Below, one piece after another: positions 1 through 64,000 of a stretch of 64,000 nucleotides of DNA (positions are counted from its first letter, which is position 1; each line of letters starts with the position of its first letter). The notes beneath the pieces are model-generated. The model searched no databases. It was not told where the DNA came from and was given only the letters and a program-made list of their open reading frames with translations. The stretch comes from Psococerastis gibbosa. Its lineage: Eukaryota > Arthropoda > Insecta > Psocodea > Psocidae. The stretch is taken from positions 6,076,001 through 6,140,000 of the forward strand of contig OZ020492.1 of NCBI GenBank assembly GCA_963971405.1, read 5' to 3'. Made by a program: the position numbers and the translations under genes.

Positions 1-258
1 CCCACTGGTTTAAATGAAAATACTAACGTAGGTACCAAAAATTTAATATTTCCTATTATAAGATGCATAAAGACAAGTAAGTAGTCTTCTACAACTTACA
101 TGAGCCAAATCTTTAATAACTTAATTTTTTAATTAAATAAAAAATCATGAAAACAACAAATTTTGGGGGTGCTAATTTTCTACATAGCATGTCCTCTTAA
201 TGGGTTCACTCGCACCATTCCATTTTGCAGTGGTGTCTGGAACCCCCCCCCCCCCCCA

Positions 259-264
259 TTTATT
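259..264 (-). terminator. Candidate polyadenylation signal AATAAA
   Basis: This is the first clear AATAAA on the minus strand after the stop codon, implying a 3' UTR of about 0.5 kb. A single hexamer in AT-rich DNA is weak evidence. Confidence 0.3.
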
Positions 265-539
265 CCCGCGAGGAGACCACGGTCCCCCTGTTTCTAGTTT
301 GTTAATAAAGTTCTCGTCTGCTGCAATATCAAAAAAGGTTTGCCAAACTATTTCAGGCCTATTTTTTTAAATACATTCCCCGGGGGAAACCCCCGGACCC
401 CCCTTGTTAGCTGTGATATTCTTTACTTGTAAAATGTATGCATAACTATTTCAAAGTGCGTAAATTCCACTATTCTTTTTCAAAATAATTCCTGCCAATT
501 TGTGAGCGTTGTTGGGGGGAAGGAATTATTCAATGAATG

Positions 540-745
540 AATAACATTTTCCTTAACAAAAAATTTTCTGGTGACCTTCATACCAAATTTCATCAAACAC
601 CAGCGAATGTACCAGCTAATCGAATTTCAGACAAATATTTCGTAAAAGAACGCTTTTGTAGTAGTTGTACTCAAAACGTGTAAATCCGTTGAGATCTCGA
701 AATCGAAAATTTCAAGCGGGTAAATAGCAAAGCGATGAAACGTCG
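540..745 (-). mobile_element. HINE-like repeat fragment
   Basis: The minus strand carries diverged versions of the family's 5' blocks (CGAGATCTCAACGGATTTAC and the TTTTACGAAATATTTGTC segment). It lies in the predicted 3' UTR of the protease. Confidence 0.6.
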
Positions 746-758
746 GAAGATTCGTCGT

Positions 759-952
759 CTATGATTTAGTAATCTCACTTCGAATCCATTTAGAAGTGGC
801 CGAGATTTTCTGATATATACCGGGCTGGTGGTCTATGGCACAACCAAACCCGGCGGATGTGACCCCCGCCAGGGTCCACTGCTCTTTATGGACGACTATG
901 AGGGGTCCACCGGAGTCACCCAGACAGGCATCCACATGACCATCGCTGTGAC
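759..952 (-). CDS. Protease coding exon 7: catalytic serine, C-terminus and stop
   Basis: It encodes HSDGHVDACLGDSGGPLIVV, then TSAGFGCAIDHQPGIYQKIS and a C-terminal helix containing KWIRSEI, ending in TAG at 761-759. Ser258 is the nucleophile and Asp252 the S1 base. The usual Trp of the SWG motif is Ala here (SAG). A GT inside the PGIY codons resembles a donor, but reading straight through gives a normal S1 C-terminus and a stop, so no further exon is needed. Confidence 0.95.
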
Positions 953-3900
953 CTAAAAATTATATTATCAATTAATCAATCAATCAACCATGTACGTATA
1001 TTGCCAAAGATAACATATTACAAAAAACGGTTTCCCGTAAGGCAATGGATGTCCTTACGTAGTTTGATTTTAGCTATACTTAATAAGAAGTTACCAGGAA
1101 AATAACCTTCCTCTATTTGCGATGTTGCGGTCAGAAACATGTCTGCCAGCCGGAGAATTTAAGATACCCGCCGGCCATGCCTTGGATAGTATGTAAACCG
1201 GGCCTTCCTAGTTGAGTGTAAGAGAGGGCTTTACAGCCCTAACTCCGCTAGGTAGGCTTCGTATTAGAACAAAAAAAAAAAAATAATAATCATTTAAACC
1301 AGGAGGGCTAGTGTAAGAGAGATCCTTACTCAAACTAGATTCGTTCAGTAGTAAAACAAAAATTCATTATTTATTTGTTAATTAATTTTTTTATTACTAA
1401 ACAAATAGCAAGGCTCTAACCCCATCATCACTGCCCTCTTTTACCTTTTCTATTAATTAAATAAATAGATTTATATGTATATATTTCAGTTAAATTATGC
1501 ATTCAAGTAACCAGCATGTAATAAACAAGAAAGTATAAAGTAAAATCGTCAAAATGTCGTCAAAATCAGGTAGTTCAGTATTTATCATTGTGCCTCAGTG
1601 ACAGTTTAGAAAGGTTTCTCTAAGAGATAGTTTCTAAGCAATTTAGGGAAACTTTGCTTGGAATAGTAACCTGTTTGGTTTGCTTGCTCCACCTAAAATA
1701 CACACCTAAAATGTACCTGAAGTTTAGAAGCATCGATTGAAAGGTTCAACAGAAAAATGATTTTTTAGTCATTTTTCATGAAAATTGAATTGATTATTTA
1801 TTTCTGCCCCAGAACCAAATTGTCAAGGGCAAAAACCTTTAGGTTTTGTTTATTCTAATAACAAAAAATTGTTGAAACCGTATTTAGCCATTTATGTTTT
1901 AGTTTTTTGAGGTAAAAGCCCAAAATTGAAAAAAAATGGTCCCGAGATATGACGCTTCACCTACATCCCAAATTTCATCATAATCTATCAAGTAGTTTGC
2001 CCAGAGATCGATGCACAGACAGACCGACCTACAGACAGACATGCATCTCGTAAAACCCCCTTTTTGCTTTTTGGGTTCCTGGGACTTCAAAAGGTGTAAT
2101 TGACATTTAAAAAATCCAAAATTTCGATAATCACAAATCTTTCCTTATCCGTACTAACGGATGCATAGGAAAGCCAAAACCCGGCTGCTGGGAATACTGA
2201 CGACAATGCCCCAAATAGAGCAGAGTTCAAGAAATGATCTTCCACCAGTCCTCAGGCACATAGCTCGAGTAGGTTGAGTTCGTTAATGGAATAAATAGTA
2301 AATTCAATTTCCCAATTTGAAACCAACCTGGAGAAATTAGGGCTACTGTGCACTCACAACTAGGAAGGCCCGGGCGTTAATCTATAAAACACATTAGAAA
2401 ATTGTGCTTCATAAAATAAATAAATGAAGAAATGCAACATAACAAAAATTAGGAGCAAAACCATCATAATGTAATGCCACAATAAAAATAAGTGTGCTGG
2501 AATATTCCCTGCAAAGGATTCCATTGACAGCCCCTGCCTGGTGAGTTATACAGGTATTAATTTAAATAATTAATAATTTGAAATCGTGGAAAAGTGCAGA
2601 AGACCATGCCGTCGCCAACCATTAAGCACTGTAGCGGATTCAATTTACGGACCGAGTTTCGTGGGGGCTGTAAGAAATGGTTACTGTCTCGCTTATTAGC
2701 TATGTGAGACAGGGTCTTGTTATAATTTACTCCCGCTGGTAAGTAAACCTGTCGACGAGATTTTCAGTAAATATTCAACGTTTCGTCAACATCTACGGTT
2801 GACATCTTCATTATTATCTTCATCATCATCATCTTCTAAAATTGTGTCTCGGGGCCTCACTAGAAATGAAATGAAATGAAAAACGTCTTTACATTAGGCG
2901 AGCTTTAGCCCCGAAGAGCTACTCTACTACCTAACCTATTTTCCTTTACAATTTTTTTCACATTAATATCATAAAATTATTCCCTGAGAAAAAAGAAAAG
3001 AAAAAACTCAACTATAGAAACAGCTTCAAAAGGACCATCAGCCCAGATTGTACTGTATTATCATCTGACTCCGCCCATGAGAGCCTCTTTGGTTATACGT
3101 AATGGAATTTTTGCCAGGCGTACCCTGAACGCAGCCTTAAGTTTTAGGTTTTAACATACAATAATAATAATAATAATCGCCTTTAATGAAAAAAAAAAAA
3201 AACTACAACATTGTTCGCAGCGAATATTAGGGCCAAAAGCCATCTCTTACAATTAACTGCTTAAAATAAAATGATGATAGACTGTAAAAAATAATCTCAT
3301 TCAGGCGCGGATCTAGAATGGGACCAAGGAGGGGGCTAAGATTAAATATGAAATTTTTTTGAAAAATAGGGCTGAAATATTGGGGTTTTACGCATTTCCA
3401 GAGCAATAAGGGTTCTATATCATAGGTAATTAATGCAACTGAGCACAAGGGAAGACTGAAATAGTGAGGTTTTACGCATTTTGAGGAACCTAATGGGAGG
3501 GGGGGGGGGAATAAGAAAACTCGAGGCAACCGAAATTTACCGCTAGGTTAATTATTTACCAGGGAACTATTGTAGTACCCCCGATTGATAAATAGGAAAG
3601 CATGTACGGGTTCACTCGTACCGATTCTTTTATAACGAACCTGAATTGTTAATACTCTTTCTGAACTTGCATACTCAATAGTAAGGCACTATATACCCGG
3701 TATTGTCATCCGCCATGTTGTATCCCATATTTCCTATATGGCAAGTATTGTAAGAAAAGTAAAAGATTGAAAAATATTGAAAAAAACGAATACACGTTTT
3801 AGTATTTTTTAATTAAACACTGCCCTAATTGGTAGCACGTTTTTTAAATAATAATAAATAAACAACGGTAAATTTCTAAAAATAAATAGGTAAACACCCA

Positions 3901-6900
3901 ATGCTTGGCATATACACCACACTTATAGTGGATACAATATGGTGGTGACAATACCTGTCTAATATAGAGCCCTACTCAATAGAGTCGGGAAAAAACATTG
4001 GGGAGGCCCGGCCTCAGTTTCCCAACAATGGGGTACTCAGGTGGCCTGGGACCTGAGCCTAAGCGGCTTTATGGCCTCAATAGCCCAATATACGATAATA
4101 AAGTAGCCACTGACGTGCCACATGAGGAATGGCTTGCTAAAATTTATCGTTACATATTACTATAGCAGTTACGCGTAAGGGGTAACGCAGGGACGGATCC
4201 AGCCAATTTTTTTTTTGGGGGGGTAGTTGTGGGTCAAAATAGGAAAAACATATGTAGGATCGATAAAAGTACAAAAGTAGAGCATAATAAATTAATTTAC
4301 AATAGATATACCAAATTTTGGGGGGGGGGGCAGCTACCCCCCTACCCCCCTCTGTATCCGTCCTTGGGGTAACGCGTATTTTACCGATTTCTTCGGACAT
4401 TAATGGAATTTTTTTAAAACAATACATTGTATATATTGAATATAGCTGTGTTTTTACTGGCAAACTTGAAACTGGTAGACGTTCTCAGTGTCAACCTACA
4501 TTGAGTTACAAGCGACAATTGACCATTGTGACGTCAGTATCTGTCACAGTAGGTTTTTTCCGGGTCGGTTTGCAAACCTTGGCAAGGTCTGCAAACATGA
4601 TCTGGCTTGTGCATTTTGTCGCATCACTTCGGGTGTCGGTTGATGCATGTAGAACTTCAGGCTGTGTACCGTAGATGTCTAGGCCGCTTATGCTTATACA
4701 TGGGCGAGACCGGCTTCTTACGGTGTACAGTCTGATTAATCTCTAACGGTCATCCGGAGGTGATAAAAAGGCAGCGACTGACAGTTACTGCGTCCAGTCT
4801 CATCCAACTTTTACCGTAAACGTTCTTTTATTTTTGACATATTATGTATTTTTTGATTCTTGACTCGCCAAAATCACTTTATTAGAAGATCTCCAAATTG
4901 TGAACGTATAAAAGTGTATAGTGATTATTAGATATAATTGTGAGTGAACTTCAAGAATGAATTTCATGTGAACGCAGTAATGGGGCGGTGAGCGAGGGCT
5001 CCCCCCCAATCATGCTGATCCAGTACTCAGAGCTGAGCGCATCGGCCCATTGCCCCTCGCGCCCCTTTCGACGGTTACCAGGGACCTCTACACTGTCAAT
5101 CCAGCCGAGTTACCAAACTGGCACAAGTGCGTGATATCCCACTTATAGAGTAAGTCCGCTATATGTGAATAATATAATGTACAACCATGTTTACCTACGA
5201 TATTTCTTATTAATTAGCAGAATGACCTATCCGTAGCTAGTCGGATGCTTGAGGAGATTTTAGAGTCAGTTCAAGAGAAATCTCCACAAGAAAAATGGCG
5301 CCCAACGTAAAATTTTTTTTTTTTTTTAACTTGATTAATGGTTTTTGATAGATAATGTTTCTGTGTTGCAGTTTTATTTTTTCTCTTGCATTTTGCCACT
5401 TACGGCTAATTCGGATTGTTCGCAATGTAACGTAATGATATTGTTCCTGGAATTTTTAATTGCACATGGTTTGCGGTCATATTTGTATAAGATAGTACTT
5501 TGCCATACGGTATGTTGTTCATAAGATGCCTTGCACTAGGTTCATATTGTACAGTTTTTTTGGTGAGCTCTTTATTCACGTAACGCGTACGTAATTATTT
5601 CTCCCAAATTTGATACATGCACATCTGGCGTGGGTCGATTGGTCACTGGCTAGAGTGCGACTTGAACGAATTTTCACTTGTTTCGGTGATGGAGAATGCT
5701 GTTAGTGGATGGTTTCTTATATTGGGATCTGCTGGAGTTTGGTGTCTTCTTAGGTAATCTGGTGTAACTCTTAATTGAAATTTTTCCTAAGGTGTCGGGA
5801 GTGCCTATGCGAGCCATGGGTTTGGGCTTGTCTTATTAGGTTGCCTCCTGTCAACTGCTACATGTGCGAGCAGGTTCGTTTTTGTTAAAATCAGCTGTTA
5901 GTCCAGTAACGTGTATGCTTTACTGAGAAACTAGGCGTAATTTTTTTTTTTTTTTCTTTTGCTTTTATTTTTCTCTCTAATTGGGTAAGTTTTTCATGTA
6001 CGTTAATTTCTGCCAGTATATTGTCGTGGGCATTGCCAGCCGACAATTGGCTACTGAGATTATTGTATATCTAGATTCTACTTCCTGATTGACTCTTGCC
6101 TACTACGAGAATTAATGTGTGGTTTTTTTTTTTTCATTACACGTACACGTACCTTTTACACCGTTAATTTGCTCAAGGGGGAGTGTTGGGTTAGAATGTT
6201 AAACTGAGGCCCATAGGGGGGTTAGGTAGAGTTACATAGGTTACCTACATACTGTATACGTACAGGTTGGCGTGGTTTAGGTTGAGTGTTTTATATAGGT
6301 TGGTGTTTGGATGGACTGGTTACTGTTTTGGGGTTAGGGCGAGTGCCCGCCTTACCTATTTTATGAAAATTGTAGCCTTGGCTCATGTGACATTTTTAAA
6401 TTCTTGACTGGTCGTTCTTCTCTTTGGGTTGTTTCAATATGCTTGGCAACCTATTTGGTTGTGTAGATGACAAGAGTTCGGTTTCCTTTTTGTTTACAGG
6501 TTCCCTAGAAGTATGTTTGTATCTGGTTAAAGTTCCCCTGGGGACCCCAGATTGTGAATGGTGCCCCCTCTTGCTTCCTCGGTGGTTGAGCCGGGCAGTT
6601 TTGACCTGTTGTATCACACCTGGGGTATGTTTGTAGCGGGTTCGCCTGAACTTTCAGTGAGATACCTCCTCTAGTTTTGGTTCCATTGGTTGTCGAGCCT
6701 GGCAGTTTTGGCCTGTTGTATCACGCCATGGACGACTAGTAGCAGGCTCGTCTGATTTGTCAGTGACGCTGTTTGAGATGTTGGTACTGATGGAACTCTG
6801 GTTTTCCTGTCCAACTTGTATGTTTGCTTGTGTGAATGAGTCTTGTGGTTCTCTGAAATGTATGTCATTGGTTTCCTTTTTATTTATTTATATCTCTTGT

Positions 6901-9900
6901 CACCTCAGAACCCGACTCTGTATTTTTCTTGGTATCGTATACCCGATTGCTCCTTAATGATTGAATTGTAACATGTACCCTAATCTGTGTCTGACTTGCA
7001 GAACTGTTTATTATTTTTTGGTCTTCTTTCTCTCTCCTTTCGCTTTTTTTTTGGGGGGGGGGGGGATATTCTGTGACGTCAGTATCTGTCACAGTAGGTT
7101 TTTTCCGGGTCGGTTTGCAAACCTTGGCAAGGTCTGCAAACATGATCTGGCTTGTGCATTTTGTCGCATCACTTCGGGTGTCGGTTGATGCATGTAGAAC
7201 TTCAGGCTGTGTACCGTAGATGTCTAGGCCGCTTATGCTTATACATGGGCGAGACCGGCTTCTTACGGTGTACAGTCTGATTAATCTCTAACGGTCATCC
7301 GGAGGTGATAAAAAGGCAGCGACTGACAGTTACTGCGTCCAGTCTCATCCAACTTTTACCGTAAACGTTCTTTTATTTTTGACATATTATGTATTTTTTG
7401 ATTCTTGACTCGCCAAAATCACTTTATTAGAAGATCTCCAAATTGTGAACGTATAAAAGTGTATAGTGATTATTAGATATAATTGTGAGTGAACTTCAAG
7501 AATGAATTTCATGTGAACGCAGTAATGGGGCGGTGAGCGAGGGCTCCCCCCCAATCATGCTGATCCAGTACTCAGAGCTGAGCGCATCGGCCCATTGCCC
7601 CTCGCGCCCCTTTCGACGGTTACCAGGGACCTCTACACTGTCAATCCAGCCGAGTTACCAAACTGGCACAAGTGCGTGATATCCCACTTATAGAGTAAGT
7701 CCGCTATATGTGAATAATATAATGTACAACCATGTTTACCTACGATATTTCTTATTAATTAGCAGAATGACCTATCCGTAGCTAGTCGGATGCTTGAGGA
7801 GATTTTAGAGTCAGTTCAAGAGAAATCTCCACACCATGGACGTATACAGGGGTTGGGGGCCAGGAAGGTAGCTGCCCCCTTAAAATGTAGTAAATCTATA
7901 GTAAGTTAATTTATTATTATATTAATTAAATTATTAATATAAATTATAAATTAATATATTAATTTAATCTATGCTACATTTATGTTTGTTCTATTCTGCT
8001 GACCCACAACTACCAGCCCCCCCCCCCCCAAATGGGCTGGATCCCTCCCTCCAAACGACTAGCTAAGACGAGATTAACGCTGACACAGTATTATTGGTGA
8101 GGGCCCAGCTTCCCCAAGTCTGAATGAACCCTAGGACCTAGGTTATCGCTGTTGCGTTTTATTGCTTTCCAATTTATACGTAGTATAAGGAAAGCTTTGT
8201 GATGGTCCAAATTTCGATTCCGAGATTTCAACGGATTTACACATTTTGAGGTCCCAGGAACCCAAAAAAGTGGTTTTTACGAAATGTCTGTCTGTCTCTC
8301 TGTCTGTCTGTCTGTCTGTCTGTCTGTCGCTCTGTCGCTCTGTCTGTCTGTTCATCGATTTCCGGACAAACTACTCGGTGGATTTAAATGAAATTTGGCA
8401 TGCTTGTAGATTTACAAAAATCATACCTCGGAATATTTTTTTTTTTTTGACCAACTCAATTTGGGGGGGTTTTATTCTCAAAAAACTCCAAAAAAATGTC
8501 TAAAAACATTATTTCTCAAAAACGCCTCCAACGATTTCTTCTAAATGCACATATATTGCAGTCGTTATTAATGTTGATAAAATGTGGGGGTCGCTTGCCC
8601 CTTGATAGTTTGCTTCTAGGGGTAAAAAAATAAAAATAACTAAATTTTAATGAAAAATGACTAAAAAATAATTTTTCTGCGAAATCTTTCTACCGATATT
8701 TCTAACTTCAGGCTTGTTTTAGATGTTAAATTGAGTAACGAAACCGGACAGTTTGCCTTTCCAAAAAACTATTAGGTTTTGTGCAAAAAAAAATTTTTTT
8801 TTTAATGGAAGCTAATTCACGCTGAAATGTATTGCGTGCCCTGCCATTATTGCTGTGTGGTAATGTGTTGGTCTGACCTATCTAGGATTTACGTCACCTT
8901 CAGTGACGTCAGGTGGACGACCCCCCCCCCCCACCCCCGTGATATGCAAAATTGGAAAGCATGTTCGAGTAAACTCGGACCAGTTCTTTAGTGAATTAAC
9001 GAAGATAATAGACGGTTTATAATAGATTAGATGAGGTTTAATTGAGTATAAGAGACCAGATTCGCAGACTTTGCTAATGGTTTGCTACTTGATACTGTAG
9101 ATAATTATTATTATCGTTAATTGTTTTAATTTAGAGTCTGCATCTATAATAGCCTCTGGCTTTTCTGTATTTGCAAAAAGGGAGTTGCTTGCTATCTAAG
9201 TGATTAAACTATTTATGGAACATTATTGTATTGTCAATAAACTGGTAAATAATGATTTTTACTTTCTAATACGCCAACCTGCGGGGTTAGGGCTATAAAG
9301 CCTTCACTTACACTCAACCAGGAAGGCACGGGACCGCCTGCTTTATATGACCTCTAAAACATGGCGAGAAAATGCAGCAAGGCCTGAGGACTGATGGTAC
9401 AAGATCCTCTTTGTTGACGACTGCTCTATTTGTGGTGTTTTTTTTTTTTTTATATAAGTTGGGGTACAGGTGTTACCTGTGTGCACTTAAGCCTATTGGC
9501 CTATTGTGCCCCCTACAACAAAGTATCTACATCACTTCTACATCACTTTCTCGAGACCTATCTCCCTCACGAGAGCCAGGATCTTGAGGGGATTCAGAAG
9601 TGGTAGGTCTTTTACATGTAACTGCAAGCTTTCCGAGCATGCTGCTCTTCTTCGTGCGATTGCATCGCATCGCATCGCAGGTCCTCCGCACCTTCATTGC
9701 AGAATCTGCAAGACTATAGTTGTCTCCCTAAGAGACTCCAGATATTTAACCCCAGGACCAAAGACGCCAAGGCCTGTTCTTGGTTTGGTACTTCCTAGCC
9801 TAGAGCCATCAGTATACCACTTGATTGTGTGACTATTGAGAATTCCTGCTGATTCGCAGCATTCTTTCATTGTCCCTAATATAGTTTCGAATTCCCTCCT

Positions 9901-12900
9901 AAAACAGTATTTTGGATGGATTCTATCGCTTGGCATATCCAGGCAGTGGTCAGACGTAGTCAGAGAGGCTGAGTCTCTCTTAATTGCCCTTCCACTCCTA
10001 GTAATGCCATTTTGCAGAAGTTTCCACTGCAACATGGAGGGGTGGGAAGTCCAGTACTATCTCCATTGCTGCAGTGGGACAGGATTACATGGCCCCTGTA
10101 AAGCATCATGTTAGAGAATACGGGCTTCTGAATGTAGCCATAATTTGGATTATTCAGAGAAAAATTCTCATGTGGTTTGATTTTGCCATGTCCATGAAGC
10201 CATGACCAATGATATGGTTACAGCAGGAAAAGACAGGCAGAATTTGGGGTGTTGTGGTCGGCAACATGGCTGGCCTACCATTGAAGGTAAGGGAGCCAGG
10301 TCCGACAAAAATATTGCCTTTAATAACGAGTCGCGATCCCCAACCGTCCGTTTCGTCGGCCAGCTATTAGCCCATTGGAGAGAGACTCGTATCTCGTATC
10401 TGTATCTGTATCTGATAAGTTATGCTTTCGCCTGTTCCATTGCGTCAATGGTAAGCTTGTCTCAGCTTGTCAATTATCGCTTGTAACCGGTATATGTCGA
10501 CATCGAGAACGTATACCAGTTTGCCAATGGCCAAAATTCATACGGAAATAATACAAGTAATGTCCGAAATTCAGGGGGTCGTTGGCATTGGGCAAGGGAC
10601 ATATAGACCTATAAGTGGGCCTGCATCCATAAACGTCATTAAGTAAATAAATAGCTAACCCATTGGAGAGGAAATATACTGTGGAATGACTTCACTGAAT
10701 TATGAGGAAATAATTTATTGTCAAAACAAGAGTTTTTTGAAGTTTTTCGAATGTGAGCAGGGGCTTTGAGGTGGGGTTTGTGTCCTTTGAGTGTCTGCGG
10801 ACATTTGAGATTATTTCACGTTATTGCTTTCCAATTTATACGTAGTCATTGAATATATAACACTATAGAATGGTCACGACGGTCAAATATTGCAAACAGG
10901 CTTTTCTGGTGAAAAACCTACAAACTAGAAAAAAGATCGGACGTCCCGCTGGTGTCAGCCCATTGTGCAATTCGTCAGGGTCCAACTCGTCACATCTTTA
11001 CCAGGGACGGTCTAAATACCCTCACTATGCAATACTCTCAATTTCTTCCTGCCCCTTCAATTGGCTACCTACTTTAATAATGGCCAGTGGTATATACTGT
11101 ATATATTTTATTGCTTTCCAATTTATACGTAGTAAAAGGAAAGCTTTGTGATGGTCGAAATTTTCGATTCCGAGATTTCAACGGATTTAAACGTTTTCAG
11201 GTCCCAGCAGCCTGATCGGGGCGTTTATAAGACCGGTATTTATTTAATCCACTGGTAAACAAGATAATTTTATAATGAAAAGTGCTATTCAAAATTTGTT
11301 TGTTTACAATTATAATCCTAGGGTATTTATTTAACCCCGGTATTATAAACACCTCGATCAGACTGCAGGAACCCAAAAAAGTGGTTTTTACGAAATGTCT
11401 GTCTATCTGTCTGCCTGTGCATCGATTTCCGGGCAAACTAAGCGGTCGATTTTGATGAAATTTAGCATGTAGGTTTACAAAAATCATACCTCGGCATCGT
11501 TTTTTTTATTTTGGGCCAATTCAATTTGGGGGGGGGGGGGTTTATTCACAAAAAACTCCCAAAAAACGTCTAAAAAAATTATTTCTCAAAAACGGCTCCA
11601 ACGATTTCTTTTAAATGCTCATATATTGTAGTTGTTGTTAATGCTGAAAAATTGCGGGGGTCGCTTGCCCCTTGATAGTTTGCTTCTGGGGGTAAAAAAA
11701 TAAAAATAACTAAATTTTAATGAGAAATGACTAAAAAATAATTTTTCTGTGAAACCTTTCTATCGATGATTTCTACCTTCAGGCATGTTTTAGGTGTTAA
11801 ATTGAGTAACTAAACCGGATAGGTTGCTCTCCCAAAAAAATATTTGATTTTGCACAAAAAATTATTTTTTGGAAAAATGATAGAAAATTCGCGCTCAAAT
11901 GCCTTGCGTGTCCTGCCATTATTGCTGTGTGGTAATTAATGTGTTGGTCTGACCTATCTAGAATTTATCTCACTTCCAGTGACGTCAGGTGGACCTCCCC
12001 CCCCCCCCCCCCCCGAGATATCGGAAATTTAACAACTGGAAAATCATTTACCATGAAATTACTCATATTCCCTATCTACTAATGTTCAGCTGAGCTTCTT
12101 CAAATTCAAATTGGAATAATGCTAAGGCGGCTATTCCACTGGTTAATTATACTTCAAATTTGATTTTGTCATTGACGGAAAATCTTCAATGATGATTTAT
12201 TTATTTTTACACCACATTCCACTGGTTTTCAACAATTGATCATTTTTGCTTTCAATTTTTTCCAAATTTGTAAGTTTGCCCGCAGTCAGTAATTTTCATG
12301 AAAAATTATTAAAAAATAATTTTTCTGCGAAACCTTTCTATCGATTATTTCTACCTTCAGGCATGTTTTAGGTGTTAAATTGATTAACGAAACCGGACAG
12401 GTTGCTCTCCCAAAAAACCATTTGGTTTTGAGCAAAAATTTTGTGTTTTGAAAAAATGATAGAAAATTTACGCTTAAATGCATTGCTTGCCCTGCCATTA
12501 TTGCTATGTGGTATTGTGTTGGTCTGACCTATCTGGAATTTAACTCATCTCCAGTGACATCAGGTGCTACAACCCCCCCCCCCCCCCGAAATATCGGAAA
12601 TGTAACTATAAGAAAATTATTTACCATGAAATTATTCATTTTCTCTATCTGCTAATTTTGATCAATTGGAAAGCATGTTCGAATAAACTCGGACCGGTTC
12701 TTAGAGATGTAAAGAAGAAAAAAAACACACACAGTAATGCACGTATTGGACTTATAATTATCTTGAAACATTTAAGTATAAATGAACGAGGCCCGTGAAC
12801 TGCTCAGTTCTCTCTAAATGAGTAAATGCTGTACCTGGCCCTGTTCTGAAACAGGGATAAGGAAATGTACAATGTGACTTGCAACCCCTAGCTGGACCCA

Positions 12901-15900
12901 GGTATGAAGCTCCGCGGGTGGTGCTTGCGTTGAGCAACAGTTCGCTGCCAAGTATCACCTTAGTTCGCGTTTCTATAGAATGGAATCGTAAATGCAGGGG
13001 CCTTTCTATAGTGTTATATATTCAATGACGTAGTATAAGGAAAGCTTTGTGATGGTCGAAATGTTCGATTCCGAGATTTCAACGGATTTACACGTTTTCA
13101 GGTCCCAGAAACCCAAAAAAATGGTTTTTACGAAATGTCTGTCTGTCTGTCCGTGTGTCTGTCTGTCTGTGCATCGATTTTCGGGCAAACTACTCATTCG
13201 ATTTTGATGAAATTCGGCATGTAGGTTCACAAAAATCATGCCTCGGAACAATTTTTTTTATTTGGGGCTAACTCAATTTGAAGGGGTTTCATTCTCAAAA
13301 AACTCCAAAAAAACGTCAAAAAAAATTATTTCTGAAAAACGGCTCGAAAGATTTCTTTTAAATTCACATATATTCTAGTCGTTCTTAATGTTGATAAAAT
13401 GCGGGGGGTCGCTTACCACTTGATAGTTTGCTTCTGGGGGTAAAAAAATAAAAATAACTTAATTTTAATGAAAAATGACTAAAAAATAATATTTCTGCGA
13501 AACTTTTCTATCGATGATTTCTACCTTCAGGCATGTTTTAGGTGTTAAGTTGAGTAACGAAACCGGACAGTTGGCTTTCCCAAAAACCTATTTGCTTTTG
13601 CGCAAATTTTTTTTTTTTTTTAAATGATAGAAACTTATCGCTGAAATGCATTGCCTGCCCTGCCATTATTACTGTGTTGTAATGTGTTTTAAATATATTG
13701 AGGTTACCTCACCTCCAGTGACGTCAGGTGGACACCCCCCCCCCCCCCCGAGATATCCGAAATTTAACCATAGGAAAATTATTTACCATGAAATTATTCA
13801 TTTTCTCTCCCTACTAATTGATAAATTGGAAAGCATGTTCGAGTAAACTCGGACCGGTTCTTTCACATATTTATTCCCCAGTGCAACTCCTTACAATAAA
13901 GTCCATATCAGTCAAATGCTGTTAGCGATTTATTTTCTCAATAATAAAAAAAATGTTCATAAAGTATTTCATAAGAATAAAATTAGCATGCCACGTGGGA
14001 CAGAATATCGCACACGGTGAAGGCCGTAGCCAGGATTTTTTTTTGGGGGGGGGTTCAGAAATTTAATTGGATATTACATAGTGGTTTTTATTTTTCCTCT
14101 CAAAATCCGATTCCATCTAGTATCAAGCCATTTCATTTCGGGGGGGGGGGGGTGAACCCCCATGAGCCCCCCTTGTCTACGGCCTTGCACACGGTGAGTA
14201 AAGGGACCAAGTTTCCACTGAGCCTAGACAGCCGGCTGAATTTTAATCCTAATTTTCGAAAATTAGTGAAACAGTAGTTTGAAAAATTATGATTATTTAG
14301 ACGGCCGTAGAAAATCGGCACTACGAAATCTGGCGTGTTTTTTTTTTAAATTTAATTTAATACACAATTTATTAAAGGTAAAAAGAAAAAGGCATCATTC
14401 ATAATAATGATAAGGGGTTTTTCATTATTGGTGTGATTATTTCATTAAATTTACAAAATTTATGAAAAAATGGCTGCACGAGAAATTGAAACACCCTAAG
14501 ATATTATGTATGAAATGATCCTCTACAACTTGAATAGATCTTCAATACTTTCATAGCAAATTTGAAAAAAAAAAACTAAGAACTGACGGATTTTGGGGGT
14601 ATTATTATTATTATTATTTTTTTTTTAATTACTCCAGTACCTGCACAAAGCATCTCTGGAAAGAGTTCAACGTGAATGTTTTTCTGCTGGTGCCATTCCA
14701 GACATTCCTCTTCACTCAAAATGGGCACAACCGCTTTATGTAGGATGTTCGTGCCAGTTCGACCTGCAAAAACAAAAGATTAACTCTCAGCAAAGTTGTT
14801 TAAATTAAATGAACGTTTCTTACAAATTATAGTTCAAAATAAATATGGTAGCTGTTAAAGAGCTCTGTCAATACTGTTCTCGTCAGCAGGAGATTACGCG
14901 CTCAAGAGGATTTATGACACGTACTCGTTCAATAAATGGGTGGTCTAAACCGGAGAGATGCGTCATTTTAACCGCCAATTTCATGTATTTGGAATTGGAG
15001 TGGGATACAGTCAGTTAAGTAATTCCAATGTTGCAGGAAATGTCGGTCGTGGAATCATATATGTCAATAAACTTCAGGAAGTAAAAGAAATGTTCCTCTA
15101 CATTTTGATGTGTAATCACTAACACCAATATGGCCAAAATTTTGGAACTCCTTTAACCTGACATCCTCAATGTCCACTATTTTTTTTTACAAATCAATTA
15201 GTTCAATAACTGTGGTGTAAGTGACGTAACATTCCAACATAATCTTCATTGAAACTAAGAGAAAAATTTCTAATACTTTATGAAACCTCATATTATTTGA
15301 TATTATAACTGTGGAATTTGATTTTTACACCCCATCTCTTTTGAGATAACCGTAAGCCTAACATGTGTACAAAATCCAATATTAAATTAAATATCGTAAA
15401 GCTGTCTAAAATATCACATCCCTTGGAAGAAATGCTCCTCTACGTTTCGATGCATTATATGTGCCTGTCTCTAACGCCGATTGGTCATAATGGAACATGG
15501 ATCACAAAGAAATAGCCGATAGTGAGGGTATCATGTGAAAGGATTTCAAAAACTGTGGCGAAATTTGAAGTTAGTGGCCGCCACATATCATATATCACAA
15601 TGCTGAGGTGATTTGCTCAAAAAATGGATATTAAGAATGTTTCATTTGCCCCTAAAACAACAAGTGACTGGGGATTGGCAGCCTCAATTACGTACACGGT
15701 GTTGAGACCATTTGTACTTTCTCACCCGTATTGACTTACTTAATTAGCGTGTCCAAGTCACGCTAATTTGTGGTCTAGTTAGTCGTGACCTGGACGGATG
15801 TGTCGTTGTCTTCAAATATAGGTCAGCATATGCATGTAATAGTCACATTGGGGCATACTAGCACATGCCCCGCGTCATGTGTAGCGCTGCAGGTACACAA

Positions 15901-18900
15901 GTCCTATCCCTCCGGCAGGCAGCCCCATTGAGACCATCGGACATAGCAGAAGCAGGATGCACAGTGTTCAGATTGTTGACTTTGACTTTGCTGAAAGTCA
16001 GGTAGTTATGCCGACGGCTAAGTAATCCCTTTACACTCAACTATATAGGGATTAATATATCGTTCGTAAAGCTGTCAAAAATATCACATCAGTATAAAGT
16101 GCACTATAAAGTGCACTATAAATTGATCAAACAACTTCCCTGTAACGTTCCGAATCGAGCCAAGCATTGAAAATGGTCAGTAATATTTTAGGTGCGATAC
16201 TTATTGTACTCTAAACAATCATCAGAACTCCGCCGTAGACAGTCCCAAGTCCGTTGGAGAAATTACAAGGGGGCGGTAGAGGAGGCGGTGGCAAGGAACC
16301 CAAGTGGCGAGGGGTCCTTATTAAATACCACAAAACGCCGAAAAAGCTACCGGAACAAGGCGATTAGCACCGCCCTTAAATAAGTGCAAGCCCAATGCCA
16401 ATGGCTCCAACGGCGGATGATGGTCCCCAATAATAATAATGCCCTGAAGGACTCTTTATAAACCTAGGCCTTGCCCATTGGTCCCTTGTCCAATGCCAAC
16501 GACCATTGTTTCCGTATGAATTTTTGGCCAGTGGCAAACTGGTATACGTCCTCGATTTCAACCTACACCGCCTGGAAGCGATAATGAACAAGCTTACCAT
16601 TGACGCAATGAAACAGGCGAAAGCATGACATAACCCAGTACAGATATGAGTCAAGATGATGCCTAGAAACACCGCAACGGCGGAGGAGGCAGATGAGCAA
16701 GGGGCCAGCTCATCCCAAGGGACCCCTCTGTCATGAGGGAGGGGTAGGACCCCTAGCGTAGGCAGAGCGCTGAGAGGGAAACCATCTCCGCACTGTCACT
16801 AGGTCAATCTCCTGCACATTCAAAGCACTAATGGAAGCCTCGGAAACAGAACCGGAAATTGAGGAGGAAACAATCACTAGCTGTCGGATCATTTTGAAAT
16901 GGCGTATTTATATGCTTCTTATCCACGGGCGACGCCAGGGAGGGGCAGGGGGGCCACTGCCCCCTCCTAGACCATCTGCTGCCCCCCCCCCCCCTAGAGC
17001 ATGCTTTGGGAGCCCTGCTTCGCCCAGCTATAATCATTATTTTTTAAGGGGGGTGGGGACCTACCTCTTGCCCCCCCCCCCTTAGCTGAAATACTAGCGT
17101 CACCCTTGTTCTTATGAGTACTCGACGTGCAGTCCAACCAATCTGAAAATATTGTGCATCATGCTGCTCTGTTGGAAAGCCTCAATAACCGTGTACATAA
17201 TAGGTATTGCCAGTATCTATCAGACTAGTTGCAGTTGTTGGTCTGATGGGATTGGGTAATTGTGTGAGGTGGTTATAGAGCTGTTGGGGAATTCCGCAGC
17301 CTAGTAGATAACAATCTGCGTTTTTGTAAAGGAAGTCACTGGTTCCATTCCGCCATGTATTCCCGTGAATCCACTTAAATCAGATGGTCTCCTCATATCA
17401 TGGCAAATTCGAACACGACGGCTTGGCGCTATGCTATAGCTATGCTATATCTTCATAATTATCATGCATACATTTTCAATCCCAGGTTAAGATTAAAATT
17501 AATCGCCAGGTAGGCCCGCTAAGGGAGTGCTAACAAGGTAGTTAAAGATGATGTATTAATGTTATTTTAGAATAAACTGCAGATTTCTGTCCTCGGCAAG
17601 TAGTTAAGACGTAATTTAATGTTTTTGAATGCTAATTTTATAGTGTCTGACTTTCAGGGATAACGCGGCTAATAGCCTACGGAGTGGGTATGTATAGTAC
17701 TTTATTATTTATTTAAAAAAAAAAAATAAAATATGGTTCAAAACACGTGTTATATGGTTAACTAACAAATGAAATATTGTGTACCGGTGTTTAGAGCATG
17801 GAACATGTAATTTAATTAGCATATTGAAAATTAAATAAGAATGTCGCTGTTGCTCACCACGTAACACGGAAATAAGCGGAATAACCTCGATCTAAGTTGA
17901 GTTTACAAGAAAGTTGGTGAAGTGATAAGTTTGTAAAGTTTATTAAAATGAAAAATGAAGAATATCGGCTAATGGGTGCATAATGTGAACAATAACGTCA
18001 TAATTAATTAGCTTCCATCCTAAGCCTTAAATGCAAACAGATTAAAAGTCATTTTAAACCACCATTCCAGCTTAAGAAAGCAAGGAAAAATAGGGTAGAG
18101 CATAGGACTTACATGCGGGAGAGAAAGGATAGAAGAGGAAAATCCAAATAATCTCGAAATTTTCCAAGCATTTTCAATTTTTATCTTCGCCTTATAAAGA
18201 TTGATTTTCGGTTTTGAGGCAATGTTTACATAACCGTTGAAACTGAACCCACGTTAAAAGCTTGCATGCACGTTGATTATTGAGCCGGTTAAATTTGCAG
18301 AATGTGATTATAATAATATTCGTGTGTTTGCTACACGATTACTACGTGGATTAGGTTAACGAGCTGTGCCCCTCAGGCTGGATTGTTGGGGGGGGGGGGG
18401 CTGTAACACTTTAGAAAAAAAAAGTTATTAATCAATATCTCGCGAACTGTTGTCTCCATTGATTGAGATTTTGGGATACTTAGGGAGCGTTTGAAGTACT
18501 TCCGATAAAGTGTTTGACAGGCGATAATGGTTGCCAATGGGAATTCAGTTCTTGTCCCTCCACGCTCATTGGTTGTCGCCAATGGTTATCCCTCATAAAC
18601 AATTACTCATATTTTCACCATTCAGTATTCTAATGTCTGGTTACGCCACTGCCGTTGCATTTGGCTAGCTCAGTGCTGCAAAATGCAGACGTTGGGCCAG
18701 ACGGCTGCACGCCCATTCTATAAGGAAAGGTTAGTACCAATTATGCATCACTGAGCTAGTCAAATGTATCAGCAGTGGCGTAATCAGACATCTGAGTACT
18801 GAATGGTGAAAAATTAATATGAGTAAGTTGGAGCTAAGGCTCTGACACAATGACATATGATGTTGCTGTTATTATTATTATATGTATTTCTCAGTAATAT

Positions 18901-21900
18901 ATTGCCAGACAACCTAAATAAAAAAAATTAACAACATAAATTTAATGATATGTATAGCCCGGCCATATGATAGCCTTATACCTGGAGATAGCCTACTAAA
19001 ATTAAACTCTACGAATTTAAAATATTTAAAGATAATTAATTAAATGACACATTTACTACTTGAAAGGAAAGAGGTTGTAAAAAACTATACGTAGCTTTTT
19101 TATATTTTTATATTTTGACCATTTCTACCTTTTTTCAACAACAAACAACCAAAAAAACATAGCAGAAGACCCACATCTCTAATCACCATGAATATATCAT
19201 GTTATGAACCGACACCCAATGAAATTCGGACCAATCAGGAGGCCTTAAAATTAGAGTAAATTACCCCGATGCAACCGCGCGTGTTTCAAAGTTCAAAATT
19301 CCCAACACTCCCCACCGTGACACAGTCACAAACAATGAACAAATAAAGAAAGAACATTGACAACTGTCAACGTCAATATACAATATAGGAAACAAACCAA
19401 AACAAAACCTTATCCTATAAATCAAGTCTGAGAGGTTTTTTAACACATCTACCTCTTCTGGTAATAATATCAGGATTGTATATAATCTCTTTAGACTCAG
19501 TTTCCACTTCATCTAATTCACTACCACAGTTTTCCTTAATTATGTCAGAATTCAAAGTTTCCGTACAGACAGCGGACAAATTTCTATAGTTCACTCCTTC
19601 TAATAAATACAGTTTTTGAAAAGGTCTAATTAATTCTCCATTGGAGGTCTTCACTTTTGCAACTCGGTCCGCTCCGTCTCTACCTGTAAAAATATCTACA
19701 ACACGACCTAGAGGCCATTTTATTCGTTTTAAACCATCGCAATGAATAAGTACAACATCACCTATTAAAATAGGTCTTTCCATAGTTTCCTTTCCTCGAT
19801 GTACCAATAGATTTAGGTAATCCTTTTGAAACCGCTCTTTGATTTGTTTTCTGACTCTGTGAACATATTCAATTCTTTTAGTATAATACCTTTCATCAAT
19901 AACATCTAAAGTGTCAGAGGCATCACCAGGTTGATGTATAAACATTGCTGGAGTTAAAGCTGTAAAATCATCCGTTGTCCCTGAAACATACGTTAAAGGT
20001 CTTGAGTTAATGACACGCTCTGTATCACAGAAGACTGTGTACAGTTCCTCCACTGTGAGACAAGCTTTACCAACGTTTCTAAATAACAATTCTTTTATCA
20101 ACCGAATTAGACGCTCACAGATTCCATTGTACCAAGGTGATTTTGGCGGATGTGTACGCCACTCTATTTGCTTATCACTACAGTGATCTTGTATTTTGAT
20201 CCAATCAATTGAGTCAAGAATATTTTTAAATCCAACAAAGTTGGTTCCGTTGTCTGAAGATAAGACTCGAACATTGCCTCTTCTGGAAATAAACCGTCTC
20301 AATGCCATGATGAAACATTCAGTTGACAACGACGTCACAATATCAAGATGCACAGCCCTATATACCGCGCAAGTAAATAAAACTCCCCAACATTTGTTGC
20401 CGTCTTTAAGTATTAGTGGTCCGAACAAATCTACTCCAGAATGCTGAAAAACAGACAGACCAATATCTACTCTATTATCAGGGAGTGGAGCTTTTCGAGC
20501 CACCCCTGCTTTAGCAAAAAAACGTTTACAATGAACACAATCCCTCACAACATTTTTTACAACATACCTTCCTTGTATGATCCAATATTTTTCACGTAAC
20601 TTAGTAAGAGTAGTACCGACACCAGCATGTCCCATATTAGCATGTACATACTCTACCAATCTAATGACTAAAAAATTATAACGAGGTAATACCAACAAAG
20701 CACTATTAAAGGTATTATTTCGAGCCTCAACTCTTAGGATTCCATTTTCGTCGTTCTGTACCTGAATCCCTTTTAATTTAGACGTATCTATTTCGCTTTG
20801 TGCTGACTTGATTAATAATAATTCGGCTGTCTCAAGTTCAGCAGCTGTTAAAGGAGACGGTTCTCCTTTTGTTTCTATATTAACAGGCAGATTTCTGATT
20901 ATTCTAGTATATCTTACAATCCACGCACATATGCGGACAATTTTTAAAAAACTAGAATACTTTTCAAAATTGTTAAGAAAGCTCTCCTCCTCCGAAGATT
21001 GCAGGTTCGTGTCCTGTCACTGTAAAAAACTATACGTAGCTTTTTTATATTTTTATATTTTGACCATTTCTACCTTTTTTCAACAACAAACAACCAAAAA
21101 AACATAGCAGAAGACCCACATCTCTAATCACCATGAATATATCATGTTATGAACCGACACCCAATGAAATTCGGACCAATCAGGAGGCCTTAAAATTAGA
21201 GTAAATTACCCCGATGCAACCGCGCGTGTTTCAAAGTTCAAAATTCCCAACAGAGGTAATAAAGAGTACAACACCCGAAATCCGAAAAAAAATAAAACTG
21301 CAACCTGGGTAGGGTTTAATAAATATGGCGATAGAATTAGCAGTGAAGCAAAATTCTTTGATGAAGTATAACAGTAATTTATATTACAAAAACCTAACCA
21401 AAATCGGCGAATTATAAATTAAATTACAAATTAAAATTCAAAAATGGCAATTAGTAGTAAAATTTTAATTATTGGTAATAACTTTTAACAATTTTTAATA
21501 TATATTCCATTCCATTGGCTGAAAATCTCAAAAAGTCTGGGGCCCCAGGACCCCCCCATTTTTCGCCCATGTTCCATTCCTATCATAGACTAAAGTAAAC
21601 AATATATTGAATCATATAAAGCCGAACTGGGCGAGCTCCTGACCAGTTAATTAACTTGGGGGCCAATTACTGGGGAGATTTAAACAAAATGGGGACACCC
21701 ACACTTACAACACCAGACAAAGGGGAGACCTTGTAAGGCCAGCACCTCGCACAGCCAAGTATGAGCTAATGGATCCTATACTATACGGTTTCGCCTGCCT
21801 CAGGAAACTCTCGATTGAACTGAAAGTGGCGAGAAATGCTACTAACTTCCCTAAATTGATTAGAGACCATCTCTTTGGCAAAGCTTTCTACAACGTCACT

Positions 21901-24900
21901 GAGGCACAAGCACACAATGACAATGACGGCACTACCTGATTTTGACGATTTTACTTTATACTTTCTTGTCGATTACTTGATTGTATAATTTAACAGAAAT
22001 ATATATAATTATTTATTTATTTATACGCTTACAGGTTTCTGTATAAATACTCGTAAATTTATTTTTTGTAAATATATTGCTTACTTCGGCGAACTGATAT
22101 ACGTCCTCGGTGTCGACCCACACGGGTAATAAGTGGGGCCCTAGGGGCGGGGGTTTCCAATAGGCTTAAGTTGATCAATTGGGTTAGGAGGGAGAGCGGC
22201 CGGGGAGGGAGGTAAAACCTGTTGCGTTCTATGCTGTTGAATTCAGCAATATAAAGTTGTTTTCCATCGAATTATCAGACCGGAAGAAGGAGGCTAAGTT
22301 GCAGCGTTATCCTGATGGGACGTAATTTAATATCGTTTATAATCAAAATTGGATAAGCTTTGATACACATTCTAGTTTTCATAAAAGTTTCAATAAAGCA
22401 CTTATTGTCATTTTAATTAACTTTGCTTCATACTTTTTTCTCTCCATAACTGATTGCATCCATGGTATTAATTATCTTGTATTACTAACTTTATTTGGAC
22501 AGCAATAACTGCTACATATTTGTTTCGTGGTAATTCATATTTCGTATTGAACGACCATTTTGAGAGCCCTTCAAGTCATTCAGATTGTAATTTACAATTC
22601 CGTACCCCAGCCGTTAACACGATGTTCATTATGGCTTAATGTGTCAAAGGTAACCATGTCTGATATTCAATTGGAGGGGGGGGGGGTGGAGTCAGTGGAG
22701 TTCCATGCTATGGTAACTATTTGTATTTGTTTTACGCATTTTATCTAGTCTTCAATGATTTCTCTCTTCATACCAGGTCGGGGAATCACTGGCGGAAGCT
22801 ATATTGCAACGACCTTTCTAGAAAAACATCGAGGAAAGAAGAAACCTTTCCATTTGATGCTGTTCGTAGACCTGGAAAAAGTGCATGGTAGGCTACCGAG
22901 AACTGAGAAGTCTGATTTGGGATGCGTTAGAAGAAAGGCCAGTTCCGTAAATCTACGTATGGCTAATAAAGGTACACTGTAGTATTATATGGTATATATA
23001 ACACTGACATTAAATTAACTTTTGTTGAAGAGGTAACCTCCTCGTTATAACCGAAATTAGAGAATATGGGAAAAACTGGGCTTGGCGGGATTTGAACCCA
23101 CGATCTACGCCTAATAAAGAATATGAAAGGGTGACGACACGAGTGAGCAATGCCGCAGGGTTTGGAACTTCTTTAGCAATGACATTTGGATTGCATCAAA
23201 GGTCAGCCTGATGTTGTTCGTTCTCATAATGGACGTAGTGACCGGGCAGATACAAGGGCAAGTGCCACAAAGCCTTCTCTTCGCAGACGACATCCTCCTG
23301 GACTTACGAGATGAAACTGAAAGTACTCTCAGCGTGTAGGTAGACACGATGGAGGGGTAGGTGCTCAAAGTTAATCGCAATAAAACCGAGTACATGAATA
23401 GCGTCAGCCAGAAACCGGGTTAATAAAATTCGACAACCATGACCTTGAGAAAGCAAAGACTTTCAAATACCTGGGAGCAACATTACACGGGGATGGCGGC
23501 TGTGATGACGACGTCAGAGCACGGAAAACCTCAGGGTGGGCCATAAGTGGCGAGATATGACGGAAATCGTGAAGGGCAGGAGACTGCCGAAAAACCTGAA
23601 AGGTTGCATCAAGAAACAAGTAGTGAGACCGTGTATGACATACGGGGCGGAGTGTTGGCCGCTAAGTAAGGACGAAGTGCAACTGCTGCATGTGGCGAAG
23701 ATGCGAATGTTGCGCTAAGTTCCCTTTGGTACAAGCTATCGGATAGGAGAAACGAAGATACTCGAGTGGAAATGCAGGTAGCCCCTATCACTGAAAAAGT
23801 CAGGGAACAGAGGAGAGAAGATGGACACCTGGTACAACGTTTCAGTGATTATTCGGTGGAGGACGCCTAGGACGACCATGGATGTCCCTGGAGACAAAAG
23901 TGAGGGAGGCCCTCAGGATCCTCGACCCAGATGCACATGAACAGAATACCTGGAAATTGAATATCCGCTCCGCCAATCCAACGCGCTGTTAAAGTAAAGT
24001 AAAGTAATAATTACTTTTTAAAAGGCAATCAACCGTTGAGACATTTTTGAAAGTGTTCCATTAAAAAAATGAAATGAAACGAATGAGAAATAAATGCAAG
24101 TAACAAATTGAAATATTTCCATTGAAATTGTGAAACGTACGAAGTTTTTCCACTTTCTCACTTCCAACATATGCGACTGCTTTTGATGTGTAATTGCAAA
24201 TTCTGAATGAATAATTTACTTGATAAAAAATTCGTAAATAAATAAATAATGACTTTTTGTTGGTATACTGAGCCACCTTTAGGTTAGGATTTAGGGGTTA
24301 GGACTATAAAGTCCTCACTGACAAGTTACATTCAACTAGGACCACCTGTTTTACATGTCCTTCAAAGAAAGTACAGCAAGCGTGGGACTCGAACCAGTAA
24401 CCTTGCGGTGAATAACTTTATTTAAGTTGACATGAGTGTTCTAAATTAACAATGACTCAGACTCTTGTTGTAGAGGCACATTTTGACTGTTTCATAAGAT
24501 ATTTAATTAACTCTCAGTCTTTCATATTCTCTTAAGAGAAATAAATAAATCAATAAAATATTGTAATATTAAATTGAAAGTGTTCTCATTAAAATGGCCT
24601 CACTAGTATAGCTAGCCTTTTTCTTCTGATTCTTCTTCTGTTCCTTGCGCCCTTGGTGCTGCTCTGCCCAACAGCACTCCTCCAGTCATCTCGGTTTTGA
24701 ACGACGTTTCCACCATCTACGAACTCCCAACTCGCGGGGGTCGGTTCGGAAACTTATTTGTCCTCCCATTGTTTTGTTGTTGGCATAAATATAATAATAA
24801 TAATAATAATAAAAGTAATCTCATGTACAGCGAATTAATCCCAGACCTTAAGGCGCATGCTCTTTTAATTTGAATCAATATCTAATTAGCAGTGTCTCAA

Positions 24901-27900
24901 AATACCCAGTATGGGACATAGGTTTTACCCAGAAATGAAATACCACGAACTCACGAGTATCTTAATTTTATCCAATACTGGAAATTTTGCATTTCTTGTT
25001 AAGTGACAATCGAACATCCCACTATTCCTCTTTTGTAGAAAATTAAATTTAGGACGGATTACACAGACCAATGAATATTCAAATGGCATATTTATCTCCG
25101 TTATTAATTAAGGAATGGGATTTTAATACGGCAAAAAATTTGGTAACAAAGTTAGGAGTTGTATACCAAAAGTACACCAAACTTGCTTTTTCGTACTTGT
25201 GCGAGTCTCTACACATCATGCGATCGGTGACCTGTCGTAACTCAACACAGGTATTACCTACAGAGGCGGCTGAAGAGGTTTTTCGGATCCATTCATCCAT
25301 TCATTGAGTTGTTTGTATTCGAATAATGTTTTTTTAAATAAAATAAAAAAATTAAAACCGCTGAAGTCTTCACTCTTCTGTCAATGGTCACATGAATTAT
25401 AATCTAGCGATTTGCTTCGGGATTAATTTTTAAAAAAATCGGGGGCGTTTGAGAGAATTAATCCCCAAATTTATGGCTCAGGTTCATAATTTTTTTAATT
25501 ATTTTATTTAAATCTTAACGCTACGCCCTTTGGGGCTTACGCGTTGTATGTTTATGTGTATTGGAATACTGTGGTTTGGCGCCCATTCCACCGACCGACT
25601 TGGGCTATTTACAAAAACGATGACGTGGTAGCAGACATTCAAGACTTAGGTGCGTTTCCACCTACCTCGCATTGCAGAATGCAAATGACATTGACGGAAA
25701 TTAGAATTTTCCTTTGTATAGAAATCTATTAAAATGTTTGTACTTAACATATCCCATGACGCCATTTCTTTAATTTTAGTTTGTTTGTTTGTGATTTTAC
25801 TGTATGATCATTGATCAATTTTAACTATGGCATAGAGGAAAATAAACATTTCCGTCAATTCTGCAATGCGAGGACGATGGAAACCCCTAAGTCTTGAATG
25901 TCTGCTACCACGTCACTGTTTTTGTAAATAGCCCTAGCCGGTCGGTGGAATTGGCGCCTTTTGAATGGGGTTGGTGTGGTGTACAAAGGGAAAACTTCAT
26001 AATTAAAATATCAAAGACACGTTTTTATTTTTTACTAAATTGGATAATCTGATGATACCTGGCTTAAGGCTTGAAGCCTAAGTCATTTTAGTCACAGCGA
26101 ATACTACTAATGATAAATACTACCTGATGACAAGTGTACCTCATAAGCCAGGTACACAAAATTAACATTAAATTGTTCCTACGTCATTCAGGTCCAACAC
26201 AAGTCATAATTCATAATGTATTCAAGTAACGTTACAACCTTAGTGAAGGCGTTTTTGCTGACTACACCTATTGCTTAAAATTAATAATGAAAAAAAACCA
26301 CATTACAGGTCTTACCTACCAAAAGCATTGTCGGTTTTCCCCCACCCTGCAATCACCGCGTCATAGCCCTCGAATGAGTCAGTGGCAGTTGGAAGACAAA
26401 TTGGCAAAATATTCTCCCTGAATTTGACCTTCTTTGACAATTTCAACAGAGCAATATCGTATCTGGAACAAACGGAAAGTTATTATTTCTATATTTTACA
26501 AGCGGGGCTTGGGACCGCTTCGGGTCACCGCCCCCCTTGCGCCAGCGGCGGGCGGAAGCTCGCCCCTTCGGGGCCTCGCACGGGCTTTACGCAGCTCGCC
26601 CCTTCGGGGCTCGCATGGCACAACTTCAATTTCTAGAATTTCTAATTTTCCGCGAAATTTTTTAAATTTTGTTTCTTTCATAAGAACCTTCTCCTGACAA
26701 TAACAAACACAACAAAACAAAAAAATAGTGAAATCGGTCCAGCCGTTCACGCGTGATGCCGTGACATAGGGATTCATTTTTATATATCTTCTTAAATTGG
26801 GGAAATATGTTAATAGTGACAATAGGTACATTAAACCGGTACAATAGTATAATGTGTGATAATTTTTATCCACATAAAATACATATTATAGAAATCGGTG
26901 GCATTTTAACGTGAAACTTGAAGATATCCACACTGTAACCGAAATGGTAGACCTAAATTGGATGATTTGTTGATAATTTGTTTACATTAGTAAACAACAT
27001 GCAAAACTGCAAATTTACGAAACATTTTGCCCCGAATAAATAGGTAGATTTTTTCGAAATTATAGAAAACGGGAATAATATCTAGTGAAATTTCCTGTTT
27101 GACCCAATTTTAAAGGGGGAGGGGGAAAGATGGAACCTTTTTTTTTGTATACTCGCTTAAAACCCCCATTCATGCTGCCTTCAACAATATATTAATTGAT
27201 CATGTTGGTTAAAAATTGCAGGCTGTGAAATTTTTTAACTTTATACATGCACCGCTGAGAGTACCCTTTTCCCCGCATTTAAGCGACTTTCACGTCCCCC
27301 TTAAGTACCTAGCTATGGCGAAACCGCTTGTCGAGAAGCAAAACCGGTTATACAGTTCTAAAGAGCAAGAATAGTGGAAAGTAGCCAAGTGGTTTTAAAT
27401 TTTTCTCATTTTTTCCCCGCGAAAATTGCCCCCGAAAAAAGTGTTTTTTTTTGTTTTGTTCAAAATGGGCATTTTTTCGAGTTGCTGCACGTTGTTCCTT
27501 TTTGAGCTATCCAGAAGCAGTCAGGTATGGCATAGATGGGACACTTAGAGGGAAAGTAGGCCAAAGGTTCACCAAATACCGCTAGGAAGCCATTTTGGCC
27601 GCAGTGGTTCTTGATTTTTTTTTATCGGGTTTTCCGCAGTATAGGAAAACCAATGTAAAAGGGTCGAAAATGGGAAAATTAGGCTCTGATTTCGGGAAAA
27701 AGGTCATTTTTAAATTTTTTCTTTCATAAGAACTTTCTCCTGAGAATCACAAACACAACAACAACAACAACAAAATTAGTGAAATCGGTCCAGCCGTTCA
27801 CGTGTGATGCCGTGACACAGGGAAATAGGGATTCATTTATATATATATATATATATATATAGATTATTATATATATTATTTATATTTTGAATAATTTTTA

Positions 27901-30900
27901 TGGAATTATGGCGGTCCATAGAACCTTTCCCAATGCCAACAACCCCATTGACCATTATTACTAGCTATCATTTTATATACCTACACCGTATACATGCGAC
28001 AAAGATGAAGCTCAGACGTGCTTACCAACGCATACATGCATATACATGCTTTGTAAAAGATGCATACGAGTTGGTTCAAAGTTTTCACCCTAAGTCTATG
28101 ACAAAGAACTGGTACTTGTGAACCCGTACATGCTTTCCTATTTCATGCATCATTTATTCATTTAGTTTATAATAGAGGTGGATATAATTAGGATTACTTT
28201 CAACCATCTATCCTGAAAAATAGTCCCATACATTTATTTTTTTCCCTATCCTAAAGAGTAAGATAAATATGTCATTGTTGAGAAGGGGCAGACGCGAACA
28301 ATCCGCTTACATAACTACTAGTTCCACAGGATGCAATAATTAATTAAATAATAACTTTTATTACCCAGCGGAGTTAGTGTTATGTACATCCCTTTCATAG
28401 GTTGAACTAGGACTCCTAAGCACCATAATAGAAGGCACAATCGTAGGCACCATAAGAGGGCGACCAAGGAAGGCGTACGCAGAAGACATCAAGAAAGATA
28501 TGAGATGCGGAACCTACTTGAAACTAAAGAGAACGGCCCAAGACAGGGAGGAGTGGAGAAGGAGGTGGAAAGATTTGCTGCAAACCAATCGTCAGATTTA
28601 AACCAAAGAAGAAAAAGGGAGATTCGAGACCACCTGCTTTACATGCCATCCAAACCATGGCCTGAAAATTTAGCAAAGTGTGGGACTCGAACCTAAAACC
28701 TTTCGTGTGAAAGCCAGAAATTAGATTAGGGGCATAGATTTACTATATTTTTTTGAAAAATCATTGTGTAGTCTTCAACATCTAAAACTTGGTTGGGAAA
28801 GCAACCGGTTGGGGCTTTTAACTCTATTTAACACTTAAATTACCAGAAGTTAAGAAGTATCGATAGGAACGTTTATAGCCAATTTTGTTTTTTTAGCAAT
28901 TTTTATTTTTAACCAAACTATTAATATACTTATAATACTTTGTGGTATTTGTTAATAATTATTAATAACGACTAAAATATATGTAAATGGAAAAAAAGGT
29001 CTTCCCAGTTGAGTGTAAGATAGCCCTAACTCCACTAGGTTGGCTTAGTAATAGAACAAAAAGTCAATATTTATATATATATATATATATACATACGTAT
29101 AATATTATTTTATTGTTTTCTATAGGACCTACATTAGACCTAACTGTACCTATGCATGAAGCCCTCATTCAATTCGGATTTTTTGACTTAATTCGTCACT
29201 GAGTACCTATACTTGCCTACATTCCCCATTATTGTCAGTTTTAGCCCCCCCCCCACCAGAAAATAGTTTAAATATATAATTTATATAATATAAACAATAT
29301 ATAGAATATAGATAAAAAGATAAGATATTAAAAAATAGAAAAACTGGACTTCGATCGGACTTAGGTTCGAATCCAGTTTTTTCTAAATCTCCTAATTTCG
29401 GTTATCAACCAAAAAAAAAATTAATTGAATGTCAGTGTTATACATACAATGAAATACTGCAATGTTGTATCACCCAAGTTCCCAAGAAATTGGGTCTTTC
29501 ATCAGCGTCTAGTGTACACTGGATAAAGCAAAAAGCTACAAAAGCACCCTGAGTAATCTTGTGCACCCTCAGATTAATTAAATAAAATCATGGTAGTAGT
29601 ACAACGGCAATTCCGTAGGCGGAGTGACTTCGTCATCGCGGTGAAAGGAATGAATGCTTTTGTGCATATCCTAGATGGCGGAATTCTCAGAGAGGTCAAA
29701 GTAAATTAAATTTTGCTGCGTAACAAGGAGGTAGTTACTGCTTTCTCTGAACCCCTCCCCCTCTCCCCCCCCCCCCCCACAACGCGACTTGTGGCAGAAA
29801 TTTCCAAGAATTCCTTTCCAGTTGGAACAACAAAACGTGTAACAAAGTTGGGAATCTGATGTTAGGTCAGTGATTAAACCTTCTTATCAATAAATTTAAT
29901 TGGGTCTTGCCAAACTTAAATTAACTCTTACTAGGAACGAAACCTCCCGCTTGAACCTCACTATTTTCTTCATCACCGATTGCAATAAAATAAACGTAAA
30001 CAGTGGTTTACCTTACTATGGCTAGTAAAGAACATATATTTTTGAAACAAAGGTCACCAAAGGTCAAGAAAGTGGATTTATTGATCATCTTTCGAATTTT
30101 ACAAGATTTTTGCTTTCCAATTTATACGTAGCTTTGTGATGGTCGAAATTTTCGATTCCGAGATTTCAATGGATTTACACGTTTTGAGGTCCCAGGAACC
30201 AAAAAAAGTGGTTTTTACGAAATGTCTGTCTGTCGCTCTGTCTGTATGTCTGTCTGTCTGTGAGTCGATTTCCGGGCAAACTACACGGTCGATTTTGATG
30301 AAATTTTGCATGTAGGTTCACAAAAATCATACTTCGAGACCGCTTTTATTTTGGGCTAACTCAATTTGGGGGGTTTTATTCTCAAAAAACTCCAAAAAAA
30401 ACGTCTAAAAAAATTCTTTAACAAAAACGGCTCCAACGATTTCTTTTAAATTCTCATATAGGCCTATTATAGTCGTTATTAATGTTAACAAAATGCGGGG
30501 GGTCACTTGCTCCTTGATAGTTTGTTTCTGGGGGTAAAAAAATGAAAATAACTCAATTTTCATAAAAAATAATTTTTCTGCGGAACCTTTCTATTGATGA
30601 TTTCTACCTTCAGGTATGTTTTAGGTGTTCAATAGGATAACAAAAACGGGCAGGTTGCGTTCCCAAAAAAATTTTGCTTCTGTGCAAAAAATTATTTTTT
30701 TGAGAAATTATGGAAAATTCACGATCCAATACATTACGTGCATGTGATAAACAAAAAATAACAAAAACTTAGAGTTTTAAAAAAACTTGTTATAACAACC
30801 CGAATTAGTAAAACCCAAATAATCGTTAAGAAATTAAATTAACTTTGTCTAAGAAACCCACTTGTGTTAGTATAGAACCCTGAGCGCTTTCAGCAAGAAC

Positions 30901-33900
30901 TGCCATCTACAGAGGGAAACCCACTAGTACAGTTACACCTTATCTGCGATTTGAGACTTGCTCAACTAGAGGAAAAGATGCAAATGTGACTAGGGAGAGG
31001 AAACCTTGGTTTATATAGGACTGGGAGCGGGGGGAGGAGGGGGTGGGAGGGGGCGTGGCTGGTTACCTATTCCTAACTAATAGCTAGATCTATTAGAGGG
31101 GTTGTGTGAATGTTATGTCGTTTGTTAACTTTTCCCTATTGTGTAAAGCTCTTTTGATTTCAACATTTTCAGAAAAATTTAAAGTGTAACTTTTCTTTAT
31201 TTTGTGTAGGGCTGTCCAATTGTGAGGATCGAATGTGTGATTTTCCGAGTTAAGGTGTTTCGCGAATGTGCTGTTGGTGTTGGTGTCTCCTATACCTGTT
31301 ATATGTTCTCTGACCCTAGTTTTAAAACTTCTGCCTGTTTGGCCTATGTAAATTGCGTTACAATCATTACAATTTAGACGATAAACTCCATTGCCTTTTT
31401 CCTTTTCTGGTTTGGTTTTGCAGTTCATGAGTTTATTGGCCAAATTGTTGCGGTTATACGGGGCTGGTGTTTTGTCTGTTGTAGAAGAAATGAGGTTACT
31501 TATTTTTTCTGTGATTTTTTCTATGTATTGTATCCTGAAATATGATTTATTGTTTTCCGGGTTTAAGCTCTCTGGGGGGTAAATTAGTTTGAGGTTGTGT
31601 TTGATTTTTGTGATGTCATAGGATTCTATCTATTAGATTGAGATTGAAATTGTTATTTTGGGCAATTTGTTTTATTGTATTTAATTCATTATTATAGTTG
31701 GTTTCATTCATAGGGATGTTAAGGAGTCGAAAAATCATACTATGGAATGTTTGTGCTGGAATGGGTGAGAAGAATCAACAGGGATTATATTATCGCTATG
31801 GGTTTCTTTACGAAATATCTTGAAGTCTAGGGTACTATTATTTTTGGTGATGGTGAGGTCTAAGAAGTTCAGGGAGTTGTTTTCTTCTACTTCCATGGTA
31901 AATTGGATTTTTGGGTGAATTGTGTTGATAGAACTTAAGAAATTGTCCATTTGTCTGTTACTTCCTGTCCAACTGCAGAAGATATCATCCACATACCTTG
32001 TCCAGAAAGATATACATTTAACTAGGGGATTTTTATTGAGTAGAAGTTTGTGTTCGAAGTTATCCATAAAAATTGCAGCATGAAGGGGAGAAAGGGAAGA
32101 ACCCATAGGTAGGCCTATTTTTTGTTGGTAGTAGTCGGATTCGAAACGGAAATAGTTTTGATGAGTGCATGTGTCTAACAGAAGGAGGGTCTCAGAAATA
32201 AGGCTGTTCGAGGTATTATTGTGATAGAGTGACTGGGCAACTAATTTACGTACTTCGGGTACGGGAATATTAGTAAACAGATTTTTGACATCGAAAGAGA
32301 CGAGTTTGGCATTGCTGGAAAAGGAAAGGTGCTTAAGGCGGGAAACTAACTCGAATGAGTTTTTGACGCTGTGGCGGGGTGTGAAGTTTTATTAAAATGA
32401 AAAACCACGAAGTCACGAGTAATCTAATTATTTATGTTAAAACAGCTAGTTTGCTGAACAACTCAAAATCTATAGGAAACTTAAAGAAAAATTCGCCATT
32501 GCTTCACTTAACCTCAAATTTAACCAAGATTGCAAAAGACTTAGAATCACTCCTAAATACATCCAAATTAAAACAGCAACCTTTTCCACACAATCCAATG
32601 AAGCACTTAGAATCGCCCAGAATGTCTGGCTAGTAGAAGAAATCAAAAAATGGTTCAAAATCAGAGACAGCATAAGCCTTTACCTTAAAGTTTTACATTC
32701 AGAATTATGTTTCAAACTTCACTTTTTAGAATGGACCACCTTCCAAGATCAAATATACACAAAAATTAGTGGCATCACTTACAAAAAACGCACACCATCG
32801 CGACACGAAACATCAGATGCGCGGGACGCACGTAAGTTCCCGGCCTAACCCCTTTCATCGATCGATTGTAATGTATTGAAAATAAGGCGGAAAAATCAAG
32901 AGTGGCCGGAAGGTGCTGCCATCTACAAAAATCAAGGGAACTAGAGGAAGAGACAAGTCAGGACAGGAGATAAGGAAAATGGCAAAAAAAGAAGGAGAGG
33001 TTGGTTTTGATTTGTATTTTTAAAAAGAAATGATGGAAGGCTGAGAGCTTTTAAGGCCTTACCGGGGCCAAGAGGGATGAGATATTAAGTACCTTTACAC
33101 TGACAAAACATTGGACTTGGAGCGGCCATGAACACCAGGGAAGGAATTGGCTTTATAAGAGATTGATGTGGATTCGCTAACCTATAATCAATTCTGTATG
33201 CAACACGGAAGGTAGGATCTATCCGCTGGTTTCAAGTTTTGTATTCATCTATATACAGTATCTACGGTAGTATGTCTTTCTTGAATTTTTAATGAATTAA
33301 GATTTGTTGGGAGGGCGGTCTCTGGTAGTCATTGTAGTCCTGTTTTCGACATGTAGGTTAGGGTTTACCTACATTGGTTGGCCATCTTTTCTCAGACTTA
33401 ATTCTAATAGCTTAACCCTTGGCGCTTTCCACCTATTGCTGATCTGAGACATTTTAGGACTACCAGAGATCGCACTTTCTATTTACACTTTTACAGCAGT
33501 TAAGTAGGCCTAAATAATGTTTCACACTGGTTACTTTTGATTTTGTTTATTCGGTTATTTTCGTAACATTACAGAATTTTATTTCATTTACCTGGGTAAA
33601 ATAGTTGGTTTTATTTGGAAAGAAACCCCTGAGAAGAGATAGAGTGTATTTTGTCTAGGGTAGAGGAGATTTCAGATGCCTATTGTGTGAGGTAATATCT
33701 GGCCTCATTAAATTTGTAGCTAGCTCCTTAGATCTCTAGTAAAATGCATTCTACTCATGCACGCTGGTGACTGGCCCCTTAGTGGCTTTAAGAGTTAGTC
33801 TGGGCATTACATTCCATCCGTCAAGAAGGGACTGGTACCAGTTACTAGTGTATATTGAGAGGAGGCCTTTATGAGAAGGAGTAAAAACAAGAAAAGAAAG

Positions 33901-36900
33901 AAAATATAACACGATGCAGACTGGGGTAGGTCAAGGCCTCACGCCTTCAGCGCAGACACTCACTACACTACCCATCACAACACATAAATTCTATCCTCGT
34001 ACCGTCAACTTATCTAACTCGGAAAATCACACATTCGATCCTCACGATTGGACAGCCCTACACAAAATAAAGAAAAGTTACACTTACACTTACTAATCAA
34101 AAGAGCTTTACACAATAGGGAAAAGTTAACAAACGACATAACAATCACACAATCATCCCCTACTAATAGATCTAGCTAGTAGGTTAGGAATAGGTAACCA
34201 GCCACGCCCCCTCCCACCCCCTCCTCCCCCCGCTCCCAGTCCTTTATAAACCAATGTTTCCTCTCCCTAGTCACATTGCATCTTTTCCTCGAGTTGTGCA
34301 AGTCTCAAATCGCAGATAAGGTGTAACTGTGCTAGTGGGTTTCCCTCTGTAGATGGCAGTTCTTGCCGAAAGCGCTCAGGGTTTTATACCAACACAAGTG
34401 GGTTTCTTAGACAAAGTTAATTTCTTAATGATTATTTGGGTTTTACTAATTCGGGTTGTTATAACAAGTTTTTTTGAAACTCTTATTTTTTGTTTATTAA
34501 AATGAAATACCACGAAGTCACGAGTAATCTAATTATTTATGACATGTGATATTGTTACTACTTACTACTGTTTCAATGTATTGGTCTGTTCTCTCCAGAA
34601 TATGCAATTTAGTTTTAAGGGGTTTTTAATATATATTGAGGTGAACCCCCCCCCCCCTCGAGGGATCTGAAATTTAACCATAGGGAAGTTATTTCCTATG
34701 AAATTACGCATGTCAATATCTACTAATTTGTAATTTCGAAAGCATGTTCGAGTTCGGACCGGTTCTTTTTATACGTGCAACAAAGTTGGGAATCAGATGT
34801 TAGGTCAGTGATTAAACCTTCTTATCAATAAATTGTAATTGGGCCTTGCGAAACTTCAATTCACTCTTACTAGGAACGAAACCTCCCGCTTAAACCTCAC
34901 TATTTTCTTCATCACCCATTGCAATAAAATAAACGTAAACAGTTGTTTCATCTTTCAAATTTTATCTGATTTTTTTTTATACGGTGGAAAAAATACAATT
35001 AGAACAGTTAAAAACCTAGGGGTTTGCCTGAACACATGTTCATAGCTCATGAAAATTAATTAATATTACTATTTAACTTAAATATAGCTACAATATAACT
35101 AATAATATAACTATTCAAGTTGACATGATTTTTTTTTTTTTTTTTTGAATGTTAGGACTGTATCTAAGCTGGAGAAATAAAGCCTTAGCCGTTTCTTCAA
35201 ACCCCCTATAGAACAGAAACCTTGTAGTTCATTAAATAAATAATAGGCCTACTGGTAGTTGCAATAATTTATGGCGGAACACTTAGATGGCGGTGAAGCA
35301 CTCCTTATGGTGAGTAATGGTCTAGTTGGTTGGGAAGTAGACTAGACCTATGAAACTTAAGGCCGAGGTTCGAGACATAACAATCAATTTCTATGAGACT
35401 CAATTATTAATGTACTGAAGGTGGCTACCCTTGGGGCACCGAAATTAGAGGATATGGAAAAAGATTCGAACCCACGATCTACGCCTTACGGGGGCGTCGT
35501 CTTAACCGCTGGACCACAAGCCCCGACAAGCCCAGCAGTCTACTCTACTTATGTTCTATGCCCTTTAGGCAACTTAAATTTGTATTATGCAACTTTTTAT
35601 TTTATCCAAAAGCATGGCGATCCATGGTAAATGATTGTCACTACACAACGACGCCATTCACAATAAAGTCATGGCATATGTTTGTAAATGTTCATGCAGT
35701 TATAAAAGAAAGGCATACCTGTCAGGCTGAGTTACTCGGAAATAAAAGCTCGGATGTATAATTTTTTTGCTGACTTTGAAAACTTCTTCTGGGTATAATT
35801 CCACAAATTTCCCCGTGTTTAGTGTATCATATTCTCCGAGGTAGATTTTTATATCTTTCAGACGGGCTCTGAAAAATGAAAATGAAGGTTGACGTCACAT
35901 GTACGATGTCGTATATATAAGCTGCTGTGGAGCTCGTTCCTATTACGTATTTATATAGTTTCCATTTATGTCCAGAATATATCTATTTCTTTACCAACGC
36001 CTGATTTCAGTATGTCTGCTTTAAGCTACTCTGACAGCCTGGCGGGGGGTGAGCCTGTTTATTAACTTGAGGCACCCTAAACGCAGACTCCTTCACCTCT
36101 GGGAGAAGAGGAGTTGACTGACAGGGTGGATCTCCCGTTTATAGTGGATTCCAAACCTCTTGGCGAACACAGTAAAGCAAGCGCGTAGGCAGGATTTTTT
36201 TCAGGGGTGGCTGTTTCGACTGTGATCCTATCTAGTGTAAATTTTTTTCTTAAGAATTCAATTGTATCTAGTGTATCTTTTAGAGCAATGGTTCCCTAGT
36301 GTGGGGTTGCGACCCTTTTTGAGCTCATCCACTAGGGATACCAAGGCAAATTATGTAAAGTACCTAGTATAAAAAATCAAAATTAAATCACAAGGAATTT
36401 TAAACAGTCACGTAACTCCAGCCGTGAAAGCCTTTGTAATTATACTTGCTGGTATGATGGGAACTGGCAATTGGTTGTAGCGGTTGCTGATTGGCTAGAC
36501 TGCGGTATGGATACCCCGAACATACACAATCAATAATAGGGCTTAGTTCCGATATCTGAGGTAAGAAAGGTGTTAAATAAAAATAAATTAAATAAACGTT
36601 ATACAGAGGATCGAGTATAATTTAAATTCCTTCGTGGTGCAATTTTGTTTTACAAAGTTCACATGTCCACAAGTCCTCTTAAAGTATACATCATCTAAAC
36701 TAGTCACAACCATTGTTTTGCTGTTTTCCGAGTTTCTTATTCCCCTTATATACGAGTCAAACGACCCCGAAGTTTTCTATGTACTTTTAGAGTCATATAT
36801 ACTGTATTTCAATTAATACTGGGTTTATTATAGAACTTGGTTCTGAGAGAGAGGGTCTACAACACCTACAACACGAGGCAAGGTGGAGACCTTGTAAGGC

Positions 36901-39900
36901 CAGCACCACGCACCGACAAGTATGAGTGACTGGATCCTATACTACAAGGATTCGCCTGACTGACTTCTCCCGAGTGAACTGAGAGCGGCGAAAAATGCTG
37001 CTAATTTCCATAAAAACTACTATATAATATCCAATTAAATTTTTGACAGGATTAGAAAGAAAGAAAGAACATGTCTTTATTTTCCATGTGGGCGATTTTT
37101 GGGCGTTTCGGCCCACTCTTACAATTAACCCATAAAGGTTATTGTGAAGTCTAGACTAGGCGATTATCTCATCGATTAATCCAGTATTTTGTAATAGGCA
37201 AAAGCAGCCTAGGGCAATTATATAGGCACCGTGGTCCATAAGTCCATGGGACTTTTTTTTTTAAATACAAGATTTATCACATACATTGAATTTTTAATGA
37301 ATGTATCCGTTACGGAACCTATACTATAATAGCAACAAAAATGGAAAAAGTATGGGTTCATTCATACATAATTATATATCTTTCTACCTGGCTCCAAAAT
37401 ATGCGTCCCGTAAGAAAGAAATACCACCTAATGATGACATTAAGTTATTCATATCTTGAAAAATTCGAATTTAAAAAGTCGGGAATATAGTTTATATGAG
37501 GAATAAAGTGTTCTTTCAGTCACAAGTAATCAAACTCAAAATAAAACTGTTCTATTAAATTCTTAGCTTTCAAGCTTTTAGTAACTCACTGTCATCATTA
37601 GGTAGTGTGCCATCTATCCCATCTATATAGGTACACTGCCTTAATTTATTTTTCACTTTCTCATTTTTATTGCATTTCTTTAAATAAGCGCCAAGCACGT
37701 AGCCAGGATTTTATTTCGGGGAGGGGGAAATGTATTAGGGCATAAATAATCCATAACTTTTCTGCAAAACCATAGCTTTGCTTGGGAAAGCAACCTATTC
37801 GGATTTTACTCTATTTAACACCTGATGCATACCTTAAGTTAGACAGCATCAATAGATTGGTCCCACAAAAAAATTTATTTTAGTCATTTTTCATGAAAAT
37901 TGAGTCTTATATTTTTCCCCCAAGAACTATCAAGGGGCACGCTAGCTATTGGGTGTTGTTTACATTTATAACGACTACAGCAATATACTGTATAGAGTTA
38001 CACATACATGTGAATGTATATAAAATATTTGGAGCCGTTTTTTAGAAAAAAATTATTTTGTCGTTTTTTTTTTAGTTTTTGTAGGGTGAAAAATTGAATC
38101 CAAAATAAAAATAATCCTCACGAGGTATGATTTTTTTTTAACTTATAATTTTCATTCATCAAAATCTACGGCGCAGTTTGCCTACAAAACGATGAACAGA
38201 CCGACAGACAGACATTTCGTAAAAACCACCTTTTCGAGTTCCTGAGACCTCAAAAAGTGTAAATCCACTGAAATCTCGGAATAGAAAATTTTGATCACTA
38301 CAAAGTATTGCTTATACTACGTAGAAATGGGAAAGCAAAAAAGGTTTATCTCAGAGAGCATCGTCAATGATGAACCCCGTCTCACCCTCTTCTGAGAAAG
38401 CGCTCTTATCATCCAATAAAAAAAGGCCGTAATACCTGCCTATTCTTCATTTCTACGTACTGTTTTCATTTATGTATATTTTACAAAGGGGTTTTGCATC
38501 GCTTTTACAACAATCACTTTGAATCAGCATGATTCTAGTGTTTCTGATTTTAAAATAAGCGTTATTAATCAATAATTCATACAATAACAGTTTTAAACTT
38601 TATCTCTGCCCTTTCAATATTCAATTAATTCGTCAGAAAATAGTGTCTAACAGCTTACATGGGCAATAAGGCTATAAGGGAGAAAACTGTCAATTATCTA
38701 CAATAATTATTAATCAAAAAACCATACAATAGCAGTTTTATACTTTATCTGTGCCCATTCAATATTCAATTAATTCGTCAGAAAATAGTGTCTAACAGCC
38801 TATATGGACAATAAGGCTATAAGGGAGAAAACCGTCAATTATCTACAATTATAAAAACGTATGGAGCCGTCACCACCGGTAACACCCATTAGCCACATTT
38901 TTCAAACATAATATTCATTCATGTGAAATTTTATAGATTTATACGCCGTAGATCTTTCTTTCTTTCATTTCCTTACCCAGTATTCCCTGGACAAGGAGCA
39001 CATATTTACAAAAATATACAATACATAGTATTCCCGCATCCCCAAGCTAGCGCTTGATTAGGACAACGGGCTTATAACAATTATTTTTTGTTATTTATTT
39101 ATAGAGTTTATTGCTTTCCAATTTATACGTAGTATAAGGAAAGCTTTGTGATGGTCGAAATTTTTGATTCCGAGATTTCAACGGATTTACACGTTTTGAG
39201 GTCCCAGGAAACCAAAAAAAAGTTGTTTTTACGAAATGTCCGTCAGTAGCTCTGTCTGTCTGTCTGTCAGTCTGTCGCTCTGTCTGTCTGTCTGTCTCTT
39301 CATCGATTTCCGGGCAAACCACTCGGTCGATTTTGATGAAATTTTGCATGTAGGTTCACCAAAATCATACCTCAAGACCATTTTTATTTTGGGCTAACTC
39401 AATTTGGGGGGGGGGGGTTTATTCTCAGAAAACTCCGAAAAAACGACCAAAAAAATTATTTCTCAAAAACGGCTGCAATGATTTCTTTTTAATTCACATA
39501 CACTGTAGTCGCCATTAATGTTAACATTAACAAAATGCGGGGGTTGCTTGCCCCTTGATAGTTTACTTCTGGGGGTAAAAAAATAAAAGTAGCTCAATTT
39601 TCATGAAAAATAATTAAAAAATCATTTTTCTGCGAAACCTCTCCATCGATGATTTCTACCTTCAGGCATGATTTAGGTGTTAAATTTAGTAACGAAACCG
39701 GACAGGTTGCTTTCCCGAAAAACTATTTGGTTTTGTGCAAAAAAAATGTTTTTCGAAAAATTATAGACAATTTACGCTGAAACGCATTGCGTGCCCTGCC
39801 ATTATTGCTGTGTGGTAATGTGTTGGTCTGACCTATGTAGAATTTACCTCACCTCCAGTGACGTCAGGTGGACACCCCCCCCCCCCCCCGAGATATCGGA

Positions 39901-42900
39901 AATTTAACCATAGGAAAATTATTTACCATGAAATTACTCATTTTCTCTATCTACTAATTTTGATAAATTGGAAAGCATGTTGGAGTAAACTCGGACCGGT
40001 TCTTTTATTTTTACTTGATATATTAATATTAATAGGCTGTTTTTATTATTATTACAATTTCATTGACAATTTCTCATTCCTCTTTCCATCCTTCCAACCA
40101 TTTCTTTATGCCCGCTTTAAACTCGCCCATCTGTTTAAATTTCTTCATTTGTGGTCATTGTGGAGGAAGTTCATTTAATATCTTTGGTATAAGTACTTTG
40201 TTTAATCTCTCTCCATAATTGTTATAAGTTATTATAATTTCTTTATCATATAATTGGTATTCTTTGTTTTAATTAAATAATTTGTGTCTGGTCTGTGGTC
40301 TGTCTTGAGAATATATAATAAGGCACAATTCTTGACGGATGCAGATTAAATTAAGATATCACTGCTAATTTTTTTTTTATTTTAGCTTATATTTTTGAAC
40401 AAATTTCCGAGTAAATATCGAGAGCTGTCAAAAACATTGGGACAATTAGCTGAAATGTTTATCTACAGTTTGAAATACAGTATGGGGCCGTCACTACAAT
40501 GGCGGATCCACGGAGGGGGGGGGGTCAATGAGTAAATTCATACGGTAGTAATTTTTTTTTTAATTGAATAAAACTCAAATTTTTAACAACAAAACATTAC
40601 CTTTTAAACTTACATAAAAAAACGTGTGACCCCCCCCCCCCCCCCCCCCAAATTTTCCACTGGATCCGCTCTCGCGTCACTAACAGTTTTCGAACTCCTT
40701 CCTTCGGACGCCCTGTTGTATACAAATCAAGTTCGATACCTGTGGCTAATCAGTGTTATAGACGGGCACATGTCATATTTCAAAATGTATAGAGGGGAAT
40801 TTCCAATAATAATAGGCCTGGCAGCAACACCCATCAATATTTCATGAGAAATTTGATTTTCATAATTGTAAGGCTCTCAAATTACTAACCTCTCCAACCA
40901 ATAACCCCTCCTCCTCCTCCCATTCCTTCTGCACCACTATCTGTATTTTGTTCAATGTCAAAATTTCACTGGAAATATTAATCCTAGGGCTATCATTGAG
41001 AATTCATTTGATTTCAATAATGATAAATACTAGGGCCAGTTCAAATCAAACCCGTTAAACCGTCAAATAGGCTAACCGCTGGAAGTTCAATATTGCTTAC
41101 ATAATTCTTGATTGTTCAACTCTACAAAGGGGTATAATACGTACAACGTGCTAACTTACTATAGAATTGTATAATGCAGCCGAAAGAAATGCATTATTAT
41201 TAGGTAATTTGTTGATACATTAAACTGACTTCTTTTTTTTTAAATCTATTTTTAAAAAAGGTTAATCGCGTACAAACAATTTCATGAATGTATCCGAATA
41301 GCTTTTTCAATCGCCTCACCAACTAACATAATAGGTACTTGTGTCGAGTTACGACAAGGTGTGTAAAGACTCGCACAAGTACAAGCATTCTACCACCTCG
41401 CCACCGGAGTCGCATAGTAGTGAAACAACCACTGAGTCTCCGATTTATCATAATTCTCCCAAGCAGTTTAACCTTTTTTCACCCCTTCAACCTCCCGAAC
41501 CCTCAGGCGCCTGCATATAAGGGACGTTAAGGTTATGCCACCTAATTTGAAAGGCGCGTGTGTCCATGAGAACGGCTGTCCTATTTTTCTACATCTTTAT
41601 GAAAATGAGTAGGGAGGGGCCCCAAATAAAACACCACCACTCGGCATTACGCCACTGCTCATTGAGCCTTAAATGTTTCATTGTTGCCTCCTCCAAAAAA
41701 AATCCTGTGTACGGGTTTGGCTGGGACACCTGATTTTCTTCGAAACCCCCACATCAGCAATATCTCAATAGAGATCTGCTGTATTAGACTTTGTGTTTTT
41801 GCATCAACCCATTTCCTCCAATGGCTGATCTCCCAGCAGTACTGCTGCAGTAGATCTGTTTTTTGCATTAACATTAATGTTGAGCAATAGTTAGAAGGAT
41901 GCTTTCAAACAACTTATTGTACTACGCCTGTAGCCTCGAGCTTAAAGTTTGTATGCACTTCCTTCAGCACAAGTTTTCGATTTAACTTTTTGGAAAATTG
42001 ATCCCCAAATGCTTACAGTCGGATACGTTACTGCTTTTGCTTATAAATTATTTGATAACTAGTTCAAGAGTACAAGCTTCAAAGTGCCTGTGGTCTGTGG
42101 ATTATGTGGTGCTAACGAGCTCTCATGCTCATTTTCGGTGAAGTGCTCTACAGACTTATAGAAATTACTAAGAGTGGTTTCTCCAACTAGGTAAGTAAAG
42201 TACAGACAGTCTGAAATAAGCCCATCACTTAGAGTAAACCGATACCTTAGTCTGGTTAGTTTCTAGGTCAGCGTTTCTCAACCGGTGTGCCGCGGCACAC
42301 TGGTGTGTTGCAAAGGGTCTGTAGGTGTGCCGCAAAAAAAGACTTCTAAGATTTCTAAGTTCATTTTTACTACAATTTTTAATGGATATGTACATTTGAA
42401 AATCCTTTTCTTTTTTGTAACATCATTAAATCATCTTAATATTTGTTTTACTACTAACAAGGAGTTTTTCATTTGTTTAACCTAGTAGACATACCACGTA
42501 TTACTATTTTCTAGTTTTGCCTAACTGAATGTAATGAAATGATAAATTTAATAACATAGTGTGCCGTAAGTAAATTTGCTTGTCTTTTAGTGTGCCGTGA
42601 GGTAAAAAAGGTTGAGAAACGCTGTTCTAGATAGACCTACTCAACTGATTTTTGATTTCCTTTTTTGTAACAAAATTAATAAATGTGATAATTTAAATTA
42701 AACAATTAATTTAAAAAAAAGACGCCATTTATAGGAGCAGAAGTTACTTTGAGTTTGGTATGTCAACCTACACCGGCTACAAGCGATAATGGACAAGCTG
42801 TGTCATTGGCGCAGTGTAACAGGTGGAAGGTCTTAACCAACCAGAGTTCAGATTGCAAGTTGCTTTAAGTAGTTCTTCCAAACCAGAAGCACTGTGTTTC

Positions 42901-45900
42901 ATCCTTTTGCCATTGGCATACTGACTATACAAAAATGCTTCGGAGGGCATGTAAAGCAGGCGGTCCCGAGTCTTTCTAGTTGAGTGTAAGACAGGGCTTT
43001 ATAGCCCTAACTCCGCTAGGTTGGCTTAGTAATAGAAACAATAAAAAGTCCTTATTTATTTATTTATTTATTTATAAGTATGATTGAGACAAAGCCTCGC
43101 AGCCGATAGCAGGGACGGATCCAGCCCCCCATTTGGACAGGACATGTAGAGTAGTGGTACGGACTTTGACTTTCACCCGAAAGCTTGTTAGTTCGAGTCC
43201 TACACTTCCAACATTCTTTGGCCATGCGTCGGAGGGCATGTAAAGCAGGCGGTCCCGGGCCCTCCTAGTTGAGTGCAAGAGAGGGCTATATAGCCCTAAC
43301 TCCGCTAGGTTGGCTTAGTAATAGAACAAAAAATCCTTATTTATTTATATGGGGGGGGGGGAGCAGGGTACTAGTGGGTCAAAATAGAATAAACGTATTT
43401 AGTATCGACGCAATAAATTGACTTACAACAGACTTACTAAATTGGGGGGGGGGAGGGAGGTAGGTAGCCCCCCTGCCCCCCCCTTTATCCGTCCTGGGTC
43501 GAGGTATCTATTTCCTTACATGCCTTGTTTCAATATCATTAGCCCAATGCCCCATACAAAGTATACTTTAAATTTAGAATGACGAAAATATTTTTTTTTT
43601 TAACTTACTATACCTATGAACGCAGTGAGCGGCGGTAAGGACGAACCATTCGCTAACCAAAGCGCCTCCGCATTGATATCTGCAATCAAAAAACCAATAC
43701 CCATAAATAAGTACACAATACATAATTATACAATATAAATACATCAATACATTAATTTGCTTGCAGTGGAAACTTCGTTATGCAAGGTTTGGGCTTTTGC
43801 TTCCACAGTTGGGGATGGGAATAGCGCATTTTGAAACATGTCGGCACATTTTTTGCTAAATGTTAGTAAGTAAACGCGTATTGATAACAAACAAATAGAC
43901 GATAATTGTAAGGTAACTGGACTTATAATAATAATAAAAATATTACTACTAAACTTTCAAACTAATAACAAATCCAAATCCCACACACCGAAACTGTAAT
44001 ATAGGACATGTAGAGTAGTGGTACGGACTCTGACTTTCACCCGAAAGGTTGTTGGTTCGAGTCCTGCACTTCCTACATTTTCTGGCCATGCTTCGGAGGG
44101 CATGTAAAGCAGGCGGTCCCGGGCTTTCTTAGTTGAGTGTAAGAGAGGGCTTTATAGCCCTAACTCCGCTAGGTTGGCTTAGTAATAGAACAAAAAAAGT
44201 CCTTATTCATTTATGTATTTATTTATATACCGAACTATAAAAACTTGGACCTAATTAATTAATAAATAATTGTAAAATCCATATTCATAGCCGAGTAATT
44301 CTTAATACGTTCTATTGCCTTCGCTTGCCTCACATCACAGCTGACAGTGTGTTCATACAAAAAAACGTTGTCAGAGTCTGGGGCAAGGGGGCTTGTCCGT
44401 CCCCAGTGAGCTCAGTAGTAGTAGAAGTAAGCGATTGGGAGTTGAATGTGCGAAGACTCGTATCGGAGAGTGTCGTGCCATCCAGCAAAATAAGGTACCG
44501 TAGGTTTCTTGCACAAGTATTTTATAAATATAAACTTAATTTCGTTTTGAAAAAGTTTTGAGAAAGTTCGGGATGAAAAGGTCATCCTGCGTCCTGAACA
44601 ACTCTCATACACTATAGGAGTAACTCTTACACACTTATTAGCTTTTAAGATACAACTCTTCCCTATCGTCTTACTATCTCCTATCCCACTTCCTATGTAA
44701 ATTAATACCTTAAGCACACACACTCATTCAGACTCATGAGACGGGTTTTTGCCCTTGTGGCCTTTTCCTTCTCGCTGTTCGGATTACACTACCCTTCAGG
44801 CTATTCTATCCAGATAAGAGTCCTTTGTTCCAGGGCAGACTCTGCATCCTCCTATTCAGATTTTCGGGAGGTGACTTTGGTACTTGGAACCGGGTCGGTT
44901 GCCACCATTTCTTAGAGCGAGGTTGGGGTTCTATTTCACAAAAAAAAAAAAAAAACGTTTTCCCCAATCCAGTACATTTATTAATTGGCGTGAGCACCAT
45001 CTTGATGGCATTAAATGAGAAATGGAATTAACATAGGGAAGAGTCAGGATAGACAGCATCTGACAGAACGGACCAGGCTAATCCCCTTTTTTCAAATAAG
45101 GATTCCCCACCTCTTCCAGTCTCATCATCCATTTTCGAATGTTTTTATTTTATTATTTTATTTTAGTTTATAGTACCGGTACCTAGAGCCCCAACCTCGC
45201 TCTAGGAATAGGTGATGGCCGACCCGTTTTCGAACAATTTCGAAGTACCGATGCCTCATTGCCACCTCTCAGGATATCGGAAAGGAAGGAGGAAAAGTCT
45301 GCCCTAGGGCAATTATTAGACTCTTGTCTGGATAGTAAGCCTGAAGTGTAAGTGTCAACCGAACGGGGTGAAGGAATGAATTTTGAGAATTTATTTATGG
45401 ACAAAGACCCAGGGCAAACATCTAGTAAGTTACATAAGTTATGTATTGGTAGGATTTTGCAAATGTTGCTATACATATAGGCCTATGGCAGGCTCTGGGT
45501 CCTAATTTCAGGCGCGGATGCAAGGAGGGGGAGGGTGGAGGAGGCTGCCACCCCCATCGATAAAGTCAGCATTAACTAGATAAAATTAGGTTATGAACGA
45601 AAATTGGCAATTTTGTTAAAAATATTTAAGACATGAGTATATTTTAATTTCTTTGCGCATAAATAATAAACAATTTACTAATTTTTATTTTAAAAAAAAA
45701 CTTAAATTAACGGGGGAATTACTCTGAGAAGATGAAATATTGTATTAAGATGGCATCGCGAATGACCGAGGATAGGTAAAATAGTCGCAGCCTAAATAAA
45801 TAAATAAATAAATAAATATTGACTTTTTTTCTATTACGACTAGCGGGCAGTAAAGCCCTTTCTTGCACTTGCACTTACAACCCTTCGAAGCATGACCAGA

Positions 45901-48900
45901 AAATGTAGCAAGTGAGGAACCAATACACTTTCGGGTGAAAGTCGGAGTCTGTACCGCTACTCTACAATACAATACAATATACCGGGACAAGAATTGAAGC
46001 GCCTAGAAGCAGAGGGGTGTCATTTTTTTGTATTTAGGAGTAAAGTGAACCAAGCTGTTACTGTAGGTGCTGTTTATTGTAGAAACTAACAGGAACATCA
46101 GGATCTGTCATTTTGAAAAAGCTAGGATTCATGGAAAACGGATACATTTTCAATTGAATTATACAAGCTTTAGCCTCAATTATCTCGAATGTTTATTTTT
46201 GTCACTTGCACCCCTCGTTCTCAAGGCGCTTCAATTTCCATTCCAAAGAAAAACTCTCCCACTTCCTCCGAGAAAAATTTCTAAGTTCGCGCCCGCTCAA
46301 TGCTTGCAGTGTTTGCTTCCGGTCTTTGTACCATGTCGCCGCTGGAAACACAAATTTGTTCTGTCTTGTATAAGAATCATCAGGTGTCATAGCGGGAATA
46401 AGCCGAGAGACGGAAGGAGAAGGTCCTAGGTTTTCTGACGATTGTTCTAAAATTACATAAAATTATATTTTTGGGTAAGGCGCGGTTTCTATCGGCGTCT
46501 AAGTGCAAAATACACATACGGTGACGTGGTAGCAGATATCATTAATAAAGGCGGGGTTTCCACCGACCTCTCATTGCAGAATGCAAATGACATTGACGGA
46601 AATTTTTGTTTTACTCTATGCCATAGTTAAAATTGATCAATGAGCATAGAGTAAAATCACAAACAAGCAAACTAAAATTAAAAAATGGCTTCATGGGATA
46701 TGTTAAGTACAAACATTTTAATAGATTTCTATAAAAGGAAAATTCAAATTTCCGTCAATGTCATTTGCATTCTGCAATGAGAGGTCGTCGGAAACCCCGC
46801 CTAAGTCTTGAATGTCTGCTACCACGTCACCGTATGTGTATTTTGCACTTAGAGGTCGGTGTAAACCGCGCCTTACTACTTGTGAATTTGTAATGAAAGT
46901 CCCACCCCAAACTTGGATCAGTCTAGATTCACAAAATGAATGGAATAATAATAATAGTAATCTTTATTTTTTCTTTAAGTACAACAGTTACAATTTAATT
47001 ACAGTTGGACAGAGGTTTTTTCAGGGCTAACCGTACGGAAGTAAAAAAAGGTTCTTAGTTTTTAGTATTAGGATGAATGTAAGATGATCATGCTGGAGGT
47101 AAGCATTTACCTGTGAAATGGGTACAATATTTAAAACGAGCACTTTTTACGGTGAATGAGAGGTTGCCTCTGACCTTATCTTGCTAGATGAAATGAATTG
47201 AATTATGTTTCCCCAGTATTTCAATATCAGAAATAGTAAGGAAAATTGGGAATAATCACCCTCTTTAAGAGACCATTGGAGGAGTAGAAAATAGAAATAA
47301 AATATCTCATGAAACACGAATCGTAGAGTTTTTAAAAGTATCAGGACAAACACGATAAATTCTATGGCACCTCTTTCTAGCACAGATTGGCCACAATTAT
47401 CTTGAAATTGATTTGCACAAATAAATATGGTATGGTAGTCCCTTGGGAGAAGTTCAAGAACTGTGGTCAATTGGTGTTAGTGAAGGAAACATTTTATAAA
47501 TCTAAATTGAGATGAGGGCATGTAAAGCAGGCGGTCCCGGGCCTTCCTAGTTGAGTGTAAGAGAGGGCTTTATAGCCCTAACCCCGCTAGGTTGGCTTAG
47601 TAATAGAAACAACAATAGTTCCTTATTTATTTAATTTTTTATAATAAAACGGATATTTTTGGCTGCTCTACGATCTATATTTCCTTCGAAAATTGAGGGC
47701 GTCAGGACATGTAGAGTAGTCGTACAGACTCCAACTTTCACCCGAAAGGTTGTTGGTTCGAGTCCCACACTTGGTACATTTTCTTTCCATGCTTTGGGGG
47801 GCATGTAAAGCAGGCTGTTCCGAATCTTCCTAGTAGAGTGTAAGAGAGGGCTTTACAGCCCTAACACCGCTAGGTTGGCTTAGTAATATAACAAAAAAGT
47901 CAATATTTATTTATTTTTATTTAAATTAGGTAGGTAGAAGTGGTGATTGGGAAAAAACTTTCATCTGTGTATGAACTGTGTAATTGTGCGAGTCTCTACA
48001 CGCCATGCGATCGGAGGCGTGTCGTAACTTAACACGGGAACTAGCCTACAGAGGCGACTGAAGAGGTCAATCGGATACATTCATTGAATTGTATGTATGT
48101 GAATGCTTTGCCTAAAGATCACGCTTGTTTTACATGTTTCTGTAAGAATGTTTCCTCATGCATCAGAAAGTAAACTGAAAGAAGAGATTGGGCCTTACAT
48201 TCAAAATGCAAAATGCAAAATGATGAAATGATGAAAGGAACTGTAGTCTTGGATGTCATTAAAAGAAGCTGTGACAAAGTTTTTGAATAATGTGAAAGCT
48301 CTTAATTAAGAACTGAAAACTTAAATGATATGAGAGAAGAGCAGAACAGCATTCATTGGGACACAAAAGAAACTGAAAATGAACTGAAAATGGAGGAATA
48401 TCAACATGTTGGGTCACTAAGGGGAAAATTATCAAATATTTGAAAAACAACGTTAATTTCTAGTTCCAGCTTTCGGCAGTAAGTCTTATTTCTGGAGTCT
48501 TTCTTTCAGATTAGCATAGTTTAAAGGTTAATATAAGTAAATTTATCGTGAATTAATTATCAAAGTTTGTAGGCTATATTTTAGAAGACTTGAAAGAGCG
48601 ATTTTATCAATACAAGGAATCCAGGAATTAATTGATTAATTCTTAGACCATGCTCTTCAAAATAAAATAAAAAATGATATTGATCACTTCACAATGAAAA
48701 AGAACCGGCACGTGAGAACCCGTACTACTATCCTCTTTATCAATTAGTATACTAGTCGACCGTCACAGAGCTTTCCTTATATAAACATCAGGACATGTAA
48801 AGTTGTGGTACGGGCTATTCCTTACCGAGAATAGTTGATTAATTGATTAATTGATTGATTTATTGATTTATTGATTGATTGATTGATCGGTTAATTGATT

Positions 48901-51900
48901 GATTGATTGTGCGATCCACCCTTTATGCAGGTAGGTACCAACACCACTTGCTTACTTGAAGACTTTCAACGTAAGTTATATCAACAAAGTAATGACTTGA
49001 TTATAGTACTCAGAAAATAAGGCACCAACCATGTTGCCTTAATACATATTTTAGGCCTATAGTGCTCGAAACACCTCAGGAAGCCCCTGCGTACACGTAG
49101 TGGACCTCCAGGGACCACGGATCACTAAAGGTCTATAACCATTGTTGGTAAATCCGCCACGATTTGGAGTAGGGAAAACTAGGAGGTTTCATACGGATTC
49201 TATTTTCTGTAACTTTACCGACGCGGCATAAATGGGAAATAATGTTCCTTGTTTTCTTTCCTCGCCTGCTTTCAGCATTTCCGCTTTAAGCAACCTTGTT
49301 AGCCCGGCAGGGCGAGTAAGTTTGTTTATTAACTTGAGACGCTTTAAGGGCAGATTCCATTACCTAGGAGAGAAGGGTTGTTAACTGACAGGGTCGACCT
49401 CGTGATTATAGTGGATTCCGAACCACTTGGGGAACATACTAAAGTCACACGATCGATTAATTCGTAGGTAACCAGCAAGACTCGGCACACTTATACTGAC
49501 TGGTAGTCTCAGCGTGTTGTCATGTTCCACCATACTCCTCTGCCATCAATGATCATACTACAAAGATTGCTGGAATTTGGAACGGGTGCAAGTAAGAAGT
49601 AGTGTTTTCAAATATTTTACCCATCAATGCGGATATGCGCCTGCCACGGAAATTCTCCAAAATAAGCCTGGTTGCCGCCGATTATTCTTTTCTGGAGCTG
49701 TAGTGCTGGAACGCCGCAGGTTCCAGGAGGAACCATCGCGGAAACATCTTGCGACTTGTCCCAAATCACAGGAGTTCTTGCCAGCACTTCAGAACTTGCC
49801 TCGTCAATTTCTAAAAAAATAATTAGTACGATTATTCAGAGTCTGAAATTACATTGTGATTTGTTATACGAACTAAGTTTCGACTACTCATTCATTTGTA
49901 TATTTTATTTATATTGAGAAACATTGTATAATTTATTATGGGTTAATTGTAAGAGTGAGAGAGAGAGATATGGAAAGTATAGACAATTTTCTTTCTTTAA
50001 TTCTTTCACCAGACCGCAAGGGCGTGTGTTCGGATCCCACCGCTGCTACCATGTTGTAGTAGGTAGTAATGACAGATTCCCGAGACACACTGAGGTCGGC
50101 GCGTGGGATCAGCAATGTGCTGATGCTACACTTTCCTTCTTTCTTGCATCTCAATTACCATTATCAGGAGATGTGACACTCGGAACGCAGCATGTAAATA
50201 ACCAGTCACTGTCTTCGCCGCATCCCTCGTGCAGTGAACCACCAACCAGCCAGCAGGTGAAGGTGAAAGAGCACCGGTGCAGGCGGTTGTCATAGGTGCA
50301 AGTGCTTGGAACGTCGAGGAAGTTGGGCAGAAATCGGGCATCTAAAAATTTAGATCTATATATGAGTTGCCTATTAGCAAAAGCAATCCTCTCCATTTTT
50401 TTCAGTTTTGAGATATTCGCGCCATATTTTTTATTTTTCAATACTCTATCCGATGAATCAGATATTGAGATGCAAAAGCAATTCTAATAGTGTTAAAATT
50501 AGCTTCAAAAACTGTAATGTTATACCTCATGGCGTTGCGGCACAGCAGTTTTTTGCAGTTTCTGAAAAATCGACCTGGGTGGACAGGATTGCTTTTGCTA
50601 ATAGGCAACTCATATATAGGGTGTCCAGACTCATAATGATAGTCGATCGTCTTTCGGCACGTTGGTATTTGTGCGAGTCTCCAAACATGCCGTAATATGC
50701 AAAGATTTGGGGCATTCATGATTTTTAATGTTAACTAGTGAGAGCGACAACTGTCACGATTGCGTTTTGGTCCTTGAAATCAAGGCACTGCTGTCGAAGC
50801 GATTACACCCCCCCCCCTATTTTGGGCCTGTTTTTTTCAATTATTTTTCCCCAGGGAAGACCCCGGGCCCCCCTGTTTGCAGTAATATGAATCTTAGTCT
50901 ACAAAAATGTAATTGTGACAACTATTAAAATGCGTAAACTCCACTAATTCAAAAATTATCCGCTTACTAGGCCTCGCACCATTTTTTTTGCAATCAAACA
51001 CAGATAAATCCCCCCCCCCCTCCCCTCGGGCATCGAGGAGTGAACTAGTTTGCCAACGGCTAGAAATTTTCAGGAACAATGCCAATAATTTCAAAACCCC
51101 GATGGGTTCGTTGGCAGAGCAAGGTTCAATGGGCCACTACAAGTAGATCAATTTCCATGCAGTCTTTAAAAAAAAATAATAAGAACCAGTCCGAGTTTAC
51201 TCGAACATGATTTCCAATTTATAAATTAGTAGATAGACATAATGTGTAATATCATAATAAAAAATTTCCTTATGGTTAAATTTCGGAACTTAAAACTCAA
51301 TTGCATATTCTGGAACGAACAGACCAGTACATTGTAACTGTAGTAACAATTGCAGGGCACCCAATGTATTGGAGCATAAATTTTCCATAATTTCTTCAAA
51401 AAATAATTTTTTACATAGTACGAAATATTTTTTTGGGAAAGCAACCTGTCCGGTTTTGTTACTCAAGTTAATACCTAAAACGTGTCTGAAGGTGTGAATT
51501 ATCGACAGAAAGGTTCCATAGAAAAATTATTTTTTAGTCATTTTTCATGAAAATTGACTTATTTTTATTTTTTTACCCACAGAAGCAAACTATCAAAGGG
51601 GCAAGCCTTGGGACCTGGTACCTCAAAACGTGTAAATACGTTGAAATCACGCGGAATCGAAAAATTTTGACCATCAGAAAGCTTTCCTTATAGCCTACTG
51701 CGTATAAATTGGAATAAGCAATAATGCAATCAAGTGAAATGTGTCTGTAATTGGGTTAATTATAAGAGTGGCCGAAATGCCCCCAATTCGCCCACATGGA
51801 AAATAAATTCGTAATGCAGCCATTATTATAGTACTTGCACGTTCATATGTTCATTGAGTTTACGCACCAGCTGAGAGAATTGAGGGAAAAGACAGATTAG

Positions 51901-53996
51901 GCTTGCAGGCCGTTGGGGTTTAGGTGGATCTTCTTAGAATATTTCATTATGTAAAATGATATGAGTTTTCCCCTTTATTGATGATATACCCACTTATTCA
52001 GAGGACGTCAATTCACAAATTCACATAGGCCTAGGAGTATCAAATCGAAATAAAATATATTTGCTGTTAAGGTGCCCATTCCACATACGTACAACGTCAA
52101 CGAAAAATTGAAAAATGACGTCAAAATGACGTAAATTGACGTGGTAGCAGAATTTTTAGTATGTCTTTAATGTCTGCTAAAACGTCATTTTTCAATTTTT
52201 CGTTGACGATTGAAGTATATGGAATACCCCCCTTCAGAAATCATAGTGGGGAACATTTCAAAGGCTTAAGAATTCCTTTAGCGTCTTATTATAATTGTAT
52301 GTGCAAATTCACTATTGAAATTCAGCTTCGTATTTCGATGCACAAAGGACTTTACATCTATCCAAAGTCAGCGGCGCAGCTTAATCAGGCCACATTTTGA
52401 CATATATACGACTATACGAGTAGGAGCAGTTCAATTGTGTAGTGCCCGTACAAAAGGTATCAAAGAGACTGTCTTGTTACCTTTTATCGTAGATTTTAGA
52501 AGAGCACTGTAGTCAAAGTGGGTTTCTTTATACAACAATGTTCTTTTTGATTTTCCACCTCCTGTATTTTGAAACTACAAGATTCGTCACCCTAAAGTCA
52601 GCATAAAAAACAACATTTGGAGATAATAAATAATGACTTTTTGTTTTATTACTAAGCTAACCTAGCAGAGTTAGGGCTATAAAGCCCTCTCTTACACTCA
52701 GCTAGGAAGGCCCGGGACCGCCTGCTTTACATGCCCTCCGAAGCATGGCCAGAAAATGTAGCATGTGTGGGACTCGAACCAACAACCTTGCGGTTGAAAG
52801 TCAGAGTTCTCACCACTAATCTACATGTCCTGACTGATAATAGCGTATCTGAGCCTGTAAATTTTGCTACAAACATTCAAATACGCCCTCCTAATCGAAA
52901 GTTTCAGCCTTATTATACTAGATTTAATTTTTTCGCAAAAGTAGATCTCATGACAAGCTCACTATATCTGATCATTTAGCCATAAATGTTGGTTACGCCC
53001 TTCTATTTAGCCATAAATGTTGGTTACGCCCTTCTATTTAGCGGGGCTGGCTGAAGATATAATAAAAATATATAAGGAATGTAAAAATGAGGAAGATGAC
53101 CGTGAGCTACATAGATAATACGGTGGTCAAACTCACATGTTAGAATAAAAGATTACAGGCTCCTTAGGGGGACCCAAATTGTGGTCAGGGCCCCGACTCC
53201 AAGATCATACTGCTATACAGGCTCAAGACAGTCACTTTTGGCCAATACTTTTTACCGTACTTTTTCGACAGTAGTTGTGATGCAGTGAGGACTGTTTGAA
53301 ATGCTGTAAACCTGCTTAACTCATATATTTCAATTATAGAATTTAGAATTACGTATTTTACTGTTGAAATCGGTTTTACCATATTTATTGTAAAAATGGG
53401 CACGACTGATGACCATTGTATATATGACTAATAATGATTCTCCATTTGCAAGCCAAATTTTCATAGCTTGAAGCCTTAAAATGATCCTAGAATCCGTAGT
53501 ATAAATCTTCCATAAAAAAGTCATAAATGCCATAGTGAACTTATGTAATGTATAGTGGATTATAACAGAGATGTAAAATTGCTTTGTTCAGCAGAGCTCG
53601 GTCAGTAAAGTTAGATCTCGGATAAACAAGACAATTTGGCCCCACTGAATCGAAGACAGACAGAGAAGGATCAATAACCTGCCTTTGGGGAGGGGGGGGG
53701 CAGCCATTAAGACGTATATTGGTATTTCAACCTATACATACAATAGTTAAGAAAAATTACTAGGTCATTTTACACAAGATCACACAGTTATTATATAAAG
53801 TCAGGTGCAAATCTTGGGATTTTTTTTGAGGGGAATTGAGTTCATTTGTAAGCACTTCAAAGTTCATACTAATGTATTTTGATTAATTTTTTACTTAATT
53901 AATCTAAAACTAATGACTTAGCTTAGTCCACTTACCGATGACATTTGCAGAAAGGAGGTTGATTACAAGTAGGCCACATTTCCACCAGCCCATCAT
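759..53996 (-). CDS. Secreted trypsin-like S1A serine protease zymogen, 7 coding exons (complete)
   Basis: Spliced gene: coding exons 53996-53936, 49810-49621, 43679-43614, 35868-35719, 26462-26320, 14763-14641 and 952-759 sum to 927 nt, i.e. 308 residues plus TAG. Every intron is GT-AG and every junction keeps frame. The protein has a signal peptide (residues 1-20), a short pro-region, activation site R62|IIGG, catalytic His102 (TAAHC), Asp158 (YDIALL) and Ser258 (GDSGGP). Asp252 sits at the base of the S1 pocket and predicts cleavage after Arg/Lys. The mature part has eight cysteines: Cys52-Cys178 would tie the pro-peptide to the protease, with 87-103, 224-243 and 254-282 as the usual pairs; the common 136-201 pair is absent. 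No clip, CUB or other accessory domain is seen. It is likely an extracellular protease activated by a trypsin-like enzyme; substrate and pathway are unknown. The family call is sure; the exact orthologue is not named. Confidence 0.95.
1165..1300 (+). mobile_element. SINE-A 3' fragment
   Basis: It shares the body of the SINE-A family: CCTAGTTGAGTGTAAGAGAG, GGCTTTACAGCCCTAACTCC, then an A-run. The tRNA-like head is missing. Confidence 0.6.
1500..1665 (-). mobile_element. LINE 3' tail fragment
   Basis: On the minus strand it repeats the last coding residues and 3' UTR of the LINE copy at 21690-22030 (the CACTGAGGCACAA block, then GACGATTTTACTTTATACTT). It is truncated and mutated. Confidence 0.6.
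1645..2165 (-). mobile_element. HINE-like repeat, truncated
   Basis: Minus-strand order matches the family: microsatellite-flank block (TTTTACGAGATGCATGTCTG), the GCAAACTACTTGATAGATTA block, then the TTTCATGAAAAATGACTAAA block. The short GTCT tract is degenerate. Confidence 0.65.
2640..2860 (-). mobile_element. Penelope-like element fragment (low confidence)
   Basis: The minus strand contains GATGTCAACCGTAGATGTTG followed by a GACGAAACGTTGAA motif and a CTCGTCGACAGG segment, which resemble text usual near Penelope-element 3' regions. No coding sequence remains, so this rests on recall of the motif. Confidence 0.35.
3590..3645 (+). mobile_element. HINE-like 3' end with hairpin variant
   Basis: GGAAAGCATGTACGGGTTCA plus CTCGTACCGATTCTTTT is the 3' terminus of the HINE-like family with a different but still pairable hairpin stem (GTACGGG/CTCGTAC). 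Confidence 0.6.
4188..4366. mobile_element. hAT-like MITE with G/C runs
   Basis: The termini are CAGGGACGGATCCAG and its imperfect complement CTGTATCCGTCCTTG. Both sides carry the 8-bp direct repeat GGGTAACG (4180-4187, 4367-4374). The 8-bp duplication and CAG ends point to hAT. There is no coding capacity, and poly-G and poly-C runs lie near both ends. Confidence 0.8.
4527..5288 (+). repeat. 5' LTR
   Basis: TG...CA ended, 762 bp, matching 7072-7833. It contains TGATAAAAAGGCAGCGACTG (near 4761-4780), a TATA-like box upstream of CGTCCAGTCTCATCC, an initiator-like site, and so probably the element's promoter. Confidence 0.92.
5296..5308 (+). promoter_or_regulatory. Primer-binding site for Lys-tRNA (CUU)
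   Basis: TGGCGCCCAACGT lies 7 bp past the 5' LTR and is complementary to the 3' end of animal tRNA-Lys(CUU), including the CCA tail. It fixes the element's orientation as plus. Confidence 0.85.
7072..7833 (+). repeat. 3' LTR
   Basis: Copy of the 5' LTR. The T- and G-run just upstream (7044-7065) is the likely polypurine tract, although it is more homopolymeric than usual. Confidence 0.92.
7838..8050. mobile_element. G/C-run MITE, hAT-like, diverged
   Basis: Its left part (GGACGTATACAGGGG, then GTAGCTGCCCCC) and right part (CCAGCCC-run, GGGCTGGATCCCTCC) resemble the ends of the 4188 family. The middle is an AT palindrome around 7905-7970. No clear target duplication was found. Confidence 0.55.
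8161..8990 (+). mobile_element. HINE/DINE-1-like element, full-length copy
   Basis: It starts ATTGCTTTCCAATTTATACG and has a (GTCT)n/(TGTC)n tract at 8286-8352, conserved AT-rich middle blocks, and a C-run near 8921. It ends with AAATTGGAAAGC (inverse of the start) and the hairpin GTTCGAGTAAACTCGGAC followed by CAGTTCTT. There is no coding capacity. Flanks are T-rich on both sides, as expected for Helentron-type insertion between Ts. Confidence 0.8.
9240..9400 (-). mobile_element. SINE-A fragment
   Basis: On the minus strand it carries GAGGTCATATAAAGCAGGCG, then CCTGGTTGAGTGTAAGTGAA and the GGCTTTATAGCCCTAACCCC block. It is diverged and lacks the tRNA-like head. Confidence 0.6.
9560..10120 (-). 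pseudogene. LINE fragment: RNase H region (R1/Jockey-like)
   Basis: A minus-strand frame from about 10035 to 9694 contains WYTDGSRLG (the RNase H TDGS motif) and GLGVFGPGVKY. Just upstream in another frame sits PTAAMEIVLDFPPLHVAVE, the linker usual between RT and RNase H in R1/Jockey-type LINEs. Frameshifts and stops separate the parts, so it is dead. Confidence 0.75.
10385..10625 (-). repeat. Interspersed repeat family D copy
   Basis: The minus strand reads TGGTATACGTTCTCGATGTC, then a segment with TACAAGCGATAATTGACAAG and GACGCAATGGAACAGGCG. The same text occurs at 16465-16655, 42750-42850, 54720-54930 and 57590-57830. It is non-coding and its class is unknown. Confidence 0.65.
11109..12030 (+). 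mobile_element. HINE-like copy carrying an inserted MITE
   Basis: It starts ATTGCTTTCCAATTTATACG and has a short GTCT tract near 11396-11418 and a C-run near 11997-12014. It is interrupted at 11208-11365 by a MITE. The terminal hairpin is missing, replaced by unrelated sequence after about 12030. Confidence 0.75.
11208..11365. mobile_element. 158-bp MITE with TIRs and CAG target duplication
   Basis: The ends are CAGCCTGATCGGGGCGTTTA and the inverse TAAACACCTCGATCAGACTG. A direct CAG flanks it (11205-11207, 11366-11368). Removing it restores the family consensus GTCCCAGGAACCC, proving insertion. A 3-bp duplication suggests a Harbinger- or CACTA-like origin. Confidence 0.8.
12285..12705 (+). 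mobile_element. HINE-like 3' half
   Basis: It begins in the TTTCATGAAAAATTATTAAA block and runs to ATTGGAAAGCATGTTCGAAT and CGGACCGGTTCTT. The 5' half is absent. Confidence 0.75.
14020..14186. mobile_element. MITE with G/C runs, TSD of up to 10 bp
   Basis: The ends are AAGGCCGTAGCCAGG and CTACGGCCTT. The direct repeat GCACACGGTG flanks both sides (14010-14019, 14187-14196). Poly-G and poly-C tracts lie inside each end. It may be hAT-like with a duplication extended by chance. Confidence 0.8.
14641..14763 (-). CDS. Protease coding exon 6
   Basis: It encodes RTGTNILHKAVVPILSEEEC, then a 170-loop containing WHQQKN, and ELFPEMLCAG. Cys224 and Cys243 correspond to the 168-182 disulfide. The acceptor is TTTTTGCAG and the donor G|GTACTGG. 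The sequence just past the donor is a T/TTA-rich run. Confidence 0.95.
16465..16655 (+). repeat. Interspersed repeat family D copy
   Basis: It contains GTCCCTTGTCCAATGCCAAC, then GGCAAACTGGTATACGTCCT and a segment with GACGCAATGAAACAGGCG. It matches 57590-57830 in the same orientation. Confidence 0.65.
16924..17108. mobile_element. hAT-like MITE with G/C runs
   Basis: The ends are CACGGGCGACGCCA and its imperfect inverse TAGCGTCACCCTTG. The flanks TTCTTATC and TTCTTATG match at 7 of 8 positions. Three C-runs and several G-runs lie inside. Confidence 0.7.
18605..18826. mobile_element. Fold-back MITE
   Basis: The left arm (ACTCATATTTTCACCATTCA, then TGGTTACGCCACTGC and GCTAGCTCAGTG) is mirrored by the right arm (CACTGAGCTAGTC, GCAGTGGCGTAATCAGACA, TACTGAATGGTG, ATATGAGT). 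The arms are about 80 bp with mismatches; the loop is about 60 bp. Confidence 0.75.
19415..20997 (-). pseudogene. BEL/Pao pol remnant: integrase plus C-terminal domain
   Basis: An open frame of over 500 codons without its natural start. In order: RNase H-integrase linker (VRICAWIVRYTR, LTAAELETAE), the zinc-binding HHCC domain (HANMGHAGVGTTL, then CVHCKRFF), and the DDE core. The core has VDLFGPL with the first Asp, LSSDNGTNF with the second, and WYNGICERLIRLIKELL with Glu. A DUF5641-like tail follows (GDVVLIHCDG, WPLGRVVDIFTGRDG). The integrase half looks undamaged, while the rest of pol is absent. It could still give active integrase if translated, which is doubtful without a start and gag fusion. 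Confidence 0.92.
21000..21020 (-). promoter_or_regulatory. BEL/Pao primer-binding region (Arg-tRNA-like)
   Basis: Directly inside the 5' LTR the minus strand reads TGACAGGACACGAACCTGC. Its complement, GCAGGTTCGTGTCCTGTCA, looks like the T-arm and 3' stem of an arginine tRNA. The isotype is inferred from memory of tRNA sequences. Confidence 0.5.
21690..22030 (+). pseudogene. LINE (CR1/L2-like) RT C-terminus and 3' UTR
   Basis: An open stretch from about 21715 to 21940 reads GDLVRPAPRTAKYELMDP, then LRKLSIELKVARNATNFPKL and KAFYNVTEA, ending in TGA. It resembles the short C-terminal tail after the RT of CR1/L2-type LINEs. An A/T-rich 3' UTR follows. Related scraps lie at 1500-1665 and 36858-37015. 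Confidence 0.65.
22770..23995 (+). pseudogene. Non-LTR reverse transcriptase fragment, interrupted
   Basis: In pieces along the plus strand: ATTFLEKHRGKKKPFHLMLF then VDLEKVHGRLPR (RT motif A region, 22810-22900), GQVPQSLLFADDILL (motif C FADD, near 23260-23300), and TYGAECWPLSKDEVQLLHVA (23637-23696). Stops and frameshifts separate them. About 130 bp around 22980-23110 is a foreign SINE-like insert that also occurs near 29330-29450. Confidence 0.8.
24232..24425 (-). mobile_element. SINE-A copy, diverged
   Basis: The minus strand contains GGTTCGAGTCCCACGC (B box), a GTAAAACAGGTGG stretch, GTTGAATGTAACTTGTCAGT and the tail AAAAAGTCATTATTTATTTA. Confidence 0.65.
24640..24745 (-). pseudogene. 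LINE RT C-terminal scrap
   Basis: The minus strand encodes VVQNRDDWRSAVGQSSTKGA, the DRxxWR pattern usual just before the stop of several LINE families. It is about 100 bp only. Confidence 0.45.
25577..25959. mobile_element. Long-palindrome MITE, family P copy 1
   Basis: The ends GGCGCCCATTCCACCGACC and GGTCGGTGGAATTGGCGCC extend into arms of about 160 bp that hold the same landmarks in inverse order (GACGTGGTAGCAGACATTCA; CATTGCAGAATG). Copies occur at 46477-46874 and 58552-58895. Confidence 0.85.
26320..26462 (-). CDS. Protease coding exon 5: catalytic aspartate
   Basis: It encodes YDIALLKL (catalytic Asp158), the LPICLP segment (Cys178, bonded to the pro-peptide cysteine), and the AGWGKTD signature, ending in TTT G|GT. 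The acceptor is TGTTCCAG. An alternative donor four bases downstream (AG|GTAAG) looks stronger by consensus but would break the frame with exon 6, so G|GTAGGT is the one used for this product. A LINE-like repeat begins only some 40 bp upstream of this acceptor. Confidence 0.95.
26500..26800 (+). mobile_element. LINE (RTE-like) 3' end with GC-rich hairpins
   Basis: A GC-rich block (26505-26625) with two CTCGCCCCTTCGGGGC hairpins is followed by TTCTTTCATAAGAACCTTCT and by GTGAAATCGGTCCAGCCGTT. The latter phrase is common at 3' ends of arthropod RTE-type LINEs. It starts about 40 bp upstream of the acceptor of protease exon 5, in antisense to the gene. Confidence 0.6.
27715..27870 (+). mobile_element. 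LINE (RTE-like) 3' end with TA microsatellite
   Basis: It shares TTTCATAAGAACTTTCTCCT and GTGAAATCGGTCCAGCCGTT with 26500-26800 and ends in (AT)n at 27839-27860. Confidence 0.6.
28400..28604 (+). pseudogene. LINE RT C-terminus
   Basis: An open stretch reads GTIRGRPRKAYAEDIKKDM then KLKRTAQDREEWRRRWKDLL, ending in TAA. A GRPRxxWxxDI-like motif followed by DRxxWR is characteristic of LINE C-termini. Confidence 0.65.
31093..31443 (-). pseudogene. Penelope GIY-YIG endonuclease domain
   Basis: Minus-strand frame: GVYRLNCNDCNAIYIGQTGR then SFKTRVREHI, with HLNSENHTFDPHNW and NREKLTNDIT near the end. The spaced YR...YIG core, Cys pair and RxxxR are the Penelope-type endonuclease signature. It is out of frame with the RT part upstream, so the copy is inactive. 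Confidence 0.88.
31735..32390 (-). pseudogene. Penelope reverse transcriptase domain, 5'-truncated
   Basis: An open frame across the RT core: LVSFDVKNLFTNIPV (motif A), GLPMGSSLSPLHAAIFM (motif B), FWTRYVDDIFCSW (motif C), and NNSLNFLDLTI (motif D/E region). The start is missing because the sequence switches strand at 32392, and a frameshift near 31735 separates it from the endonuclease. Confidence 0.88.
32430..32850 (+). pseudogene. Penelope N-terminal coding region
   Basis: Plus-strand frame with IASLNLKFNQDCKRLRITPK, then an Ile/Lys-rich helix-forming stretch ending in KFPA and a stop. Position, charge pattern and CxxLxxxPxY-like spacing fit the region before the RT in Penelope elements. 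The match is weaker than for the RT. Confidence 0.5.
33990..34190 (+). pseudogene. Penelope endonuclease C-terminal scrap, plus strand
   Basis: It repeats the end of the endonuclease (SENHTFDPHDWTALHKIKKS), then the NREKLTNDIT segment in another frame, in opposite orientation to 31093-31260. Confidence 0.75.
35425..35535 (-). mobile_element. SINE-B (tRNA-derived) copy
   Basis: The minus strand reads GGCTTGTGGTCCAGCGGTTA (A box) and then a segment with GTAGATCGTGGGTTCGAATC (B box). Related B-box ends lie at 23080-23110 and 29340-29380. It looks like a tRNA but flows into repeat sequence, so it is a SINE head. Confidence 0.65.
35719..35868 (-). CDS. Protease coding exon 4: His-to-Asp linker
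   Basis: It encodes residues 106-155 plus two bases: ARLKDIKIYLGEYDT at the start, then a Glu-rich strand, the VSKKIIHPSF motif typical of the 70-90 region of trypsin folds, and TQPD at the end. The acceptor is TTTTTCAG and the donor AG|GTATGC. An EYD motif in the calcium-loop region is common in arthropod extracellular proteases. Confidence 0.95.
36000..36190 (+). repeat. Interspersed repeat shared with 49255-49445
   Basis: Both copies share GCTTTAAGC, GTTTATTAACTTGA, ACTGACAGGGT and TTATAGTGGATTCC in order. A third partial copy lies near 58265-58305. Non-coding, class unknown. Confidence 0.6.
36291..36340 (+). mobile_element. hAT terminus-like fragment
   Basis: AGCAATGGTTCCCTAGTGTG plus GGGTTGCGACCC resembles the usual hAT MITE end (CAGTGGTTCCC...GTGGG...GCGACCC). 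No opposite end or duplication was found. Confidence 0.35.
36858..37015 (+). pseudogene. LINE RT C-terminal fragment
   Basis: It reads YNTRQGGDLVRPAPRTDKYE then a stop, a diverged copy of the coding tail at 21690-21940. Confidence 0.6.
37735..38345 (-). mobile_element. HINE-like copy, 3'-truncated
   Basis: The minus strand carries TTGCTTTCCCATTTCTACGT, the TTTACACTTTTTGAGGTCTC block, a short GTCT tract and the central blocks. It lacks the terminal hairpin. Confidence 0.75.
38565..38850 (+). repeat. Tandem duplication, unit about 140 bp, two copies
   Basis: Each unit contains ATACAATA(A/G)CAGTTTTA, TTCAATATTCAATTAATTCG and AAGGCTATAAGGGAGAAAAC. The copies differ at a few positions only. Confidence 0.85.
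39111..40010 (+). mobile_element. HINE/DINE-1-like element, full-length
   Basis: It starts ATTGCTTTCCAATTTATACG, with a long GTCT/GTCGCTCT tract (39238-39298), G-run 39407-39417, C-run 39876-39888 and the ending ATAAATTGGAAAGCATGTTG, then GAGTAAACTCGGACCGGTTC. The family's best-preserved copy with both ends. Confidence 0.85.
40497..40674. mobile_element. hAT-like MITE with long G and C runs
   Basis: The ends are CAATGGCGGATCCA and TGGATCCGCTCTCG. The perfect 8-bp duplication CGTCACTA lies at 40489-40496 and 40675-40682. The internal C-run (40630-40649) is 20 bp long. Confidence 0.85.
42269..42624. mobile_element. hAT MITE (SPIN/Charlie-like termini)
   Basis: The ends are CAGCGTTTCTCAACC and GGTTGAGAAACGCTG, with subterminal GTGTGCCGCGGCACAC and TGTGCCGTGAGG. 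The target duplication is TTCTAGGT/TTCTAGAT (7 of 8). Such ends are shared with hAT families known to move between distant animals. Confidence 0.85.
42750..42850 (+). repeat. Repeat family D fragment
   Basis: GTCAACCTACACCGGCTACA and AGCGATAATGGACAAGCTG are shared with 54840-54885 and 57713-57752. Confidence 0.6.
42952..43080 (+). mobile_element. SINE-A 3' part
   Basis: The body GCATGTAAAGCAGGCGGTCC, the GGCTTTATAGCCCTAACTCC block and an ATTT-repeat tail. Confidence 0.7.
43110..43496. mobile_element. G/C-run MITE interrupted by a SINE
   Basis: The ends CAGGGACGGATCCAG and TATCCGTCCTG match the 4188-4366 family. Between them, 43139-43350 is a complete SINE-A. No clear target duplication is seen for the MITE. 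Confidence 0.7.
43139..43350 (+). mobile_element. SINE-A (tRNA-derived), complete
   Basis: The head GACATGTAGAGTAGTGGTAC has an A-box-like start, followed by a TTTCACCCGAAAG loop resembling a Glu-tRNA anticodon arm and the B box GTTCGAGTCC. The shared body and a TTTA-repeat tail follow. Pol III transcription is expected from this structure. Confidence 0.8.
43614..43679 (-). CDS. Protease coding exon 3: catalytic histidine
   Basis: A 66-nt micro-exon encodes YQCGGALVSEWFVLTAAHCV and His, ending in a split Arg codon. It holds the Cys87-Cys103 loop and catalytic His102. The acceptor is TTTGATTGCAG and the donor AG|GTATAG. The two bases left by exon 2 plus the first base here make Gly84. The exon is too short to appear as an open frame of notable length, so it would be missed without splice-aware reading. 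Confidence 0.95.
44004..44228 (+). mobile_element. SINE-A, complete
   Basis: Same structure as 43139-43350, with GGTTGTTGGTTCGAGTCCTG at the B box and an A-run followed by an ATTT-rich tail. Confidence 0.8.
45768..45985 (-). mobile_element. SINE-A, diverged
   Basis: The minus strand has GAGTAGCGGTACAGACTCCG, the TTTCACCCGAAAG loop, and a TTTA-repeat tail at 45796-45822. The middle is rearranged. Confidence 0.7.
46477..46874. mobile_element. Long-palindrome MITE, family P copy 2
   Basis: AGGCGCGGTTTCTATCGGCG at the left is mirrored by GGTCGGTGTAAACCGCGCCT at the right, flanked by TA on each side (a Tc1/mariner-type duplication). The arms share the GACGTGGTAGCAGA and GCAGAATGCAAATG landmarks. 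Confidence 0.85.
47516..47645 (+). mobile_element. SINE-A 3' part
   Basis: It begins GGGCATGTAAAGCAGGCGGT; the body and ATTT tail follow. The head is absent. Confidence 0.75.
47704..47925 (+). mobile_element. SINE-A, complete
   Basis: AGGACATGTAGAGTAGTCGT head, TTTCACCCGAAAG loop, GGTTCGAGTCCCAC B box, the body and an ATTT-rich tail. Confidence 0.8.
48700..48785 (-). mobile_element. HINE-like terminal scrap
   Basis: The plus strand reads AAGAACCGGCACGTGAGAAC at one end and CACAGAGCTTTCCTTATATA at the other, the two family ends brought together by a large internal deletion. Confidence 0.55.
48828..48912 (+). repeat. (GATT)n microsatellite
   Basis: An interrupted run of TTGATTGATT units. Confidence 0.9.
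49621..49810 (-). CDS. Protease coding exon 2: pro-region and activation site
   Basis: It encodes residues 21-83 plus two bases. An acidic, hydroxyl-rich stretch is followed by PPGTCGVP (Cys52, expected to pair with Cys178), then QKR|IIGGN, the zymogen cleavage site, and the start of the catalytic domain (GEFPWQAHIRID). Cleavage after Arg62 would free the Ile63 N-terminus. The acceptor is TTTTTTTAG and the donor GG|GTAAAA. The pro-region is too short for a clip domain and lacks its cysteine pattern. Confidence 0.95.
50000..50330 (+). mobile_element. Possible LINE 5' fragment
   Basis: TCGGATCCCACCGCTGCTAC and later a frame VVIGASAWNVEEVGQ resemble the start of a LINE endonuclease domain (the xxWNV motif). 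It is short and broken. Confidence 0.35.
50356..50619. mobile_element. MITE with about 38-bp TIRs
   Basis: CTATATATGAGTTGCCTATT with AGCAAAAGCAATCCTCTCC at the left is mirrored nearly perfectly at 50581-50619. The interior is AT-rich and non-coding. Confidence 0.85.
51181..51720 (-). mobile_element. HINE-like copy, internally deleted
   Basis: The minus strand starts with the family's 5' block (AGGAAAGCTTTCTGATGGTC) and ends in GGAAATCATGTTCGAGTAAA then CTCGGACTGGTTCTT. The GTCT tract and centre are deleted near 51610. Confidence 0.75.
52072..52231. mobile_element. Palindromic MITE, small
   Basis: Left TGCCCATTCCACATAC, then CGTCAACGAAAAATTGAAAA; right AAAATGACGTTTT-like arm, TTTTTCGTTGACG and GTATATGGAATACCC. 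It shares the CATTCCAC end and a GACGTGGTAGCAGA motif with family P. Confidence 0.75.
52622..52835 (-). mobile_element. SINE-A, complete
   Basis: The minus strand has GGACATGTAGATTAGTGGTG, the B box GGTTCGAGTCCCAC, the body, and the AAAAGTCATTATTTATT tail. Confidence 0.8.
52978..53042 (+). repeat. 31-bp tandem duplication, two copies
   Basis: The unit TAGCCATAAATGTTGGTTAC plus GCCCTTCTATT occurs twice in a row, identical. Confidence 0.9.
53936..53996 (-). CDS. Protease coding exon 1: start codon and signal peptide
   Basis: It encodes 20 residues, MMGWWKCGLLVINLLSANVI, then one base of a split codon. A basic/tryptophan-rich N-end followed by a hydrophobic core is typical of a secretory signal. 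The donor is G|GTAAG. Two adjacent ATGs are present; the first (53996) is chosen, but the second would remove only one residue. The one leftover base joins AA of exon 2 to make Glu21, which supports the pairing. Confidence 0.88.
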
Positions 53997-54018
53997 GTAG
54001 TAATGAACTTAGAAACCC
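53997..54018 (-). other. Protease 5' UTR stretch with a likely upstream splice acceptor
   Basis: Reading the minus strand, a pyrimidine tract followed by CAG ends at 54019, and 22 nt of non-coding sequence lead to the ATG. This suggests that a non-coding leader exon lies further upstream (above 54019). Transcription could instead start nearby, in which case the AG is incidental. Confidence 0.45.
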
Positions 54019-54719
54019 CTGGAAAAAATTGAAAACATGTTAAATCCCGTAGAAATGGAGTAATGATGCGTCGGCGTGCTAGCTTCGACATTAATGACTA
54101 TAAAAAATATTTCTTGAATTTTTTACCAGTCGATTGGATTAGAGAATAAGTCCCCCCGGGGATTTGAAAAGAGTAAGAGAAAGGATATGGAAAAGAATCT
54201 TAAAAGATTTGGAACGAAGCAATCCCGGTATTTTGATGGGGAAGAATTTATTAATTAATTGAAATTATTGTAATTCTACGCAGGTAATTGGTAATGCTTA
54301 AATTACTTGTAGAGCTATAACAAAGGTCTAGATGAGCAATGAAAAATGCTCCTGACTGATAATATATATATATTATATTATATTACATATATATATATTA
54401 TATCATATTATATTATATATATATAATATAATAATAACACTGGTCAACATCCCTAATTTTTATTGCTTTTATACCTATAATCATGAAAAAAATTTAGTTC
54501 TGAATTTGCTTTAATGTGTAAAAAATGTAAAAATTCAAATAAATGAAAATACATAAGAAATGGACATAATATGTCCGATTTGTAATAGCAGTATTTATAT
54601 ACCTACGATTTATATATACAAATATATCGTATTTGCTTATATAATCAAAATATATTAAGTAAAACCCATATACGCAAAATTTTTTGTTGTTGTTGACAGG
54701 GGTCCTGAAGGACTTTTTT

Positions 54720-54930
54720 TTATTAATTTAGGCCCATTTGGTCCCCTGTCCAAATCCGACGACCCGATTGATTTCGGACATAACTTCTATTTTTTCCGTG
54801 TGCATTTTTGGCCATTGCCAAACTGGTATATGTGTCGACGTGTCAACCTACACCGGCTACAATATACGATAATGGACAAGCTGAAGATAAGCTTATGATT
54901 GACACAATGCAACAGGTGAAAGCATGCCAT
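54720..54930 (+). repeat. Interspersed repeat family D copy
   Basis: It shares CCATTGCCAAACTGGTATAT, GTCAACCTACACCGGCTACA and the CAATGCAACAGGTGAAAGCA block with the other copies. Confidence 0.65.
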
Positions 54931-55407
54931 AACGTAACTTTTTAAACTCTTTTCCTCTAATATTATAATCCCCGCAAATAAAATTAAAAAATAATTATCT
55001 CCCTGCCACTTCACTGCCTCATTTTTTACTTTATCTCTCTTTTTTACTTCGGTGTATATAGCTGGTGGCCTATTTTTTCCTTATCTCTGAACGCATGGGG
55101 TCTAATTGCAGGCCAACCATACTCTGATGCAAGAAAAAGGCTCGCGAGCCGCAGCAGCTCCTTGTTACTGAGGTCGGACTTATAATGTAATTAGATCCCC
55201 AGTAATTGCATAGCGCCATTTTATATGCATAGTGTTTTTTTCTTTCTCATGTTTATTTTGGTTTTCTCTTTCTTCTTTCTTTGAATTTTTGCAGCCATTT
55301 TTATGGGTCGTATTATTCTAACGTTCTTAACTGTTATAAAGGGGCCCCATCACGGGTTAATCCTGTGGGGTCCACCTACCACCAATAATTATTGTAATAT
55401 GCTGTAA

Positions 55408-56237
55408 TTCAACGGATTTACACATTTTACACATTATATTGCAGTATTATATGGAGTATATAACACTGACATTAAATTAACTTTTGGTTGATATGTTTTA
55501 CATTATTTTTACATTCTACACATTCACAGTAACCCAAAAAAGTGTTGTCTTACGTCTGTCTATCTGTTTATCGATTTGCTGGCAAACTAATCTGTGGATT
55601 AGAATGAAATTTGGCATGTGGGTTCACAAAAATCAAACCTTGATAATCATTTTTATTTTGGGCTAACTGAATTTCGGGAGGTTTAACCCTTAAAAAACTC
55701 CAAAAAAAACATCTAAAAAAATTATTTCTCAAAAACGGCTATAACTATTTTTTTTTAAATTCATATATTATATTTTAGCCGTTAACAAAAAGCAATGGGT
55801 CACGTGCCCCTTGATAGTTTGCTTCTGAGGGTAAAAAAATAAAATGACTAAAAAATAATTTTTTTTTCTGAAACTTTCTATCGATGCTTTCTACCTTCAG
55901 GTATGTTTTAACTGTTAAATAGAGTAACAAAACCGCAAAGGTTGCTTTCCCAAACAAAGATTTGGTTGTGGACACAAAATTATCTTTTGAAGAAATTACG
56001 GAAAATAACGCTACAATATATTGCGGACCCTGTCATTATTACTGTGTTGTAATGTATTGGTCTGCCCGTTCTATAATATGCAATCCCATCGATCAATTCA
56101 GTGCTTTGGGATAGGCGATGTCGAGGGATACGAAATTTAATTTAAGGAAAATTACTTACTACGGAATTACTCATATTATCTATCTACTAATTTATAAATA
56201 GTAAAGCATGTTCAAGTAAACGCGGACCGGTTCATTG
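55408..56237 (+). mobile_element. HINE-like copy, 5'-altered
   Basis: CAACGGATTTACACATTTT starts the homology. A 70-bp foreign piece (55440-55510, shared with 22985-23030) interrupts the 5' block. The GTCT tract is nearly lost. It ends with AGTAAAGCATGTTCAAGTAA and CGCGGACCGGTTC. Confidence 0.75.
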
Positions 56238-57163
56238 TTATTTCATCGTGAAGCAATAGTTACTGTTTTGTGAATTGCCGTGAGCCACACAATTTCCTCT
56301 AAGTTATTCCCGGGAACCAGTGGTGGAACAGATGGGTCCCCCCGGTCGAAAGGGAAGGCAAGGGTAAATTTTTTTGGGATTTTCTGAAAAAAGATATAAA
56401 AATGTAAAAAAAACGAATTTAAGAAAATATAATGTAAGTTTAAGGGGGCCCCACTGCTTTGTATTGCGTAAAGGCCCCCAAAAATTTGTTACGCCACTGC
56501 CGTGAACATTTTGAACTATGGGCCGTAGCAGATCCAAATCGTCTGAGGTCTGAAGTAGAGAGGCTATAGATTATTAATAAATGTGAAAATCACCTACCAG
56601 CGAATCTGCGATGACTAAGTAAATTCAGGGATGCACAAAGAAAATAGCTAAACACTGAAAATTCAAAAATTCGCTTACAGAACTACGAACCTAACTTTCT
56701 ATTAAAACGATGCGGTACCTACCTCATTAAAGCTCAGATCGAGACTGAAAACTAAGACAACAGAAGAACATTTCTTATTCCAGCAACGCCTATATGTGCC
56801 CCAGGCTGTCTTAATTCTTAAAACGAAGGATGCGATTCCTGTTAATTGCTGACGATTAGGAGAAATTTGATTTGTATGTTTAAAAAACAAAGAAATGCAT
56901 CTCCCGTCTCATTTTTAATTGAAAAACGAAAAAAAGAAACATTAAAAATATCTCCGGAAATGGGATACTGTGCCCTAATCTTACCTGTAAAGTAAAAATA
57001 TCAACGCCACAACTCTGCACACAGAGTCATGGGCCAACAAAATATGATAACTCTGTATTTTGTTGAAAATATTTTTTTATCACGGCGATGTTTTTACAAA
57101 GAATACTTTGTAATTTGTAATGTATCATCAATGTAGGACGTCAGGAATATATGGGGTTTCACT

Positions 57164-57347
57164 CAAGAACGGATTTTAGGGGGGGGGGGTCAGAGGGTCC
57201 GGACCCTCCCCCAAAATAAAATAACTTAAACTAGATAACAATGGGCTTACAGTGGGAATTAAAAATTGTTATATTTTTTAATGTTATAATCCACTGAGCC
57301 TGCCTGCCGACCCCCCCCCCCTAAATTGGAGGCGAAATCCGCCCTTG
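57164..57347. mobile_element. hAT-like MITE with G/C runs
   Basis: The ends are CAAGAACGGATTT and AAATCCGCCCTTG. The perfect 8-bp duplication GTTTCACT lies at 57156-57163 and 57348-57355. Confidence 0.88.
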
Positions 57348-57589
57348 GTTTCACTGTACAAATTGTATGGGTTTCCCCCGAGGGAAAATTTGAAAATGAA
57401 GGTGCACAAAAGGATATGATGAATCAGTAGAATCCGGGATGATGGGTCGTGGTGGAGGTGGAGCATTCCTCGTTCCTGACTGGCTCCCAACTATTTCAAC
57501 TTGATATCCGGTTGATGACGTCATTCTCTTTCTTGTAGTCTTGCTCAGGGCTTGATACCATCTAGGTTTTGAAGGAATTTTTATGGACT

Positions 57590-57830
57590 CAGGCCTACAC
57601 ATAGTGGCCCATAGGTCCCTTGTCCAATGCCAACGACCCCATGGATTTCGGACATTATCTGTATTGTTTCCATATGAGTTTTTGGCCATTGGCAAACTGG
57701 TATACGTTCTTGTCAACCTACACCGGCTACAAGCGATAATGGACAAGCTGAGTCAAGCTTACCACTGACGCGATCAAACAGGCGAAAACATGACCTAACC
57801 AAGTACAGGATACGAGTCGCTGGATACCAT
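57590..57830 (+). repeat. Interspersed repeat family D, best copy
   Basis: TCCCTTGTCCAATGCCAACG, GGCAAACTGGTATACGTTCT, GTCAACCTACACCGGCTACA, then GACGCGATCAAACAGGCGAA and GGATACGAGTCGCTGGATA. It shows no coding potential. Confidence 0.7.
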
Positions 57831-58179
57831 AGTCAGTTAACTTTTAGTACTTCGTCATGCCTGCTGAAATTCAGCGGGTTCTTGTAGATTTCTACAGCCT
57901 ACATTGAAAATAAAGCCAATTTTCTTTCTTTCCTTCTTTCTTTCTTTCTCTGTCACTCTGTGCAACCGGAGCTGGGGGTAGCAGTGAAGCAGTTGGGGAT
58001 AGTACTAATACCCTAACATAACAATAAGCTATCCGTTTGATAAGGGTAGACTCAAAGTCCTTCGGCTTATACATTTCAGGAGGGGGTAAACTTGAGCTTG
58101 GCTCGGGCGACCCTGAAAGGTTGACTCTCACCTCTTCGTAGACGAGGTGGGGCCCTGCATGCCTATAAACATTCTTCTT

Positions 58180-58260
58180 CTTGTATTGTCGCATCCTCAA
58201 AATGGACCGTATGGCCTGTTTGTGTTAGAACATGTTCCGCAACTGCAGACATCTCTGGCT
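58180..58260 (-). pseudogene. Penelope-like endonuclease C-terminal scrap
   Basis: The minus strand encodes AVAEHVLTQTGHTVHFEDA, matching the conserved (A/S)xxAEHxxxxGHxxxF motif near the end of Penelope-type endonucleases. Only about 25 codons remain. Confidence 0.55.
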
Positions 58261-58551
58261 GTAGAAGAAGACTTACTAATTATTGCGGATTCCGAACCAC
58301 ATGGCTTCAGCCTCTCATATGACTAATTATTTCTAATTAGTTTGAGATGAATAGGTGGCGGAATAGAACCCGTGACTTACTTTACGACAGTCCAGATCGT
58401 TTTCCACTGCACTATGGCTTTCACTAGCAACGCAAAAACCATCCTACTCAATTACCAAATCCCATCAGACCAGCAAGAGTGACAAGTCTGATAGGTTACT
58501 GGCACAAAACCATCGGACGAACTTTTTGAGGAGGCGCGTATTCTGGACCTT

Positions 58552-58895
58552 AGGCGCCCATTCCACCAACCGGTTAGGGCTATTTACAAACCGGTGACGT
58601 GGTAGCAGACATTCAAGACTTAGGTGGGGTTTCCACCGACCTCGCATTGCAGAATTGACGGAAATGTTTATTTTCCTCTATGCCATAGTTAAAATTGATC
58701 AATGACCATACAGTAAAATCACAAACAAACAAACTAAAATTAAAAAATGGCGTCATGGGATATGTAAGTACAAACATTTTAATAGATTTCTATAAAAAGA
58801 AAAATTCTAATTTCCGTCAATGTCATTTGCATTCTGCAATGCGAGGTCCATGGAAACCCCGACTAAGTCTTGAATGTCTGCTACCACGTCACCTC
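58552..58895. mobile_element. Long-palindrome MITE, family P copy 3, right end lost
   Basis: It starts AGGCGCCCATTCCACCAACC. Both arms carry the GTGACGTGGTAGCAGACATT landmark, but the outer 25 bp of the right arm are missing. Confidence 0.8.
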
Positions 58896-59180
58896 AAAGA
58901 CGCAGCACAAACGAGAGACCACTATTATTTAACCCCGTAGACTTAAAAAGTTGTACAATGAAAACTTCTTTAAAACCCCTACTAAACTTCTTCTGTCTTC
59001 ATGAGAAAACAACAGATTTAGAAAACTTACTATTCCATGTGGAACAATAAAAATTAAAAATATATTTTACTCAACATTTAATCAAAGTAAAGAACAAAAC
59101 TTATTTTTTTAAATTAAATCTTTTCCATTAGCGTATTAGCGTTTTTTTATTATTTAACTTTTTTTTCAATGTGTATGTGT

Positions 59181-60862
59181 TGGTGTTTATACTTAGTGTT
59201 TATACTTAGTGTTTATACTTAGTGTTTATACTTAGTGTTTATACTTAGTGTTTATACTTAGTGTTTATACTTGGTGTTTATACTTAGTGTGTATCCCTAG
59301 TGTTTATGCTTAATGCTTATCCTTAGTGTTTATACTTAGTATTTATCCATAGTGTTTATCATTGGTGTTTATACTTAGTATTTATACTTAGTGTGTATCC
59401 TTAGTGTTTATAATTAGTGGTTATCCTTAGTGTTTATCATTGGTGTTTATACCTAGTGTTTATCCTTAGTGTTTATACTTGGTGTTTATACTTAGTGTTT
59501 ATACTTAGTGTGTATCCTTAGTGTTTATACTTAGTGTTTATCCGTAGTGTTTATCATTGGTGTTTATACCTAGTGTTTATACTTAGTGTTTATAGTTGGT
59601 GTTTGTCCTTAGTGTTTATACTTAGTGTTTATCCTTAGTATTTATCCTTAGTGTTTATACTTAGTTTTTATACTTAGTGTTTATATTTAGTGTTTATACT
59701 TAGTGTTTATACTTAGTGTTTATCATTGGTGTTTCTCCTTAGTGTTTATACTTGGCGTTTGTCCTTAGTGTTTATACTTAGTGTTTATCCTTAGTATTTA
59801 TCCTTAGTGTTTATACTTAGTTTTTATACTTAGTGTTTATATTTAGTGTTTATACTTAGTGTTTATACTAAGTGTTTTCCTTAGTGTTTATCCTTAGTGT
59901 TTATACTTAGTGTTTATCCTTAGTGTTTATACTTGGTGTTTATACTTAGTATTTATACTTAGTGTGTATCCTTAGTGCTTATACATGGTGTTTATCCCTA
60001 GTGTTTATACTTGGTGTTTATACTTAGTGTTTATACTTAGTGTGTATCCTTAGTGTTTATACTTAGTGTTTATACTTATTGTGTATACTTAGTGTTTATA
60101 CTTAGTGTTTATCCTTAGTGTTTATCATTGGTGTTTATACTTAGTGTTTATACTTGGTGTTTGTCCTTAGTGCTTATACTTAGTGTTTATACTTATTGTT
60201 TATACTTAGTGTTTTCCTTAGTGTTTTCCTTAGTGTTTATACTTAGTGTTTATCCTTAGTATTTATCCTTAGTGTTTATACTTAGTTTTTATACTTAGTG
60301 TTTATATTTAGTGTTTATACTTAGTGTTTATACTAAGTGTTTTCCTTAGTGTTTATCCTTAGTGTTTATACTTAGTGTTTATCCTTAGTGTTTATACTTG
60401 GTGTTTATACTTAGTATTTATACTTAGTGTGTATCCTTAGTGCTTATACATGGTGTTTATCCCTAGTGTTTATACTTGGTGTTTATACTTAGTGTTTATA
60501 CTTAGTGTGTATCCTTAGTGTTTATACTTAGTGTTTATACTTATTGTGTATACTTAGTGTTTATACTTAGTGTTTATCCTTAGTGTTTATCATTGGTGTT
60601 TATACTTAGTGTTTATACTTGGTGTTTGTCCTTAGTGCTTATACTTAGTGTTTATCCTTAGTATTTATCCTTAGTGTTTATACTTAGTTTTTATACTTAG
60701 TGTTTATACTTCGTGTTTATACTTAGTGTTTATACTTAGTGTTTATACTTATTGTTTATACTTAGTGTTTTCCTTAGTGTTTTCCTTAGTGTTTATCCTT
60801 AGTGTTTATACTTAGTGTTTATACTTAGGTGTTATAATTAGTGTTTATAGTTGGTGTTTGTG
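59181..60862 (+). repeat. Minisatellite, 13-bp unit, about 1.7 kb
   Basis: The tandem unit is TGTTTATACTTAG with variants (TGTTTATCCTTAG, TGTTTATACTTGG, TATTTATCCTTAG, TGTGTATCCTTAG), roughly 130 copies. A larger block repeats with an offset of 467 bp (compare AGTGTTTTCC at 59871 and 60338). Confidence 0.95.
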
Positions 60863-61624
60863 TGGTGGGGGATTAGCACCCCCCCCCCAGGACCCCCTTA
60901 TGTACGCCAATGCTAGCTCTTTTCTAACATATACACTGTACACTTTTACATACGTAACACATACCTGCACACGGTCATAACAAACCTGACTTAAATTGAA
61001 ACACTGCACTGGCCCTAGCACGTGTAAACACAGTTGGGCTGGTTAATTCCACGTAAAGTCTTAAATGTAATATAACTTTATATGTAACTTCAGCTAAATT
61101 AGCTTATTTAAATTTAATTTTAATTTTATGCAATTTATGATTTTATGTTATTATACTTCACTTGTTGCAAAAATTGGAATAAATATGTATTTGATTTGAT
61201 ATGATTTGAATATCTATCATGTACACGGTCATTGAGGCCATTGAACATAGCTGTATATTGGATGCACGATGTTTCCAAATTGGTTGGATTGTAGGTAGGT
61301 ACAGGATTGGCCTGTAGGTTGACGCAAGTCCCGATAAGAAGCATTTTTAACAAGCTTACCTAAAAATATTTCAATAAAATTAATGTTCCTGTGACAGGGT
61401 ATGTGTGTCCGCATTCTATAAGCATGTAACTTTGTAACTAGGGACCTACGATAAATCGAAACTAAATAAAAAATTGTAATAAAATGCTGTAGACACCTGC
61501 ACGTGATTCAAAAATTAATGAAAATCCCTGGGGCGATGAAGTCATGCATCGATGACACATTACAGATTTTCCCCTAACAGACTATTCTATTGTCTAATTT
61601 TTTTTGCTATCTATATAACAAGAG

Positions 61625-62510
61625 AGCCTCTCAGCGTTTTAATGAAGTGTTCCGTATAAACTTCCACGGAAATTTCCACAACAATTACTAACCCCACCTC
61701 CCGTTATCTCAGAATATTGGCAATTATCCTCGGGATTTTATTCTCTCATTGGAATTGAGTCTTGAGATACTCCTAGGAATTTAATCATCCTAAAGACATT
61801 TATAAAACCAGCTTCATGGTACTATTGATGCCCGTAGACTACATGATGAGTGGTTGTTCATTTTTTATAGAGCTTTGGGCAAAGGGTGGACACAGAAATA
61901 TTTCCGGGGGGGGGGGGGGCATTCCCGGTCCATGCTCCTTGGGTACCTACCAATTTGACGACTTTACTTTATACTGTTGATTACTTGTTGTACTTGTTGA
62001 TTACTTGATAGTATAATTTAACCTTTTAATGATATAAACATCCACGGAAATTTCCAGTATGTTGCTAACCCCACCTCCCATATTCTCAGAATTTTGGCAA
62101 TTAGCCTCGGGATTTTATTCTCTCATTGGAATTGAGTCTTGAGATACTACCAGGAATATAATTACAAGTATCCCGAAGACATTTATAAAACAAGCTTCAT
62201 GGTACTGTTGATGCTCTTAGGGTATATGATGAGTGGTTGAGTCCATTTTTTAAAGAGCGTTGGGCAAAGGGAGGACACAGAAATATTTTCCGGAGGGGGG
62301 GGGGGCGCTCCAGTCCTGGTCCATTCTTTTTGGGTACCTACCAATTTGACGACTATACTTTATATACTATTTATGAAGTGTTCCGTTTAAACTGCCACGG
62401 AAATTCAGAACAATTACTATCGCCACCTCCCGACTCCCGTAATCTGAGAATATTGGCAATTAGCCTCGGGATTTTATTCTCTAATTGGAATTGAGTTTTG
62501 AGACATATAA
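61625..62510 (+). repeat. Tandem array, unit about 0.4 kb, 2 full copies plus a partial
   Basis: Each unit contains CCACGGAAATT, ACCCCACCTCCC, CCTCGGGATTTTATTCTCTC, GCTTCATGGTACT, ATGATGAGTGGTTG, GGACACAGAAATATTTCC, a G-run and TACCTACCAATTTGACGAC. Starts lie near 61631, 62028 and 62372. Confidence 0.88.
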
Positions 62511-62550
62511 AATAGTCACCTATGTAACATTGTAATATTTCGAACACATT

Positions 62551-62652
62551 ATAATAAGAGTTGACTTGATAAAATTATTACATAAAAACAAATATATATC
62601 TATATATTGTTATATGTTTTTTATGAAATATTTGTATCAAGTCAACTCTTAT
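62551..62652. repeat. Short inverted repeat around an AT core
   Basis: ATAAGAGTTGACTTGAT is mirrored by ATCAAGTCAACTCTTAT with about 65 bp of AT-rich sequence between. It could be a tiny MITE. Confidence 0.8.
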
Positions 62653-63639
62653 CAACGCGTGCGGCAGCGCGCGACCAAGTTCCATATATGCACCCTCGAT
62701 GAGCTGCCCAGCAAGTATATCTCCCCGGCGAGTTTACGGCATTTTAGCCATCACATTCCAACCATCACTGTAGCTCACCCACTTGTCCGATTGATCTCTA
62801 ATTTTGCATTCAGGCTTTAAATACAGCACAAAACCCCAATTTAAAAATTCAGCACTCTAGCATGATTGGTTGCTGAAATCCAAACACCCCAAAACCACGC
62901 TTTTCGTGTGGACTCACTCACAAATTATAGTCCACTTCCAGATGTGCTGGAGATGTGAAACTCAGGAATTAGTCTCTTCTTACCACCAAACCCCCAGAAT
63001 AAATCAAAAACCCCCCGAAAAAGTTTTATGATAACTTATCAATCACGTAATGAATTTTACGTACTTAGCTTACGGCCGAGCATACCTGTGAAATTTGGGA
63101 TTGGGTTCATTCTTGCCATTTCCCATTTTTTCCACTTTATTCAGAAAATTGATTACGTAACTTAACGTAGTCACTTAACGAAAGCTACCTTCTAGATGTG
63201 CTTAATTCCTACATAGGTAGGTAGGTATATCTATATAGTGGTTCGCATGTCGTATGTTGAAATTCTTTCTTTCATATGGGCTTTCTATAACTTGTCAGTC
63301 AGCAGTCTTCTAGTTACTCTGGTGCTAGCTAGACTCTTCCCGAAAATTCTCGAATCTTCACTTTTCAAATTTATTCTCTTCCATCTTCCATCATGGCTGT
63401 TCCGGTCAGTTTCCTTGCTGCTGATGGGTGCCTTCTGGTCCAGCATGGAGAACAGGAAGGAATATTCGATGGCGGTCCCTGGAAGCATTTTTCACCATTC
63501 ATAGTACAGCCATGTATGGTGAAAAGATGGCTGATTCTTCCTCTGTCTTTCAATTTTTTTAACACTCCATGCATACATGTCAAGTTATTTGTAATTTGTA
63601 CAAAAAGAAATGATATCCAACCCAAAACACTCCGTGTAA

Positions 63640-63740
63640 AAAATACCAAGTTCCTTTGGCCCATCAAAGTTGTGATATCCAGATGGGCCAAGTTCCTTTT
63701 TTCTGCCTATGTATGTTGTGATATCAGGATGGGCCAAGTA
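63640..63740 (+). repeat. Short tandem duplication
   Basis: TTGTGATATC(C)AGATGGGCCAAGT occurs twice (63671 and 63716 regions), with GTTCCTTTGGCCC-like text before. Confidence 0.75.
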
Positions 63741-64000
63741 CTTGTAATTTTTCTCTTTGAATATTTTCTCTAAAAAATTAATTTAATTTTTTTTTTAGAA
63801 CTTGGTGCTTCTTCATGCTTATGTACCTTGACACTGACCCTTGCTGTAAATGGCCAATGATGACGCATAAGATATGGCTAAATGGCAAATTTGCAACGGA
63901 GGCCACAGTGTCGTTACGTAGGTATGCCTCCAATAAACGATAGGAAACTACTAAGAGTTTTGCAAGGGAAGCACCCAAGTTCTGAAAAAAAAAAATTAAA

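Follow-up and report, generated by a model that had tools for sequence, protein, structure and literature searches.

The 64,000-nucleotide stretch of DNA analysed here as a whole (the window; C20:6076001-6140000) very probably holds a single host gene whose eight coding exons would together encode a 369-residue secreted clip-domain trypsin-like zymogen. The protein is a new member of a known protease family, and an ordinary one for that family, so to speak, and the value of the result lies mainly in annotation. Raw sequence was sufficient to read a gene whose short exons are scattered across 53 kb. A model that closes perfectly in frame may still miss a whole domain if the lost exon is phase-symmetric. 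The domain in question, a clip domain, shifts the inferred biology from that of a plain trypsin-like zymogen to that of a clip protease, a class of regulated extracellular cascades.

The initial annotation had proposed seven minus-strand exons joining in phase, with lengths summing to exactly 309 codons, and we found all seven in place and of the lengths given: the six introns are GT-AG, with phases 1, 2, 2, 2, 1 and 1, and the exons add up to 927 nt, that is 308 residues and a TAG stop. We number these exons 1 and 3 to 8, all on the minus strand. Exon 1 (53936..54018) comprises a coding part of 61 nt (53996-53936) and, after an acceptor AG, a part of the 5'UTR (54018-53997). Exon 3 (49810-49621, 190 nt) carries the linker with its cysteine C113, the activation site LQKR/IIGG and the start of the catalytic domain; exon 4 (43679-43614, 66 nt) runs from YQCGG to TAAHC with the catalytic His57; exon 5 (35868-35719, 150 nt) covers the middle of the catalytic domain; and exon 6 (26462-26320, 143 nt) holds DIAL with the catalytic Asp102, the PICLP cysteine and AGWG. 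Exon 7 (14763-14641, 123 nt) contains the C168-C182 loop, and exon 8 (952-759, 194 nt including TAG) contains DACLGDSGGP with Asp189 and Ser195, an Ala at position 215 and the stop. The 3' end of exon 6 (26316-26320, minus strand) reads G/gtaggtaag; a donor 4 nt further on (GGTAG/gtaaga) looks nearer to consensus, but shifts the frame. The reading as one S1A trypsin-like zymogen gene, spanning some 53 kb and possessing an activation site, the triad and a stop, was supported. The claim that the 308-residue product is complete was not supported, as a likely eighth coding exon lies in phase inside the first intron of that model.

The motifs TAAHC, DIAL, DACLGDSGG, SAGFG and QPGIY are present in the translation and represent His57, Asp102, and Ser195 with Asp189, Gly216 and Gly226. 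The linker and the catalytic chain have eight cysteines between them, which can be assigned to four disulphides of the family; both partners of the C136/C201 pair are missing together, and they would sit in different exons. A comparison with the S1 peptidase profile PF00089, proposed at the outset as a check, matched the spliced protein over positions 1-220 of 220 (179.2 bits, E 1.4e-52), while the sole NCBIfam match fell far under its cut-off. When the window was searched with an HMM trained on eight S1 genes from elsewhere in the genome, three of the seven exons were found at 62.2, 43.9 and 33.1 bits, exon 7 scored 11.4 bits and the remaining three exons were missed; in 20 Markov-1 control windows, the best score per window ranged from 1.5 to 10.4 bits, so that exon 7 stands barely over the best control. 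The spliced protein was also searched against the whole genome (assembly of 409 Mb, 68 contigs), with 128 of 248 candidates scored: all seven exons were returned, in order, in the window, and no second copy of similar identity over several exons was listed genome-wide. The gene is above chance and real, and it is single-copy at the sensitivity of the genome search used.

Its closest paralog lies on the same contig (C20, about 17.963-18.001 Mb, minus strand) and is 43% identical over the catalytic domain (109/251 aligned residues), “closest” meaning here the highest identity over that domain among the S1 genes compared, of which this paralog was the one multi-exon gene assembled, and not a position in a tree. 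The best single-exon gene of the genome search was 37% identical (128 of 248 candidates scored). Two introns match those of the paralog in position and phase, one between CV(H/A)R and A in phase 2 and one after the GWG block in phase 1. Three introns of the window gene are not matched in this way: the one before YQCGG is missing from the paralog, and two others are placed differently there. No relative was confirmed in IMG/VR contigs or prokaryote genomes. Three places on C20 other than the window (L011; L079-L083; L102) show a clip-like stretch upstream of same-strand S1 exons, and we take the gene at L011 (C20:6608000-6617000) to resemble insect Filzig.

At the N-terminus, exon 1 carries an ATG-ATG, a stretch of hydrophobic residues resembling a signal (MMGWWKCGLLVINLLSANVI) and the donor gtaagt; the predicted secretion signal comes from a hydropathy calculation. 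The initial annotation had placed the end of the gene at 54018, whereas the coding start is the ATG at 53996. Since 54018 directly follows an upstream acceptor, the 5'UTR itself is probably spliced. We scanned the window and the next 10 kb for first exons with an open ATG...GT reading in phase 1 and obtained 188 candidates between window positions 49900 and 74000. Three of them passed both thresholds (donor > 3 bits, hydropathy > 1.9), two of these being exon 1 read from its two ATGs. Exon 1 might nevertheless come from another transcript, the true N-terminus (perhaps a transmembrane one, as listed for honey bee cSP26) being encoded in other exons. Exon 1 is indeed short and no homologue of it was found outside its own locus, and cSP26, which the paralog resembles, is of TM-2LC-C-SP architecture (PMC1761132, Table 1). 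Against this, exon 1 ranks first for donor and hydropathy among the three passing candidates, and its ATG is preceded in the same exon, at a distance of 15 nt, by an in-frame TAA. We consider a different N-terminus unlikely, and exon 1 is assigned here, on its sequence features, as the putative first coding exon of the gene.

The exon that had been overlooked, exon 2 (50341-50159, minus strand, 183 nt, phase 1-1), lies 348 nt before exon 3, and its acceptor at 50341 and donor at 50159 match the phases of exons 1 and 3. The clip cysteine pattern has a single minus-strand match, at 50300, inside the first intron of the seven-exon model, and the six cysteines of exon 2 are residues 35, 44, 50, 61, 71 and 72 of the 369-residue protein. 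Summing exon lengths is blind to such an exon because 183 nt are whole codons and skipping them keeps the frame. With exon 2 included, the gene has 1107 coding nt without stop or frame break, and introns of 3594, 348, 5941, 7745, 9256, 11556 and 13688 nt. A steady growth of intron length, apparent in the seven-exon model, was dropped as an observation, the first two introns now being of 3594 and 348 nt. The splice sites of exon 2 are mediocre (donor score of 1.5 on a frequency matrix, pyrimidine fraction of 0.53), but three of the exons already accepted score lower still at their donors (-1.0, -1.6 and 0.8). An alternative phase-compatible acceptor at 50443 would give an exon 2 of 285 nt and a protein of 403 residues; we prefer 50341 for the longer T run at its acceptor. 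Over the remainder of the first intron of the seven-exon model, loose thresholds gave three further phase 1-1 candidates, two of them with a common acceptor. Their density is 0.83 per kb, against a range of 0 to 2.42 per kb in other places; by eye, none has domain character, and they were not retained.

What is the domain encoded by exon 2? Its cysteine gaps are 8-5-10-9-0. In the clip stretch that precedes the 43%-identical paralog by some 10 kb (L083), the gaps are 4-5-10-6-0; in that near 18.64 Mb on C20 (L102) they are 8-5-10-7-0, and in that of L011 14-5-10-8-0, the second and third gaps (5 and 10) thus being common to exon 2 and all three same-contig relatives. Among the loci compared, the L083 stretch matches exon 2 with 30.8 bits (tblastn E 3e-4), a score reached by none of 300 cysteine-fixed shuffles, the best of which gave 25.8 bits against the eight loci L079-L086; it has an acceptor and a donor that allow a phase 1-1 reading, with further acceptors nearby. 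The matches to L011 (E 0.18) and L102 (E 0.41) have weak scores; what speaks for them is the cysteine spacing and their place upstream of S1 exons. Within the window, both strands included, a strict clip pattern has one match versus 0 in 100 Markov windows, and a looser one also has one match versus 0.07 per Markov window. Pfam gave no clip match for the N-terminal part up to E 10, and none for the clip stretches of the three relatives, one of which has a sub-cut-off match to an unrelated family; as these relatives are unmatched too, the Pfam models may lack cover for the clip kind found here. A PDB search with the clip and linker returned nothing up to E 10.

One has to keep in mind that exon 2 could be skipped, always or in one isoform, exon 1 being joined to 49810 to give the 308-residue zymogen with a plain propeptide that was first described. 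Such a transcript would keep its frame, exon 2 being phase 1-1, and the codon at the exon 1/49810 junction would be Glu. The clip exon is, however, open, correctly placed and endowed with the cysteine spacing of its relatives; since an unused exon is not expected to keep such features, we regard skipping as a very unlikely account of the gene. Exon 2 is likely part of the gene, a conclusion drawn from sequence.

Position 215 deserves separate mention. It is usually a Trp, part of the lining of the substrate cleft in the majority of trypsin-like enzymes; the window gene has an Ala there, as does the 43%-identical paralog. With the last exon as query and the window gene left out, the same genome gave 42 Trp, 9 Phe, 5 Tyr, 4 Ala and 5 others at this position (78 loci searched, 69 rows, 65 with an aligned residue), the 78 loci being a selection from a longer list of genome matches and not every place. 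Two of the rows, L010 (an Ala row) and L014, are matches by chance within long stretches, L052 (Ala) is poorly aligned and L048 reads SAG; the Ala of the paralog (L070) is clear. In thrombin, the W215A/E217A mutant is an anticoagulant, and the loops of W215A are markedly more mobile (PMC10339233). It is possible, if doubtful, that the window gene and its CG8170-like relative on the same contig form a branch of clip proteases in which Trp215 was fixed as Ala while the triad and Asp189 were kept, the enzymes being perhaps, by analogy with thrombin W215A, weak or cofactor-dependent by design; an in-frame skip of the clip exon could give a second form. That we are dealing with a dead or dying copy is hardly credible, for although large introns with transposon remains and an Ala instead of Trp215 would suit a pseudogene, the uninterrupted 1107-nt coding sequence, the full triad, Asp189 and cysteines that can all be paired speak against it, as do the lack of any other listed copy of similar identity (128 of 248 candidates scored) and the presence of the same Ala in the paralog.

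The predicted protein, read with all eight exons, would begin with a signal peptide and one short-loop clip domain; a linker of some 50 residues that holds a single cysteine would connect these to a trypsin-type S1A domain. For activation, a second protease would cut after the Arg of LQKR/IIGG, and the new N-terminus would form the active site; a disulphide between the linker Cys 113 and the PICLP Cys 239 would hold the clip part on, and the active enzyme would be expected to cut its targets after Arg or Lys. Clip proteases are described as non-digestive and found in haemolymph (PMC11172050). By family, the enzyme most likely serves a cascade outside the cell, be it in immunity, cuticle or development and in body fluid or matrix, rather than digestion.

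Transposons had been placed in the introns of the protease gene, and Pfam matches of open frames in introns 5 and 6 of the eight-exon gene agree with this. In intron 5, two frames at 31096-32388 (minus strand, that of the gene) match RVT_1 (1.2e-11) and GIY-YIG (2.5e-5), and we take this to be the remnant of a Penelope-like element; in intron 6, a 533-aa frame at 19418-21016 (also on the gene's strand) has DUF5641 and integrase zinc-binding matches and is presumably a BEL/Pao-type fragment. As regards other host genes, 11 of the 46 stop-to-stop frames of at least 90 aa were compared with Pfam; tRNA and Rfam scans of the window gave no matches. A satellite with a 13-bp unit (GTGTTTATACTTA), repeated some 130 times with 86% matches, occupies 59183-60859 and has at least 45 matches in its own genome, including that of the window, on nine contigs among those listed. 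A 145-bp unit is present as two tandem copies, 92% alike, at 38562-38849. Outside the window, C14:11085363-11086704 holds two adjoining COX1 matches that together span the profile; as TGA is the sole in-frame stop under the standard code, this stretch probably represents mitochondrial DNA that was copied into the nucleus recently. An open 684-base piece of a mitochondrial COX1, translated with code 5, looks like that of an insect, and the host of the protease gene is probably an insect.

How does this gene compare with known systems? The catalytic domains of plasma kallikrein and enteropeptidase, the best PDB matches, share with it an S1A domain, by sequence, and a trypsin-type pocket; at position 215, the alignments show Trp or Phe for them and Ala for the window gene, and we take their N-terminal parts to be unlike its own.

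The likeness to arthropod clip-domain serine proteases is broader. Four cysteines and a cysteine doublet upstream of the protease domain are the mark of a clip domain (PMC10036332; PMC11172050), and they are present here (Cys 35, 44, 50, 61 and 71-72). The rules given for Group 1a of the honey bee place Cys2 and Cys3 five residues apart and Cys1 and Cys6 30 to 70 residues apart, with fewer than 16 residues between Cys3 and Cys4 in Group 1 clips; clip proteases also have an Arg/Ile activation site and a linker Cys paired with the PICLP Cys (PMC1761132). In the window gene, these spacings are 5 and 38 counted residues, both within the bee rules, the Cys3-Cys4 interval is below 16, activation would occur at Arg/Ile, and both the linker Cys (C113) and the PICLP Cys (C239, in ILPICLP) are present. 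It differs from these proteases in having no Pfam or PDB match to a clip domain at the thresholds used, and in its Ala215. Our guess is that the domain is of the clip-D kind.

A further comparison is with the CG8170-type protease. In the honey bee, Drosophila CG8170 has its counterpart in cSP26, which is listed with AQRR/IVGG, TAGHC and DVAV (PMC1761132), and the C20 paralog has all three entries. The window gene has LQKR/IIGG, TAAHC and DIAL instead of these orthologue motifs; LQKR appears in no honey bee row with a stated activation site in PMC1761132. The window gene thus differs from this type in its activation site, in TAAHC versus TAGHC, in DIAL versus DVAV and in three introns, and shares with it, through features of the paralog, a clip stretch readable in phase 1-1, Ala215 and two introns; by its motifs, it is a sister kind rather than the CG8170 orthologue.
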